The notes under the pieces are model-generated. The model was not told the DNA's origin. It ran no database searches and saw only the letters and a program-made list of their open reading frames with translations. Of a DNA stretch of 54,376 nucleotides, positions 1-54,376 are shown piece by piece. The position numbers and the translations under genes are program-made. Each line of letters opens with the position of its first letter. Position 1 is the first letter of the stretch. The DNA is taken from contig SVKA01000010.1 of assembly GCA_015068725.1 (NCBI GenBank), positions 1 through 54,376 on the forward strand. Reading direction: 5' to 3'. The DNA is from Oscillospiraceae bacterium. GTDB taxonomy: Bacteria; Bacillota; Clostridia; UBA1381; UMGS1253.

Positions 1-757
1 AATACTCATATGCATCGCCCAAAAGATCTGAATCATTCGGAAATTCTGACAATCCTTTTGCAATTTCCATAATAATAGAGCAAAGCAAATCATTTCTGTC
101 CAAATAGCTTTTTCCTAATTTTTCAGAGTCAAGGTTAATTTCTGAAAATAACCCCTTGAAATTTTTTCCGAATGACTCGTTCTCAATGTGTTTAAATCCA
201 TCTTGCAAGGTCTTTAATAAAAATTCACTTTGAGTTTTGGCAAGCTCATAAATATTACTCCAAAGATAATTTGGTCTTATAACAAAATGAATTTTTCGTT
301 TCATTTGTTTTTCAAAAACCGTTACCTGATCCAAGTTTTTTATATACCAAACGATTAGTGGTGTTACCTTTTTGCTGCTAAGCATTTGTTCCCATTGGTC
401 TATCAAGTTGGTTCTTGCTTTGTTAATTATTTCTCCGTCAGTTTCACCCTCATTTAAAGAAAGTTTATATACCGGAAGCCCCTTAACATAGTTTTGTATT
501 ATCGATTTGAGTTCAGCGATATATCTTTCAATGCTATTAGAATTATCTAAGTTCTTTGTTTGTATTTCTTCTTCGCACTTTGTGTAATCGCTTCCAAGTT
601 CTTTTTTTGCTGCTTCTTCATAATTATCTGATAAATAGCGTAAAAAGAGAAAGGACAACATATAATCACGGAAATCGTCTGGGTTCATTGCACCGCGTAA
701 TTTATCAGCAATACTCCATAGTGTAGCACCTAATTGTTTTTGTTGTATATCATTCAT
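1..757 (-). CDS. hsdM: Type I restriction-modification methylase subunit HsdM, N-terminal part (runs off the window)
   Basis: About 252 codons are visible; the frame stays open to the window edge. The N-terminus (MNDIQQKQLGATLWSIADKL, then a run resembling NPDDFRDYMLSFLFLRYLSD) is typical of the helical HsdM N-terminal domain (PF12161) that precedes the adenine methyltransferase domain. The catalytic NPPF motif would lie beyond the edge and cannot be checked. The ATG at 757 overlaps the TGA of the upstream ATPase fragment by four bases (ATGA), with AGGAGGAA just upstream, so the two were translationally coupled. HsdM is the modification subunit that works with HsdS and HsdR; neither is visible here. 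Confidence 0.85.
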   Translation of the reverse strand, partial: MNDIQQKQLGATLWSIADKLRGAMNPDDFRDYMLSFLFLRYLSDNYEEAAKKELGSDYTKCEEEIQTKNLDNSNSIERYIAELKSIIQNYVKGLPVYKLSLNEGETDGEIINKARTNLIDQWEQMLSSKKVTPLIVWYIKNLDQVTVFEKQMKRKIHFVIRPNYLWSNIYELAKTQSEFLLKTLQDGFKHIENESFGKNFKGLFSEINLDSEKLGKSYLDRNDLLCSIIMEIAKGLSEFPNDSDLLGDAYEY

Positions 758-1224
758 ACATGTTCCTCCTGATTCTGAGAATTTCCAAGTATGGCTTCAT
801 TAAAATTATAATCTTCTAAGAAGTTGTTTAATATGTTTCTAAAGTGGTTTTTGTTTTCTTCTACCATCTCTTTTGGATCAAACAAAGAATAGTTACCGTG
901 ACTTAATAAATCAAGCATTCTTTTGTGTATCATTCCGTCAGCATCATCGTCGTTTTTTCTAACACACGATGAAAAATGCGCATATCCATGAAACGAGGCT
1001 GTTTTTTCTAAAATATTTCTGAGAATATTAAAGTGATATGTATAGAGTTCTCCTGAATCTGCGGCTTTTTTTAATTCTTTGAGTAATGCCACATGATGAA
1101 AAAATGGAGTTTTCCTTGTATCTTTAAGAATATATTCTTTTCCGTTGGTACTCTTTTGCAAAAATAATTGTTCAGCACTTCCGATCTCATTACATAATAC
1201 ATTAAAGAACAAGGCATGATGGGT
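754..1224 (-). pseudogene. C-terminal remnant of an AAA-type ATPase gene linked to hsdM
   Basis: The reading frame encodes about 155 residues beginning THHALFFNVLCNEI, which fits the stretch after Walker B (TH/HH switch) of AAA_13-like ATPases that accompany type I restriction systems. It continues with a helical C-terminus (KELKKAADSGELYTYHFNIL). The P-loop half of the protein is absent. A TTG at 1212 could act as a start but has no convincing ribosome binding site, and the family match already begins upstream of it. The fragment runs into hsdM with an ATGA overlap. The homologous frame stops at about 1224, where serine recombinase sequence on the opposite strand begins. The exact family assignment is from memory of the C-terminal pattern. 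That it is a truncated ATPase is fairly secure. Confidence 0.6.
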
Positions 1225-1226
1225 AT
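1219..1226. other. Junction between truncated ATPase gene and truncated recombinase gene
   Basis: On the minus strand ATPase homology (THH...) ends at about 1222-1224. On the plus strand recombinase homology (GYMKSP...) begins at about 1221. Two unrelated genes broken in mid-domain therefore meet within a few bases, head to head. This is a recombination, deletion or assembly joint. Confidence 0.6.
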
Positions 1227-2420
1227 ATGAAATCTCCCGACAATCCGAAGTTTTGGATTATTGATGAAGAAGCTGCACAAGTTGTCAGAAATGTATTCAA
1301 AATGTGTATTGAGGGTAAGGGCAATGAAACCATTGCCCGAACATTGCAAGAAAACAAAGTGCTTGTACCGATGGCATATTGGCAATCCAAAGGACTTGGC
1401 AGAGGCGGCAAGAAAACACAGAGTAATCCTTATAAGTGGTGTAAAACCACTATTGCAAAAATGCTTGCCCAACAAGAATACTGCGGTGATGTTATTAACT
1501 TCAAAACATATTCCAAGAACTTCAAAAATAAGGCTCGTATACCTAACCCAAAGGAAAGTTGGTCTATCTTTAAGGATGTTCACGAACCGATTATCGAGCG
1601 TGAAATGTTTGAACACGTGCAGGAACTTGTAAAGAAACAAACAAAACGCCGTCCACCCAAAGCAGGCAACGGCGAAAAGAATATGTTTACAGGACTTTTA
1701 TTCTGTGCAGATTGCGGAAGTAAGATGTGGTATCACGTCAGGCATAATAAAGAAACTACATATTTCTTTAGTTGCTCCAATTACAAGGGTGACAGAGGCA
1801 CTTGCGAAAGCACACATTATATCCGTGCTGATTCTGTTGAAATGATTGTCCGTGCCGAACTTGAAAAACTTGCTCGGATTGTCACAATGAACGAGGATGC
1901 CTTTGCAAATCTTTTAGAAGAAAAGGTTAATAAGGATATTGTTAAAGAACAAAAACTTATTGAGCAATCCATAGCCAAAGCAACTGCGAGAAGTCAGGAG
2001 GTTTCAAGGCTCTATGAAAGAGTTTATGAGGATAATGTAAATGGCAAGGTAACAGATGCTTGGTTTATGGAACTATCCCATAAATACGAGGTTGAACGTG
2101 ACGAGCTTAAAAAGAAGATTCTTGAACTGAATCAACAACTTGCAAAGATAAGCGAAGTTTGTGACGGCAAGGAACATTTTCTCTCTTGTGTCAGAAGCTT
2201 TGCTGAAATGAATGAAGTTACACCTATGATTCTTCAGGAACTAATCGAGAAAATCGAGGTGTATGCAGTAGAAGGCACGGGATTAAACCGCACTCAATCG
2301 GTAGTAATACATTATAGGTTCATTGGCGAGCTTGATATGCCGGAGAACTTTGACAAAATAAAAGTCAATACAAGAAAAGGTGTTGAAGTTGAGTATCTGG
2401 CATCGACCAAAACGGAATAA
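1221..2420 (+). pseudogene. Large serine recombinase, C-terminal part only (catalytic domain missing)
   Basis: The frame starts GYMKSPDNPKFWIIDEEAA, a point normally about 150-200 residues into a large serine recombinase. Counting from the ATG at 1227, residues 1-135 form the DNA-binding recombinase domain (PF07508). Residues 155-205 form the recombinase zinc ribbon with C160, C163, C183 and C193. Residues 225-310 form the coiled coil. A DUF4368-like tail follows. The resolvase domain with the nucleophilic serine is absent, so the protein cannot catalyse strand exchange. The ATG at 1227 lies within the homologous region and has no good ribosome binding site, so expression is doubtful. The gene stops next to the tRNA-Pro terminator. 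Confidence 0.8.
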
Positions 2421-2430
2421 AAACAAAAAA

Positions 2431-2471
2431 ATCGAGTGTTCATAACTTCATACACGTTATGAACACTCGAT
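2431..2471 (-). terminator. Rho-independent terminator of tRNA-Pro
   Basis: A perfect 16-bp stem (2431-2446 with 2456-2471, ending ATCGAGTGTTCATAAC) is followed on the minus strand by a run of seven T. It lies one base beyond the CCA end of the tRNA and so terminates the tRNA transcript. On the plus strand it may also block readthrough from the recombinase fragment. Confidence 0.85.
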
Positions 2472-2472
2472 A

Positions 2473-2549
2473 TGGTCGGGATGACAGGATTTGAACCTGC
2501 GGCCCCTACGTCCCGAACGTAGTGCGCTACCAAACTGCGCTACATCCCG
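2473..2549 (-). tRNA. tRNA-Pro (anticodon CGG)
   Basis: A 77-nt cloverleaf. The acceptor stem CGGGATG/CATCCCG is followed by A and an encoded CCA. The anticodon stem CTACG/CGTAG encloses the loop TTCGGGA, giving anticodon CGG, and the T arm carries GGTTCAAATCC. It is a single-gene transcript with its own promoter and terminator. Confidence 0.95.
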
Positions 2550-2586
2550 ACATGCACACAGTTAGATTACTGTAAACAGCTTTTAC

Positions 2587-2615
2587 AGTATACTACTTTC
2601 TACAAAAAATGTCAA
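2587..2615 (-). promoter_or_regulatory. Sigma-A promoter of tRNA-Pro
   Basis: On the minus strand TTGACA (2610-2615) and TATACT (2587-2592) are separated by 17 bp, about 35 bp upstream of the mature tRNA 5' end. Confidence 0.8.
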
Positions 2616-2636
2616 GTATTTTTTTAAATATATTTT

Positions 2637-4292
2637 TTACTGTCCAATCTGAGAAAACATTCTTTCTTTGGGAATAGTTATGACCACATCTTTATCAGTT
2701 GTTTGATAGAGTGGGTTTGTCAGCATAATACAACGCTCATCCTTGTAGAGCGCTGCACGGACAAAATTCACTTTATCTGTTGTGGGGATGCTTATACTGT
2801 CGCTAAAATCTTTTGCACAACATACTTCTTTTATATCTTGCCCGTTTACTGTCCAGATTACACGGCATCCGGATGGTACGTTTGTAAGTGTCAAAACTGC
2901 GTTGCCGGGGTTTTCTGATGTTGTAACCTGGCCCATTGTTTGACCGTTGCTGCTTTTAAAAGAAACACCGATTTTTTGCATATATACAGGGTCACCTGTA
3001 TATAAATTTCCTGAACGCATAGAGTTTACAAACGCTTTTTCACAAGGTTTCTTTGCAAATATGTATCCAACAAAATTGTTATCCTCAAAACAGTTTCTGG
3101 TACAGTTGTGGCTATCACTATCGCCATATCCCGAGATGAAAATGCCGTTTTTCGAGAGTGCGTCCCATACATCGAGATATGCCTTTAACGGAAAACCGCC
3201 GCGACCACTGGTGAAACCTACCTCCAAAAGAGTTGCGCCCCAGGCTTTGTTTTTTATAAAATCATCCACAACTGCCGCTACGGATTTGTTGATGATTTCT
3301 TCGTTGTCGGCGGGATTTTCTTCAAACGGGGGTGGGTCAAACGGATGGTTTCTTGAAAAGATACCGTTATAGCGTTTAACGTGCTCTCTTGCATATTCGT
3401 CTGATACGTTATGGTCAAGCTTTGCGTAATCTATGACCGGCACTTTGGTCGAAAAGCATACTTTGTGATGACCTGCACCTGTAATTTCGTTGATAACAAA
3501 TGGTGTAACACCATATTTTTTGCACATTTTGTTTGCAAGTTTTTGCTGAGCTTTTCTGGCTTTGTCAGCTGTCAATTTGCACTCGATAGAAAGGTGGTTT
3601 AAAAGAAGTTTTGCACTCTTATTATTTCGTGCGCAGACACTGAAATTTATCTCGCACAAAACGTTATCGCCACCACCGACTTTTTTGGCATCACGTAAAA
3701 GATTGAGTCTGTATTTTTCAAAATCACCTGTATTTTTCAAAGGTTTTACAGCGTTGTATACAGAGTCAAGACCATCTGTGTTTCCAAACACATAGACAAT
3801 ATGTCCTTTCTCCATTTCGGGCGGACGCTGTGAAAGTGTAACATCTATAATAACACGCATATCATCATCTTGTGGTGAAACGAGCATGCCGAGATTCAGA
3901 AAAACTTTTTGCAAAAGTGCTCGCTCGTGTCTTTTTTGTGAAGAGAAAAATGTTGCGCTTACAGTTGTCCATTTTTTAGAATCTGAAGCCGCCTCCATAT
4001 TAAGAGCGCCATCTTTGATGCATATAGACGTGTTTTCGTCTTGGTTTATAACATCGAAATTATACCAACGTGGGAAAGCGGGGTCGGATAAGTCCTCGTC
4101 GACACGAAGTGTGCCAAGGGAAAAATCAAAGTTGTCAACCTGGTATTTTCGGTTGCACATTTTAGTATCGTGATCTGTAATATACATATGCTTTATACCA
4201 AGTTTTTGAGCGTTGTAAAAATGTCCTTCCATGCTTGCGCTGCTTTCAAATATTGAGTGCATATGCATTGGGACAGGATAATAATTGCTCAA
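2637..4292 (-). CDS. PHP-domain metal-dependent hydrolase (CehA/McbA-like)
   Basis: The protein has 551 residues from the TTG at 4292, which has AGGCGG eight bases upstream; the ATG at 4268 is an alternative start. The first metal-site motif is PVPMHMHS with H10 and H12, followed by ITDHD with D40-H41-D42. Downstream are NHPFDPPP and GDSDSHN, the remaining ligand motifs of the PHP phosphoesterase fold (PF02811) in the order seen in CehA/McbA metallohydrolases. A beta-rich insert lies between the first and second halves, and the C-terminus looks like an Ig-type sandwich. No signal peptide is seen. The frame runs open further upstream, but that extension would cross the tRNA-Leu gene and its terminator, so it is not coding. 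Substrate unknown; phosphoesters or carbamate/sugar-linked esters are possible. Confidence 0.75.
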   Translation of the reverse strand: MSNYYPVPMHMHSIFESSASMEGHFYNAQKLGIKHMYITDHDTKMCNRKYQVDNFDFSLGTLRVDEDLSDPAFPRWYNFDVINQDENTSICIKDGALNMEAASDSKKWTTVSATFFSSQKRHERALLQKVFLNLGMLVSPQDDDMRVIIDVTLSQRPPEMEKGHIVYVFGNTDGLDSVYNAVKPLKNTGDFEKYRLNLLRDAKKVGGGDNVLCEINFSVCARNNKSAKLLLNHLSIECKLTADKARKAQQKLANKMCKKYGVTPFVINEITGAGHHKVCFSTKVPVIDYAKLDHNVSDEYAREHVKRYNGIFSRNHPFDPPPFEENPADNEEIINKSVAAVVDDFIKNKAWGATLLEVGFTSGRGGFPLKAYLDVWDALSKNGIFISGYGDSDSHNCTRNCFEDNNFVGYIFAKKPCEKAFVNSMRSGNLYTGDPVYMQKIGVSFKSSNGQTMGQVTTSENPGNAVLTLTNVPSGCRVIWTVNGQDIKEVCCAKDFSDSISIPTTDKVNFVRAALYKDERCIMLTNPLYQTTDKDVVITIPKERMFSQIGQ

Positions 4293-4315
4293 GTAAAACA
4301 CCGCCTTTTTTATGT

Positions 4316-4348
4316 ATAAAAAATCGGAGCAAATAAACTTTGCTCCGA
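4316..4348 (-). terminator. Terminator of tRNA-Leu
   Basis: The stem TCGGAGCAAA/TTTGCTCCGA (4324-4348) is followed on the minus strand by six T, directly after the tRNA CCA end and just upstream of the PHP gene. The PHP gene therefore depends on readthrough or on a promoter I do not see. Confidence 0.8.
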
Positions 4349-4350
4349 CA

Positions 4351-4434
4351 TGGTGCGAGTGATGGGACTTGAACCCATACGCCATAAGCACACGCCCCTC
4401 AAACGTGCCTGTCTGCCGATTCCAGCACACTCGC
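4351..4434 (-). tRNA. tRNA-Leu (anticodon GAG)
   Basis: An 84-nt class II tRNA. The acceptor stem GCGAGTG/CACTCGC is followed by A and an encoded CCA. The anticodon stem CACGT/GCGTG encloses TTGAGGG, giving GAG. There is a variable arm, and the T arm carries GGTTCAAGTCC. Confidence 0.95.
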
Positions 4435-4448
4435 AAACAACATATATG

Positions 4449-4477
4449 ATTATACACCACTTTTTTTTGTTTGTCAA
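4449..4477 (-). promoter_or_regulatory. Sigma-A promoter of tRNA-Leu
   Basis: A full-consensus pair on the minus strand: TTGACA (4472-4477), 17-bp spacer, TATAAT (4449-4454), about 15 bp upstream of the tRNA. Confidence 0.85.
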
Positions 4478-4542
4478 CACTTGTATTAAAATTTTTTGTG
4501 TGATAAAATAAAATATAATAAAATTGTATTTTGGAGGGCAAA

Positions 4543-5082
4543 ATGGACACATTTATAGAGTATATGATTTCGAGAAAACGAAGTTCGAAAGATATAGCAA
4601 AAATATTTGGAGCAATCATAGGAGCGCTCGCAGTGTGCGTTGGCATAGGTTTTTTAATCGCCATATCGCCTCAGTGGATGTTTATAATATGGTTTACGGC
4701 AGCGGTTTTTGTTTGGTATGGAGTATACATTATTATTTCAAGGCAAAATGTGGAATATGAATACTCTTTTACAAACGGAGAGCTTGATGTTGATGCGATA
4801 TATTCAAAGCGTAGACGCGTACATCTTTTGAGTGTTAAGGCAAGAGAATTTGATATATGCGCACCTGTATATGATGAGCGCTTCAAACAAAAATATCTTG
4901 ATGTGTCGGGCGTTAAAAATTATTACAAGGTAGCAGGCAGTATGGAAGGCCAGAATTTGTATTTTGCTGATTTTATGAAAAATGGCGACAAGGTGCGTCT
5001 TTATTTTGAGCCGCCAAAGAAGATGATTGAGGCGATAAAACGCTTTAATGTGCGAAATGTATATTTGCCAGAGAAAGAATAA
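4543..5082 (+). CDS. DUF6106-like membrane protein
   Basis: The protein has 179 residues from the ATG at 4543, with GGAGGG five bases upstream; an in-frame TTG at 4531 lies before that site and is rejected. It has an N-terminal cytoplasmic segment (MDTFIEYMISRKRSS) and two hydrophobic helices at about 25-70. A soluble domain of beta strands and helix follows, ending EPPKKMIEAIKRF. The pattern matches the Clostridia family DUF6106 as I remember it; its function is unknown. A TATAAT at 4514-4519 could be its -10 element, though no good -35 is seen. It is followed by acpS after 17 bases and is probably co-transcribed with it. Confidence 0.65.
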   Translation: MDTFIEYMISRKRSSKDIAKIFGAIIGALAVCVGIGFLIAISPQWMFIIWFTAAVFVWYGVYIIISRQNVEYEYSFTNGELDVDAIYSKRRRVHLLSVKAREFDICAPVYDERFKQKYLDVSGVKNYYKVAGSMEGQNLYFADFMKNGDKVRLYFEPPKKMIEAIKRFNVRNVYLPEKE

Positions 5083-5099
5083 TATATCGATAGGCAGTG

Positions 5100-5483
5100 A
5101 TGGTTGTGATAGTTGGTATCGGCACGGATATTGTAAAAATCGACAGAATAAATAAAGCGTGTGAAAATCCGCGTTTTCTGGAAGAATATTTTAGCGGGAG
5201 AGAAAACACTTTTTTTCGCACAAAAAAGAATATGACTTTGAGCGTGGCAAATAACTTTGCGGCAAAAGAGGCTTTTTCAAAAGCGCTCGGTACGGGTGTG
5301 AGAGGTTTTTCTATGCGCGAGGTGGAGGTTTTGCGCGACGAGCTTGGAAAACCATATATAGAGCTTTGCGGAAAAGCACTTGAATGCGCAAAAAAAATAA
5401 ACGCAAAGAACATACACGTTACATTATCAAATACCGATACCGATGCGATTGCTTTTGTTGTTTTGGAGGGTGAGGCAAAGTGA
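5100..5483 (+). CDS. acpS: Holo-[acyl-carrier-protein] synthase
   Basis: The protein has 127 residues and transfers 4'-phosphopantetheine from CoA to acyl carrier protein, activating it for fatty acid synthesis. The GIGTDIVKIDRI motif supplies the metal-binding aspartate D10. FAAKEAFSKALGTG supplies the glutamate E57 and the lysines of the CoA site. The length is normal for AcpS. The ATG at 5100 is preferred; GTG at 5097 and 5106 are alternatives because the ribosome binding site is weak (AGG at 5092). The stop overlaps the next start as GTGA, so nnr is translationally coupled. The order acpS-nnr-alr is common in Bacillota. Confidence 0.95.
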   Translation: MVVIVGIGTDIVKIDRINKACENPRFLEEYFSGRENTFFRTKKNMTLSVANNFAAKEAFSKALGTGVRGFSMREVEVLRDELGKPYIELCGKALECAKKINAKNIHVTLSNTDTDAIAFVVLEGEAK

Positions 5484-7012
5484 GAATTTACAGTGCAAAG
5501 CAGATGAAAAAAGTCGATACTGCCTGTATCGAGCAATATGGAATTGATGGTATTGTGCTTATGGAAAATGCCGCTACTGCCATTAAAAATGAGATTTTGA
5601 ATATTGAAAATATAAAAAGAGAGCGAATACTTATCGTTTGCGGTCGTGGCAACAATGGCGGTGATGGTTTTGCGGTTGCAAGACGCATTTTGGATGATTT
5701 TGACGAGGTGAGTGTCGCTTTTTTTGAAAACGAAAGCTCGCTTTCAAACGATGCGGCAAAAAATTATGAAATATTAAAAAAGCTTCATATTAATGTAATA
5801 GATGATATTGATGAGATGACAAAATATGCATCAGTGTGCGATGTTATTGTCGATGCGCTGTATGGCTTTGGCTTTCGAGGACAGCTTAGCGGGCGCGACA
5901 AGGCTATTGTTGAGGTCATAAATTCATTGGATGCATATGTGCTTTCGGTTGATGTGCCGAGCGGCATAAGCGCAGATGAAGGCGAGTGTGAATTTGCTGT
6001 CCGTGCTGACAAGACGGTTACGTTTACGGGATATAAACCGTCCCAACTGACATTTGGCGCGGCGTCATATTGTGGTGATGTGGTTGTGTGTGATATTGGT
6101 ATCCCTGATTTCATTTTGTCAAAAATGAATCTGGGACAGACGATTGATGCTGAGCTTGTAAAAAATGCGCTTTTACCCCGAAAAAGAAATGCGCATAAGG
6201 GAAGCTGCGGCAAGGTTTTTGTCGTTGGCGGAAGTGTAGGAATGAGCGGCGCAGTTTGTATGAGCAGCCTTGCGGCTATGCGAAGCGGTGCGGGGCTTGT
6301 TACGGCGGGTGTGCCTGAGAGTATAAATGATATTTTTGAAAAAAAGGTTGCAGAGGCGATGAGCCTTGTGCTTGAAGAAGAAAATGGCGCGGTTTCGAAA
6401 AAGGCTGCAAAACGGATTTGCGACTTTGCGCGTGGTTATGATACGCTTTTGATTGGGCCCGGAATGGGACGCGGTGAAGGGACAGAGTATATTTTAAGAG
6501 AGTGTCTTGCCTCGTATGATAAAAATATTATCATAGATGCCGATGCGCTTTTTGCGCTTTCGCTTGATGTAAGTATGCTTGATAATACAAAAGCAAATGT
6601 TATACTCACCCCTCATCACGCAGAGATGGGACGTCTGATTGGAAAGGATGCGGGCTATGTCGAGAAAAATGCGATATATTGTGCGCGCGAATTTTCCGAA
6701 AAGCATAACTGCACAGTTGTGCTTAAAGGAGCATATACTGTTATAGCAGGTGGCGGTGAACTTTATGTAAATAACAAGGCCGGTAATCCGGGGATGGCAA
6801 CGGGCGGCAGCGGCGACGTGCTTGGCGGCGTTATAGGAGCGCTTGTGTGCGTGGTGGATACTCCGACCGTAGCGGCGGCTTGCGGTGTTTATATACACGC
6901 GCTTGCGGGCGATATGGCAAAAAATCAGCTTGGCACAAGAGGTATGCTTGCAGGAGATATTTCCGATGCGCTTCCAAAGGTGTTTTGTGAGCTTTTGAAG
7001 GATAACAAATAA
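5480..7012 (+). CDS. nnr: Bifunctional NAD(P)H-hydrate repair enzyme (epimerase plus dehydratase)
   Basis: The protein has 510 residues and repairs NAD(P)HX: the N-terminal domain epimerises the hydrate and the C-terminal domain dehydrates it with ATP or ADP. The YjeF_N domain (about 1-210) carries NNGGDGFAVARR. The ribokinase-like dehydratase domain (about 225-505) carries IDADAL, LTPHHAEMGRL and NPGMATGGSGDVLGG. Both halves appear complete. The start is the GTG at 5480 inside the acpS stop. The middle residues of the TPH motif differ slightly from the usual TPHPGE, which is tolerated in this family. Confidence 0.95.
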   Translation: MRIYSAKQMKKVDTACIEQYGIDGIVLMENAATAIKNEILNIENIKRERILIVCGRGNNGGDGFAVARRILDDFDEVSVAFFENESSLSNDAAKNYEILKKLHINVIDDIDEMTKYASVCDVIVDALYGFGFRGQLSGRDKAIVEVINSLDAYVLSVDVPSGISADEGECEFAVRADKTVTFTGYKPSQLTFGAASYCGDVVVCDIGIPDFILSKMNLGQTIDAELVKNALLPRKRNAHKGSCGKVFVVGGSVGMSGAVCMSSLAAMRSGAGLVTAGVPESINDIFEKKVAEAMSLVLEEENGAVSKKAAKRICDFARGYDTLLIGPGMGRGEGTEYILRECLASYDKNIIIDADALFALSLDVSMLDNTKANVILTPHHAEMGRLIGKDAGYVEKNAIYCAREFSEKHNCTVVLKGAYTVIAGGGELYVNNKAGNPGMATGGSGDVLGGVIGALVCVVDTPTVAAACGVYIHALAGDMAKNQLGTRGMLAGDISDALPKVFCELLKDNK

Positions 7013-7062
7013 AAAAATATTTTTAAACTATATAATAAATTTCAAGCAAAAGAGGTAACATA

Positions 7063-8238
7063 ATGGATAGTTATACACAGCGTGCATGGGCACAGGTTGA
7101 CCTTGATGCAGTTGCGTTTAATTTAAAAAGCATAAAAGAAATTACAGCAGATAAGCCGAAAATTATGGCGATTGTGAAGGCGGATGCCTATGGACACGGC
7201 GTTTTTCAGGTTTCAAAAACGCTTCTTGAAAATGGCGCGGATGCGCTTGGCGTGGCGATGCTTGACGAAGCAAAGCAGTTAAGGCGTTATGGCATCGATG
7301 TGCCGATACTGGTTTTGGGAAACACAAATCGTGAGCTATGCGATGAGCTTGTTGATTATGATATTATGCCGACTGTTTTTTCCTGTGATATGGCGCAGGC
7401 GATGTCTGAGGCGGCTATAAAAAAGGGTAAGGTGGCAAAAATTCACATAAAGCTTGACACAGGGATGAGTCGTATAGGCTTTTTGTGTGATGATAAAAGC
7501 TATCCTGATACGATATTGCAGATAAAAAAGATCTCCGCTTTGCCAAATGTTGAAATTGACGGGATTTTTACTCATCTGTCGTGTGCCGATGAAGAGGAGA
7601 AAGAATACACGCTTATGCAGTTTGAGCGTTTTATGAGAGTTTGCGATGCGCTCAAAAAAGACGGCGTACATATCGGCAAAAGGCACGTTTGTAACAGTGC
7701 GGCTACTGTTTTATATCCCGAGATGCATCTTGATATGGTGCGACCAGGCGTAATACTTTATGGGCTTCATCCGTCGTCGCTTACAGAGGATAAAATCGAG
7801 CTTAAAAGTGCGATGAGTCTGAAGGCGAGAGTGTCGCTTGTTAAAAAAGTTGAAGAAAAAATCGGCGTAAGCTATGGAAAAGAATATGTTGTAGATAAGC
7901 CGACAACTCTTGCAACTGTGCCGATAGGATATGCAGATGGTTATTCAAGACTTCTTGCAAACAAAGCCAGTATGCTTTATGATGGAAAAAAATTACCCGT
8001 TATCGGAAGAATTTGTATGGACCAATGTATGATTGATGCAACAAATGCAGATAATATAAAAGTAGATGATGTTGTTACAATTATGGGCGAGGATAACGGA
8101 GCGTGCATAACCGCTTCAAAGCTTGCCTCATACATGGGAACAATCAACTATGAAATAGTGTGTCTTACGGGCAAACGTATGCCAAGGGTGTATACCTCCA
8201 AAGACTGTGTGGTAGATATTCTCAATAATCTGGTATAA
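7063..8238 (+). CDS. alr: Alanine racemase
   Basis: The protein has 391 residues and makes D-alanine for peptidoglycan using PLP. The PLP lysine is K39 in MAIVKADAYGHG. The second catalytic base is Y271 in GVSYGKEY, and CMDQCMID lies in the C-terminal domain. Length and domain order (TIM barrel then beta domain) are normal. Start ATG with AGAGG upstream. The gap of 50 bases after nnr shows no terminator, so it is probably part of the acpS-nnr-alr transcript. Confidence 0.97.
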   Translation: MDSYTQRAWAQVDLDAVAFNLKSIKEITADKPKIMAIVKADAYGHGVFQVSKTLLENGADALGVAMLDEAKQLRRYGIDVPILVLGNTNRELCDELVDYDIMPTVFSCDMAQAMSEAAIKKGKVAKIHIKLDTGMSRIGFLCDDKSYPDTILQIKKISALPNVEIDGIFTHLSCADEEEKEYTLMQFERFMRVCDALKKDGVHIGKRHVCNSAATVLYPEMHLDMVRPGVILYGLHPSSLTEDKIELKSAMSLKARVSLVKKVEEKIGVSYGKEYVVDKPTTLATVPIGYADGYSRLLANKASMLYDGKKLPVIGRICMDQCMIDATNADNIKVDDVVTIMGEDNGACITASKLASYMGTINYEIVCLTGKRMPRVYTSKDCVVDILNNLV

Positions 8239-8245
8239 ACTTCTA

Positions 8246-8274
8246 TTGACTAATATATGTTTTTGATATATAAT
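8246..8274 (+). promoter_or_regulatory. Promoter of the toxin-antitoxin operon
   Basis: TTGACT (8246-8251), 17-bp spacer, TATAAT (8269-8274). It lies between alr and the antitoxin gene and leaves a leader of about 115 bases. Confidence 0.75.
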
Positions 8275-8393
8275 TTATATATATCGATAAAATATATGCT
8301 TTTATTAAATAGAATTTATACAAGTAAATCGGCAAATAAACCCTTTGTCGGTTTAATTGAGGTCATAATCGCAGAAATGGGGGTTGGGTTACG

Positions 8394-8672
8394 TTGCCAC
8401 AGTATAAGAAGATTTTGATTTCACTTCCTTTGGAAACAATCGAGGGGATTGAGGAGTTTGCATCATATGAGGGAGTGAGCAAAAGTGAATTTATAAGACG
8501 TGGTTTGAACGAATTTGTTTTGGGCAAACGACGTGAGAAAATGAGGGAAGAACTAAAAAAAGGGTACGTTGAGATGGGTGAGATTAATCTATCACTCGCA
8601 GAAATGTGTTTTGAAGCAGATAATGATACGCAGCTTTGCTATGAGGAAAAATTATCGGAGTGTGAAATATAG
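8394..8672 (+). CDS. Ribbon-helix-helix antitoxin, EndoAI/MazE type
   Basis: The protein has 92 residues. The N-terminal strand [19 protein letters not shown] and following helices ([14 protein letters not shown]) form a MetJ/Arc-type DNA-binding domain. The charged C-terminal tail would wrap the toxin. The start is the TTG at 8394, with GGGGG about ten bases upstream. The TAG stop overlaps the toxin GTG by one base. Position between alr and mazF is the conserved Bacillus/Clostridium arrangement (ndoAI-ndoA). The antitoxin neutralises MazF and should repress its own promoter. Confidence 0.88.
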
Positions 8673-9022
8673 TGATTGTAAAAAGAGGCGACATTTTTTA
8701 TGCTGACTTGAGTCCTGTGATAGGTTCAGAGCAGGGTGGAGTACGTCCTGTTTTGATAGTACAAAATGACGTTGGTAACAAATATAGTCCAACAGTTATT
8801 GCGGCAGCTATTACTTCACAGATAAATAAGGCAAAGATGCCAACACATATCGAAATCAGTGCGCAGGACTATGGACTCAACAAAGATTCTGTAATACTGC
8901 TTGAACAAATCAGAACAATTGATAAAAGAAGGCTCAGAGAAAAAATCGGCAGGCTTGATGAAACGCTTATGGAGCGTGTTGATGATGCACTTTCTATAAG
9001 CTTTGGCCTGATCGATATTTAA
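8672..9022 (+). CDS. mazF: Endoribonuclease MazF/EndoA toxin
   Basis: The protein has 116 residues, the normal size. It starts [23 protein letters not shown], carries [12 protein letters not shown] and ends with [15 protein letters not shown], all hallmarks of the PemK/MazF family of the EndoA branch. It cleaves mRNA at a short U-rich pentad in characterised relatives; this protein's target is not known. GTG start, coupled to the antitoxin. Confidence 0.95.
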
Positions 9023-9092
9023 AATATTCTATGCTGTATTATATTAGTTAAGAAGAAAAACAGATTATTTTACAAAAGAAGGGGTGTTTGTG

Positions 9093-9569
9093 GTGAAAAA
9101 AAGAATTGCAGCGATTTGCGGCGTATGTATTCTGGCATTAGGAGCAGCGGGGATTGTATTTGCGTCCGAGCCGGGCAGTGATGCTGATCCGCTTATAAGC
9201 AAAAGCTATATTGATTCTGTTCTGCTGCCGAAGATCTACTCCTACATAGATGATGCTGTGGCAAAAATCAAACCGTCTGAGGAGCAAAATGCACAGGACA
9301 CATTTGAAGTTGTAAATGTAGGTGACGGAAAAACTGTTATCGCCTCTGCAGGAACAGAAATGATTTTGAGAATGGGAAATGCGAGCGTTATTGGTTCTGC
9401 ACGCGGAGGAATTGCCGATGTTACGGGCGGATATGACCTTGCGGACAAGGCGGATGTGCCGTCGAATCATTTGCTGATAGTACCGCTTGATGACGGACGT
9501 GGTGTTATCATCAGTGATGATGGTGATGCAATTTTGATGATTAAAGGCGGATATGAAATAAAAGAATAA
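9093..9569 (+). CDS. Exported protein of unknown function
   Basis: The protein has 158 residues from the GTG at 9093, eight bases after GAAGGGG; GTG at 9084 is an alternative. A signal peptide (MKKRIAAICGVCILALGAAGIVFAS) is followed by DPLISKSYIDSVLLPKIYSYID, a stretch seen at the start of several Clostridia envelope or spore-associated proteins. A beta-rich domain follows (TVIASAGTEMILRMGNASV). I do not recognise a function. The gap of 70 bases after mazF shows no obvious terminator. Confidence 0.7.
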   Translation: MKKRIAAICGVCILALGAAGIVFASEPGSDADPLISKSYIDSVLLPKIYSYIDDAVAKIKPSEEQNAQDTFEVVNVGDGKTVIASAGTEMILRMGNASVIGSARGGIADVTGGYDLADKADVPSNHLLIVPLDDGRGVIISDDGDAILMIKGGYEIKE

Positions 9570-9601
9570 AAAACGGGGTGAATCTGTTGTGGTTCACCCC
9601 G
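9568..9601. terminator. Terminator of radC (possibly bidirectional)
   Basis: The stem CGGGGTGAA/TTCACCCCG (9574-9582 with 9593-9601) has six T after it on the minus strand. It sits between the convergent exported-protein gene and radC. No T run follows on the plus strand. Confidence 0.75.
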
Positions 9602-9609
9602 TACTATAT

Positions 9610-10305
9610 TTATCTCAGACAACCGATATCTGCCATACTTATATAATCGTCTTTGCCTATTATAAAATGGTCAACAACCTCTATATCAACACTTTCGAAA
9701 GCGTTTATAAGCTTTTTTGTGCTTTCAATATCACCGGTCGATGGACGAAGTATATTTGATGGATGATTGTGAGCAAAAATCACCTTTTGAGCATTGTGTC
9801 TGAATGCTATGTCAAGTACAAGGCGGGGATAACACGGTGTTTCGTCGAGCGTACCCTCGCATACAAGGTCCTGATGAATTATACGGCATGAGTTGTCAAG
9901 ACTGAACATGTAGAACGCTTCATATATTCTTCCCATAAAAAAGTTTTTGATGTATTTTCCTGCTTTCTCGGAGCTGTCTAAAACAGTGCGCTCGCGATTG
10001 CTGTCTTTCAGATATGCACGGGCAAGCTGAGGTATCATCGAAATAAGCGTGCTGCTGTGTTCGCTTATGCCGCTTACTTTTTGCAGCTCGCGTGGATGTG
10101 CATCAAAAACCTGCGAAAGAGAACCAAAGCTACTGAGCAAGCTGTGAGCGATTTCATTTGTGTCTTTTTGGGGGATTGCATAAAAAAGCAAAAGCTCAAG
10201 AATCTGGTGAGCTTGGAAGTTGTCAAGTCCCTCGTCCAAAAAGAGTTTCTTTAATCTTTCCCGATGCCCTTTGTGTGGATTTGATTTTTGTGTAGTGTCA
10301 GCCAT
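9610..10305 (-). CDS. radC: RadC family JAB/MPN-domain protein
   Basis: The protein has 231 residues with an N-terminal helix-hairpin-helix-like region (KVSGISEHSSTLI) and a C-terminal MPN/JAMM domain. The metal motif is H179, H181, S183 and D192 (AHNHPSNILRPSTGD). The family's molecular role is still unsettled despite the historical DNA-repair name. Start ATG with GGAGG upstream. A promoter is visible upstream on the minus strand. Confidence 0.92.
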   Translation of the reverse strand: MADTTQKSNPHKGHRERLKKLFLDEGLDNFQAHQILELLLFYAIPQKDTNEIAHSLLSSFGSLSQVFDAHPRELQKVSGISEHSSTLISMIPQLARAYLKDSNRERTVLDSSEKAGKYIKNFFMGRIYEAFYMFSLDNSCRIIHQDLVCEGTLDETPCYPRLVLDIAFRHNAQKVIFAHNHPSNILRPSTGDIESTKKLINAFESVDIEVVDHFIIGKDDYISMADIGCLR

Positions 10306-10340
10306 AGTGGCAAAACCTCCGTATTGCTTGTATAATCATA

Positions 10341-10369
10341 ATTATATATGTAATATGTGAAAATTGCAA
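10341..10369 (-). promoter_or_regulatory. Promoter of radC
   Basis: On the minus strand TTGCAA (10364-10369), 17-bp spacer, TATAAT (10341-10346), about 35 bp before the radC start. Confidence 0.6.
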
Positions 10370-10440
10370 GGCAAATTGTGTTTTTTGCGCTTCTGCAATA
10401 AATTTTTTTGATATATAAGAAAATTTTTTTGATTTTTCTA

Positions 10441-10469
10441 TTGACTTGCGCTATTTATTATGGTATATT
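10441..10469 (+). promoter_or_regulatory. Promoter of the rpmG-secE-nusG cluster
   Basis: TTGACT (10441-10446), 17-bp spacer, TATATT (10464-10469). It leaves an untranslated leader of about 125 bases before rpmG, containing a small CTGCA/TGCAG hairpin. No known riboswitch is recognised in it. Confidence 0.7.
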
Positions 10470-10601
10470 ATTAGTGCTTCGAGTAAGTCTTTTTTTTTAT
10501 GCAAACTTTTAGGAGCATCTGCAAATGTGCAGAAATAATAATTAAAATAGCGAAAATACGTCTTATTAAATAGGATGTATCAGATAAATGGAGGTGTAAC
10601 C

Positions 10602-10751
10602 ATGAGAACTAAAATTACATTGGCATGCAGTGAGTGCAAGCAGAGAAACTACAACACAATGAAGGACAAGAAGAATACTCCCGACAGGCTTGAACTTAAC
10701 AAATACTGCAAGTTTTGCAGAAAGCATACACTTCATAAAGAAACAAAATAA
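10602..10751 (+). CDS. rpmG: 50S ribosomal protein L33
   Basis: The protein has 49 residues, starting [19 protein letters not shown]. It has two CxxC pairs (CSEC and CKFC), so it is the zinc-binding form of L33. Start ATG with GGAGG eight bases upstream. It is followed after 42 bases by secE, the standard order rpmG-secE-nusG. Confidence 0.95.
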
Positions 10752-10793
10752 TTTTAGTGTTATGCACAAGCTTATTTTAGGAGGAGATTTGTA

Positions 10794-11048
10794 ATGAGCG
10801 AATCTACAAAGAAACAAGGCTTTTTCTCAAGAATTGCCAAGTTTTTCAGAGAAGTTAAAAGTGAAATGAAGAAGGTTGTGTGGCCTACATGGTCGCAGAC
10901 GCTTCGCAACACAATGATTGTTATTGCCGTAATTATCATTGTTGGAATATTTTTGGCAATCGTAGATACTGTATTTGGCGGAATCGTAAGAGGCGTTGTC
11001 ATCGGCGACTTTGGCAAGGCTTTTATGGATGTACTTAAACTACAGTAA
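10794..11048 (+). CDS. secE: Preprotein translocase subunit SecE
   Basis: The protein has 84 residues of the short, single-spanning type. The amphipathic segment FFREVKSEMKKVVWPTW precedes the transmembrane helix (MIVIAVIIIVGIFLAIVDTVF). It clamps SecY in the translocon. Start ATG with AGGAGGAG upstream. Confidence 0.95.
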   Translation: MSESTKKQGFFSRIAKFFREVKSEMKKVVWPTWSQTLRNTMIVIAVIIIVGIFLAIVDTVFGGIVRGVVIGDFGKAFMDVLKLQ

Positions 11049-11080
11049 TAATAATATCGCCCGTAAAGGAGCAATGAAGT

Positions 11081-11617
11081 ATGGCTGATGCAGCAAAATG
11101 GTATGTTGTTCATACCTATTCGGGCTACGAAAATAAAGTCAAGACCAACATTGAGAAAACGGTTGAAAACAGAGGGATTTCTGACCTTATTCAGGAAATA
11201 AGAATTCCTATGGAAGAAGTCGTTGAGGTAAAAGATAAAGAAGATGGCACACAGGAGCGTAAAGCTGTGCAGCGCAAGGTGCTTCCGGGATATGTCATCG
11301 TAAAAATGGTTATGAACGATTTAAGCTGGTTTGTTGTGCGTAATACGCGCGGCGTTACGAGCTTTGTAGGACCGGGCTCGAAGCCTGTTCCGCTTACTGA
11401 TGAAGAGGTCTATGAGCTTGGTATTGAGAAAAAGGTTACACAGGTTGATTTCTCAGTTGGCGATAGCGTAAAAATCGTTTCAGGTCCGTTGGAAGACTTT
11501 ATCGGCGTAGTTGAAGAAATAAACGAAGAAAAACAAAAGGTGCGTATCTGTGTTTCAATGTTTGGACAGGAAACGCCCGTCGAGCTTGATTTTTATCAGG
11601 TTGAATTACTCGATTGA
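11081..11617 (+). CDS. nusG: Transcription termination/antitermination factor NusG
   Basis: The protein has 178 residues. The NGN domain starts WYVVHTYSGYENKVKTNIE. The KOW motif near the C-terminus reads SVGDSVKIVSGPLEDFIGVVEEI. It binds RNA polymerase and modulates pausing and termination. Start ATG at 11081 with AAAGGAG upstream. Confidence 0.97.
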   Translation: MADAAKWYVVHTYSGYENKVKTNIEKTVENRGISDLIQEIRIPMEEVVEVKDKEDGTQERKAVQRKVLPGYVIVKMVMNDLSWFVVRNTRGVTSFVGPGSKPVPLTDEEVYELGIEKKVTQVDFSVGDSVKIVSGPLEDFIGVVEEINEEKQKVRICVSMFGQETPVELDFYQVELLD

Positions 11618-11681
11618 TAAACGGCTTGCCGTTTGTTGATATATGCGAATTTTTCGCATCCTCCAAGGCGCATAGCCTTGC

Positions 11682-11710
11682 GTGGGAGGACGAAAGTCCG
11701 CCATTACCAC
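11682..11710 (+). promoter_or_regulatory. Probable ribosomal protein L1 operator in the rplK leader
   Basis: GTGGGAG (11682-11688) pairs by its outer GTGG with CCAC (11707-11710). An inner GAC-GAAA-GTC hairpin is enclosed, with an asymmetric loop on the 3' side (CGCCATTA). A second hairpin with the same outer strands precedes rplA, which encodes L1. The layout resembles L1-binding hairpins that mimic the 23S rRNA site. Upstream, CTCC at 11661-11664 could alternatively pair with GGAG of this element. Confidence 0.5.
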
Positions 11711-11739
11711 ATTTGTTTAATTAAGGAGGTGCAAGTCAC

Positions 11740-12165
11740 ATGGCACAGAAAGTTGCAGGTTACATCAAGCTGCAGATTGCTGCGGGCAAAGCAACGCCTG
11801 CTCCGCCGGTAGGTCCTGCGTTGGGTCAGCACGGCGTGAACATTATGCAATTCTGCAAGGAGTTTAATGAAAAGACTGCTAAGGATGCAGGTCTTATAAT
11901 TCCGGTAGTTATTACCGTATATGCAGACCGTTCCTTCTCATTCATTACAAAGACTCCGCCGGCTGCCGTTCTTTTGAAGAAGGCATGCAAAATTGAAAGC
12001 GGTTCGGGCGTACCGAATAAGACAAAGGTTGCTAAAATTTCTAAGGATGCAGTTCGTCAGATTGCAGAGCAGAAGATGCCCGATTTGAATGCTGCAAGTG
12101 TAGAAGCCGCTATGAGCATGATTTCAGGTACGGCAAGAAGCATGGGTATTGTAGTAGAGGATTAA
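11740..12165 (+). CDS. rplK: 50S ribosomal protein L11
   Basis: The protein has 141 residues, full length. The N-terminal domain starts [20 protein letters not shown], with [15 protein letters not shown]; the C-terminal rRNA-binding domain includes [13 protein letters not shown]. It forms the stalk base with L10/L12. Start ATG with AAGGAGGT ten bases upstream. A putative L1 operator lies in its leader. Confidence 0.98.
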
Positions 12166-12191
12166 TCTGGCAAAAAGTCAGAGGTAAGTTC

Positions 12192-12226
12192 GTGGGAGAA
12201 GCGTATATGACGCTTTGCTTGACCAC
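12192..12226 (+). promoter_or_regulatory. Probable ribosomal protein L1 operator in the rplA leader
   Basis: GTGGGAG (12192-12198) pairs by its GTGG with CCAC (12223-12226). An inner AAGCGT/ACGCTT hairpin is enclosed, and the 3' side carries TGCTTGA. It ends three bases before the AAGGAGG ribosome binding site of rplA, so bound L1 could block initiation. It shares both outer strands with the rplK element. Confidence 0.55.
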
Positions 12227-12245
12227 ATAAGGAGGAAAGGTTACT

Positions 12246-12941
12246 ATGTTCAGAGGTAAAAAGTATCAGGACAGCGTAAAGCTGTTCGACAAAACTAAGA
12301 CATATGACCCGGCAGAAGCAATCGATCTTGCTATCAAAACTTCAAAGGCAAAGTTTGACGAAACTGTTGAGGTTCATATTAAATTGGGTGTTGACTCAAG
12401 ACACGCAGACCAGCAGGTAAGAGGTGCAGTTGTGCTTCCTCACGGTACAGGTAAGGTTGCTCGCGTTCTTGTATTCGCAAAAGGCGACAAGGTTGCTGAG
12501 GCTGAGGCAGCAGGTGCTGATTTCGTTGGCGGCGAGGAGTTAATCCCGAAAATTCAGAATGATAACTGGTTTGAGTACGACGTGGTTGTTGCAACACCCG
12601 ACATGATGGGCGTTGTTGGTCGTCTTGGTAAGGTTCTTGGTCCTAAGGGACTTATGCCGTCACCAAAGGCAGGTACTGTTACACCCGACGTTACAAAAGC
12701 TATCAATGAAATCAAGTCCGGTAAAATTGAGTACAGACTTGATAAGACAAATATCATTCACTGCCCAATCGGTAAGGCATCATTCGGTGCAGAGAAGCTT
12801 GTAGAAAACTACAAAACACTTATGAGTGCGGTAGTTAAAGCAAAGCCGGCTGCTGCAAAAGGTCAGTACCTTAAGAGTGTTGCAGTTGCTTCGACAATGG
12901 GACCGGGAATTAAAATCAACCCGGCAAGAGCAGAGGCATAA
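12246..12941 (+). CDS. rplA: 50S ribosomal protein L1
   Basis: The protein has 231 residues, normal length. Motifs include [20 protein letters not shown] and [18 protein letters not shown]. It forms the L1 stalk and in many bacteria represses its own operon by binding mRNA; the upstream hairpin supports that here. Start ATG after AAGGAGG. Confidence 0.98.
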
Positions 12942-12960
12942 AAATATTTTTAATTTGCTC

Positions 12961-12989
12961 TTGACAACACATATTTTTTGTGTTATGAT
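12961..12989 (+). promoter_or_regulatory. Promoter of rplJL
   Basis: TTGACA (12961-12966), 17-bp spacer, TATGAT (12984-12989), located between rplA and the L10 leader. Confidence 0.8.
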
Positions 12990-13017
12990 TTTACTTGTTG
13001 AGAATTTGATATATCTT

Positions 13018-13160
13018 CCGTAGACAGCAGGTGGTGAGTTTCACCGTAACAAGCGTTTGCTTTCCTGCCGAGGTGGGCATTGTAATTTTTGATGTTTTAC
13101 ATCATGTATAATTGCGATTTTATGGCTCTCTCGTCTACGCGGGGGAGCCTATTTTTATTC
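13018..13160 (+). ncRNA. L10 leader (ribosomal protein L10(L12)4 autoregulatory RNA)
   Basis: The conserved stretch CCGTAGACAGCAGGTGG and its partner CCTGCCGAGGTGGGCA match the Firmicutes L10 leader (Rfam family L10_leader). It ends with a hairpin, GGCTCTC..GGGGGAGCC, followed by TATTTTTATT (to about 13160), a probable attenuator. Excess L10-L12 complex should bind the kink-turn and reduce rplJL expression. Confidence 0.9.
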
Positions 13161-13255
13161 CTTCGACAGAAGATGACAGATATCACATTCCAAAAAAACA
13201 CACCAAACGGTGTTTTATATGATTGACCTTAAATTTATGGGAGGTGAAACATCAC

Positions 13256-13795
13256 ATGCCAAGTGAGAAGGCTTTAAGCGAAAAGAAAAAGATAGTTTTG
13301 GAGCTTACGGAAACTCTCAAAAATGCACAGGCGGGCGTTTTGTTCGACTATCGCGGTTTGACAGTTGAAGAAGATACAAAGCTTAGAAATGATCTTAGAG
13401 CTGCCGGCGTAAGCTATCATGTTGTAAAGAACACTCTTACAAGATTTGCTTCAAAAGAGGTTGGTCTTGATGAGCTTGATCCAGTGCTTCATGGTCCTAC
13501 GGCTCTCGCAGTTTCATCGACAGATGCAATTGCTCCGGCAAAGGTTTTGGCTAAATTTGCAAAAGATAATGATATCGTAAGCATTAAGGCCGGTTTCGTT
13601 GATGGTAAGGTTATCGACGAAAAAGGAGTTATCGAGCTTTCAAAGCTTCCTTCAAAGGAGGAGCTTATTGCAAAACTTATGGGCAGCCTGAACGCGCCCA
13701 TATCCGGAGTTGTCAATATATTGCAGGGAAATATCCGTGCTATGGCAATTGCGCTTAACGCTTATGCAGAAAAGAAAGCTGCAGCAGGCGAGTAA
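13256..13795 (+). CDS. rplJ: 50S ribosomal protein L10
   Basis: The protein has 179 residues from the ATG at 13256, with GGGAGGTG upstream; the frame is open further 5' but that falls between leader and ribosome binding site. Motifs: FDYRGLTVEEDTKLRNDLR and VVKNTLTRFA. The C-terminal helix that carries L12 dimers (RAMAIALNAYAEKKAA) is present. It is controlled by the L10 leader just upstream. Confidence 0.97.
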   Translation: MPSEKALSEKKKIVLELTETLKNAQAGVLFDYRGLTVEEDTKLRNDLRAAGVSYHVVKNTLTRFASKEVGLDELDPVLHGPTALAVSSTDAIAPAKVLAKFAKDNDIVSIKAGFVDGKVIDEKGVIELSKLPSKEELIAKLMGSLNAPISGVVNILQGNIRAMAIALNAYAEKKAAAGE

Positions 13796-13853
13796 TAAAA
13801 TATTATTAAACTAAAAACAAAAAATTATTTAAAATTTATGGAGGTACATTAAA

Positions 13854-14237
13854 ATGAGTGAAAAAGTTACAAGCGTATTAGACGCAATCAAAGAGCTTAC
13901 AGTATTAGAGGTTTCTGAATTGGTTAAGGCTATGGAAGAGGAGTTTGGCGTAAGCGCTGCTGCTCCTGTTGCTGTTGCTGCTGTTGCAGGTGCTCCTGCT
14001 GAGGCTGGCGCTGCTGCTGCAGAGAAGACAGAGTTCGACGTTGTACTTGCTGAGGCTGGTGCAGAGAAGGTTAAGGTTATCAAGGTTGTTCGTGAGATCA
14101 CAGGCCTTGGTCTTAAAGAGGCTAAGGATCTTGTTGACGGTGCTCCTAAGGCTGTTAAAGAAGGTGCTTCTAAGGAAGATGCTGAAGCTATCAAAGCTAA
14201 GCTTGAGGAAGTTGGCGCAAAGGTTGAGCTTAAGTAA
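13854..14237 (+). CDS. rplL: 50S ribosomal protein L7/L12
   Basis: The protein has 127 residues: an N-terminal dimerisation domain, an Ala/Gly/Val-rich hinge at about 40-60, and a C-terminal factor-binding domain ([21 protein letters not shown]). Start ATG with GGAGG upstream. A strong terminator follows and no rpoB gene is found downstream, unlike the usual order. Confidence 0.98.
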
Positions 14238-14275
14238 TTATTGCTTAAACTTAATAGTGCAAAACTAAAAGAATT

Positions 14276-14310
14276 AAAAGCGGTATGACTATAGGTCATA
14301 CCGCTTTTTT
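14276..14310 (+). terminator. Terminator of rplJL
   Basis: The stem AAAAGCGGTATGAC/GTCATACCGCTTTT has a five-base loop and a run of T. It ends the ribosomal protein transcript before the convergent hydrolase gene, and may serve both strands. Confidence 0.9.
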
Positions 14311-14325
14311 TCGTGCATTGTAATC

Positions 14326-16305
14326 TTATTTTAAAAGGAACATATCATAGCCGGTAATTTCCGGTAGTGTGATAATTGTCCGTCCATTTTCGATTTTGCT
14401 TTCAATCGCAGTTTCGCCGGGGAGCAGAGAAACATTTTCATATTCACCACGTACGCTGACAATTGCTCCGGCAGGCTGAGTAACGTGTTCTTCAACTACG
14501 GTAAACTTTCCGCGTGTTTCCGGATAGGTTGTTTTTACGTGCAGAAGTGTATAATCATTTGTTCCCGTAAGAGTAACTCTCGCCGTAGATGGTATTTTCT
14601 CTGTTTTTACAAGAGAGTTTGGCAAAAGCTCATCTATGAGCTGCTTTACAAGAAGCTTGTGTTCCTTCATCGCTACAAGGTTGTGTGCAGTAAACACATT
14701 AAAACAAATATGTGCGACCGACCCACTAACAACAGCACTTGCATATTCGGTTTCTTTTTCGGGTGGTGTATAGAAAAAGCTATTGACACCATCCCAGCCT
14801 TTGTTAAAGTATGGTTTTATATAGCTTGCGCGCACATCTGATGCGTTTTTCACTTTCATCAAGATGCCTTCGCAATACATAGACCACGGCATATCTGTTG
14901 TGCCTTGCGGAAGTGTTTTGAATTTATAATACGAAGAGTTTGATGTATCTTTGCCACAGTATTCAAAATTATATTGCGAAAGTGCAAAATCTGTATCAAG
15001 TGGCACTTCTATATCTTCGTTTTTGTAATAGTGCCTTTGAACAGGAGGCCAGTTTTTTGGTGCACGAAGACCGCCCGAGCCTGTGCTGAGAATTTTGCCG
15101 CCATCTGCAATAAATTTTTCGAGCTTTTCTTTGAGACTATCATTAACCAATACACCCTCGGGCAGAATAACGAGTTTAAATCTTGATATATCCATATCGG
15201 GATGTAGTATTTCGTAGCCGTAATGAAGCTCACCAAGAATTCTTGCAAGTCCGGCATATTCAGGACCAAGATAAGCCGTAGACCACGTTATTACACCGAT
15301 GTCAGCTTTAAATTCGGCATTGTTTGTGTACTTTTCATATTTCATAACCTTGCCGAATATTTCGCCGACGTCTTTGTAGATGTCAGCGATAATATTTTCT
15401 GCCGGATGCATGTGGTCGCCGATAGAGGGGACATAGTTATTGCAAAGAGCATCAAACACATCGTGTTCAAATGAAACCTTGCCCTTATAACCACCAAAGT
15501 CGCCCCATCCGCCCTTGAAACGACCTGTCATATAGATGCGTTTTTTCTGAATGTTTCTGCCGTATGCAGCGTGTTGCCAGAAATAATCATATCCCCAGTG
15601 TCCGCCGGGCAGACATTCGAGTTCTACGTGTGTATGCAAATTGCGGTATGTATAATATGGACCGCCGTTTAAATATAAATATTTGTCATCGCCAACAATT
15701 TTTTTGATTCCTTCGGCCATTTCATACATTGCTTCCTGTCCGAATTTTAGCACAGCCAAATCGTCGGTTATATCAATGCCCTTTTGTATCATTTGCTCTG
15801 TGCAATGACTGCAAAGACAGGGGAAAGGCTCCATACAATCACAGAAAAGTCCGTCAATGTCATATTCGCATATTTCACGGATTAGCGAGTATGCAAATTC
15901 TCGAAAATCAGAATTGTTATAGCATAGCGTCCTGAAAAAGTTCGGATTATTTACAGGGTCCCGATAAATTTTGCCTTCCTTGTCTCTGTTGTTCCATTCG
16001 GGATGAGCATGCTGGTGTGCATGCATAAGGCCAATATTGATATAAGCTGTAACACCGATATCTCTTTTGTGGCATTCATGCAAAATATCACCGAACATAT
16101 CGCCTTTAAGCCCCGGATACTTTATACCAACTTTAGTAGGATAATAAGCAAATCCTCTGTTACATTGACAGAAAAAGTTGATATAATCAACGTTTGCGGC
16201 CTTGAGTCTTTCAGCAAATACAGCTGCATCAAAATTTTCGGCTATGTTGTATATGCCGATGTTTGTGTGAAAGTCAAAATGTACTGCACGATGAATTTTT
16301 CTCAC
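14326..16305 (-). CDS. GHL6-type glycoside hydrolase with beta-galactosidase trimerisation-like domain
   Basis: The protein has 659 residues from the GTG at 16305, with AAGGAGGA upstream. The N-terminal half is a TIM-barrel-like domain resembling hypothetical glycosyl hydrolase 6 (PF14871). It has YINFFCQCNRGFAYYPTKVG, GVTAYINIGLMHAH and the acidic stretch DGLFCDCMEPF. Residues about 350-450 resemble the GH42 trimerisation fold (ILHPDMDISRFKLVILPEG). A small beta domain ends the protein. There is no signal peptide, so it acts on imported oligosaccharides or glycosides. It is divergent from an AraC regulator gene. The substrate is unknown, and similar proteins are often loosely annotated as alpha-L-fucosidase-like. 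Confidence 0.7.
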   Translation of the reverse strand: MRKIHRAVHFDFHTNIGIYNIAENFDAAVFAERLKAANVDYINFFCQCNRGFAYYPTKVGIKYPGLKGDMFGDILHECHKRDIGVTAYINIGLMHAHQHAHPEWNNRDKEGKIYRDPVNNPNFFRTLCYNNSDFREFAYSLIREICEYDIDGLFCDCMEPFPCLCSHCTEQMIQKGIDITDDLAVLKFGQEAMYEMAEGIKKIVGDDKYLYLNGGPYYTYRNLHTHVELECLPGGHWGYDYFWQHAAYGRNIQKKRIYMTGRFKGGWGDFGGYKGKVSFEHDVFDALCNNYVPSIGDHMHPAENIIADIYKDVGEIFGKVMKYEKYTNNAEFKADIGVITWSTAYLGPEYAGLARILGELHYGYEILHPDMDISRFKLVILPEGVLVNDSLKEKLEKFIADGGKILSTGSGGLRAPKNWPPVQRHYYKNEDIEVPLDTDFALSQYNFEYCGKDTSNSSYYKFKTLPQGTTDMPWSMYCEGILMKVKNASDVRASYIKPYFNKGWDGVNSFFYTPPEKETEYASAVVSGSVAHICFNVFTAHNLVAMKEHKLLVKQLIDELLPNSLVKTEKIPSTARVTLTGTNDYTLLHVKTTYPETRGKFTVVEEHVTQPAGAIVSVRGEYENVSLLPGETAIESKIENGRTIITLPEITGYDMFLLK

Positions 16306-16419
16306 TTTTCTTCCTCCTTAAAATTCTGTAAATTATATTTTTATTGCTTTTTCTTAAATTATATTATATAATGTGAAAAAAACAATTAACATAATGGGAA
16401 AAAATATGGAGGTTTTAGT

Positions 16420-17208
16420 GTGGAAAGTGGCAAATCAAACCTATATTCCGAGTTCAATATGGATATTTTGGCTTCCAGACACGTCGAATGCGGTGATTGG
16501 TGGAGAGCGGAAAATCTAAGCTCGCCGTTTACACGTATATATATGGTTACAGATGGAGTCGGATATCTTAGTTATGGGAAAACGAGCATCGAAATGACGG
16601 CGGGAAACGCATATATAATTCCGGCTGGACTCGCGGTTTCGTATTATTGCGAGAAAAAAATTTTAAAAACATATTTTCATGTATCAATTCTTTTACAGAA
16701 CGGATATGATTTGCTTGATGGTATTGACAAGTGTTTTGTTTTTCGTGAAGAAAATATGATTTTACAAATAACCAAAAGACTTAATTCGAATGAAATAAAA
16801 GATATTATTTATATCAAAACTGCACTTTATTCTCTTATTTGTCGTTGCATTGAAGGTAATGTAAATTACACGGTTGATTCATATTCAAAGCTTACAAGCA
16901 AAGCAATAAAATATATTGAAGCAAACCTTTCGTCGACGCTTGTTACAAAAGATGTTGCAGATGCATTGTGTGTTTCGAGCGAGCAGCTTCGAAAAATATT
17001 TTGCAAAGATACGGGCATATCGATTGGTAAGTATATTAACAATCGCCTAATGAGCAAAGCGGAGCTTGAAATAAGATTGGGCAAATTATCCATAAAAGAA
17101 ATTAGCGACAAGCTCGGCTTTTGTGATCAGTTTTATTTTTCAAGATATTTTTCAAAAAAGTATGGTGTTTCGCCCATGAAATACAGAAAAAACATAAATT
17201 CTTTTTAA
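16420..17208 (+). CDS. AraC family transcriptional regulator
   Basis: The protein has 262 residues from the GTG at 16420, with GGAGG at 16408-16412. The N-terminal cupin-like sensing domain (SYGKTSIEMTAGNAYIIPAG) is followed by a helical linker. Two helix-turn-helix motifs occupy about 165-260 (VADALCVSSEQLRKIFCKD and IKEISDKLGFCDQFYFSRYF). It is divergent from the GHL6 hydrolase, with only 114 bases between starts, so it probably controls that gene and perhaps the cluster. The ligand is presumably a sugar or product of the locus. Confidence 0.9.
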   Translation: MESGKSNLYSEFNMDILASRHVECGDWWRAENLSSPFTRIYMVTDGVGYLSYGKTSIEMTAGNAYIIPAGLAVSYYCEKKILKTYFHVSILLQNGYDLLDGIDKCFVFREENMILQITKRLNSNEIKDIIYIKTALYSLICRCIEGNVNYTVDSYSKLTSKAIKYIEANLSSTLVTKDVADALCVSSEQLRKIFCKDTGISIGKYINNRLMSKAELEIRLGKLSIKEISDKLGFCDQFYFSRYFSKKYGVSPMKYRKNINSF

Positions 17209-17212
17209 ACTG

Positions 17213-17239
17213 AAAAAGCAGGCTTTGCCTGCTTTTTTT
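17213..17239. terminator. Bidirectional terminator
   Basis: AAAAAGCAGGC, TTT loop, GCCTGCTTTTTTT, between the convergent AraC regulator and isomerase genes. T runs are present on both strands. Confidence 0.85.
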
Positions 17240-18104
17240 ACATTCCGAGTTCTTTTATATATTTTTTAAGATTTTCAAATCCAATTGTTATACCATAAAT
17301 GCAATCTTCCTTGCCTTCATATTCAAGCACGATATCTCCCTCATAGCCGTGCCTTTTCATAATTGCAATACACTGCTTTACGGGGACTTTGCCTGTTCCA
17401 AGAATTGCCCCTCGAAACCAGTTACATCCTCTTGTCGAAGAAAATCCGCTATCGGCATCCGCTTCATAACAGCTTTTATAAAGCATATCCTTTGCGTGAA
17501 GATGAAAAGCGTATCTGCCGACTCTTGATACCGCGCTGATGGGATTTTCGTCTGCACACAAAAAGTTCCCCATATCGACCAAAAGACCGAAATTATCGTG
17601 ATTAACGGCATTATAAAGTCTTTCTACACGGTCGCTGTCCTGGCAGATATAGCCGTGATTTTCAACCATCGTTTTAATGCCGAGCGTTTGTGCATACTCG
17701 GTAATTTCTCTTATACACCTTACTATCTTTGGAAGCGCAAGATCAAAGCTTTTTTCGTTTTTAAGATTAGAAACGGCGTCATGGCGTATCATATTTGCGC
17801 CCAAAATTTTTGCTATGTCAACCTCTTTTTTTATATCGGATACTATTTTTTCATATTCATTTTCTGTATCGTATACAAGGTTTGCCGGGATGGCATAATT
17901 TATAATCTCAATTCCGAGTTTATCGGCTTCTGCTTTTAAAATAGCCGCATATTCTTCTTTGCTTGTTCCTTCCGGTGGCTTGATTTCTGTAAATTCAATG
18001 GCATCAAAGCCGAGCTCTTTTGCTTTTGATATACAATCAAGCTGAGTCATTTTTTCTTCGCGTATGTATTGATTAAATGAATAAGAACTAACGCCGATTT
18101 TCAT
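17238..18104 (-). CDS. Sugar phosphate isomerase/epimerase-like TIM barrel protein
   Basis: The protein has 288 residues and is of the xylose-isomerase-like (AP_endonuc_2, PF01261) family. Likely metal ligands lie on the ends of successive strands: E148 (TMVENHG), D177 (LLVDMGN), H203 (FHLHAKD) and E261 (VLEYEG). Relatives include sugar epimerases, inosose dehydratase and the lyases of 3-keto-glycoside and C-glycoside cleavage. Position beside two Gfo/Idh genes makes those roles plausible, but the substrate is not readable from sequence. Start ATG with AAAGGGTG upstream. Confidence 0.8.
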   Translation of the reverse strand: MKIGVSSYSFNQYIREEKMTQLDCISKAKELGFDAIEFTEIKPPEGTSKEEYAAILKAEADKLGIEIINYAIPANLVYDTENEYEKIVSDIKKEVDIAKILGANMIRHDAVSNLKNEKSFDLALPKIVRCIREITEYAQTLGIKTMVENHGYICQDSDRVERLYNAVNHDNFGLLVDMGNFLCADENPISAVSRVGRYAFHLHAKDMLYKSCYEADADSGFSSTRGCNWFRGAILGTGKVPVKQCIAIMKRHGYEGDIVLEYEGKEDCIYGITIGFENLKKYIKELGM

Positions 18105-18325
18105 TTATAACACCCTTTCACTCTTACAAAATTTTGCGGATATATAATAACATAAAATTTGACAAAGTGCAACTCATTTTATTTAATGAATATTGACAAA
18201 ATTATATCAAAAGCAGAATATTTTGTAAATGATTTAAAATTAAGATAATTTTTTCTAAATACAATTAACATAAATTATGCTACAATAAATACAATAATGG
18301 ATTTTAGGTTCTTGGAGGCGATATT

Positions 18326-18814
18326 GTGAATAAAGAAATCGTTATTGTTGCTGCAAGAGAAGAACATTTTGAAATTGCCGGCGATATGGCAATCAAGGCG
18401 TGGACACCGATTCATGAAGAATATAAAAGGCTTCTTGGTGAAGAAATACACAAGACGTTTTTTGATGATTGGCGGGATAAGAAGAAAAACAGCGTCATAA
18501 ACAGCTTGGCAAGTCCAAGAGGATACGTCGCACTGGTTGATGATGTTGTTGCGGGGTTTATATCTTATCGTGTTGACGAGAATGCAAAAACGGGCGAAAT
18601 TATAGGAAATGCGGTAGATGACAAATTTCGAGGTATGGGCATAGGCACTATGATGTACGAATTTGTAATGGATAAAATGCGAGAAGAAGGTATGGCAGCA
18701 GTAGTCGTTACAACGGGCGGCGATGATGCACACGCACCCGCAAGGCGTGCGTATGAAAAAGCAGGCTTTGAAAAGTTTCTTCCGAGTGTAAAATATTATA
18801 AAAAATTTAAGTAA
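18326..18814 (+). CDS. GNAT family N-acetyltransferase
   Basis: The protein has 162 residues from the GTG at 18326, with GGAGGCG upstream. The acetyl-CoA-binding segment reads GNAVDDKFRGMGIGTMMYEF, with the R/Q-x-x-G-x-G/A loop as RGMGIG. It is followed by HAPARRAYEKAGF, the usual C-terminal element. It is the first gene of a tight same-strand run to 24648. An acetyltransferase is unusual in a catabolic operon and could act on an amino sugar or be an accessory. The upstream 220 bases are AT-rich and hold no promoter I would call with confidence. Confidence 0.85.
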   Translation: MNKEIVIVAAREEHFEIAGDMAIKAWTPIHEEYKRLLGEEIHKTFFDDWRDKKKNSVINSLASPRGYVALVDDVVAGFISYRVDENAKTGEIIGNAVDDKFRGMGIGTMMYEFVMDKMREEGMAAVVVTTGGDDAHAPARRAYEKAGFEKFLPSVKYYKKFK

Positions 18815-18828
18815 AGGAATGTAAAAAA

Positions 18829-19854
18829 ATGAGTAAAAAGTATGGATTTGGAATTGTGGGGTGTGGAGCTATTTCGAAGTGGCACGTTGCGGCAATAAAC
18901 GAAATAGAAAATGCCGAGCTTGTTGGCGTATTTAATACTCCAAAAGAGTTTGCCGAATCTTTTGCAAAAGAGAATAATTGCAGAGTGTTTGATACATACG
19001 AGCAGATGCTTGAGTGTGAGGATATTGATATAGTAAATATCTGTACCCCGAGCGGTACTCATGCACCGCTTGCTATTGAGGCTGCAAATCATAAAAAGAA
19101 CGTAATAGTTGAAAAGCCTATGGCTATTACAAAAGAGCAGCTTGATGAGCTTACCTGTGCAGTTGAAAAAAACAATGTCAAGCTCGAAGTAATATCGCAG
19201 CTTCGATTTAATGAAAATGTTCAAAAGGTGAAAAAAGCTATCGATAATGGTGAGCTTGGTAAAATTTTGCTCGGCGACATTTATATGAAATATTATCGTT
19301 CGCCAGAGTATTACAGTTCATCAAACTGGAGAGGAACATGGGCGATGGATGGCGGCGGAGCACTGATGAATCAGGGAATTCACGGCATAGATCTTTTGCA
19401 GTATCTTGCCGGCGGTGTTAAATCCGTTTCAGGTATATGCAAGACTCTGGCAAGAGATATAGAGGTTGAAGATGTTGCAAGCCTTGTTGTAGAATATGAA
19501 AACGGCGCGGTTGGCGTTATTCAGGGAACTACATGCGTAGAGCCGGGATATCCGAGAGTTATAGAGATTACCGGAACTAAAGGTACTATTGTTTTGAGAG
19601 AAACAGATATAATCAGATGGGATGTCGACGGAAAAGAGCTTGATTTGTGTGATGGCACAAAGAGTCAGGCAGGTTTTCGGGACCCGGGAGCGATTGCCCT
19701 AAACACGCATAAGCCCCAAATTGAGGATATGATAAAAGCAATCGAAGAAGACAGAGCGCCTATGGTTGACGAAAAAGAGGGCAGAAAGCCGGTCGATATC
19801 ATACTTGCAGCGTATGAGTCGAGCAAACAGAGAAAACAGATTGAACTTAGATAA
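18829..19854 (+). CDS. Gfo/Idh/MocA family oxidoreductase
   Basis: The protein has 341 residues. The N-terminal Rossmann domain has GIVGCGAIS and the VEKPMA motif with E95-K96-P97, where the lysine is the usual catalytic residue. The C-terminal domain has MDGGGALMNQGIHGIDLL, which supplies the substrate-site His and Asp. This is a complete NAD(P)-dependent sugar or polyol dehydrogenase of the glucose-fructose oxidoreductase/inositol dehydrogenase family. It follows GNAT by 14 bases. It is likely the oxidising step of the pathway. Confidence 0.92.
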   Translation: MSKKYGFGIVGCGAISKWHVAAINEIENAELVGVFNTPKEFAESFAKENNCRVFDTYEQMLECEDIDIVNICTPSGTHAPLAIEAANHKKNVIVEKPMAITKEQLDELTCAVEKNNVKLEVISQLRFNENVQKVKKAIDNGELGKILLGDIYMKYYRSPEYYSSSNWRGTWAMDGGGALMNQGIHGIDLLQYLAGGVKSVSGICKTLARDIEVEDVASLVVEYENGAVGVIQGTTCVEPGYPRVIEITGTKGTIVLRETDIIRWDVDGKELDLCDGTKSQAGFRDPGAIALNTHKPQIEDMIKAIEEDRAPMVDEKEGRKPVDIILAAYESSKQRKQIELR

Positions 19855-19884
19855 AATAAATTATATAGTAGGAGCGAAATTAAG

Positions 19885-20832
19885 ATGATAAAAATTGGTG
19901 GAGTAAGCATTGACGTATCTCATCCGAAAACTTTTGCGACATATCTTGAAAACAATCGTATGGATATGAGATATGAATATCTTGCAAAGGAAAGTTTTAG
20001 AGATGATGCCCAGGCCGATTGGTTTGTAAATCGTTTTGGAATAAAGGGTAAAGTGGATAATATTGAAGATATGGTAGATGAGGTTGACGTAGGCTTTATA
20101 CAGTCGTGCAACTGGGAAAAGCATCTTGACCAGGCAATACCGTTTATAAAAAAAGGCAAGCCTGTCTTTATAGACAAGCCGATTGTCGGCTCGGTAAAGG
20201 ATATCGAAAGACTTCGTACTCTTGTAGATGAAGGAGCAAAAATATACGGAAGCTCGTCTGTGAGATACTGTAACGAAATTCGAGACTTTTTAAGTAAAGA
20301 CATAGAGGAGCGCGGTGAGGTAGTGTCTATATATGGTTCTTGCGGCGTTGATGAATTTAACTATGCAATCCATGTTATAGAAGGTTTTTCTGCAATAGCG
20401 GAGTCAAAAATAACAAGCTGCAAATTTGTTGGCGAATCAGTTGGTCGCGGCGAGCGCAAGGCAGAAACATACTGTGTGAATTTTGAAAATGGAGTTGTGG
20501 GAGTATATCAGAACATCAAGGGAAGCTGGTATCCGTTTACATTCACGATTATGACGACAAAGAGTACATATACATTCGGACTTAATACGACCGAGCTTTA
20601 TGGCACATTGTTAAAGGAAATATCAAAGCAGCTTCACACAGGCAAGAGCAGACTTGCAGATCTGGAAACGCTTATAAACTGCACACAGGCAATGCTTTGC
20701 TGCAAAAAGTCGAAAGAGGCTTATAACGGCGGCGAGGTAACGATAGATATGCTTGGGGCAGATGACAAATTTGATGGTTATGCTTTTGAGGAAGAATACG
20801 GCAAAAATGCAGGTGTATTATATAAGGATTAA
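19885..20832 (+). CDS. Atypical Gfo/Idh/MocA-like protein
   Basis: The protein has 315 residues, somewhat short. It starts MIKIGGVSIDVSHPKTFA, so the usual GxGxxA dinucleotide loop is replaced by a VSIDVSHP stretch. The FIDKPI motif (equivalent of EKP) is kept, and the later VDEFNYAIHVIEGF keeps a histidine. Proteins with an IDxSHP start form a recognisable subgroup of this superfamily whose role is not clear to me. NAD(P) binding may be altered or lost. It may partner the upstream dehydrogenase. Start ATG with AGGAGCG upstream, 30 bases after the previous gene. Confidence 0.75.
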   Translation: MIKIGGVSIDVSHPKTFATYLENNRMDMRYEYLAKESFRDDAQADWFVNRFGIKGKVDNIEDMVDEVDVGFIQSCNWEKHLDQAIPFIKKGKPVFIDKPIVGSVKDIERLRTLVDEGAKIYGSSSVRYCNEIRDFLSKDIEERGEVVSIYGSCGVDEFNYAIHVIEGFSAIAESKITSCKFVGESVGRGERKAETYCVNFENGVVGVYQNIKGSWYPFTFTIMTTKSTYTFGLNTTELYGTLLKEISKQLHTGKSRLADLETLINCTQAMLCCKKSKEAYNGGEVTIDMLGADDKFDGYAFEEEYGKNAGVLYKD

Positions 20833-20843
20833 GGTGTGAGATT

Positions 20844-22130
20844 ATGAAAATTAAAGACACGGGCTTAGGTTTTGTGGTTGAGCCGCTTTTGCAGCCTTTT
20901 GGTTTTAAGGGTGGATATCTTAGCGAGCTGTGGCAGGTTGTTTCAAAGGTAGAAACGCAGGATAATTATGGTGTAGGCGTAGGAATACAAAGCGTGCTAT
21001 GGTCTGATGAAGCTATATTTAAATCGTCAAGTCAGAGCGGCGGTAACGCGTATATGTTTCTTTTGACGCAGTATGCCTTAAAGCTCTTGAAAAACACTGA
21101 GTTTGCCACTCCGACAGAGGCGATGCTTGGCATAACCGACAAGGTTTATGAATACGCAAAGGTTATTACAAATAATTCAAAGCTGAGAAAAACATTTGCA
21201 CTAAACGCTCTTGTCAGCGTGGATAATGCGCTATGGCAGCTTTATGCGCGAGAACAGGAAAGCGAGGATATTATAACGCTCGTCGATGATGAAACAAAGA
21301 AAAATCTTTCGGGCAGACAGGATAAAATATACAGTATCCCGCTGATTTCATATAAAACAAGTGCAGATGAGATAAGAAAAATTGCCGAGGACGGATATTT
21401 TCTTATGAAAATTAAAATCGGCTCTGACCCTGATGGTGACAACTCACGTGAGAAAATGGTCGAGTGGGATAAAAAACGTCTTGAAGAAATACATAACATT
21501 GTCAAGGATATGAAAACGCCGTATACAGATGACGGACATTATGTGTATTACCTTGATGCGAACAGCAGATACGATACAAAAGAAAGGCTTATGAATTTTT
21601 TAGAGCACGCACAAAAAATCGGTGCGTATGACAGAATTGTTATTCTTGAGGAGCCGTTCGCGGAGGAAACAGAGTTTGATGTGTCGGATATCGGGCTTAA
21701 TATTACGGCAGATGAGTCGGCGCACTCGGTGGAGTCGGCAATAAAAAGAATGGATGAGGGCTATAAGGCGATGGCGATAAAGCCTATTGCAAAGACTGTT
21801 TCGGAAAGCCTTTTGATAATTAATGAGGCAGCAAAGCGCGCTGTACCATGCTTTTGTGCAGACCTTACGGTAAATCCGCTTATGGTTGATATTAATAAAA
21901 ATATTGCCGCAAGAATAAATGCCTTTCCTAAAATAAATATAGGTATTTTTGAGTCGAACGGTGCGCAGAATTATAAAAACTGGGATTTGATGAAAACGTA
22001 TCACCCAATGTATAATAAGGCGGCGTTTACAGAATGTAAAAACGGAATATACACCCTTAATGATGATTTTTATAAAGTAAGCGGCGGAATTTATAAGAAT
22101 TCTGAATATTATAATAAAATTGCGAGGTAA
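20844..22130 (+). CDS. Enolase-superfamily (mandelate racemase/muconate cycloisomerase-like) enzyme
   Basis: The protein has 428 residues with a capping domain (1-140) and a barrel domain. Visible active-site elements are the KxK pair K189/K191 (MKIKIG), metal ligands D238 (YYLDANSR), E269 or E270 (VILEEPF) and D290 (TADES), and K313 (MAIKPI). Lysines on both faces resemble the muconate-lactonising/dipeptide-epimerase subgroup more than sugar-acid dehydratases, which use a His-Asp dyad. In this operon a dehydratase or epimerase acting on a sugar acid is the likely role. Eleven bases separate it from the upstream gene. Confidence 0.8.
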   Translation: MKIKDTGLGFVVEPLLQPFGFKGGYLSELWQVVSKVETQDNYGVGVGIQSVLWSDEAIFKSSSQSGGNAYMFLLTQYALKLLKNTEFATPTEAMLGITDKVYEYAKVITNNSKLRKTFALNALVSVDNALWQLYAREQESEDIITLVDDETKKNLSGRQDKIYSIPLISYKTSADEIRKIAEDGYFLMKIKIGSDPDGDNSREKMVEWDKKRLEEIHNIVKDMKTPYTDDGHYVYYLDANSRYDTKERLMNFLEHAQKIGAYDRIVILEEPFAEETEFDVSDIGLNITADESAHSVESAIKRMDEGYKAMAIKPIAKTVSESLLIINEAAKRAVPCFCADLTVNPLMVDINKNIAARINAFPKINIGIFESNGAQNYKNWDLMKTYHPMYNKAAFTECKNGIYTLNDDFYKVSGGIYKNSEYYNKIAR

Positions 22131-22135
22131 TAAAA

Positions 22136-23131
22136 ATGGGCAAAATAGCACTTTTGGTAAACAAAAAACAACAAAACAGAGTTTTTAATGAAAAATATTA
22201 TGAAAAAATAAGAAAATTCGGCGAGCTTTCGATTTATGACAGAGAAGATTTTGAGGATTTGGAGTACGCAACCGAATTTGTAAAGGGCGCCGAGGTAATT
22301 ATAACCTCGTGGAATTCTCCGCAGATTTCGGGCGAGATGCTTGACGCTTGCCCTGATTTGAAGGGCGTAATTCACGCAGCAGGTTCGGTTAAGCCAGTGA
22401 TTTCTGACGAGCTTATAAAGAGAAAAGTAAGAATAACAGGCTCGGCCGTGGCAATAGGCGAGGGCGTCGCAGAAACGGCGCTTGGTTTTGCGATTTCTGC
22501 CTGCAAAAGCTTTTACAAGCTCAGCCGGGATACCGCAAACAAAATCTGGGACGAAAACAGATTTGAGTATGTAAAAGATTTTTATGATATAAATGTCGGC
22601 GTTATAAGCGGTGGATTTGTCGGCAGACATATGGTCAAGCTTCTTAAAAATTTCCACGTTGATATTTTGATGTATGACCCGATTTTATCGGAAGAAGAAA
22701 TCGAGAAAATCGGCGCAAAAAAGGTTTCGCTTGAGGAACTTATGAGCGAAAGTGATGTTGTTACAATTCATGCACCGTCAATTCCTGCGACGGATAATAT
22801 GATTAATAAGGAAAATCTTGCACTTATGAAGGATGGCGCGGTCTTGATAAATACTGCGCGCGGCACAATAATAAATGAGCAGGATTTGATTGAAGAGCTT
22901 GAAAAGGGCAGAATTTTTGCTTGCATAGACGTTACAAATCCTGAGCCGCCTGCACCCGATAACAAATTAAGATTTATGGATAACGTAGTGCTCACACCTC
23001 ATATAGCAGGTACTGTCACAAACGGTCTTAAAAGAATTGCACTTCATGTGTGCGAAGAACTTGAAAGACTGTTAAATGGCAAAAAAATGCGTACAGAGGT
23101 TAATCTTGATGATCTTTCAAAAATGGCATAA
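22136..23131 (+). CDS. D-2-hydroxyacid dehydrogenase family protein
   Basis: The protein has 331 residues with the two-domain D-isomer 2-hydroxyacid dehydrogenase fold. The nucleotide loop is GVISGGFVGRHMV, with serine replacing the first glycine of GxGxxG, as in a known subgroup with a VGxxS-type loop. The catalytic triad appears present: Arg in INTARGT, Glu in TNPEPP, His in LTPHIAGT. It should interconvert a 2-keto acid and a 2-hydroxy acid with NAD(H). It fits the reduction of a 2-keto-3-deoxy acid made by the preceding enolase-superfamily enzyme (inference). Only five bases separate the genes. Confidence 0.88.
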   Translation: MGKIALLVNKKQQNRVFNEKYYEKIRKFGELSIYDREDFEDLEYATEFVKGAEVIITSWNSPQISGEMLDACPDLKGVIHAAGSVKPVISDELIKRKVRITGSAVAIGEGVAETALGFAISACKSFYKLSRDTANKIWDENRFEYVKDFYDINVGVISGGFVGRHMVKLLKNFHVDILMYDPILSEEEIEKIGAKKVSLEELMSESDVVTIHAPSIPATDNMINKENLALMKDGAVLINTARGTIINEQDLIEELEKGRIFACIDVTNPEPPAPDNKLRFMDNVVLTPHIAGTVTNGLKRIALHVCEELERLLNGKKMRTEVNLDDLSKMA

Positions 23132-23146
23132 ACAGAGGGATGCACG

Positions 23147-23920
23147 ATGAAGCTTATAGATATGCACGCTCACATCTGGTTTAGCAGGGACGTGGAGAAG
23201 GAAAAAAAGTTGATTTTAAAAAATATGGAAAAATATAACGTTGATATGACGTTTGTGTCGGGACTAAAATCACATGTTTCGCCCGAAGATGAGGTTAAAA
23301 CCATAAATGAAGGTGTCAGCAGATTTGCAAAAGAAAACCCTAATGTCATAAAGGGGTATGTGTATATATGTCCCGAACACAAAAATGCTATTGATGTCTT
23401 AAAAAAAGGCGTTGAAGAGCAAGGTATGATTGGCGCAAAGATATGGGTATCCGAATATTGCGACAGCGAAACGGTAAATCCGCTTGCAGAAAAGCTTATC
23501 GATTATAATGTCCCGTTGCTCGTTCATGCATTTAAAAAAAGCGTACAACCACAGGTTGCAAGGGAAGCTACATCTGTGAACGTGCGAAATCTTGCCTTGC
23601 GTTATCCCGAACTTAAAATTATTATGGCACATATCGGCGGGAACTGTTATCACGGCGTACAAAATGTGTATGGCCTTGATAATGTGTGGGTGGATGTAAG
23701 CGGTACGACGAACAGCTCAAACGGGGTTGAGTATGCGGTTGAAAATCTTGGCGAGGATAAGGTATTGTTCGGTACAGACTTTACGGGATGTTCTTTTTCG
23801 ATGCCATACGGCAAGGTTTTGGAAGCGCAGATTTCGGATGAGGCAAAAGAAAAAATCCTTTGCCAAAACACACTAAGAGTTTTTGATACGAAATTTAAAG
23901 TAGGGAGGGCGTGCAAATGA
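23147..23920 (+). CDS. Amidohydrolase_2 family metal-dependent hydrolase
   Basis: The protein has 257 residues with a TIM-barrel amidohydrolase fold (PF04909). The metal motif is complete: IDMHAHIW with H7 and H9, VHAF, MAHIGGN and FGTDFTG with the catalytic aspartate. Members include lactonases of oxidative sugar pathways and non-oxidative decarboxylases. In this operon a lactonase acting on the Gfo/Idh product is a reasonable inference. Its stop overlaps the next start by ATGA. Confidence 0.85.
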   Translation: MKLIDMHAHIWFSRDVEKEKKLILKNMEKYNVDMTFVSGLKSHVSPEDEVKTINEGVSRFAKENPNVIKGYVYICPEHKNAIDVLKKGVEEQGMIGAKIWVSEYCDSETVNPLAEKLIDYNVPLLVHAFKKSVQPQVAREATSVNVRNLALRYPELKIIMAHIGGNCYHGVQNVYGLDNVWVDVSGTTNSSNGVEYAVENLGEDKVLFGTDFTGCSFSMPYGKVLEAQISDEAKEKILCQNTLRVFDTKFKVGRACK

Positions 23921-24648
23921 TAGATTATAATTGCTATGTCGGAGCGTGGCCCTTTCACAAATTAAGACGTTACACGTTTGAGGATTTGATGGCGGTTCAC
24001 AAAGAAAACGGCATCGAATACGGATATGTTTCGTCGATTCAGTCGATTTTTTATAACGATTGTTACGAATCGGAAAAAGAGTTGTATGAAACGATAAAAG
24101 ATACTCCTTACAAGCAGGTTACAGTTATAAATCCTGCCATAAGCACGTGCGTACATACGCTAAAAAGATGTATCAAAGAGTTTGATATATCGGGCGTAAG
24201 GCTTGCTCCGGGGTATCACGGTTACAACATAAATTCGGACGTAGTAAAACCTGTTATTGATATTGCAAGAGAGTACAACTTGCCGTTGTTTATAACTGCG
24301 AGAATGCTCGATGAACGCCTGACACATATGATTCATCCCGAAATTATAAGCGGTGATGATGTCAGGATATTTGCCCAAAATAATAAGGACGTAACAATTG
24401 TGCTTTGCCATTTCAAGGATGCCCAAATGCCAAAGCTTGAGGATGTGCTTTTGAACAATCCACGTCTTTTTACGGATATTTCGGGATTTGCAAGTCCGTT
24501 ATTAAGCGATGACGGCCAAAAAATGCAATACAAAAAAGCAGTTCTCGGCACGGGATGGCCGCTTAAAAACGTAAAGTCGACGGTTATGAGAATCGAAATC
24601 GAGATAAAAGAGCTTTATGACAACCGTTTTGACAAGGATATATTATAA
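23917..24648 (+). CDS. Amidohydrolase_2 paralogue lacking the HxH metal motif
   Basis: The protein has 243 residues from the ATG at 23917, seven bases after GGGAGGG; GTG at 23911 is a weaker alternative. It starts MIDYNCYVGAWPFHKL, where the HxH of amidohydrolases is replaced by N-x-Y. This resembles a subgroup with an IDxNxxxGxWPF start. A later VLCHF and VLGTGWPL replace the usual His and GTDxP elements, so several metal ligands are missing. It could be a non-metal enzyme, or a structural partner of the preceding hydrolase, with which it is translationally coupled. Confidence 0.75.
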   Translation: MIDYNCYVGAWPFHKLRRYTFEDLMAVHKENGIEYGYVSSIQSIFYNDCYESEKELYETIKDTPYKQVTVINPAISTCVHTLKRCIKEFDISGVRLAPGYHGYNINSDVVKPVIDIAREYNLPLFITARMLDERLTHMIHPEIISGDDVRIFAQNNKDVTIVLCHFKDAQMPKLEDVLLNNPRLFTDISGFASPLLSDDGQKMQYKKAVLGTGWPLKNVKSTVMRIEIEIKELYDNRFDKDIL

Positions 24649-24653
24649 ATAGG

Positions 24654-24694
24654 AAAAAACCGCTTTCTACCATAAATGGCAGGGAGCGGTTTTT
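24654..24694. terminator. Bidirectional terminator after the catabolic operon
   Basis: AAAAACCGCT (to 24664) pairs with AGCGGTTTTT (24685-24694), with an inner ACCATAAATGGC segment. It sits between the last operon gene and the convergent AraC regulator. Confidence 0.8.
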
Positions 24695-24706
24695 GATTTG
24701 TATAGT

Positions 24707-25516
24707 TTATTGCTTATCAAAGCATTTATAATACTCTGTGGGCGAGACGCCCTCGCTCTGTTTGAATGCGGCGCTGAAATAATGAAGGCTGTTAAAGCCT
24801 ACTGCTTCGGCAATTTGCTGCATTGATAAGGAGTTGTCAAGTATGAGTTGTTTTGATTTTTCAATGCGCATATTCATAATAAATCTTATCGGCGTTACGC
24901 CAAACAAAATTTTGAACCGTTTTACAAAATATGTTTTATTGATATGGACTCTGGCTGACAGCTCTTCAAGTGTAATGTTTTTGTTTATATTTTCCTCGAT
25001 ATAATTTTTTAAATCCAAAATCATAATATCGGTATTGTTCTTTATTTGCTCGGGCAATTCGTAAAAAACTCTGTAATCGTGCGCGTGCGGCGATGACGAT
25101 GGATTGAATTCATGTATCATCTTTATAAGCAGCAGCTTTAATGCAGAGGTTGTGCTTTCGTTACAGTATATCTTGCTTTCAATTCCTTCCTTTGCAATGG
25201 TCTGAAAAAGCATCTTCATAAACGGTATATCGCCAAGCTGAAACTGATGCGGTACATTTGATAAAAATTTCTGCGCATCAGCATCGTGAACATAAAACTT
25301 TAAATCAATCGTTTTCATTTCTCTGTTTTGAGTAATAGAATGAATCGTGCCCGGCTTTACAAAATAGGCATAATCCTGCTTTGCCTCATATACTTTGCCG
25401 TCAACTGATATTGTGCCGCCCTTTTTTGTGCAAAATATCATCTGATAAAAATCGTGCGTATGCGATGCTACTGTATTTGCAATATGGTCAATTATCCATA
25501 CTATATGTATATTCAC
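24707..25516 (-). CDS. AraC family transcriptional regulator
   Basis: The protein has 269 residues from the GTG at 25516, which has GAGGTG eight bases upstream; upstream in-frame starts lack a ribosome binding site. The cupin sensing domain starts MNIHIVWIIDHIANTVASHTHDFYQM, with the His-rich turn and KPGTIHSI. Two helix-turn-helix motifs lie at about 170-265 (LEELSARVHINKTYFVKRF and MQQIAEAVGFNSLHYFSAAF). It lies between the catabolic operon and the giant lyase genes, so it is a candidate activator of either or both. Confidence 0.9.
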   Translation of the reverse strand: MNIHIVWIIDHIANTVASHTHDFYQMIFCTKKGGTISVDGKVYEAKQDYAYFVKPGTIHSITQNREMKTIDLKFYVHDADAQKFLSNVPHQFQLGDIPFMKMLFQTIAKEGIESKIYCNESTTSALKLLLIKMIHEFNPSSSPHAHDYRVFYELPEQIKNNTDIMILDLKNYIEENINKNITLEELSARVHINKTYFVKRFKILFGVTPIRFIMNMRIEKSKQLILDNSLSMQQIAEAVGFNSLHYFSAAFKQSEGVSPTEYYKCFDKQ

Positions 25517-25620
25517 GTTATTCACCTCGTATAAAATTATATGCAAAATATCATTTGGTGTCAAGCTTGTTACAAAAATACATTCCAAATTACCATTTAT
25601 TTCAAAAACATTTCAAAAAA

Positions 25621-25696
25621 ATTTCAGCCAAGAAATAAGCTTGCCTCAAAATGCACAAAAATTTTTGAGGGTTTTGTGCATTTTTACGGCTGAAAT
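25621..25696. repeat. Nested inverted repeat upstream of the first giant lyase gene
   Basis: The outer arms ATTTCAGCC (25621-25629) and GGCTGAAAT (25688-25696) enclose inner arms AAAATGCACAAAA (25648-25660) and TTTTGTGCATTTT (25672-25684). The inner loop is GC-poor and the inner hairpin is followed on the plus strand by TTTTTA. It lies in the 370-base gap between the AraC gene and the giant gene, 52 bp before the promoter. It could be a terminator, a regulator-binding region or a small mobile repeat. The rest of this gap is AT-rich, with several ATTTCA copies at 25596-25625. Confidence 0.6.
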
Positions 25697-25747
25697 ACTG
25701 AAATTAAATAAAAAATACAAACTTTTATTTTTTGTTTGAAAAACTAC

Positions 25748-25776
25748 TTGAAATAATTTTGTAATTTTATTATAAT
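25748..25776 (+). promoter_or_regulatory. Promoter of the first giant lyase gene
   Basis: TTGAAA (25748-25753), 17-bp spacer, TATAAT (25771-25776). It leaves a leader of about 100 bases containing a TTTTTTGTGT/ACACAAAAAA hairpin (25803-25838). Confidence 0.7.
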
Positions 25777-25884
25777 ATATTCATACTTAGGTGCATTATG
25801 GGTTTTTTGTGTTTGTAAGACTTTTTTGACACAAAAAAATCTGCTAAAAGCGCAAATTATTTAAAGTTTATGGAGGTATAAAAA

Positions 25885-28800
25885 ATGAGAAAGATGAAGA
25901 GATTTGTAAGCATTATACTCGCGGCCACGATGTTGCTTACAAGCATGAATGCTTTGCCATTCAGCTCCGTTGCTTTCGCAGAAGAACCTGCGGGGGAGAC
26001 TACGCTTACCCTTGTGAGTACTACGGACAGACTTTCGGGTAAGGCGATGAGCGATTACAAGAAAAATAACGCGGTTGTACCATATGACGAAAGTGGTACA
26101 ACTCACGAAATGCTTACGCTTGTAAATGCTCCGATTTTGGAAAATCTTGATGCTTATGTTGGACGTACATATGGTATATTCCAGCTTGGCGAGGCTTTTA
26201 AGAAGGACAATGTGTATCTTCTTGCAAAACCCGAGGCACTTTCCAATGTCGGTTTGAACTCAGCAAGCAAGACGGTATCGGAACGTTATACTGAAACAAC
26301 AGCCGGTGAGGCTTTGTATTCGTTTGTAGCACCTGATGATGGTATTATATATACGCTTTCGAATATAGATATGTCGGCTACATATACAGACGATGCAGGT
26401 GATGTATGGACAGTACTCAATGATGGTAAAGTTCCTTATGGTCCTGATGGAGTAACATTGCTCGACAATAAAACAACTTATCAAATTAGAACTGCGGATG
26501 AAGATTTAAATCGATACGATTCATATAGCAATTTGAAAATGACTGACGCAAAGAAAGGAAATACAGAAGGCAGCACAAAAGGTGTAAAAAACTTTTCTAG
26601 TTTATATATGCCATATGCCGCCCTTATTCCTTCAACCTATACTCCTACGGCAGTATCAGATGACAGTGATAAATACAAGTATTATGCAACGATGGTTTTG
26701 TCAGGTGTTGCTGCACTCTACAACGACACCAGTGCTGGTATAGAGCAGGCGTATGCAAATGGTACGGATGGTCCTATCTTTGCATACACAGGTGCAGCAT
26801 ATGATAGCAACCCGAGCGTTTTGAGAGGCGTATACGCTTTGAGTTACTGCTACAGTCTTACATTTGAGGCGGGCGATACAGTAAATATACCATGTTATCC
26901 AACTACCACAAGCTCGGTTGGTGCGGTCAACCTCGTAAAATGGGGTAATCCTGATGCAACACTTTCAACGCTTTCATACACAGTTGATGGTGAAACCAAA
27001 ACAGTTGACGGTTTTGAAACAACTGATAAAAGTGGTACATATGACGTAACACTTGAGCCGGGCACAAAGAAAATCAACTTTAATGCTGTTCAGACTCAAA
27101 CTACAAAAGCTGATATGGCAATCACGCTTGCAGACGGCACAGAAATTGCTTCAGGTGCCGAAATTTTGCTTGCGCCGAATAAGACTAAAACAGTTACAGT
27201 TACAGTTACGGCTGAAAATGGCGATGTAAATACATACACCGTTAACTTTGTTGCGCCTGTTGAGATTACATGGATTGAGGAAAACAATACATATACATAT
27301 GATCCGGATACACCGGCAGATACGACTGATGACGTAAAAGTAACCCTCTGGGAATATGTTGAGGGCGACAAATTCTCGCCCGGTGATGCAATCTATGTAA
27401 ACCGTGGTGGTTCGCAAGACGATAATACAGATTGGCACGCTACTGCTGTTGGTAATGGCCTCAGAGGTCTTGATTATATCCGCGGTAGAGATTTAGGTAA
27501 GGCTAGAGCGACTGTTACAAGTGCTCAGATTAAGAATCAAGTTACTGCGCTTGCTAATGCGAAAACTCCTATATACAAGTTTACAGCAAGCTCATCAGGT
27601 GTAGTATATGCTGTTTCGAATGGTGCGGTAGCAAATCTAACAGATGCTTCGAAGCAGCCTGACGGTATTGCGTGGACTGCGCTTACTGCAGATGCTGATG
27701 GTCATACAAATAATGGTACCTTTGATATCGACCATACGAAACAGGGGGATGATTATACTGCATTTACGAACTATATTGCAGAGCAAGCGGAACCAGTTGC
27801 AGATACTTTAATTAACTATTTGTGCTGGATGTATCCCAAAAAAACGGCTACAGATGCTCATCCTATTTTATCAGCTGCATTTATAAAAAATGAGACATTA
27901 TGGCCCAACTCGCTTAGTGTGGCTGACAAACCCTATGGTTTTGCCACTGTAGCAGATGAATCTGCGGGCTTGAATCCTGGTCAGCCAAAGTTTGGATACG
28001 CATATAAAAAGGCATTTTCAGCAGACGAAGAGGTAACAATTCCGGCATGGTATGCGGGAATTTATTCGCCGATGTACTTTATCGAATGGAAAATTTCCGA
28101 TAATGCAGAAATCAAATCTGTAAGCTATACAGTAAATGGCGCAGCAACACCGGTTACAGCTACTCCTGACTTTACAGAAGCTTCTACAGGCGTTTATACG
28201 GCAGAGGTAGAGCTTGCTTTTGATGCAGAAAATATTTCAGGCATCACTGCAAATCCAAAAGATGCAAACGCAACAGTTGCGGCTATCGGCGACTTTGAGT
28301 TTGGTGAAACTGAGTTTTCAAAGACTGTAACAACAACTGTTACATCTGAGGACGGCAAAAATACATATACATATAATATTACATTTACACGTCCTAAGTG
28401 GGATTATACAAATACTACATTTACAGTTAGCGATAAGACATACTATCTTGCAAAGTATATCGAGGGCAATACATTTGGACCGACTGACTGTTTCGTTATG
28501 GAAAGAGGCGGTGCTGGCGAAGGTTCTACAAAATGGCAGGCAACTACTGTAGGCGAAAAGCTTATGGGCCTTGATTATATCGTGGGACGCAGAATTGATG
28601 TTTCCGGCAAACAGGAAACATCAGAGGCTTGGCTTGATCATCTTAAAAATAATGAACTGCCGATGATGAGCTTCCGCGCTGATTCGGATGGTATCTTGTA
28701 TGCTGTTTCATACAGTTCTCTTGATTCGGTTTACCTGAGTGCAAGCGAAAAGGTTGGAGGCGCTTGGGAGTCGCTTCACGGTAAAGACAATCATGTGAAC

Positions 28801-31800
28801 GGAGCAAGCATGCCTCCGGTGCCATCGACTGAGACAGGCTATACTACATGGCTTGAATATGCTAATGATGCTGCCTACGCAGATATTATGGCGACAAATG
28901 AGGAAGCAGCACCTCACAAAGTAACAGCTGCAAATGCACCATACGGATTCTATTCGTTCTATTATAAATCCGATGCAACAGAAGGCACAAATAAAATACA
29001 GGGACAGTATACCTTTACTCGTGCATACAGAAAGAAGTTTTATAAAGGCGACGTAGTTCATATCCCGAGTCCAGGTGCAGTCAAATTTACTCCTGTATAC
29101 TTGATTAAATGGACAACATTCTCAGACGATAATACAGCTGCGTTAACATTTGGTGGTAAACCAGTTGATGACAAAGCGACTGTTGAAATCGAATTTGATG
29201 AAACAGCAGAGTTTGTAGTAACGCCTAATGGTACAAATGCAACTGTAGCATATGACAAAGAGAATAATATAACAACAGAAAATCTTGCAGCAGGTGCAAG
29301 TGTAACAATTACTGCAACAGTTACAGCCGAGAATGGTACGACAAAAGATTATACAATTACAGTTACAAGAAAGTATAATCTGTCAGAGCTTATCAAGGGC
29401 TTTAGCTATAAGGCTAATAATGGTAATGAGGTAGAGACAACCTTTGCAGCGCTTGATGATAATAAAGATGGTTCATATTCAAAGGTAATTGATATATGGC
29501 TTGATGCAGGTACAACAAGTGTTGAAATTTCCGATATACTTTCGTTTAACAACGTGGTTGAATACAACCTTGACGTTACACCGGCATTGACAGAAGGTAC
29601 AACAACTGTTGATGTATCAGGCGGTAAGGGCACAGTAGAGTTCTACGCTACATATGAAGATAAGGTTAACTACTATATCGTAAGATTTATGGTAGCTGCT
29701 CCTGCGATTACTGATTTTGAAAATTTATTTACAAACGAAACAGCAAAAACAAATTATCAGTTTGTAAATAAGCCGATGGATAATCTTGATACAACACGCA
29801 CAGATGCTACACTTGCTGTAGATACTCGTTCACCGTATATTGAAGGTACTTACCAGAAAGGATATCCGTTCGCATATCTTGGAAGCGAGATTAATAATTC
29901 ATACTTGCTTGTAAGACATACACGTAATCAGGCGGGTTCATACACCTCAGCTGCAGAGAACACACCGGAAGAGGGAACGGCACCCGAGTATATGTACACG
30001 TTTACAGCTCCTGCTGATATGAAGGTTATTGTAGCAGGTTATACAAATGCTGATTCAACTTCAAAATACAGAGAAGCCAACACTGACTGGAAATATGTAG
30101 GATCCAGCGTTGGAAACGATGGTTTGGATACTACGCAGTACACATATAAAAACACAAACTTCTGGCATTTGGCAAACACAAATGCTAAGACACACACATA
30201 TGCCAGCGGCGCAATAACAGGTGCTACAGATGGAATTCCTGCTATATATACAAAGCCACAGGATTACTTAGTGTCTAAGCCGTATGCTTCTATGCACTGG
30301 GTAAATGCTGATGGTAAAATTCAGGGTGCTTATAAAACATATAAAGTAGCTAATCCGACAGAGTTTGAAGACACATGGGCTGATAACAAGTCTAATTCAT
30401 TAGATTGGCTCGATATGGTATCTGACTGGAAGACGGCTCCGACTTATGGAGAAAAACCGTTGTATGTTGAGGCCAACAACTTTATGCCGATTGGTTATCA
30501 ATCACCTGTTGGTGAAATCGCATATGTTTATACACAGAACTTTACAAGTGGTAGCACTGTAAATATTCCGTTCTGGTATATGACAGCAAAGACAGGTGGC
30601 GCTAACAGAAACCCTGTAATCTATGTACAGTATGAGTATGCATTCTCAAGTGATAACACTGCTAAATCACTTACATACAATGGAAATGCAGAAGACCTTG
30701 AAACAAAAACAATCGAAAAAACAGTTGATGCAGGCACAGATATATCGGTTGTAATTACAGCTAAGCATTATGACGCGACTGTAAAATATACAGTTGACGG
30801 CGCAGCTTCAGAGACGGGTACTATAACAAATATCGAAGACGGTGAGCACACAATCGAGGCAATTGTTGTAGCCGAGAATGGTGATGAGAACGTTTACACA
30901 TTCAATATAGAAGCACGTGCAGTGGTTGAAGACCTTCTTATCAAGAGCTTTGACTGGAAGGGCAACAACGATGCAGATGCAACAACAGTTTATATAGCTG
31001 ACAGGGATATAGAGCCTCTTGGTTCGCAGATTATAGATATTATAGTTCCTGCAGGTACAAAGAGCGTTACACTTTCAAATGTTAAGCCGATAACAGTATT
31101 TGCGGATATTCAATCTACAATCGGTACAACTGCTTTTGATACATCTACAACATACACTGTTGATGTTTCAAAGAGCAAGGGCGAGGCTGTTCTTACGGCA
31201 ACACTTGGCGATAAGACAAACAAATATATCCTTCGCTTTGCGACAGCAGGTTATAAAGCAGAGCAGATTAATTTTGCAACTGATTATGGCGCTTATTTGA
31301 CATATGATGGCACACCGCTTTCATACAAAACATCAGGCTATGGGGATGCATCTACCTATACATTTGCGTATATGGGTGAAGAGCTTTACAATACACATGT
31401 TCTTGCAAAGCCGTCAACAAGAAAGAAAAATAGTCTGTATGTTGGCAAGGTGATAGATGAAACAGCAGGAACAACAATAGGCGAGAATGCAAATTGGTTT
31501 AGCTTTAACGCACCTGAAGATGGTACTTTGTATATGGTTTTGTCCACTGAAGATGCGATGAACTCGAAATTTACAGATATGTTTACAAGAGTCAGCGGTT
31601 CAAGTAACGCATTGACAAAGCGTGTAACAAATTATAAATACGAAAAAGATACATGGTGGCATAAAACAGGCAGCGTTGCAGATCAGTATTCGTATAAAAA
31701 AGATGCTGAAGGCAAACATACATATAATAGTAATACTTATACAATAACGGCTAGTGGAACGGGTATTCAGGAAATTCTTACACATCCGTATAATTACCTT

Positions 31801-34800
31801 GTTCCTGCAACACCTGATTACGGATACTCTGAGAACTATCTGTTCTCGACATATTTGCCATTTGATACTGCTCAAAGAACGCTTTGGAAATCGTATATAG
31901 GAGAAACGAACAATCCTTCAAACAATTGGTTGAGCATGATTACAGAGTACGAAAACGATCCGCAAAATGTAGAAGCGCCAAAGTATATTGATTCGAATGA
32001 TGCTGCAGAATTCTCAGGCAAGCTTGAAACCAGACAGGTATACAAGTACGGCTTTGACGAGGGTGATACGGTAAATGTACCGATTGTCTACACAGCAGAT
32101 AAATCTAGCAACCAGAATCCGATAATTCTTGTTAAGTGGGCACCGCGTTCAAACGATACAAAGGCTACATCACTTACATACAATGATACCGAGGAAGACA
32201 TCGGTTCAACATCATTTATAAAAGATGTTGAAGCAGGCTCAAATGTATCGGTAGTTATTACACCTGCTGATTACAAAGCAAGCGTAAAATACACCAAGAA
32301 AGTCGGAGACGGTGAGGCGGAAGAATTTAATGGTGTTATAGAGGGTATTTCTGAAGGAACAACAATAATAACTGCACAGGTAGTAGCTGAAGACGGCACA
32401 CTTGGTACAGCGTATACCTTCACTATAACCGCTAAATCAAATGCTCTTATTAAAGGCTTTAGCTATAGCTACGGCGAGAGTAGTACAGGCACAGTTAACT
32501 TTATGGACTATGATAACGTTCCATTGTATTCACAGTACTTCGATGTTGATGTAGATCCTGATACAGAGGGTGTACAATGGCTTCCTGCGGGTACAAAGTC
32601 TGTTACAATTGGTGATGTAACACAAAACGATGCTTATACCGGAATAAACATCACAGTAACACCAAGCGATAATGTTGTAGATGTTTCTACCGGTAAGGGT
32701 GAGGTAACCTTCGAGGCTACATATACTGATCCTACAACAAGTAAAACAATTACAAACAAGTATATTGCACGCTTTATGGTTGATTCGTATGATTTTGCGA
32801 TTACATCGCCTATGACAAAAGGCTGGACTGTTTATAATAAGCCGTTCGATTATTTCTCGGGCACAAGCTTGTTTACAGACAGAAGCACATGGAATCTTGG
32901 ACAGGTGGGTTCGGAAATCCAGAATTCGTACTTGCTCATAAGACCTGTAAAGGACGTATACACAACATCAGCTCAGTATGACAAAGAATCTGTATATTTG
33001 GCTAATAATACAGACAAAACTGCCGCAGATGCAGCAGCTGCAGAATACTATATGTATAGCTTTACGGCTCCTGCAGATGGTGTGATTTTGCTTGCATCAA
33101 GTGCGGACACAGCGATTGCTATGGATAAGACTACCGGCACAGAGTATGTTGGTAACATTGATGAAATAGCGGCTGCAGGCTTTGTAAAGGTTATGGGTAA
33201 TCCGGTAAATGTAAATGAGTTGAATACCTATGTTACGGACTACACATATACACACAATTCCTTCTGGCATAAAGCAGGAACCGAGCTTCAGGCTTATACA
33301 AAGAGTGGCGGCGTTATAACAAAGCGTGAATCATTTGATGGTGTTACCGAGATTATAACAAAGCCGTATGACCATCAGGTTACTGCTGTTGAAGACACCG
33401 AAAACTATGGTGCAGAGAACTACTATGTATCATCATATCACATTTACGACACTAGTACTCAAAACGCTATGGTGAACTACAAAAAACAGTATTCGTATGA
33501 TTTTGAAGGAACTCCTGGTACAGCAAATGCTGCTGAAGGTAAATGGGTAACATCTATTCTTAAAAGCTACAGAGATGACCCGACAATAGCTAAGCCTGCA
33601 TATATCGAGGCGAATGAATGTGCGGCTCCCGGTCTTGGTGCAACGTACGTTACACTTGGAACTGTTTATAAAAAGGCATTTAAGGCTGGCGAGACTGTAA
33701 ACATTCCGTTCTACTATGCAAAACCCGGCTCGGGCGGTTATAATCCGGTTGTATTTGTGCAGTGGAAGGGCCTTGATACTAATGTTGGTACATTGGCTGA
33801 GGCTTCACTCAAAGCAGATATCAGCGGTTCTGTACCAAGAGAGGTAGCGATAGAAGATAATGGAAAATACGAGCTTGGTTATAATGACACCAGCTTGACT
33901 CTCCACTTTGCAACAAACAACCACAAGGATTTCATAAAATATGAGATCAATAATGAACCTGGCTCGAACGTAATTACTCCTACAGAAGAGATACCGTCAA
34001 TGAAAGTAACTGTTACAATTATGTCCGAAGCAGCTGCCGCAAATAAGGATGGTGGTGCTATAACAACATACACCTTCACAGTTTCAAAAGCAGTTGATAA
34101 GACGGATTATGGCACTGCTAAGAATATCGGCGGTACCGCAGGCGACTCTATCGCGATAGAGGCCGAGGGTGTTTTCATTGACGAAACAGATGGTGCAACA
34201 GATAGTGGAACTGAAGTAACGCTCAACGGTTTCGGTATTGATGATGTCCACGTACCGAATGATAAATATGGTAATGATGGCGCCAAAATCAATCCTGAGG
34301 CACCCGGTAATATGGGCTTTGAGCTTGCGTTTGACGAGGCGGGCGCATATACTATCTGGGTACGCTATAAGACGGATGATAATACTGATAAAGCTGCATG
34401 GGTAGATTATGGCGAGGTTGCAGCAAGAACAGCTGTTAAAGGCTATGGTAAATCAGCAGACGGCACAGCTACAACATTTGCAGCAACTAATGGTGCATAT
34501 GCATGGCAGGCAATCAAATACATGCACGGTGTACCGGAAACAACAAAGAGAATCCGTATACGTGCAAAGGATGATGGCCTTACAATCGATAAGTTTGTTA
34601 TCACAAGAAATCTTGATTTGACAACATATACGCCAAATGATGATGGCACACTTCCGGAAAGTGTAAATCTTGTAGCATCATTGGCAAACGAAAATCCCAA
34701 GGCTGAGGCGGTTGTAACACCTCCTACACCTCCGGCGAATGAGCATCCGAGAGTACTCTTTAAATCAGCTGATATACCGCAGATAAAGAAAAATCTGCTC

Positions 34801-37800
34801 GCGGCTGAAAATGCTGCACTTGTATCGGCATATGAGAGTAAGAGAAACGATACAGCATTTGACGGCAAGCTTGCAAACAAGGATCCGAACTACAACGCTG
34901 AAAAGCTTGAAATTATTGCTGCAAAAGCATTTGACTATGCAATCTTCAAGGATGATGCAGACGAAACGGTAAAAGCAAGAGCGTTAGCTAATGGTAATGC
35001 GGCGATAGAGCTTATCAAGAATTATGCAGCTACACTTCAGGTGGATGCACAGGGTGATAACTGTCGTCAGAAGGGACACGTACTTAAAAATATCGGTCAG
35101 GTATATGACTGGTGTTATGACCTTTTGGATGCTGATGACCAAAAAGAACTTATGTATCTTGCACAGATGCTATCAGCCGGCATGGAAATTGGCTTCCCGC
35201 CGAATAAGCAGGGAATACTTTCAGGACACGGTGCAGAGTGGCAGGTTTATCGTGATTGGCTCACAATGGCGATTGCGTGCTATGATGAATATCCTGATGT
35301 ATACAATTTCATAGCTCCAAACGTATACTCGGCAGAGTCTGTATCTTACAGAAACTGGTGGTATCAGTCGGGTACACAATCACAGGGCACATCGTATGGT
35401 CCAGGACGTCTTGAGCCTGAATTGTACGCTCATGTTCTTATAAAGAAAATGGGTGGTGGCGAGCTATTTAACGAAGAGGCTATTTCAAACGTTCCGTTCG
35501 AGTGGATATATCGTCGTCGTCCTGACGGACAGATGATGATTGACGGCGATGATAACACGCCGAATACCACAAAGTTTGGAAACTATGCATACAATGCACT
35601 TTCGAGAGACGTACTTTTGCTTGCATACACATTAAATGGTGATGAAATTTTGAAGCAGGAGTATATTAAGCAGGGCGGTCTTACTGCAACTTACGGACGC
35701 GAGGCAATTCAGCCCGTAGAAGCACTTATACTTAATAAACCAAGTATTAAGACAAACACACCGAAAAATACACTTCCGCTTACAACTTATCACGCATATC
35801 CCGTTGGTGAAATGGTTGCACGTACAGGTTGGGATATTGAAAGCGGCGTAAACTCGAAGGATGTTATTGCAACAATGACACTCAATGCGACCAACCCGAC
35901 AAACCACGGTCATTATGAAGCAGGACACTTTATGATTTATTATAAGGGCATCCTTGCAAATGACTCAGGTTGGTACGAGGAGCATAGTTCAGATCATCAC
36001 AAAAACTATATGTCGCAGTCGGTTGCACATAATACACTTGTGATTGAAACAACAAAGAACCCGTATGGTAACCAGAATCAGGGCATAGATCACGATTTCT
36101 ACTGGATTCCGGAATCATGGTCAGAGTATAATCCGGATAGTGATACCTATGATAAGGATAATACATTCGCAGAAATCTTGGCACACGAATTCGGACCTGA
36201 TGCTTATGAGCCTGAGTATACATACCTTGCAGGCGATTTGGCACCGTCATACAACATATCTACAGATGATAATAAAGAGGTAAATGAGGCACTTCGTCAT
36301 ATGATATTCCTCCCGACAGGTAATGAGGACTATCCTGCAGCATTTGTAGTATTCGATAAGATTGATACAGTTGATGCTGGCAAAAAGAAGGCGTTCCTCC
36401 TCCATTCACAGGAAGAGCCTACGGTTAGTGGTAACGTTACAACAATCAAGAGAACCGAGAGAGGTTACAATGGTAAGCTTGTAAATCAGACACTTTTGCC
36501 TGAGAGTTCAAACCTTACGATTAACACCAGCAACGGTGGAGCAATTATTGACACACAAACCGGTAAGGTATCAAGAGCTACTGACGTCGAAGGGGAATAT
36601 ATTGACAAAAAAGCCGACATGCCTGATAATCGTTTTAATAACAAAGGCGAGAAATGGCTCTTTATGCAGGATAATCCGGAGTTTGTACAAACAAAGAATA
36701 CGATAGGCAGAGTTGTAAATCCGGATAACAGTCTTGAAGCAGGTTGGGGCAGAGTTGAAATTATGCCTACAACATCAAGCGCAACCGACTATATGCTAAA
36801 CGTAATGTACGTTGGAAGTGCTGATGAAACTGGTGATTTGCAGACTGCAACGAAAATTGAATCTGGCAACTTTATTGGTGCACAGATATTTGACAGAGTT
36901 GTAATGTTTAACACAGATAAGGCTCGCACAGAAAATACTGTAACATTTGCATTTACTGGCACAGGCACATTCAAGGTTAACGTTGCAGGTCTTGCAGCAG
37001 GCGCATGGACTGTTGCTGATGGAGCGGGATATAGCACTACAAAGATTGTATCCAATGATGGCGGTATACTCTACTTTGATAACGCTCCTGCAGGTACTTA
37101 TACACTTACCAAAACCGAAGATACTCTCACACTCAAGATCAATGGTGAAGAGTATGTTGGTGCTACTGCAATTGATCAAATAGCAACTGGAAACATCGAA
37201 CTTGCTCATGACGTTGAAACAATCAACCTTGTACTTGAATCAACAGATGGTGCAGAAGTAACATACACAGTTGATGATGCAGCTGTTGCAGAGGTAAAGG
37301 ATATTCCTGCACCGTTAATGGGTGGTAGTAAAACAGTTAAAGCAACGGTTGATGGTGCTACATACACATTCACCTTCACAAGAGGCACAATGACGGCGTC
37401 TGTTACCGTTTCTGCACATGATAGCAATACAGTAGATTACAAACTTGCTGACGATGCTACATACACAAATGGCGATGTAGAATTTACGCTTAATAATGTA
37501 ACTGTTGGAACCAAATATACCTTCAAGGCAAAAGAAACGACAGGTTATACATTCAAGTATTGGGAGATAGACGACTATATTGTTTCAGAGGATATTGAAT
37601 ACACCTATACTGTGAGCAAGGATGTAACTATTAATGCAGTATTTGCAGAAGATGTAGTTATAGATGCGAAGACGGTAATCTTCAAGAACAGAAATGGTAA
37701 GATTCTTGAAGAAGGAGGAACTCTTTATAGAAACTCAATGAACACTATAACTCCGCCTACACCTATTCAAAATGGTTACACCTTCAAGAGCTGGCTCAGA

Positions 37801-38508
37801 AAAGATACAGGTGAGGAATATACTGACCTTGGAGAGCTGAAATTCGACTCGTCTGAGCTTGATGATGCTACGACTATTGTCTTTGAAGCACAGTATTCGA
37901 AAGCTACAACAAAGTATGAGGTAGTAGTTAACAACGGTTACATCTATTACGCAAATGATGTGGCGGTAGGTAACACAACGACAGAAAATGCTCAGTATGA
38001 GTACAATACGCCGATAATCGTCAGACCGACAGATGAGAGTAACTTCTCATACTGGATCAAGGATGACAAAATTGCTTCTTACAGCCCGGTATACAAGTTC
38101 CATGTAACAACTGCAGCATCAACAACACTTAAAGCGGTATATGATGGTACAGAGGGTGAAGAGGCAAAACCGAAGCCGTTTATCAGCGTTACAAACCTTG
38201 TATTGGATGAGGATAATACCAAGATCAGATTCTATACAGAGCGTTATGTACCGACAGGCTACACCTTCATTGGCGCAGGCTTGACAGTAACAAAGGATAA
38301 GCCGGGTCTTGGAAACTGCAATAACTTGTCAGGAAGCGGTATCTATCAGTGGACATCAAAGAATCCGAATGCAAGACAGTTTGTTGGAACAAAAGCAAAT
38401 ATAGGCACAGGTCATACATGGTATGCAAAAGCATGGCTCATGTATAAGAAGCCAGATAGTGATCACATCTATACAATTTATTCAACAGAGGAAAGCATCA
38501 CGTATTAA
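25885..38508 (+). CDS. Giant exported multi-module protein with heparinase II/III-like lyase domain (4207 aa)
   Basis: The signal peptide is residues 1-32 (VAFA, then EE). Six long modules follow at about 40-457, 458-837, 838-1167, 1168-1680, 1681-2185 and 2186-2740. Each has a lyase-unrelated beta-rich body and ends in a cadherin-like strand set (VTAENGDVNTYTVNF). A CBM-like sandwich lies at about 2745-2930 (IAIEAEG, FELAFDEAGAYTIWVRY). The lyase region is about 2953-3740: HPRVLFKSADIPQIKKN, helical toroid with EWQVYRDWL and GTSYGPGRLEPE, then the heparinase II/III sandwich with N3340-H-G-H3343-Y-E-x-x-H3348 and AHNTLVIE. One Ig-like, two InlB-like repeats and a unique C-terminal domain (about 4097-4207) finish the protein. 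It should cleave a uronate-containing polysaccharide outside the cell. No SLH or LPXTG was seen. Start ATG with GGAGG. Confidence 0.8.
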   Translation: MRKMKRFVSIILAATMLLTSMNALPFSSVAFAEEPAGETTLTLVSTTDRLSGKAMSDYKKNNAVVPYDESGTTHEMLTLVNAPILENLDAYVGRTYGIFQLGEAFKKDNVYLLAKPEALSNVGLNSASKTVSERYTETTAGEALYSFVAPDDGIIYTLSNIDMSATYTDDAGDVWTVLNDGKVPYGPDGVTLLDNKTTYQIRTADEDLNRYDSYSNLKMTDAKKGNTEGSTKGVKNFSSLYMPYAALIPSTYTPTAVSDDSDKYKYYATMVLSGVAALYNDTSAGIEQAYANGTDGPIFAYTGAAYDSNPSVLRGVYALSYCYSLTFEAGDTVNIPCYPTTTSSVGAVNLVKWGNPDATLSTLSYTVDGETKTVDGFETTDKSGTYDVTLEPGTKKINFNAVQTQTTKADMAITLADGTEIASGAEILLAPNKTKTVTVTVTAENGDVNTYTVNFVAPVEITWIEENNTYTYDPDTPADTTDDVKVTLWEYVEGDKFSPGDAIYVNRGGSQDDNTDWHATAVGNGLRGLDYIRGRDLGKARATVTSAQIKNQVTALANAKTPIYKFTASSSGVVYAVSNGAVANLTDASKQPDGIAWTALTADADGHTNNGTFDIDHTKQGDDYTAFTNYIAEQAEPVADTLINYLCWMYPKKTATDAHPILSAAFIKNETLWPNSLSVADKPYGFATVADESAGLNPGQPKFGYAYKKAFSADEEVTIPAWYAGIYSPMYFIEWKISDNAEIKSVSYTVNGAATPVTATPDFTEASTGVYTAEVELAFDAENISGITANPKDANATVAAIGDFEFGETEFSKTVTTTVTSEDGKNTYTYNITFTRPKWDYTNTTFTVSDKTYYLAKYIEGNTFGPTDCFVMERGGAGEGSTKWQATTVGEKLMGLDYIVGRRIDVSGKQETSEAWLDHLKNNELPMMSFRADSDGILYAVSYSSLDSVYLSASEKVGGAWESLHGKDNHVNGASMPPVPSTETGYTTWLEYANDAAYADIMATNEEAAPHKVTAANAPYGFYSFYYKSDATEGTNKIQGQYTFTRAYRKKFYKGDVVHIPSPGAVKFTPVYLIKWTTFSDDNTAALTFGGKPVDDKATVEIEFDETAEFVVTPNGTNATVAYDKENNITTENLAAGASVTITATVTAENGTTKDYTITVTRKYNLSELIKGFSYKANNGNEVETTFAALDDNKDGSYSKVIDIWLDAGTTSVEISDILSFNNVVEYNLDVTPALTEGTTTVDVSGGKGTVEFYATYEDKVNYYIVRFMVAAPAITDFENLFTNETAKTNYQFVNKPMDNLDTTRTDATLAVDTRSPYIEGTYQKGYPFAYLGSEINNSYLLVRHTRNQAGSYTSAAENTPEEGTAPEYMYTFTAPADMKVIVAGYTNADSTSKYREANTDWKYVGSSVGNDGLDTTQYTYKNTNFWHLANTNAKTHTYASGAITGATDGIPAIYTKPQDYLVSKPYASMHWVNADGKIQGAYKTYKVANPTEFEDTWADNKSNSLDWLDMVSDWKTAPTYGEKPLYVEANNFMPIGYQSPVGEIAYVYTQNFTSGSTVNIPFWYMTAKTGGANRNPVIYVQYEYAFSSDNTAKSLTYNGNAEDLETKTIEKTVDAGTDISVVITAKHYDATVKYTVDGAASETGTITNIEDGEHTIEAIVVAENGDENVYTFNIEARAVVEDLLIKSFDWKGNNDADATTVYIADRDIEPLGSQIIDIIVPAGTKSVTLSNVKPITVFADIQSTIGTTAFDTSTTYTVDVSKSKGEAVLTATLGDKTNKYILRFATAGYKAEQINFATDYGAYLTYDGTPLSYKTSGYGDASTYTFAYMGEELYNTHVLAKPSTRKKNSLYVGKVIDETAGTTIGENANWFSFNAPEDGTLYMVLSTEDAMNSKFTDMFTRVSGSSNALTKRVTNYKYEKDTWWHKTGSVADQYSYKKDAEGKHTYNSNTYTITASGTGIQEILTHPYNYLVPATPDYGYSENYLFSTYLPFDTAQRTLWKSYIGETNNPSNNWLSMITEYENDPQNVEAPKYIDSNDAAEFSGKLETRQVYKYGFDEGDTVNVPIVYTADKSSNQNPIILVKWAPRSNDTKATSLTYNDTEEDIGSTSFIKDVEAGSNVSVVITPADYKASVKYTKKVGDGEAEEFNGVIEGISEGTTIITAQVVAEDGTLGTAYTFTITAKSNALIKGFSYSYGESSTGTVNFMDYDNVPLYSQYFDVDVDPDTEGVQWLPAGTKSVTIGDVTQNDAYTGINITVTPSDNVVDVSTGKGEVTFEATYTDPTTSKTITNKYIARFMVDSYDFAITSPMTKGWTVYNKPFDYFSGTSLFTDRSTWNLGQVGSEIQNSYLLIRPVKDVYTTSAQYDKESVYLANNTDKTAADAAAAEYYMYSFTAPADGVILLASSADTAIAMDKTTGTEYVGNIDEIAAAGFVKVMGNPVNVNELNTYVTDYTYTHNSFWHKAGTELQAYTKSGGVITKRESFDGVTEIITKPYDHQVTAVEDTENYGAENYYVSSYHIYDTSTQNAMVNYKKQYSYDFEGTPGTANAAEGKWVTSILKSYRDDPTIAKPAYIEANECAAPGLGATYVTLGTVYKKAFKAGETVNIPFYYAKPGSGGYNPVVFVQWKGLDTNVGTLAEASLKADISGSVPREVAIEDNGKYELGYNDTSLTLHFATNNHKDFIKYEINNEPGSNVITPTEEIPSMKVTVTIMSEAAAANKDGGAITTYTFTVSKAVDKTDYGTAKNIGGTAGDSIAIEAEGVFIDETDGATDSGTEVTLNGFGIDDVHVPNDKYGNDGAKINPEAPGNMGFELAFDEAGAYTIWVRYKTDDNTDKAAWVDYGEVAARTAVKGYGKSADGTATTFAATNGAYAWQAIKYMHGVPETTKRIRIRAKDDGLTIDKFVITRNLDLTTYTPNDDGTLPESVNLVASLANENPKAEAVVTPPTPPANEHPRVLFKSADIPQIKKNLLAAENAALVSAYESKRNDTAFDGKLANKDPNYNAEKLEIIAAKAFDYAIFKDDADETVKARALANGNAAIELIKNYAATLQVDAQGDNCRQKGHVLKNIGQVYDWCYDLLDADDQKELMYLAQMLSAGMEIGFPPNKQGILSGHGAEWQVYRDWLTMAIACYDEYPDVYNFIAPNVYSAESVSYRNWWYQSGTQSQGTSYGPGRLEPELYAHVLIKKMGGGELFNEEAISNVPFEWIYRRRPDGQMMIDGDDNTPNTTKFGNYAYNALSRDVLLLAYTLNGDEILKQEYIKQGGLTATYGREAIQPVEALILNKPSIKTNTPKNTLPLTTYHAYPVGEMVARTGWDIESGVNSKDVIATMTLNATNPTNHGHYEAGHFMIYYKGILANDSGWYEEHSSDHHKNYMSQSVAHNTLVIETTKNPYGNQNQGIDHDFYWIPESWSEYNPDSDTYDKDNTFAEILAHEFGPDAYEPEYTYLAGDLAPSYNISTDDNKEVNEALRHMIFLPTGNEDYPAAFVVFDKIDTVDAGKKKAFLLHSQEEPTVSGNVTTIKRTERGYNGKLVNQTLLPESSNLTINTSNGGAIIDTQTGKVSRATDVEGEYIDKKADMPDNRFNNKGEKWLFMQDNPEFVQTKNTIGRVVNPDNSLEAGWGRVEIMPTTSSATDYMLNVMYVGSADETGDLQTATKIESGNFIGAQIFDRVVMFNTDKARTENTVTFAFTGTGTFKVNVAGLAAGAWTVADGAGYSTTKIVSNDGGILYFDNAPAGTYTLTKTEDTLTLKINGEEYVGATAIDQIATGNIELAHDVETINLVLESTDGAEVTYTVDDAAVAEVKDIPAPLMGGSKTVKATVDGATYTFTFTRGTMTASVTVSAHDSNTVDYKLADDATYTNGDVEFTLNNVTVGTKYTFKAKETTGYTFKYWEIDDYIVSEDIEYTYTVSKDVTINAVFAEDVVIDAKTVIFKNRNGKILEEGGTLYRNSMNTITPPTPIQNGYTFKSWLRKDTGEEYTDLGELKFDSSELDDATTIVFEAQYSKATTKYEVVVNNGYIYYANDVAVGNTTTENAQYEYNTPIIVRPTDESNFSYWIKDDKIASYSPVYKFHVTTAASTTLKAVYDGTEGEEAKPKPFISVTNLVLDEDNTKIRFYTERYVPTGYTFIGAGLTVTKDKPGLGNCNNLSGSGIYQWTSKNPNARQFVGTKANIGTGHTWYAKAWLMYKKPDSDHIYTIYSTEESITY
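25990..34090 (+). repeat. Array of six diverged extracellular modules within the giant lyase
   Basis: Shared landmarks recur in order. An opening GFSY-type strand appears in modules 4-6. Then come a YLLVRP/YLLAKP strand, a YMYSFTAPADG-type strand followed by ILLAS, an aromatic FWH pair (modules 4-6), a KPYDH/KPYDY strand, a YVSSYH strand, a YIEAN turn and a VNIPFYYAKPG..NPVVFVQW ending. Modules 1-3 are shorter and lack the GFSY strand, with a WEY-VEGDKFSPGD-type start in 2 and 3. Two more copies occur in the second giant protein. I do not recognise the module as a named domain. Confidence 0.7.
35246..35299 (+). repeat. 54-nt stretch identical to 41567-41620
   Basis: Within the lyase region this stretch (encoding YRDWLTMAIACYDEYPD) is identical at every base to 41567-41620 in the second giant gene, while flanking codons differ. 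This indicates recent duplication or gene conversion. Confidence 0.9.
38155..38508 (+). other. Conserved C-terminal domain shared by both giant proteins (copy 1)
   Basis: About 110 residues: KPFISVTNLV, FYTERYVPTGYTFIGAGLTVTK, NPNARQFVGT and WYAKAWLMYK, ending IYSTEESITY. It is strongly conserved in the second giant protein (46105-46449). Its position at the extreme C-terminus after linker-like repeats suggests a surface-attachment, sorting or glycan-binding function (inference). Confidence 0.65.
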
Positions 38509-38528
38509 TTAAAAGCTAACTGAATAAA

Positions 38529-38561
38529 AAGGACTATGCCAAACGGCATAGTTCTTTTTTT
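38529..38561 (+). terminator. Terminator after the first giant gene
   Basis: AAGGACTATGCC, AAAC loop, GGCATAGTTCTT then T run. It separates the transcripts of the two giant genes. Confidence 0.85.
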
Positions 38562-38583
38562 GTGAAAAATTGATAATATATAC

Positions 38584-38613
38584 TTGCTATTGCGTATAAA
38601 AATGTGGTATAAT
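38584..38613 (+). promoter_or_regulatory. Promoter of the second giant gene
   Basis: TTGCTA (38584-38589), 18-bp spacer, TATAAT (38608-38613), 60 bases before the start codon. Confidence 0.65.
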
Positions 38614-38673
38614 TATTATGTATAACTATATGCAAAAAAATAATTCATAAGTATATACAAGGGGAGGACTACT

Positions 38674-41600
38674 ATGAAAAAACAGAGCAAAAAAGTAATT
38701 ACACTAATGCTTGTGCTGACAATGATTGTGAGTGTTTTTGCACCATATTCTTATGCAAGCGAGGTGGATACGCAAAACGAGGTAATGCAGGTGTCAGAGC
38801 AGACGCAGGCTCCTGATGCGCTTATCACGGGCTTTAGCTATCGCTATACAAAGGCTGATGGAACTGTGTTTACAGATACGGTCAGCTTTGCAGCTTATGA
38901 CAGCGATAGTTCGCACTCGCAGTATTTTGATGTTCTGCCCTGGCTTGATGCAGGGACAAAAACTGTTACAGTTTTTGATGTAACGACTGTTGAGGGTGTT
39001 GATGTTGACCTTGCGGTTACGCCTTCGAGCTATATTGTCGATGTTTCCACAGGTAAGGGTGAAATAAAATTTGACGCTACATATAACGGTATCAGAAATT
39101 ACTATATTGCACGTTTTATGGTCAATTCTCCGTTTGATGAAGCGACAATGACAGTTGAGTCGCCCATGGAAGAGGGTAAAACATCAACATGGATTCTTGA
39201 AAATAAGCCGGTTGATTATTTTTCGGGCACAGGCCTTTGGTATGCGGACAAAACTAACTGGTATCCCGGATATGCAGGCAAAGAGTTTTATGATTCGTAT
39301 TTGTTTATAAGACCTGCAAGAGATGTGAGCAGCAAATTTGACAAGCAGTCTGTACAGACTAAATACAGAAATACTTTTATAGCAGAGTATAAAGCTGCGA
39401 ATAACGATGCCGAGCCGACAGAACAACAAATAGCGACAGCTATCGAAGAAAATGCATCATATATGTATCGCTTTACAGCACCGGCAGATGGCGCGATATT
39501 GCTCGCATCAAATGCAGATACTGCAAACGTTACATCAAGCTCTGAGTATGTGGGCAACTATGACGAAATTTCTGCCGCAGGCTTTGTCAAGGTTTCGGGA
39601 AGTCCAATGGCTGTAGCGGAATGGACAGGCAGAACACAGTATACATATGAGCAAAATTCGTTCTGGCATGCGGCGGGTTCTGCGGCTGAAAGCTACACAA
39701 AAACAGTTGGTACAAAGTATTTGTACAGCGGCACATATTATGATATCACAAAGAATGAAGCCCAAAATGGCGTTATAACTTTGATGACAAAGCCGTATGA
39801 TTATCAGCCTGTGGCTACAAAAGCCAATCAATATGCCGAAAATTATCTTATAACCTCGTATCATTCAGCTGATAGTGTAAATAAAGCGATTTGGAAAAAA
39901 TATAAGGCTGATAACAGCGATGAATTTGCCGGTGCACTTTCAAGTGAAAACAGTAACTGGTTTAAGACGCTTCTTGCAAATTACAGAAAAGACCCGACCG
40001 GCATCAAGCCTAAATATATAGAGTCGAGCGATTGTACAGTTCTTGGCATAGGAACACAAATTGTTTCACTTGGCAATGTTTACAAAAAGACATTTAAAAA
40101 GGGCGATGTTGTAACGGTGCCTTTCTATTATGCAAAGCCGGGTTCGAGCTATAATCCGGTTGTGTTTGTGCAGTGGAAGACGCTTTCAACAGATGCGAGC
40201 GCTGCATCACTTACAACGACCATTAACGGCTCTGTTCCAAAAACTGAGCAGCGCAGCCTGAGCACATATGAGTACAATGTTGACCTTGGATATAATGACA
40301 CAAATCTTGTTATTAACCTTGTTGCAAATAACCATAAAGCATTGGTATCATATACAGATGCACAGGGAAAACCTGTTTCAAATACAATCGTTCCCGAAGG
40401 CGGACAGACAATGGTTGTTTATGCTACTGTTGCCGCCGAGGATTATACAATAAAGACAACATATAAATTTAATGTTACAAAAAAATCTGATACAACAGAT
40501 TACCCCAATTTTTCTACAACAAACGGTTCTGTTATGATAGAGGCCGAGGCTGTTGTTACCGGAACAGGCGCAACCATACAGACTGCGTCGAGTGCGTCAG
40601 ACGGAAAATATGTCAAGCTTTCCGGTCCGTCGTGGCCGAGCGACCCGTTTGTATCGGATAAAAACAATAGCAGCGCTATTTTGGCCGAGGCGCCGGGTGA
40701 TATAGGCTTTGAGCTATCCTTTGACCAGGCGGGAAGATATTCAGTCTGGATGCGATATATTGCAACGGGCAGCGACTCTGTATGGATTGACTACGGTGCA
40801 ATTAAAGCAAGAACAGGTGAAAAAGGCTATTCAAATCTTGGCTTGACTGTGGATACGAGTGGCGGATATCTGTGGAAACGAGTTGCACTTATATCTGAAT
40901 CGCCAAACGCAAATGAAACAATCCGTATTCGTACGCGTGAAACGGGTGTTATAGTAGATAAATTCATTGTAACAAGATATCTGGGATATACACCGACGGG
41001 AACGGGTACGCTTCCTGACCCAGCAACGACACCGCTTGTAGCGGATATGTCAACGGATAAATATCCTGTTCCAACTGTAGTGCCAACTGTGGGAGAGCAT
41101 CCGAGAGTACTTTTCAAGGCAGAGGATATCCCGCAGATAAAGGAAAATATGAAAGCGGCCGAAAATGCTAATCTTGTAGCGGTATTTAATGAATACAAAG
41201 AGAAGACATATACCGGTGTGCTTGCAAATAAAGACCCGAACTATGATAGCAAGGGCCTTGAAACCATTGCTGCAAAAGCCTTTGACTATGCAATCAACGG
41301 AAATGAAACACATGGTCGAGAAGCAATAACGGCAATGAAAAACTATGCTGGTACATTCCAGTGCGATTCGCCCGGAGATAACTGCCGTCAGAAAGGTCAT
41401 GTGCTTAAAAATATAGGTCAGGTATATGACTGGTGTTATCCGCTTTTGAGCACTGCTGACAAAGAGGATTTGATGTATCTTGCACAGGTGATTTCTTATG
41501 GTATGGAGGTTGGTTTTCCGCCTGATGGACAGACAATACTTTGTGGTCATGGTGGCGAGTGGCAGCTTTATCGTGATTGGCTCACAATGGCGATTGCGTG

Positions 41601-44600
41601 CTATGATGAATATCCTGATGCATATAATCTTGTAGGTGGAAAGATTTTTTCGCCGGAGTCAGTTGATTACAGAAACTGGTGGAATCAGTCGGGCACACAT
41701 TCACAGGGAACATCCTACGGCCCGGGACGTTTAGAGCCTGAATTGTACGCACACGTTCTTATAAAGAATATGAGCGGTGCAGAGCTGTTCAACGAGGATG
41801 ACCTTACGCGTATTCCTTACGACTGGATATATCGTCGTCGTCCTGACGGACAATTGATGATTGATGGCGATGATAACAGTCAGAACAACGCATCTCCGGG
41901 AGCATATGTATCAGGTGCAAGAGATGCACTATTCCTTGCATATGTTATAAGCGGCGACCCGATTTTGAAGCGGGAGAGCATAAAGCAGGGAGCGCTTACA
42001 CCAAAATATGGCCGAGAGGCAATACAACCAATAGAAGCGCTTATATTAAATAATCCAAGCATTGGAACGGGCACACCGTTTGACTCGCTTCCGCTTACAA
42101 CATATCACGCATCACCTGTTGGCGAAATGATTGCGCGTACGGGTTGGGATTTGGATGCTGATTCAAATGATGTTATTGCGACAATGACGATGAATGAGTA
42201 CAATCCTATGAACCACGGTCATTATGAAGCGGGACACTTTATGATTTATTATAAGGGAATCCTTGCCAATGATTCCGGTTGGTATGAGATGCACAATTCT
42301 CCCCAGCATAAAAACTATATGGCGCAGTCGATTGCGCACAATACGCTTGTGATACAAACGCCATATAACACATGGGGTAATCAGAATCAGGGCATTGACG
42401 GACAGGGTGTTGATAATTGCAATGGCAAAAACTTTTATTGGATTCCGTCTTCGTGGGAAGCGTATCAGGCAGATGACCAAAATCGCTTTGCAGAAATTAT
42501 GGGACACGAATTCGGACCTAATCTGCAAACACCTGAGTATACATACCTTGCAGGCGATATGGCAAATTCGTATACATCAAATTATGATACAGATGTAAAC
42601 GAGGCCCTTCGCCATATGCTTTTCCTTCCGACAGGTGATGAGGATTATCCGGCAGCATTTGTAGTATTCGATAAGATATACACAAATACTGCGGGCAACA
42701 AAAAGGCGTTCCTTCTTCACTCACAGGAAGAGCCGCAGGTTAATGGAAATGTTACAACAATAAAGAGAACAGAACGCGATTATAACGGTAAGCTTGTAAA
42801 CCAGACGCTTCTTCCTGTCACGGCAAATCTTAAAATCGACAAAATTGGTGGAGCAGATATTGATGAAAATGGCAAAGTAATCCCCAATGCAGATGGTACT
42901 GTGGAAGGAAAAGACAAGCGTTTCTGGAACAGAGGTCAAAACTGGTTCTTTATGCAGGATGATCCGACGTATGTTAAGGACAAGAATACGATAGGCAGAG
43001 TTGTAAATCCGAATAATAGCCTTGAAGCAGGTTGGGGCAGAGTCGAGATTATGCCCCAAACAACGAGCAATATTGACTATATGCTAAATGTAATGTACGT
43101 TGGAAGTGCTGATGACAATTCTGCGCTGCAGCAGGCAACGCTTATCGAAACAGACGCATTTGCAGGCGCAAAAATATTTGACAGAGTGGCAATGTTTAGT
43201 AAAGCAAAGGCTCGCGTAACAGATACTGTGAGTTTTACAGTGCCGGGCAGCGAACAGGCTCTCAAGGTAAACGTTGCAGGTCTTTGTGCAGGTACATGGG
43301 ACATAACCGTAAATGGAAATAAGGTCGATACACAAATTGCATCCGAAGAAGGCGGTATAATTTACTTTACTGCTCCTGCGGGTAGTTATACAATTACACG
43401 TGTAAGCGATTATGATGATAAAGATTTCGGTGTAACGTACAGAAAGCTTATCAGTAGCTTCAGCTATGAAGCCGACAATGGCGATAAAAAGACTGAAAGC
43501 TTTGCATCATATGACACAGATGGAAATAACGCACAGGTAATTGATATTATGCTTACAGAAGGTGCAAAGAGCGTTACGGTTTCTGATATCATTGAAAATA
43601 CGGAGGTTGTAGGTGGTGTTTCGCTTCAAATGACACCTTCAAACGGAGTTGTGGACCTTTCGAGTGGCAAGGGCAGTGTAGAGATTTATGCCGCATATCC
43701 GTCGACTGTTGTAGCAACGGATATAAACAAGTACATTATAAACTTTACTGTTCCTATGACAGAGGTTGAGGTTATATCTCCTGTAGCGCAAGGTAATAAT
43801 TCGTGGAAATATGTGAATAAGCCGCTCGACTATACGCTCAACTGGTATTCTAACTTGCCGACGTGGCACGTTGGATATGTTGGTAAAAAGATTTATGATT
43901 CACATTTGTTTATCTCTGTGGGAAGAAGCGAAAAAACATTAAATAAAGCTACGGTACAGGCAAATTATAAGGCTAACTATTTGGCAGCCAATCCGGATGC
44001 AACAGAAACAGAAGCTGCACAGGCGGTGCAGAATAATGCATCATATCTGTTCAAGTTTACGGCGCCGACATCCGGAAAAATAATCCTTGCTTCAAACGTT
44101 GATACCAACAATGCGGGCGAAATGGCAAGTGCGGGATTTTCAAAGATAGCAGGAAAGCCGGAGAATGCGTCGCTGAATGTAAGCAAAATATCAGATTATA
44201 CATATACAAAGAATTCGTATTTCCATGCGAAAGGGCAATCGTTTACAGGGTATACCATGACAACCTATAAAAACGATACTACCACTGGAAAATATAAAGT
44301 TGGCAGTCATTCGTACAATCTTGCTGTAAACAATTCAGCAACTATCAAAGCCATTTTAACGCAAGCCTATGACTATATCCCATCGCCAACAGAGGCAAAT
44401 AATTATGCTGAAGATTATTATGTATCGTCATATCATCCGGCAGATAATGTTGCAAAGACTGTATGGGCAGGTTACAGAAATGATAATCCCGGTATAGTTT
44501 CGACATCACTTTCTTCTAATTCGACTAACTGGATGACTATGCTTGATGAGTATAAAGACAATCCGCTTGGCGATAAGCCGGTTTATATTGAGTCGAGTAA

Positions 44601-46449
44601 TGCCGCAAATGTTGGTTTGTGTGCAAATGACGTGGTTAACAACGTAGTATATACAAAGACGTTTACAAAAGGCGAGGATGTAATTATTCCGTTCTACTAT
44701 GCGGATACAACATCAGGCTATAACCCGATAGTATTTGTTTCGTGGGATAAGCTTTCAAACGATACGAGAGCTGAGTCGATTACTGTAAATGGAAATAGTC
44801 TTGATACAAACGTGTATGAGCACACTACCAGCGTAGCTTATGAGGAAAGCACAGTAACAGTCGAGGTTGTTGCCAAAAATGCTGCATCAACAGTATCATA
44901 TACAGATGGCGATGATAATGCGCTTGCGAGCACAACATTTGCTGCTCCTGAGGTTGATGGTGCTGCAAAGGTTGTCAAAGTAACTATCACAGCCGAGGAC
45001 GGCACAAGTGTAACGCATACAATTACCATAACAAGAGCTAAGTCAACGGATGTAAGTGTTAAGTCACTTACGATTAATGGTGAGCTCGAAGATACAGTTG
45101 AGGATAAAGCAATAGCTCTCAATTATGATGTTGAGACATTCAGCGTTGCACTTGAAGCAAATGACGAAAATGCAACTGTAACTTATACTATTGATGGCGT
45201 GAACGCTGATGCGGTCGAGAATGTTACTGCGCCCGAGATTGACGGTGCAGCAAAGATTGTAGTAGCAACCATCACAGCCCAGGATGGCCAGACAAGTGCA
45301 ACATATACCTTCACATTCACAAGAAAAGCTCGCTCTACAACGCTTAATATCAGTGCAACTGAGGATGGCGGCACAATAAAATACAAGCTTGGAGCAGATA
45401 ACCAATACACAAATGCTGGTGAAGGTTTTCAGCAAGAGACTGAACTTGGAACGGTGTATCGTTTGCAGGCGGTTGCAAATTCAGGTTATGAATTTAAGTA
45501 TTGGAAAGTTGTTTCCGACACCGGTTTGTCAACAGTTATTTCTGAGGAAGCAGAAATTGAGTACTCAGCAAATCTTAACTCGACACTCAAAGCGGTGTTC
45601 AGGAATAAAAATTCAACCGCAAAAACTGTAGTATTCAAAAACCGAAATGGTCAGATTGTTGGCAATTATATAATCAATAGCGGTGATGCTGCTATAACAA
45701 TTACTAACCCAAGTCAAACAGGTTATAATTTTGAGAACTGGCTCAGAAGTGATGGTCAGGTTGTTGATAAGTTTTATAGCTTAAACTACAACTCAACTCA
45801 GCTTGGTAATTTGAAAGATGTTATATTTACTGCGCAGTACTCAAAAGCTGAAACACCATATGCCGTAACAGTTACAAATGGTTACATTTATTCAGCAGGC
45901 GATGCTGTAGATGCTAACAAGCCTATAAACGGTGAGTATACATACAATACACCAATAGAGGTTAAAACGGAAGGTGAGGGCGTATTCTCGCACTGGATTA
46001 AAGGCGGCAAGATTGTTTCTTATAGCCCACAGTACAAATTCTATGTAACGACGGCAAATACTAGTGTAGAGGCTATATATACAGCAGAAGGTGCAACACC
46101 TGAGGAAAATACACCATTTATCAATATCAGTGATATGATAGAAGATACAGTAAACGGAAAAATCAAATTCTTTACAGAGCGTTATCTTCCTGAGGGTTAC
46201 ACATTTATTGGTGCAGGTCTGACAGTGAGCAAGGAGCAGGCTAATCTTGGTGAATGTGAAAAATTGACTGCAAGCGACACGGTATTTCAATGGATAGTTA
46301 AAAATCCAAATGCTAACCAATTTGTTGCAACAAAAACCAATGCAGGAAATTATACATGGTATGCAAAAGCTTGGCTTATATACAAGGACATAAGTGGCAG
46401 CATCCATACAATCTATTCTGACGAAGAGAACATTTCTCTTTCAAACTAA
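38674..46449 (+). CDS. Second giant exported heparinase II/III-like lyase (2591 aa), paralogue of the upstream gene
   Basis: The signal peptide ends near residue 28 (YSYA, then SE). One long module lies at about 48-605, then a CBM-like sandwich at about 619-800 (MIEAEAVV, FELSFDQAGRYSVWMRY). The lyase region lies at about 809-1575 with HPRVLFKAEDIPQI, EWQLYRDWL, GTSYGPGRLEPE, N1180-H-G-H1183-Y-E-x-x-H1188 and AHNTLVIQ. A second long module follows at about 1590-2030, then two cadherin-like sandwiches (about 2030-2220), InlB-like repeats and the shared C-terminal domain (about 2480-2591). The layout differs from the first protein in having a module on each side of the lyase rather than six before it. 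Start ATG with GGGGAGG. It is likely a polysaccharide lyase with related but possibly distinct specificity. Confidence 0.8.
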   Translation: MKKQSKKVITLMLVLTMIVSVFAPYSYASEVDTQNEVMQVSEQTQAPDALITGFSYRYTKADGTVFTDTVSFAAYDSDSSHSQYFDVLPWLDAGTKTVTVFDVTTVEGVDVDLAVTPSSYIVDVSTGKGEIKFDATYNGIRNYYIARFMVNSPFDEATMTVESPMEEGKTSTWILENKPVDYFSGTGLWYADKTNWYPGYAGKEFYDSYLFIRPARDVSSKFDKQSVQTKYRNTFIAEYKAANNDAEPTEQQIATAIEENASYMYRFTAPADGAILLASNADTANVTSSSEYVGNYDEISAAGFVKVSGSPMAVAEWTGRTQYTYEQNSFWHAAGSAAESYTKTVGTKYLYSGTYYDITKNEAQNGVITLMTKPYDYQPVATKANQYAENYLITSYHSADSVNKAIWKKYKADNSDEFAGALSSENSNWFKTLLANYRKDPTGIKPKYIESSDCTVLGIGTQIVSLGNVYKKTFKKGDVVTVPFYYAKPGSSYNPVVFVQWKTLSTDASAASLTTTINGSVPKTEQRSLSTYEYNVDLGYNDTNLVINLVANNHKALVSYTDAQGKPVSNTIVPEGGQTMVVYATVAAEDYTIKTTYKFNVTKKSDTTDYPNFSTTNGSVMIEAEAVVTGTGATIQTASSASDGKYVKLSGPSWPSDPFVSDKNNSSAILAEAPGDIGFELSFDQAGRYSVWMRYIATGSDSVWIDYGAIKARTGEKGYSNLGLTVDTSGGYLWKRVALISESPNANETIRIRTRETGVIVDKFIVTRYLGYTPTGTGTLPDPATTPLVADMSTDKYPVPTVVPTVGEHPRVLFKAEDIPQIKENMKAAENANLVAVFNEYKEKTYTGVLANKDPNYDSKGLETIAAKAFDYAINGNETHGREAITAMKNYAGTFQCDSPGDNCRQKGHVLKNIGQVYDWCYPLLSTADKEDLMYLAQVISYGMEVGFPPDGQTILCGHGGEWQLYRDWLTMAIACYDEYPDAYNLVGGKIFSPESVDYRNWWNQSGTHSQGTSYGPGRLEPELYAHVLIKNMSGAELFNEDDLTRIPYDWIYRRRPDGQLMIDGDDNSQNNASPGAYVSGARDALFLAYVISGDPILKRESIKQGALTPKYGREAIQPIEALILNNPSIGTGTPFDSLPLTTYHASPVGEMIARTGWDLDADSNDVIATMTMNEYNPMNHGHYEAGHFMIYYKGILANDSGWYEMHNSPQHKNYMAQSIAHNTLVIQTPYNTWGNQNQGIDGQGVDNCNGKNFYWIPSSWEAYQADDQNRFAEIMGHEFGPNLQTPEYTYLAGDMANSYTSNYDTDVNEALRHMLFLPTGDEDYPAAFVVFDKIYTNTAGNKKAFLLHSQEEPQVNGNVTTIKRTERDYNGKLVNQTLLPVTANLKIDKIGGADIDENGKVIPNADGTVEGKDKRFWNRGQNWFFMQDDPTYVKDKNTIGRVVNPNNSLEAGWGRVEIMPQTTSNIDYMLNVMYVGSADDNSALQQATLIETDAFAGAKIFDRVAMFSKAKARVTDTVSFTVPGSEQALKVNVAGLCAGTWDITVNGNKVDTQIASEEGGIIYFTAPAGSYTITRVSDYDDKDFGVTYRKLISSFSYEADNGDKKTESFASYDTDGNNAQVIDIMLTEGAKSVTVSDIIENTEVVGGVSLQMTPSNGVVDLSSGKGSVEIYAAYPSTVVATDINKYIINFTVPMTEVEVISPVAQGNNSWKYVNKPLDYTLNWYSNLPTWHVGYVGKKIYDSHLFISVGRSEKTLNKATVQANYKANYLAANPDATETEAAQAVQNNASYLFKFTAPTSGKIILASNVDTNNAGEMASAGFSKIAGKPENASLNVSKISDYTYTKNSYFHAKGQSFTGYTMTTYKNDTTTGKYKVGSHSYNLAVNNSATIKAILTQAYDYIPSPTEANNYAEDYYVSSYHPADNVAKTVWAGYRNDNPGIVSTSLSSNSTNWMTMLDEYKDNPLGDKPVYIESSNAANVGLCANDVVNNVVYTKTFTKGEDVIIPFYYADTTSGYNPIVFVSWDKLSNDTRAESITVNGNSLDTNVYEHTTSVAYEESTVTVEVVAKNAASTVSYTDGDDNALASTTFAAPEVDGAAKVVKVTITAEDGTSVTHTITITRAKSTDVSVKSLTINGELEDTVEDKAIALNYDVETFSVALEANDENATVTYTIDGVNADAVENVTAPEIDGAAKIVVATITAQDGQTSATYTFTFTRKARSTTLNISATEDGGTIKYKLGADNQYTNAGEGFQQETELGTVYRLQAVANSGYEFKYWKVVSDTGLSTVISEEAEIEYSANLNSTLKAVFRNKNSTAKTVVFKNRNGQIVGNYIINSGDAAITITNPSQTGYNFENWLRSDGQVVDKFYSLNYNSTQLGNLKDVIFTAQYSKAETPYAVTVTNGYIYSAGDAVDANKPINGEYTYNTPIEVKTEGEGVFSHWIKGGKIVSYSPQYKFYVTTANTSVEAIYTAEGATPEENTPFINISDMIEDTVNGKIKFFTERYLPEGYTFIGAGLTVSKEQANLGECEKLTASDTVFQWIVKNPNANQFVATKTNAGNYTWYAKAWLIYKDISGSIHTIYSDEENISLSN
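41567..41620 (+). repeat. 54-nt stretch identical to 35246-35299
   Basis: Second copy of the identical segment in the lyase domain; see the entry at 35246. Confidence 0.9.
46105..46449 (+). other. Conserved C-terminal domain shared by both giant proteins (copy 2)
   Basis: TPFINISDMI, FFTERYLPEGYTFIGAGLTV, NPNANQFVAT and WYAKAWLIYK, ending IYSDEENISLSN. It aligns end to end with the tail of the first giant protein, with only small gaps. Confidence 0.65.
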
Positions 46450-46460
46450 ACAAACAATTC

Positions 46461-46491
46461 AAAGGGCTATGCCGCAACGCATAGCCTTTTT
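46461..46491 (+). terminator. Terminator after the second giant gene
   Basis: AAGGGCTATGC, short loop, GCATAGCCTTTTT. The stem resembles the terminator of the first giant gene (CTATGCC core), consistent with duplication of the gene ends. Confidence 0.85.
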
Positions 46492-46529
46492 GCATATAGC
46501 ATAAAAATTATTTTTTTACAAAAAAGTAC

Positions 46530-46558
46530 TTGAAAAAAATTCTGATTAGTTATACAAT
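46530..46558 (+). promoter_or_regulatory. Promoter of the phosphoribosyltransferase gene
   Basis: TTGAAA (46530-46535), 17-bp spacer, TACAAT (46553-46558). Because these elements occupy the 5' end of the longest reading frame, they argue against a TTG start at 46530. Confidence 0.6.
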
Positions 46559-46610
46559 AAAATTGGCAGATAAAGATGTTTGTTATATAGAAGAAAGGTT
46601 GGGGGAAATT

Positions 46611-47168
46611 ATGGTTTCTTCATACAAATTAAACGTAGCAGGCGTTACAAGAGAGTTGCCTTTGTGCAGAGTTAATGACGATTTATATATTGCTGCATTT
46701 GTAATGTTTGGCGATGTTGAAATTACAAAGGCGTGCGCGACAGAGCTTTTGAAAAAAGCGCCCGAATATGATATAATGATAACGGCGGAATCAAAGGGTA
46801 TACCGCTATTGTACGAAATGGCACGTCAGGCGGGTGTAAATGATTATATCGTAGCGCGCAAGGGTGCAAAGCTTTATATGGAGGATGTAATTTTTACAGA
46901 GGTTGATTCTATTACAACCGAAGCAAAACAACGACTCTGCATAGGCAAAAAAGAGGCTGACGCTATGCGTGGCAAGCGCGTTTTGGTGGTTGATGATGTT
47001 ATCAGTACGGGCGAGTCGCTTGCAGCACTTGAAAAGCTTATAAAAACAGTTGGCGGAAATATTGTCGGCAAAATGGCAGTGCTTGCAGAAGGCGACGCGA
47101 TTGGCCGCGATGATATAATTTGCCTTGCTCCGTTGCCACTTTTTAATCCTGACGGAAGCGAAAAGTAA
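46611..47168 (+). CDS. Phosphoribosyltransferase family protein (adenine phosphoribosyltransferase-like)
   Basis: The protein has 185 residues from the ATG at 46611, with GGGGGAAA upstream. The PRPP-binding loop is VLVVDDVISTGES (residues about 124-136). The upstream hood contains ITAESKGIPLLYEMAR, similar to Apt and xanthine phosphoribosyltransferases. It probably salvages a purine base or senses one. The substrate cannot be fixed. A terminator follows. Confidence 0.82.
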   Translation: MVSSYKLNVAGVTRELPLCRVNDDLYIAAFVMFGDVEITKACATELLKKAPEYDIMITAESKGIPLLYEMARQAGVNDYIVARKGAKLYMEDVIFTEVDSITTEAKQRLCIGKKEADAMRGKRVLVVDDVISTGESLAALEKLIKTVGGNIVGKMAVLAEGDAIGRDDIICLAPLPLFNPDGSEK

Positions 47169-47186
47169 TTACATACCTTGAATGAT

Positions 47187-47227
47187 AAAAGCGAATTGAT
47201 TTAGATTATAAATCACATTCGCTTTTT
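47187..47227. terminator. Terminator between the phosphoribosyltransferase gene and murA
   Basis: AAAAGCGAATTGATTT pairs with AAATCACATTCGCTTTT, with one mismatched step, followed by T. The stem overlaps the last codons and stop of murA on the minus strand. Confidence 0.75.
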
Positions 47228-48471
47228 TCTATATTTGCACCAAGCCTTTGCAATTTTTCTACTATATCACAATATCCGCGCTCAATGTGCCATATGCTTC
47301 CGATTTCGGTATCGCCCTTTGCTGCAAGCCCTGCAATTATAAGCGCCGCTCCACAGCGTAAATCCGTGGCATTTACACGCGCACCGCTTATATGGCGCAC
47401 TTCATCTATGATTGCGCAGCGCCCATCAATTTTTATGTTGGCGCCCATGCGTTGCAGCTCGGATACATATAAAAAACGATTTTCAAATATTGTTTCTGTG
47501 ATAATTCCCGTTCCCTGAACGGTGCTCATAAGCGCGCCCATTTGTGCCTGCATATCAGTTGGAAAGCCCGGATAGGGAAGAGTTTTTATGTCGACGCATT
47601 TTAGCTTTGCGTCTGCATCAATGGATATGTGATTTTCACCTTCTTCAATCACAGCACCCATTTCGCGCAGCTTTGCAATTACGGGCTTAAGGTGTGAAGG
47701 GGGTATATTTTCAAGTTTTATACATCCATGAGTTGCGGCGGCGGCAACCATAAAAGTACCTGCTTCAATTCTGTCAGAGATTACGTTGTATTCACAACCG
47801 CTAAGCTCATTTACGCCGTCTATACAGATTGTACCAAGGCCTGCACCTGAAATTTTTGCACCGCAGTTGTTTAAAAAGTTTGCCAAATCAACAATTTCAG
47901 GCTCGGTTGCAGCATTTTCAATTATAGTCTGTCCATCGCATAGAGTAGCTGCCATCATAAGATTTTCCGTAGCGCCCACACTTGGAAAATCAAGATATAT
48001 TTTTGCACTATGAAGCTTGTCTGTTTTTGCTTCGACATATCCGTGTCCGAGATTAATTTTTGCGCCCATGGCGGCAAAGCCTTTAAGGTGAAGGTCAACC
48101 GGGCGCTGACCTATTGGGCATCCGCCGGGAAGACTTATTCTTGTGCGCCCGTATCTTGCAAGAAGTGGTCCCATTACAAGAAAGGATGCACGCATTTTGC
48201 TGACTTGTTCATATGGAGCGATATGGCTTTTTAGCTTTGGCACACAAACGATGATATTTTTACCTTCAAAGCTGATTTTTGCACCAAGACTCTCCAAAAG
48301 AGAGCACATTAATTTTACATCGCTAAGTGGAGGGACATTTTTTATTGTGCATTTGCCTGTGCATAATAAAGTCGCTGCCAGAATTGGCAGTGAAGCATTT
48401 TTAGAGCCGCTTATTGATATGCTCCCCGAAAGCGGAGCGGATTTTTTTACAATAATTTTTTCCAACGCCAT
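47206..48471 (-). CDS. murA: UDP-N-acetylglucosamine 1-carboxyvinyltransferase
   Basis: The protein has 421 residues and catalyses the first committed step of peptidoglycan synthesis (enolpyruvyl transfer to UDP-GlcNAc). Key residues are K24-N25 (SGSKNAS), the fosfomycin-target C118 in LPGGCPIGQRPVD, and DIKTLPYPGFPTDMQAQ near the C-terminal domain interface. The start is taken as the ATG at 48471. The TTG at 48465 (MEKIIV) has better spacing from AGAGG and is a real alternative. A longer upstream frame lacks a ribosome binding site. Confidence 0.96.
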   Translation of the reverse strand: MALEKIIVKKSAPLSGSISISGSKNASLPILAATLLCTGKCTIKNVPPLSDVKLMCSLLESLGAKISFEGKNIIVCVPKLKSHIAPYEQVSKMRASFLVMGPLLARYGRTRISLPGGCPIGQRPVDLHLKGFAAMGAKINLGHGYVEAKTDKLHSAKIYLDFPSVGATENLMMAATLCDGQTIIENAATEPEIVDLANFLNNCGAKISGAGLGTICIDGVNELSGCEYNVISDRIEAGTFMVAAAATHGCIKLENIPPSHLKPVIAKLREMGAVIEEGENHISIDADAKLKCVDIKTLPYPGFPTDMQAQMGALMSTVQGTGIITETIFENRFLYVSELQRMGANIKIDGRCAIIDEVRHISGARVNATDLRCGAALIIAGLAAKGDTEIGSIWHIERGYCDIVEKLQRLGANIEKSECDL

Positions 48472-48614
48472 CAACCTCTTTAAGTATTGTTTTAATAACG
48501 TTATTTTAGCCGTTTTTATCATACTCATACTGTATTATTTTTTATTATTTGCTAAATTGTAATCACATATCAGGGCGATTTTTGCAAAAAATAATATCGG
48601 GGAGTGTGATACTT

Positions 48615-48803
48615 GTGGAAAAGCCAAACAAGAAAAAACGCAGATATGTAAGCGACTATACAGACGAAATGGATATCTCAAGGGCAAGCTCTGCGTGTGA
48701 TTGCACAGGTCTTATGCCAAGTCTGCCACAATCTGATGAAGAGGTTAGATCCTATAAGAATGTGTATGATTTTTCGCCCGTATACGTTAGTGATGAGTCG
48801 TAG
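48615..48803 (+). CDS. Small conserved hypothetical protein
   Basis: The protein has 62 residues from the GTG at 48615, with GGGGAG ten bases upstream. It is highly charged, starting MEKPNKKKRRYVSDYTDEMD, with the core SSACDCTGLMPSLPQSDEEV. I recall similar short proteins with a DCTGLxP core in Clostridia, without known function. No membrane segment is visible. It is divergent from murA. Confidence 0.65.
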   Translation: MEKPNKKKRRYVSDYTDEMDISRASSACDCTGLMPSLPQSDEEVRSYKNVYDFSPVYVSDES

Positions 48804-48811
48804 TATTTATT

Positions 48812-48853
48812 AAACAATAGCACAGCATTTTTTCAAATGCTGTGCTATTGTTT
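48812..48853. terminator. Convergent terminator hairpin
   Basis: AAACAATAGCACAGCATTT pairs with AAATGCTGTGCTATTGTTT, a 19-bp perfect stem between the convergent small gene and the YdcZ-like gene. T runs are short, so termination in either direction is probable rather than certain. Confidence 0.7.
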
Positions 48854-48854
48854 A

Positions 48855-49283
48855 TCACTTTATTTTAAATAAAACTACTCCGCCAATCATCATTGCAATT
48901 CCGAGATATTTATATATACCGAAGCTGAGCTTTTCTGCGCCGAAAAGTCCGAATGCATCAATAATTGCCGCAACGAGAAGTTGGGTTATAAGTATAGTGC
49001 TTGTTGCAAGTGTGGGATTTAGTTTTGAAATTCCAAGCATTACAGTTATCGTAATAACAAGGCCCAAAACACCGCCTAAAAGACAATATTTTGGAGCGGC
49101 GGCAATTTCACGAAAATTTCCTTTGCCTACAATAAATACGGCGATAAGCGAAAGGATAAAGGCAGTGCCCTGCACAAAAGCGTTTGATTCATAAAGTCCT
49201 ATTTTTTCTGAAAGGCGAGTGTTAAAAACACCTTGAATACTCATTGTCGCACCTGCAATAGCACTCATGATAAAACCAAGCAT
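48855..49283 (-). CDS. DMT superfamily YdcZ-type membrane protein
   Basis: The protein has 142 residues from the ATG at 49283, nine bases after AAGGAG. Four to five hydrophobic helices are evident (MLGFIMSAIAGATMSIQGVF, FILSLIAVFIVG, LLGGVLGLVITITVMLGI and others). The GVFNTRLSEKIG and LNPTLATSTILITQLL stretches fit the DUF606/YdcZ family (PF04657), half-size transporters that often act as pairs. The substrate is unknown. Confidence 0.82.
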   Translation of the reverse strand: MLGFIMSAIAGATMSIQGVFNTRLSEKIGLYESNAFVQGTAFILSLIAVFIVGKGNFREIAAAPKYCLLGGVLGLVITITVMLGISKLNPTLATSTILITQLLVAAIIDAFGLFGAEKLSFGIYKYLGIAMMIGGVVLFKIK

Positions 49284-49324
49284 ACAACTAATCTCCTTAT
49301 AAAAAATATGTAATAAAGGCAATG

Positions 49325-49349
49325 CAGAGAAGATTTGCCGTCTTCTCTG
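49325..49349 (-). terminator. Possible weak terminator hairpin
   Basis: CAGAGAAGA/TCTTCTCTG, a nine-base-pair stem downstream of the DUF1540 gene on the minus strand. It is not followed by a real T run, so termination is uncertain. Confidence 0.35.
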
Positions 49350-49367
49350 TTTTGCCTTCGCTTTGAC

Positions 49368-49538
49368 TTAGTTTTTAACTTCAAAGGATTCGCAGTCAGT
49401 GCATTTTTTTTGTGTCGGATTCTGCTCGTGTGTACCAACCTGAATTGCTTCGAGTGAGCAGTAGTTTTCGTTTTCACAGTGATACTTACATTGAGTTACG
49501 CTACAGCCTATTGAATGATTTGCTTTTGAACAAGCCAT
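49368..49538 (-). CDS. DUF1540 domain protein
   Basis: The protein has 56 residues from the ATG at 49538, with AAGGAGGTG upstream; the longer frame has no better start. Six cysteines sit in CSKANHSIGCSVTQCKYHC and later CSLEAI and CTDCESF, the pattern of DUF1540 (PF07561), probably a small metal-binding fold found in Clostridia. The function is not known. Confidence 0.85.
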   Translation of the reverse strand: MACSKANHSIGCSVTQCKYHCENENYCSLEAIQVGTHEQNPTQKKCTDCESFEVKN

Positions 49539-49658
49539 AATATCACCTCCTTGTATACATATTATTTCCCGCAACAAATGGTTTTATTCACCCATAAAAG
49601 CACGATGTATCAACTGGAGCATATAATATACAAAAAGCTTTATAAAGGAGTATATATT

Positions 49659-49871
49659 ATGGATTTGAAAAACAACAAAATAACACTTGGCGAACTGTAT
49701 AAAAACCCAAAAGCATTAAAAATTTTTGAGCGAGAGTTTGGTGATATGGTGCATCATCCTATTGTTAAGGCTTCGTTTTCTATGCCATTATCAAAAATGT
49801 TAGCTATTGCAAAAAATAAGCTTTCGCCTGAAAAAATCCAGCAAATTTTAAAAGAGCTTGAGAAGATTTAA
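49659..49871 (+). CDS. Small helical protein of unknown function
   Basis: The protein has 70 residues from the ATG at 49659, with AAAGGAG upstream. It reads ITLGELYKNPKALKIFEREF, then HPIVKASFSMPLSKML and SPEKIQQILKELEK. This resembles a short helical unit sometimes found at the C-terminus of larger Clostridia hydrolases, here as a free protein. The function is unknown. It is divergent from the DUF1540 gene. Confidence 0.7.
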   Translation: MDLKNNKITLGELYKNPKALKIFEREFGDMVHHPIVKASFSMPLSKMLAIAKNKLSPEKIQQILKELEKI

Positions 49872-49873
49872 TG

Positions 49874-50311
49874 CTATTTTATATTGACGCTTGACGCCTT
49901 GCAAGTATACAAAATTTCGGAAACCTCGGATGTTTTATCACCTTCGACAGTTATGGTGAGGATGGTGTTGTAATTATCTGAGTCTATTTTAAAATCGGGC
50001 ACATCACTTCCTAAATTTGCGCCGTAACCATAGTCTGCCATACCAAGACGATGTGCAACGATTACGGTTGGAGTGGAGATAGGATATGATTCGCTTAAAG
50101 GAGGCTCGTTTTGGGTATTTATGTTGTATACAAACCCTGACGAGCTTCCGATAATGTTGTCATAGGTGTTTGTATATGTCTGCTCACTAAGGCTTTTTCC
50201 GCCTGAAAAAATTGTAGAAGAGCGTGTATCAAAATTATGCTGCGCCAATACATTAATTGCCTTTTGTGCGTCTGTTTCTGTGTGAAATCTTGCTTCGATA
50301 ATTTTTTTCAT
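49874..50311 (-). CDS. Hypothetical protein with ferredoxin-like N-terminus
   Basis: The protein has 145 residues from the ATG at 50311, with GGGGA upstream. The opening KKIIEARFHTETDAQKAINVL and a later LTITVEGDKTSEVSEIL look like the two beta-alpha-beta halves seen in proteins of the general-stress 17M/DUF type. A Ser/Tyr/Asn-rich middle part separates them. No signal peptide or membrane helix is evident. I do not recognise the family. Confidence 0.55.
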   Translation of the reverse strand: MKKIIEARFHTETDAQKAINVLAQHNFDTRSSTIFSGGKSLSEQTYTNTYDNIIGSSSGFVYNINTQNEPPLSESYPISTPTVIVAHRLGMADYGYGANLGSDVPDFKIDSDNYNTILTITVEGDKTSEVSEILYTCKASSVNIK

Positions 50312-50410
50312 ATTTTTCCCCAATCTGTGTTTTTGTTTTTATTATGTTTTTTTCAGTTTATATTTAGACTTGAAAAAAGAGGAAAATTTAATAAAATTAT
50401 CAATAAAATC

Positions 50411-50442
50411 AAAAAAGGTGCGAAAATTTTCGCACCTTTTTT
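50411..50442. terminator. Palindromic terminator of the GntR-ABC operon
   Basis: The 32-base perfect palindrome AAAAAAGGTGCGAAAA/TTTTCGCACCTTTTTT has T runs on both strands. It is the terminator of the minus-strand ABC operon. Confidence 0.85.
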
Positions 50443-50450
50443 GTGTGTAT

Positions 50451-52187
50451 TTAATTTTTGTATTTACTGAAAATATTTTCTTCAAGCCACATGGCAGTAT
50501 TTGTATATTTGTCGGTTATGGTGTAATGACAGTAGTCTTTGAGTTCAATAGTCGAGCCATCAGGCGTCCTTAAAACATTATCGGCATTTGTCTGCGCTAT
50601 ATTTTTATGAATTTCAAAGCTTACAGATGCAATTTCGCTATCTGCTTCGTTATACACCAAATCATCAAAGCTCATAGACAGTACATCCGACTTATAAGCG
50701 TCAAGGAATTGGGCGATTTTTTCTCTGTCTGTAATTGATGTTCCTTTGTAATCATACTTATATGCGACAAAATGCAATTCAAGTATTTGTTCTGCATCTG
50801 TCTTCATTGCCTTTATGCCCGATGTGAGTAATTTTTCCGGAGTATAAAGTGGCTTTAAATAGTTTTCGTATTCCTTTACAACGTATCTGTATGAACGTTC
50901 CATAGTTTTGCCGTTTGCAAGAGTATAATTGAAACGCAAATTGTATGTCTCATGAGGGAAGCGTCCGTTATATGCTTTGTATGCTTCGTTTTTAGTAAGG
51001 TCTTCGTGCATAGCTCGTATCTGGGCTATGTCCTCTTTTTGAGTCAGCTCAATTGTCTGTACGTCAATACCCGGCATTGAACTCATTATTGTTATGCTTT
51101 CTATTGAGTCTATATCCGGCACACGTCTTTCAAAACCTGTAATATCTGTTTTTATGCTTCCCAAAATTGCAAGTGCTACGATAAGGCTTACAACAAGACC
51201 TTTCCACGCCTGCCATACTCTAAAGCTTTTTGACAAAAGCATCTGTGCAAGACAGTATCCCACTACTACAAAAATAAGTAATGTTATTGTGAGTTGTTTT
51301 TCACCTGTTATACCTATAAAGAACAGATAACCAAAAATTGCAGTGCAGAAGGTTACGCCATACTTAAATATCGGCCTGATAAACCTAAATGACACAATAT
51401 CGCCGGCGCTTTCTGCAGGGCGTTTTCTGTATACAAAATATGCCACTGCAAGAAGTACTATTCCCGACAGAAAATATATTAAATTACAATCCGTAGAGTC
51501 CTGAATAATATACATCATCGGAAATTTTGTCAAAAATTCGGGTACTTGTGAATAGGAGTATCCATATACAAGCTCGGTAAACAACTCCTGAATACACACC
51601 CAAAGCAGAAACGGCAAAAAGTGTATTATGTATGTAAATACAATGTGTGCAATAAGATTGCCTGTAAACATACCCACAAATACTGTAAGAGAGAACACAC
51701 AAAACGCAATACAAAGCGAATTTAAAAGCCATGTAAATATGACTGAATATGTAATGTATTCTCCGATTGGCATTGAAAGCTTTATTATAAGCACAATCGC
51801 AGTATTTATAACAAGTGGTATGAGCATCAGCACAAAACCTGAAAAAAGTGAATTTGCAAACAAACGTAATCTTGTAAACGGAAGTCCGTGCATTACAGTC
51901 GACGATCTTTGCGAATGGAGATAGCGAAACATCAGCATTCCAATCAGTACAGGAAATACGCAAAGCATCACATTTGCAAACGCTCCGCCAAAACGGTTTA
52001 TAAAGCTTCTGTATCCTTCTTCTAAAATAGCAAGATTGACATCCTGTCTGTCGGACAGTTTATAAGTCATAATTGTCAGAGGTACTGATAAAAACAAAAG
52101 CACGCTCCATACTGCCGATACCCAGCTGTATCGCTTGAGGTTTGAAAATATTAAGCCTTTATTAAAGAATGACATCTTTGATTTCAT
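50451..52187 (-). CDS. ABC transporter permease (ABC-2 type)
   Basis: The protein has 578 residues from the ATG at 52187, eight bases after GGAGG; it overlaps the end of the ATPase gene by 26 bases. The N-terminal half contains several hydrophobic helices (VWSVLLFLSVPLTIM, FVLMLIPLVINTAIVLIIKL, IVHFLPFLLWV-like). A second set lies near 230-350. The C-terminal half is a soluble domain (about 360-578) like DUF6449, probably outside the membrane. Together with the upstream ATPase it forms a YtrBC-like exporter; the substrate is unknown, perhaps a cell-wall-active peptide or antibiotic. Confidence 0.78.
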   Translation of the reverse strand: MKSKMSFFNKGLIFSNLKRYSWVSAVWSVLLFLSVPLTIMTYKLSDRQDVNLAILEEGYRSFINRFGGAFANVMLCVFPVLIGMLMFRYLHSQRSSTVMHGLPFTRLRLFANSLFSGFVLMLIPLVINTAIVLIIKLSMPIGEYITYSVIFTWLLNSLCIAFCVFSLTVFVGMFTGNLIAHIVFTYIIHFLPFLLWVCIQELFTELVYGYSYSQVPEFLTKFPMMYIIQDSTDCNLIYFLSGIVLLAVAYFVYRKRPAESAGDIVSFRFIRPIFKYGVTFCTAIFGYLFFIGITGEKQLTITLLIFVVVGYCLAQMLLSKSFRVWQAWKGLVVSLIVALAILGSIKTDITGFERRVPDIDSIESITIMSSMPGIDVQTIELTQKEDIAQIRAMHEDLTKNEAYKAYNGRFPHETYNLRFNYTLANGKTMERSYRYVVKEYENYLKPLYTPEKLLTSGIKAMKTDAEQILELHFVAYKYDYKGTSITDREKIAQFLDAYKSDVLSMSFDDLVYNEADSEIASVSFEIHKNIAQTNADNVLRTPDGSTIELKDYCHYTITDKYTNTAMWLEENIFSKYKN

Positions 52188-53061
52188 AGCCAAGACCTCC
52201 TAATTCATAGATAAAGATTTCTTCGAGCGTAAGCGGTAAAATATCGCACACTATGGGTGAATATTTGTTTACACATTCAAGGATTTGCTCTCTTTGACCG
52301 CGCACAATCATTAACGTTACGCTACCGTATTCGGAAATGTGCATGGGGGACAGCTGCTCTGCAAGCTCTGTGCCAGGTTTTTCTTTGAAGGCGAGTTGAA
52401 GCTTGTGTACGTCTGATTTTATGTCATCAAGCTGTTTTTCAAGAACAACACGTCCGTTGTGCATAATTCCTACATGGTCGCATACATCTTCAAGCTCGCG
52501 AAGGTTGTGCGACGAAATAAGTACTGTGGTTTCGCGTTCGGCAACGTCTTGCAGTATAAGACTCCATACCTTGCGGCGCATTACGGGGTCAAGTCCATCG
52601 ACTGGCTCGTCTAATATCATTACATCGGGCATAGTGGATATTCCAAGCCAGAAGGCAACCTGCTTTTGCATACCTTTCGAAAGCTTTTGCACACGGCGAT
52701 TTATATCAATTTTGAAAACGTCGGCTAATCTGCAAAAGCGTTCCTCGTTCCAGGAAGGATACACGCTTTTGTAAAACTTTTTCATATCCTTTATTGTATA
52801 TGAGGGGAAGAAAAACACATCATCGGGAATATATATGACCTTTCGCTTAATTGCTACATTTTCAAAGACCTTGCTGTCTGTTATAAAAACATCGCCATCG
52901 TTTTGCATCATTACGCCTGCAATGTGCTTTATTGTCGTTGTCTTTCCTGAACCATTTGGACCGACAAGTCCGTATACACTGCCTTTTTTGACGTGCATAT
53001 TAAGACCATCAAGTGCCACAAAATCATCAAATTTTTTCGTAAGATTACAAATTCTAATCAA
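52162..53061 (-). CDS. ABC transporter ATP-binding protein
   Basis: The protein has 299 residues from the TTG at 53061. Walker A is GPNGSGKT (34-41), the signature LSKGMQ starts at 127, Walker B with VMILDEP covers 147-153, and a switch histidine is in VLISSHNLRELED. The start TTGA overlaps the GntR stop, with GGAGG nine bases upstream, so the two are translationally coupled. It drives the adjacent permease. Confidence 0.94.
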   Translation of the reverse strand: MIRICNLTKKFDDFVALDGLNMHVKKGSVYGLVGPNGSGKTTTIKHIAGVMMQNDGDVFITDSKVFENVAIKRKVIYIPDDVFFFPSYTIKDMKKFYKSVYPSWNEERFCRLADVFKIDINRRVQKLSKGMQKQVAFWLGISTMPDVMILDEPVDGLDPVMRRKVWSLILQDVAERETTVLISSHNLRELEDVCDHVGIMHNGRVVLEKQLDDIKSDVHKLQLAFKEKPGTELAEQLSPMHISEYGSVTLMIVRGQREQILECVNKYSPIVCDILPLTLEEIFIYELGGLGYEIKDVIL

Positions 53062-53438
53062 TTTTGATTGCCTCCTTTGTTATAAATTTCATCAATGCAG
53101 AGCGTGATTTCGTCTTTGCTTACTCCTGCATAATAAAGCTCGCTGACTGTTCTGCCAAGCGCATCAAAAAGCTCTGTACAATGTTTTTTTACAGTGCTTT
53201 TATTCACCTCGGCAACAAAGCTTCCCTTTGCCCGAACGGAATAAATATACCCTTCGGCTTCAAGCTCTCTGTAAGCACGCTGAATAGTATTGGGATTGAT
53301 GGCAAGGTGAAATGCCAGCTCTCTTACCGACGGAAGCCGTGCATCGGGCGCGAGCGCACCGCTTAATATAAGCTGTTTAAATTGCTCTTTAATCTGTTCA
53401 TAAATTGGTCTGTGGTCGTTATGGTTCAGATTAAGCAT
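53058..53438 (-). CDS. GntR family transcriptional regulator, YtrA type
   Basis: The protein has 126 residues from the ATG at 53438, with GGAGGTG upstream. The winged helix is IYEQIKEQFKQLILSGAL, RLPSVRELAFHLAINPNTIQRAYRELEAEGY and GSFVAE, followed by a short C-terminal helix domain with no ligand-binding module, which is the YtrA subfamily. It is the first gene of the ABC operon and is expected to repress it from the palindrome just upstream. Confidence 0.9.
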   Translation of the reverse strand: MLNLNHNDHRPIYEQIKEQFKQLILSGALAPDARLPSVRELAFHLAINPNTIQRAYRELEAEGYIYSVRAKGSFVAEVNKSTVKKHCTELFDALGRTVSELYYAGVSKDEITLCIDEIYNKGGNQN

Positions 53439-53460
53439 CAGTAACACCTCCTACAACAAA

Positions 53461-53485
53461 CTGTATTAACTGTATTAATACAGTT
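53461..53485. promoter_or_regulatory. Probable GntR operator
   Basis: AACTGTATTAATACAGTT (53468-53485) is a perfect 18-bp palindrome. An extra half-site CTGTATTAA lies at 53461-53469. It is immediately downstream of the -10 element of the GntR-ABC promoter, so a bound repressor would block transcription. Confidence 0.75.
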
Positions 53486-53487
53486 AC

Positions 53488-53516
53488 AATATATCACGAG
53501 GTTTTTTCTTTGTCAA
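53488..53516 (-). promoter_or_regulatory. Promoter of the GntR-ABC operon
   Basis: On the minus strand TTGACA (53511-53516), 17-bp spacer, TATATT (53488-53493). The operator palindrome follows directly. Confidence 0.8.
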
Positions 53517-53564
53517 TATATTTTTAGAAAAATTTTGGAAATTACATATATTTTGTCAAAATAA

Positions 53565-53593
53565 TGGACAAATTGGCGTATGTGTGATATACT
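53565..53593 (+). promoter_or_regulatory. Promoter of the divergent membrane protein gene
   Basis: TGGACA (53565-53570), 17-bp spacer, TATACT (53588-53593), with the ribosome binding site GGGGGGAG 20 bases on. Confidence 0.65.
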
Positions 53594-53624
53594 TACATAC
53601 AAAGAAACAATGGGGGGAGAAAAA

Positions 53625-54188
53625 GTGCTGAAACACTATTTAAAGGTTTGTTTTAAAATGATGGGAACGCATGTTATTACTGCGATTTTTTCGTTTATGT
53701 TATGTCCGCTTATCTTTTTGGCGCTACTTTCGTCAAGATTTGGATGGATACTTATGAGTGTTGCGACAAGTATAGGCTATGCTATTATGGTATATTCGTG
53801 CGCCTATAAAGTTGCTGACAAGGATATAAAGGTGTATTCGACAAATAAGCCGTATATATTAAAAGGGATTGTGCTTGCTATACCAACGCTTTTGGTTACG
53901 CTTGTTTTGACATGTGTTTACGATTTTACTTTTGCTCACCAATTTGCAGATTATGACTTGCAGATGAAAACCCAGCTTGTCGGTCGCAGCTTGTTTTTGG
54001 GATGGAATTTTATGTTTGAAGGTTTCAGAGTTGGGGTGGGTGGTGCAGTCAGCACATTTTATTGGGTGCTTTCGTATGCGCTTATGCCAATAGCATCATT
54101 TTTGGGATACTGGGCAGGAATGAACCGTTATGATTTTGGATATAAATTTTTTTCGGCATTTGTTTATAAAAAGCCGGAAAATAAATAA
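53625..54188 (+). CDS. Integral membrane protein of unknown function
   Basis: The protein has 187 residues from the GTG at 53625, with GGGGGGAG six bases upstream. Hydrophobic helices are near 15-40 (VITAIFSFMLCPLIFLALL), 45-65, 95-115 (IVLAIPTLLVTLVLTCVYDF) and 145-165 (FYWVLSYALMPIASFLGYW). It shares its 5' region with the GntR operon and could be coregulated. No family is recognised. Confidence 0.65.
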   Translation: MLKHYLKVCFKMMGTHVITAIFSFMLCPLIFLALLSSRFGWILMSVATSIGYAIMVYSCAYKVADKDIKVYSTNKPYILKGIVLAIPTLLVTLVLTCVYDFTFAHQFADYDLQMKTQLVGRSLFLGWNFMFEGFRVGVGGAVSTFYWVLSYALMPIASFLGYWAGMNRYDFGYKFFSAFVYKKPENK

Positions 54189-54209
54189 AAAAATGGTGTA
54201 ACACCGCTT

Positions 54210-54376
54210 TGAAGTGAACCTCAAAGTTTAGACAAAATTAAATATTAATTTGCTTGTGAATGAGTTCGGTATTGTACCGGACTCATTCCTTTTAGTTTCA
54301 TAGAAATTCTTTCGTTGTTGTAGTAATCAATATATCTTTTCAATTCATCAATGAAAGCATTAACACTGTCGAATTT
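54210..54376 (-). mobile_element. IS3-family insertion sequence, one end (runs off the window)
   Basis: The element starts at about 54210 with TGAAGTGAACCTCAAAG and a TTTAGACA-type stretch, matching the inverted-repeat end of IS150-like IS3 elements. The transposase 3' end lies 35 bases inside. The other end lies outside the window. It begins right after a GGTGTAACACC hairpin that looks like the truncated terminator of the preceding membrane protein gene. Confidence 0.7.
54245..54376 (-). CDS. IS3-family transposase (OrfB), C-terminal end
   Basis: The last 43 codons are visible: the frame reads FIDELKRYIDYYNNERI, then MKLKGMSPVQYRTHS and a TAA at 54245-54247. This is the typical end of the integrase core domain of IS150/IS3 transposases (rve_2). 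The DDE residues lie beyond the window edge except for the final helix region. The rest of the gene is not seen. Confidence 0.88.
   Translation of the reverse strand, partial: KFDSVNAFIDELKRYIDYYNNERISMKLKGMSPVQYRTHSQAN

Follow-up and report, generated by a model that had tools for sequence, protein, structure and literature searches.

Layout of the two giant genes

The window, which is the whole stretch of 54,376 nucleotides analyzed, is the entire contig C7 of a gut-type Clostridia genome (1.58 Mb, 45 contigs, 88.6% complete) and carries two tandem open reading frames for giant proteins with predicted export signals, protein 1 (25885..38508, +; 4207 aa, computed mass 461 kDa, pI 4.6) and protein 2 (38674..46449, +; 2591 aa, computed mass 285 kDa). 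A sequence-only reading of this DNA had reported the pair, and the boundaries it gave are exact. Neither ORF contains an internal stop, the frames being intact over 12.6 and 7.8 kb, and a Gram-positive-type signal sequence can be recognized by eye at the N-terminus of both (in protein 1, MRKMKRFVSIILAATMLLTSMNALPFSSVAFA at 25885..25980, +). No other protein of their genome comes near them in size, the third-largest being 1348 aa. A ribosome-binding site is present upstream of each gene separately, and between the genes lie a terminator-like hairpin, ACTATGCC-AAAC-GGCATAGT followed by T-runs (38533..38552, strand unassigned), and a promoter-like TTGCTA-18-TATAAT with TG preceding the second hexamer (38584..38613, +; a consensus match only), so that the two genes are probably separate transcripts.

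Protein 1 begins with three copies of a repeated core module found by profile match, copy 1 (26020..26964, +), copy 2 (27268..28104, +) and the shortest, copy 3 (28486..29124, +), each with a cadherin-like domain behind it that extends to about 27255, 28485, and 29385, respectively. Three longer repeat units follow, each made of an N-terminal beta-domain, a core, and a cadherin-like domain: unit 4 (29407..30924, +; beta-domain 29407-29724, core 29734-30639, by profile and BLAST), unit 5 (30937..32424, +; core 31297-32139), and unit 6 (32437..34104, +; core 32815-33765). Next come a CBM-like beta-sandwich (34117..34554, +), which also occurs in the genome's six other PL21 paralogs and gave 0 Pfam matches, and the predicted lyase domain (PL21, heparinase II-type; 34612..37119, +), which includes HepII_C and in which the catalytic His/Glu/Tyr/His are conserved. 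The protein ends in a cadherin-like domain with InlB-type B-repeats (37120..38130, +; Flg_new_2, PF18998, 29.3 bits against a cut-off of 23.6) and a C-terminal domain of no recognized kind (38137..38505, +). Protein 2 has one repeat unit before the lyase (38809..40509, +; N-terminal beta-domain, core 39127-40203, cadherin-like), a CBM-like beta-sandwich (40513..40956, +), the PL21 lyase domain (41074..43401, +), a second repeat unit after the lyase (43429..45327, +; N-terminal beta-domain, core 43747-44808, two cadherin-like domains), and InlB-type repeats with a C-terminal domain (45331..46446, +), this tail being homologous to that of protein 1 (44%).

Divergent from the lyase genes is a gene for an AraC-family regulator (cupin + HTH; 24707..25588, −), which is a candidate regulator of them. 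It belongs to an acid-sugar gene cluster adjoining the lyases (14326-25588), which also encodes GHL6, an AP_endonuc_2 epimerase-like protein, two Gfo/Idh/MocA dehydrogenases, an enolase-superfamily-like protein, a 2-hydroxyacid dehydrogenase, and two amidohydrolases. Elsewhere in the window, an L10 leader RNA (RF00557, 13000-13164) lies ahead of the ribosomal protein L10 gene, and an ORF for a CehA/McbA-type metallohydrolase occupies 2637-4664 (−); its real start is probably further in, since the listed start overlaps a predicted tRNA-Leu (4351-4434). Near the contig end, a serine recombinase gene (PF07508, 1227-2420) is next to a tRNA-Pro on the opposite strand, a region that is possibly the edge of a mobile element.

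The repeated core module

A core-profile search places six copies ahead of the lyase in protein 1 (residues about 64-375, 469-759, 853-1100, 1284-1609, 1805-2110, and 2311-2633), and two in protein 2 (residues 153-519 and 1692-2047), which flank the lyase on each side, and this is the arrangement that the sequence-only reading had described. When each copy was scored against a profile built from the remaining seven, it reached 34-257 bits, as against at most 10 bits for 200 shuffles of each copy, so that the repeat is far beyond chance. With only 21-52% identity to copy 1, the copies are old duplications rather than an assembly stutter. That the giant ORFs are assembly artefacts, with several genes joined or one repeat stuttered, is indeed very improbable; although they are known from one MAG contig only and the same architecture was found in no second genome among those surveyed, the divergence of the copies, the intact frames, a GC content near that of the surroundings, the ribosome-binding site of each gene with the terminator-like hairpin between them, and the orthodox lyase domains all argue against it.

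The module had been put at 330-550 aa with a reproducible order of landmarks and no assignment to a named domain. The repeat itself is real, but the unit is composite, a core of 240-370 aa being followed by a cadherin-like domain and, by BLAST, preceded by an extra N-terminal beta-domain in five of the eight copies, and in copies 1-3 some of the landmarks, YLLVRP and YVSSYH among them, are degenerate. The cadherin-like part is close to a named family, as the full-length proteins matched PF12733 at 22.4 and 23.9 bits (with three matching stretches apiece, the best at residues 1095-1163 of protein 1, after core copy 3), just under the Pfam cut-off of 24.2. The core, on the other hand, is as unassigned as had been stated, with no significant Pfam match for any of the eight copies and no match in a sequence search of the PDB. 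We do not claim it as a galactose-binding domain, for which the sole basis was one match to PF23759 at E=0.016. AlphaFold2, given the eight window copies as its alignment, modeled the core with a pLDDT of 49.8 (368-aa version) and 40.3 (239-aa version), values too low for the models to be used. Aromatic motifs, Y-F-x-A and FWH among them, are conserved across the cores. With eight diverged copies at one locus, the core is, as judged from its sequence, a domain family without a name, and a possible new binding module.

In its own genome the core occurs nowhere outside the two giants, contig C37 (2576 bases, all N) apart. A core-profile survey of 95 genomes of the order, 391 of the class, and 399 of the phylum (overlapping samples, about 800 genomes) found it absent save for weak matches to its C-terminal hairpin, and it was not found in plasmids. 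The weak matches, which centre on the C-terminal signature YxKxFxxGDxVxIP...W, were to two large surface proteins of a same-genus genome (G001) and, very weakly, to G089 and G169; the match in G089 crosses a stop and fades when rescored. Among the weak matches is one apparently SLH-type surface protein of another family, in which the compact relative of the core occurs, and a profile of the compact domain had 0 matches in the 391 class genomes, a sample with no positive control. On profile comparison with hhalign, core and compact domain aligned at 91.6% over 36 columns, whereas 11 valid column shuffles gave at most 0.2%. The core is thus not as wholly isolated as it had seemed: the C-terminal hairpin is common to it and to the compact domain of same-genus surface proteins, and homology beyond the hairpin is plausible. 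One of these proteins (L028) is the same-genus relative of a secreted SGNH/GDSL-type esterase of 956 aa encoded in the genome under study (C20:25989-28856), which has C-terminal domains as in the PL21 paralogs; L028 carries compact core relatives, and its C-terminal part resembles a polysaccharide deacetylase.

The lyase domains and their likely substrate

An unclassified polysaccharide lyase subfamily had been envisaged for the giants, and this is not borne out. The HepII C-terminal domain (PF18675) scored 57.3 bits in protein 1 and 66.7 bits in protein 2 against a cut-off of 26.1, Hepar_II_III_C was above its cut-off in both, and the lyase of protein 2 matched heparinase II in the PDB (2fuq) at E=1.5e-105 in an alignment that takes in residues 8-774 of a query of 776 aa, which amounts to full-length homology. 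The HepB model NF045571 gave 444.3 and 452.8 bits, below its curated equivalog cut-off of 600 bits. Both giant lyases can be assigned to PL21 as clear heparinase II homologues. The lyase motifs quoted in the sequence-only reading are present, and in an alignment to 2fuq the equivalents of His408, Asp425, and His451, which we take to be the zinc ligands of the heparinase II metal site, are conserved in both giants. By the same alignment, both giants and every one of the six paralogs have kept His202, Glu205, Tyr257, and His406, the catalytic residues of heparinase II being His202, Tyr257, and His406, with Glu205 as neutralizer (PMC12088678, PMC10656541), so that by their residues the lyases are predicted to be catalytically intact.

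The six further secreted PL21 paralogs, of about 1270 aa each (L009-L014), are encoded at C34:67257-79241 (three in tandem), C44:15724-19515, C33:18527-22294, and C25:3200-7000, which brings the PL21 total of this 1.58-Mb genome to eight, with the core carried solely by the two giants. The same-genus genome G001 has at least nine PL21 genes. In a tree of 28 PL21 domains, all eight lyases of the genome fell into one clade with one MAG sequence (SIG368; support 100/100), and within it the two giant lyases are sisters (support 99/96), which indicates that the giants arose within the PL21 expansion.

Heparin and heparan sulfate are the substrates for which the PL21 family is known, and to our knowledge all of its characterized enzymes act on one or the other. 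Bacteria living on sulfated glycosaminoglycans normally need sulfatases (e.g., PMC6994673). No GAG-type sulfatase was found in the genome under study, an 89% complete MAG in which the sole PF00884 match is an LtaS-like membrane protein, and none in G001, an 81% complete MAG; the reverse is seen in a member of the family (G003) with 14 sulfatases and no PL21. The sulfatases beside lyases that mark a glycosaminoglycan-utilizing bacterium were not found in these incomplete genomes, and sulfatases could be missing from both MAGs owing to their incompleteness. Genes for rhaA, rhaB, uxuA, and mannonate oxidoreductase are found no more than about 14 kb from one PL21 paralog, and the contig of another carries GH88-like, GDSL-esterase, and eda-type aldolase genes, the GH88 match being weak. 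As relatives lacking PL21 also have rhaA, at least one of them together with uxuA, the presence of the two genes does not track PL21, and we downgrade the rhamnose/glucuronate hint to one gene neighborhood. The related toroid-fold family PL33 includes lyases of both GAG and gellan (Glc-GlcA-Glc-Rha) (PMC11848413). The lack of a GAG-type sulfatase, the paralog adjoining rhamnose/glucuronate catabolism genes, and the PL33 gellan precedent together favor, with moderate confidence, a non-sulfated uronate polymer, perhaps containing rhamnose, as a more likely substrate than heparin.

It is conceivable instead that the giants are true heparin/heparan sulfate lyases, equipped with giant arms for substrate binding, that act on glycosaminoglycans from the host or the diet, since heparinase II is the nearest characterized family, the catalytic residues are all kept, and five of the G001 PL21 paralogs exceed the 600-bit HepB cut-off. 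We consider this unlikely, as the giants' own lyases (444 and 453 bits) are under that cut-off, neither PL21-rich genome has a GAG-type sulfatase, the GH88 match is weak, and rhaAB/uxuA genes adjoin a paralog. At least eight PL21 genes without sulfatases in a lineage suggest that part of PL21 has another natural substrate, which would bear on the counting of 'heparinase' genes in metagenomes. A wider proposal, that the genus expanded PL21 to at least eight secreted lyases for a non-sulfated rhamnose/glucuronate polysaccharide, a new heparinase II specificity, and that the core is at the same time a new carbohydrate-binding family so far confined to one species, is put forward tentatively, with the odds leaning against its holding in full.

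The module array and known relatives

Read from the sequence, each chain combines an intact catalytic domain with a CBM-like domain ahead of it and an InlB-repeat tail, and the eight cores of the pair are separated by cadherin-like beta-sandwiches. Our preferred reading, to which we give a probability of about 0.55, is that the giants are secreted multimodular PL21 lyases which would cleave a uronate polymer by beta-elimination, the substrate being likelier non-sulfated than heparin, with the core-cadherin array as a substrate-holding or reaching arm. Both proteins would be exported and the polymer cleaved outside the cell, where the catalytic domain would cut a (1,4)-linked uronic-acid polysaccharide, the equivalents of Tyr257 and His202 presumably acting as base and acid while Glu205 steadies the carboxylate. 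The array could form a long arm, to hold the substrate and/or to project from the cell surface, and in the six ordinary paralogs, at about 1270 aa, a short F5/8-type attachment may accompany the same chemistry.

Binding by the core is a guess from its position and repetition, and the array may conversely bind no substrate and serve as a passive stalk or adhesin across the cell wall or S-layer. The alternation with cadherin-like domains and the InlB repeats are typical of surface stalks, the compact relative of the core sits in an apparently SLH-type surface protein, and the tail of protein 1, InlB repeats included, resembles a 418-aa protein of the same genome (C42:6405-7658; 28.6% over 381 aa). 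Two SLH-type proteins adjoin the latter (C42:1-7658). The shared repeats and tail are only hints of cell attachment, and none of the known cell-surface anchors looked for (LPXTG, SLH, dockerin) was found in either giant. Against a stalk, the cores are far larger than usual spacers and have conserved aromatic motifs, and protein 2 has a core C-terminal to its lyase, so that the array does not lie simply between the enzyme and the cell; this mildly favors binding over a pure stalk. A passive role for the array is therefore a possible one, somewhat short of even odds.

Among known systems, the substrate-cleaving part of our preferred reading is closest to Pedobacter heparinus heparinase II (PDB 2fuq, 3e80), with which the giants share full-length homology of the lyase domain at 34-35% identity, the catalytic residues, and HepII_C. 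The Pedobacter protein is, however, a single enzyme of about 770 aa without such modules, whereas the lyase makes up 20-30% of the giant chains, whose genome lacks GAG sulfatases and whose scores are below the HepB equivalog cut-off. PL33 lyases have the same (alpha/alpha)-toroid plus beta-sheet class of fold as the giants' lyase, and polymers of Rha/GlcA are within reach of that class (PMC11848413); PL33 is nevertheless a different family and serves as a precedent only. For the core, the nearest comparison is the compact domain of the two G001 proteins (L028, 2394 aa; L029, 2159 aa), which has the YxKxFxxGDxVxIP...W hairpin followed by cadherin-like sequence but is only about 170-250 aa and, unlike the core, is found in proteins without a lyase. 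The six paralogs have the signal, the CBM-like domain, PL21, and the tree clade in common with the giants; they lack the core and the InlB tail, and their C-terminus is instead Cu_amine_oxidN1 + F5/8 (by domain search in one, shared by BLAST in all).

Exported giant PL21 proteins of 2371-3032 aa are also found in the Oscillospiraceae MAGs SIG486 and SIG507 (L031-L035), with lyases about 40% identical to those studied here and with Cu_amine_oxidN1, F5/8, and SH3 domains, no core having been found in them; in two of them, Gly replaces the Glu205 equivalent. Giant size is hence not unique to the two proteins of this locus. Overall, the architecture described here, as predicted from sequence, is real and unusual in joining a known enzyme family to an unnamed module; the kind of enzyme is known, and it is the module, the size, and the probable non-heparin substrate that are new, though giant PL21 proteins exist elsewhere.
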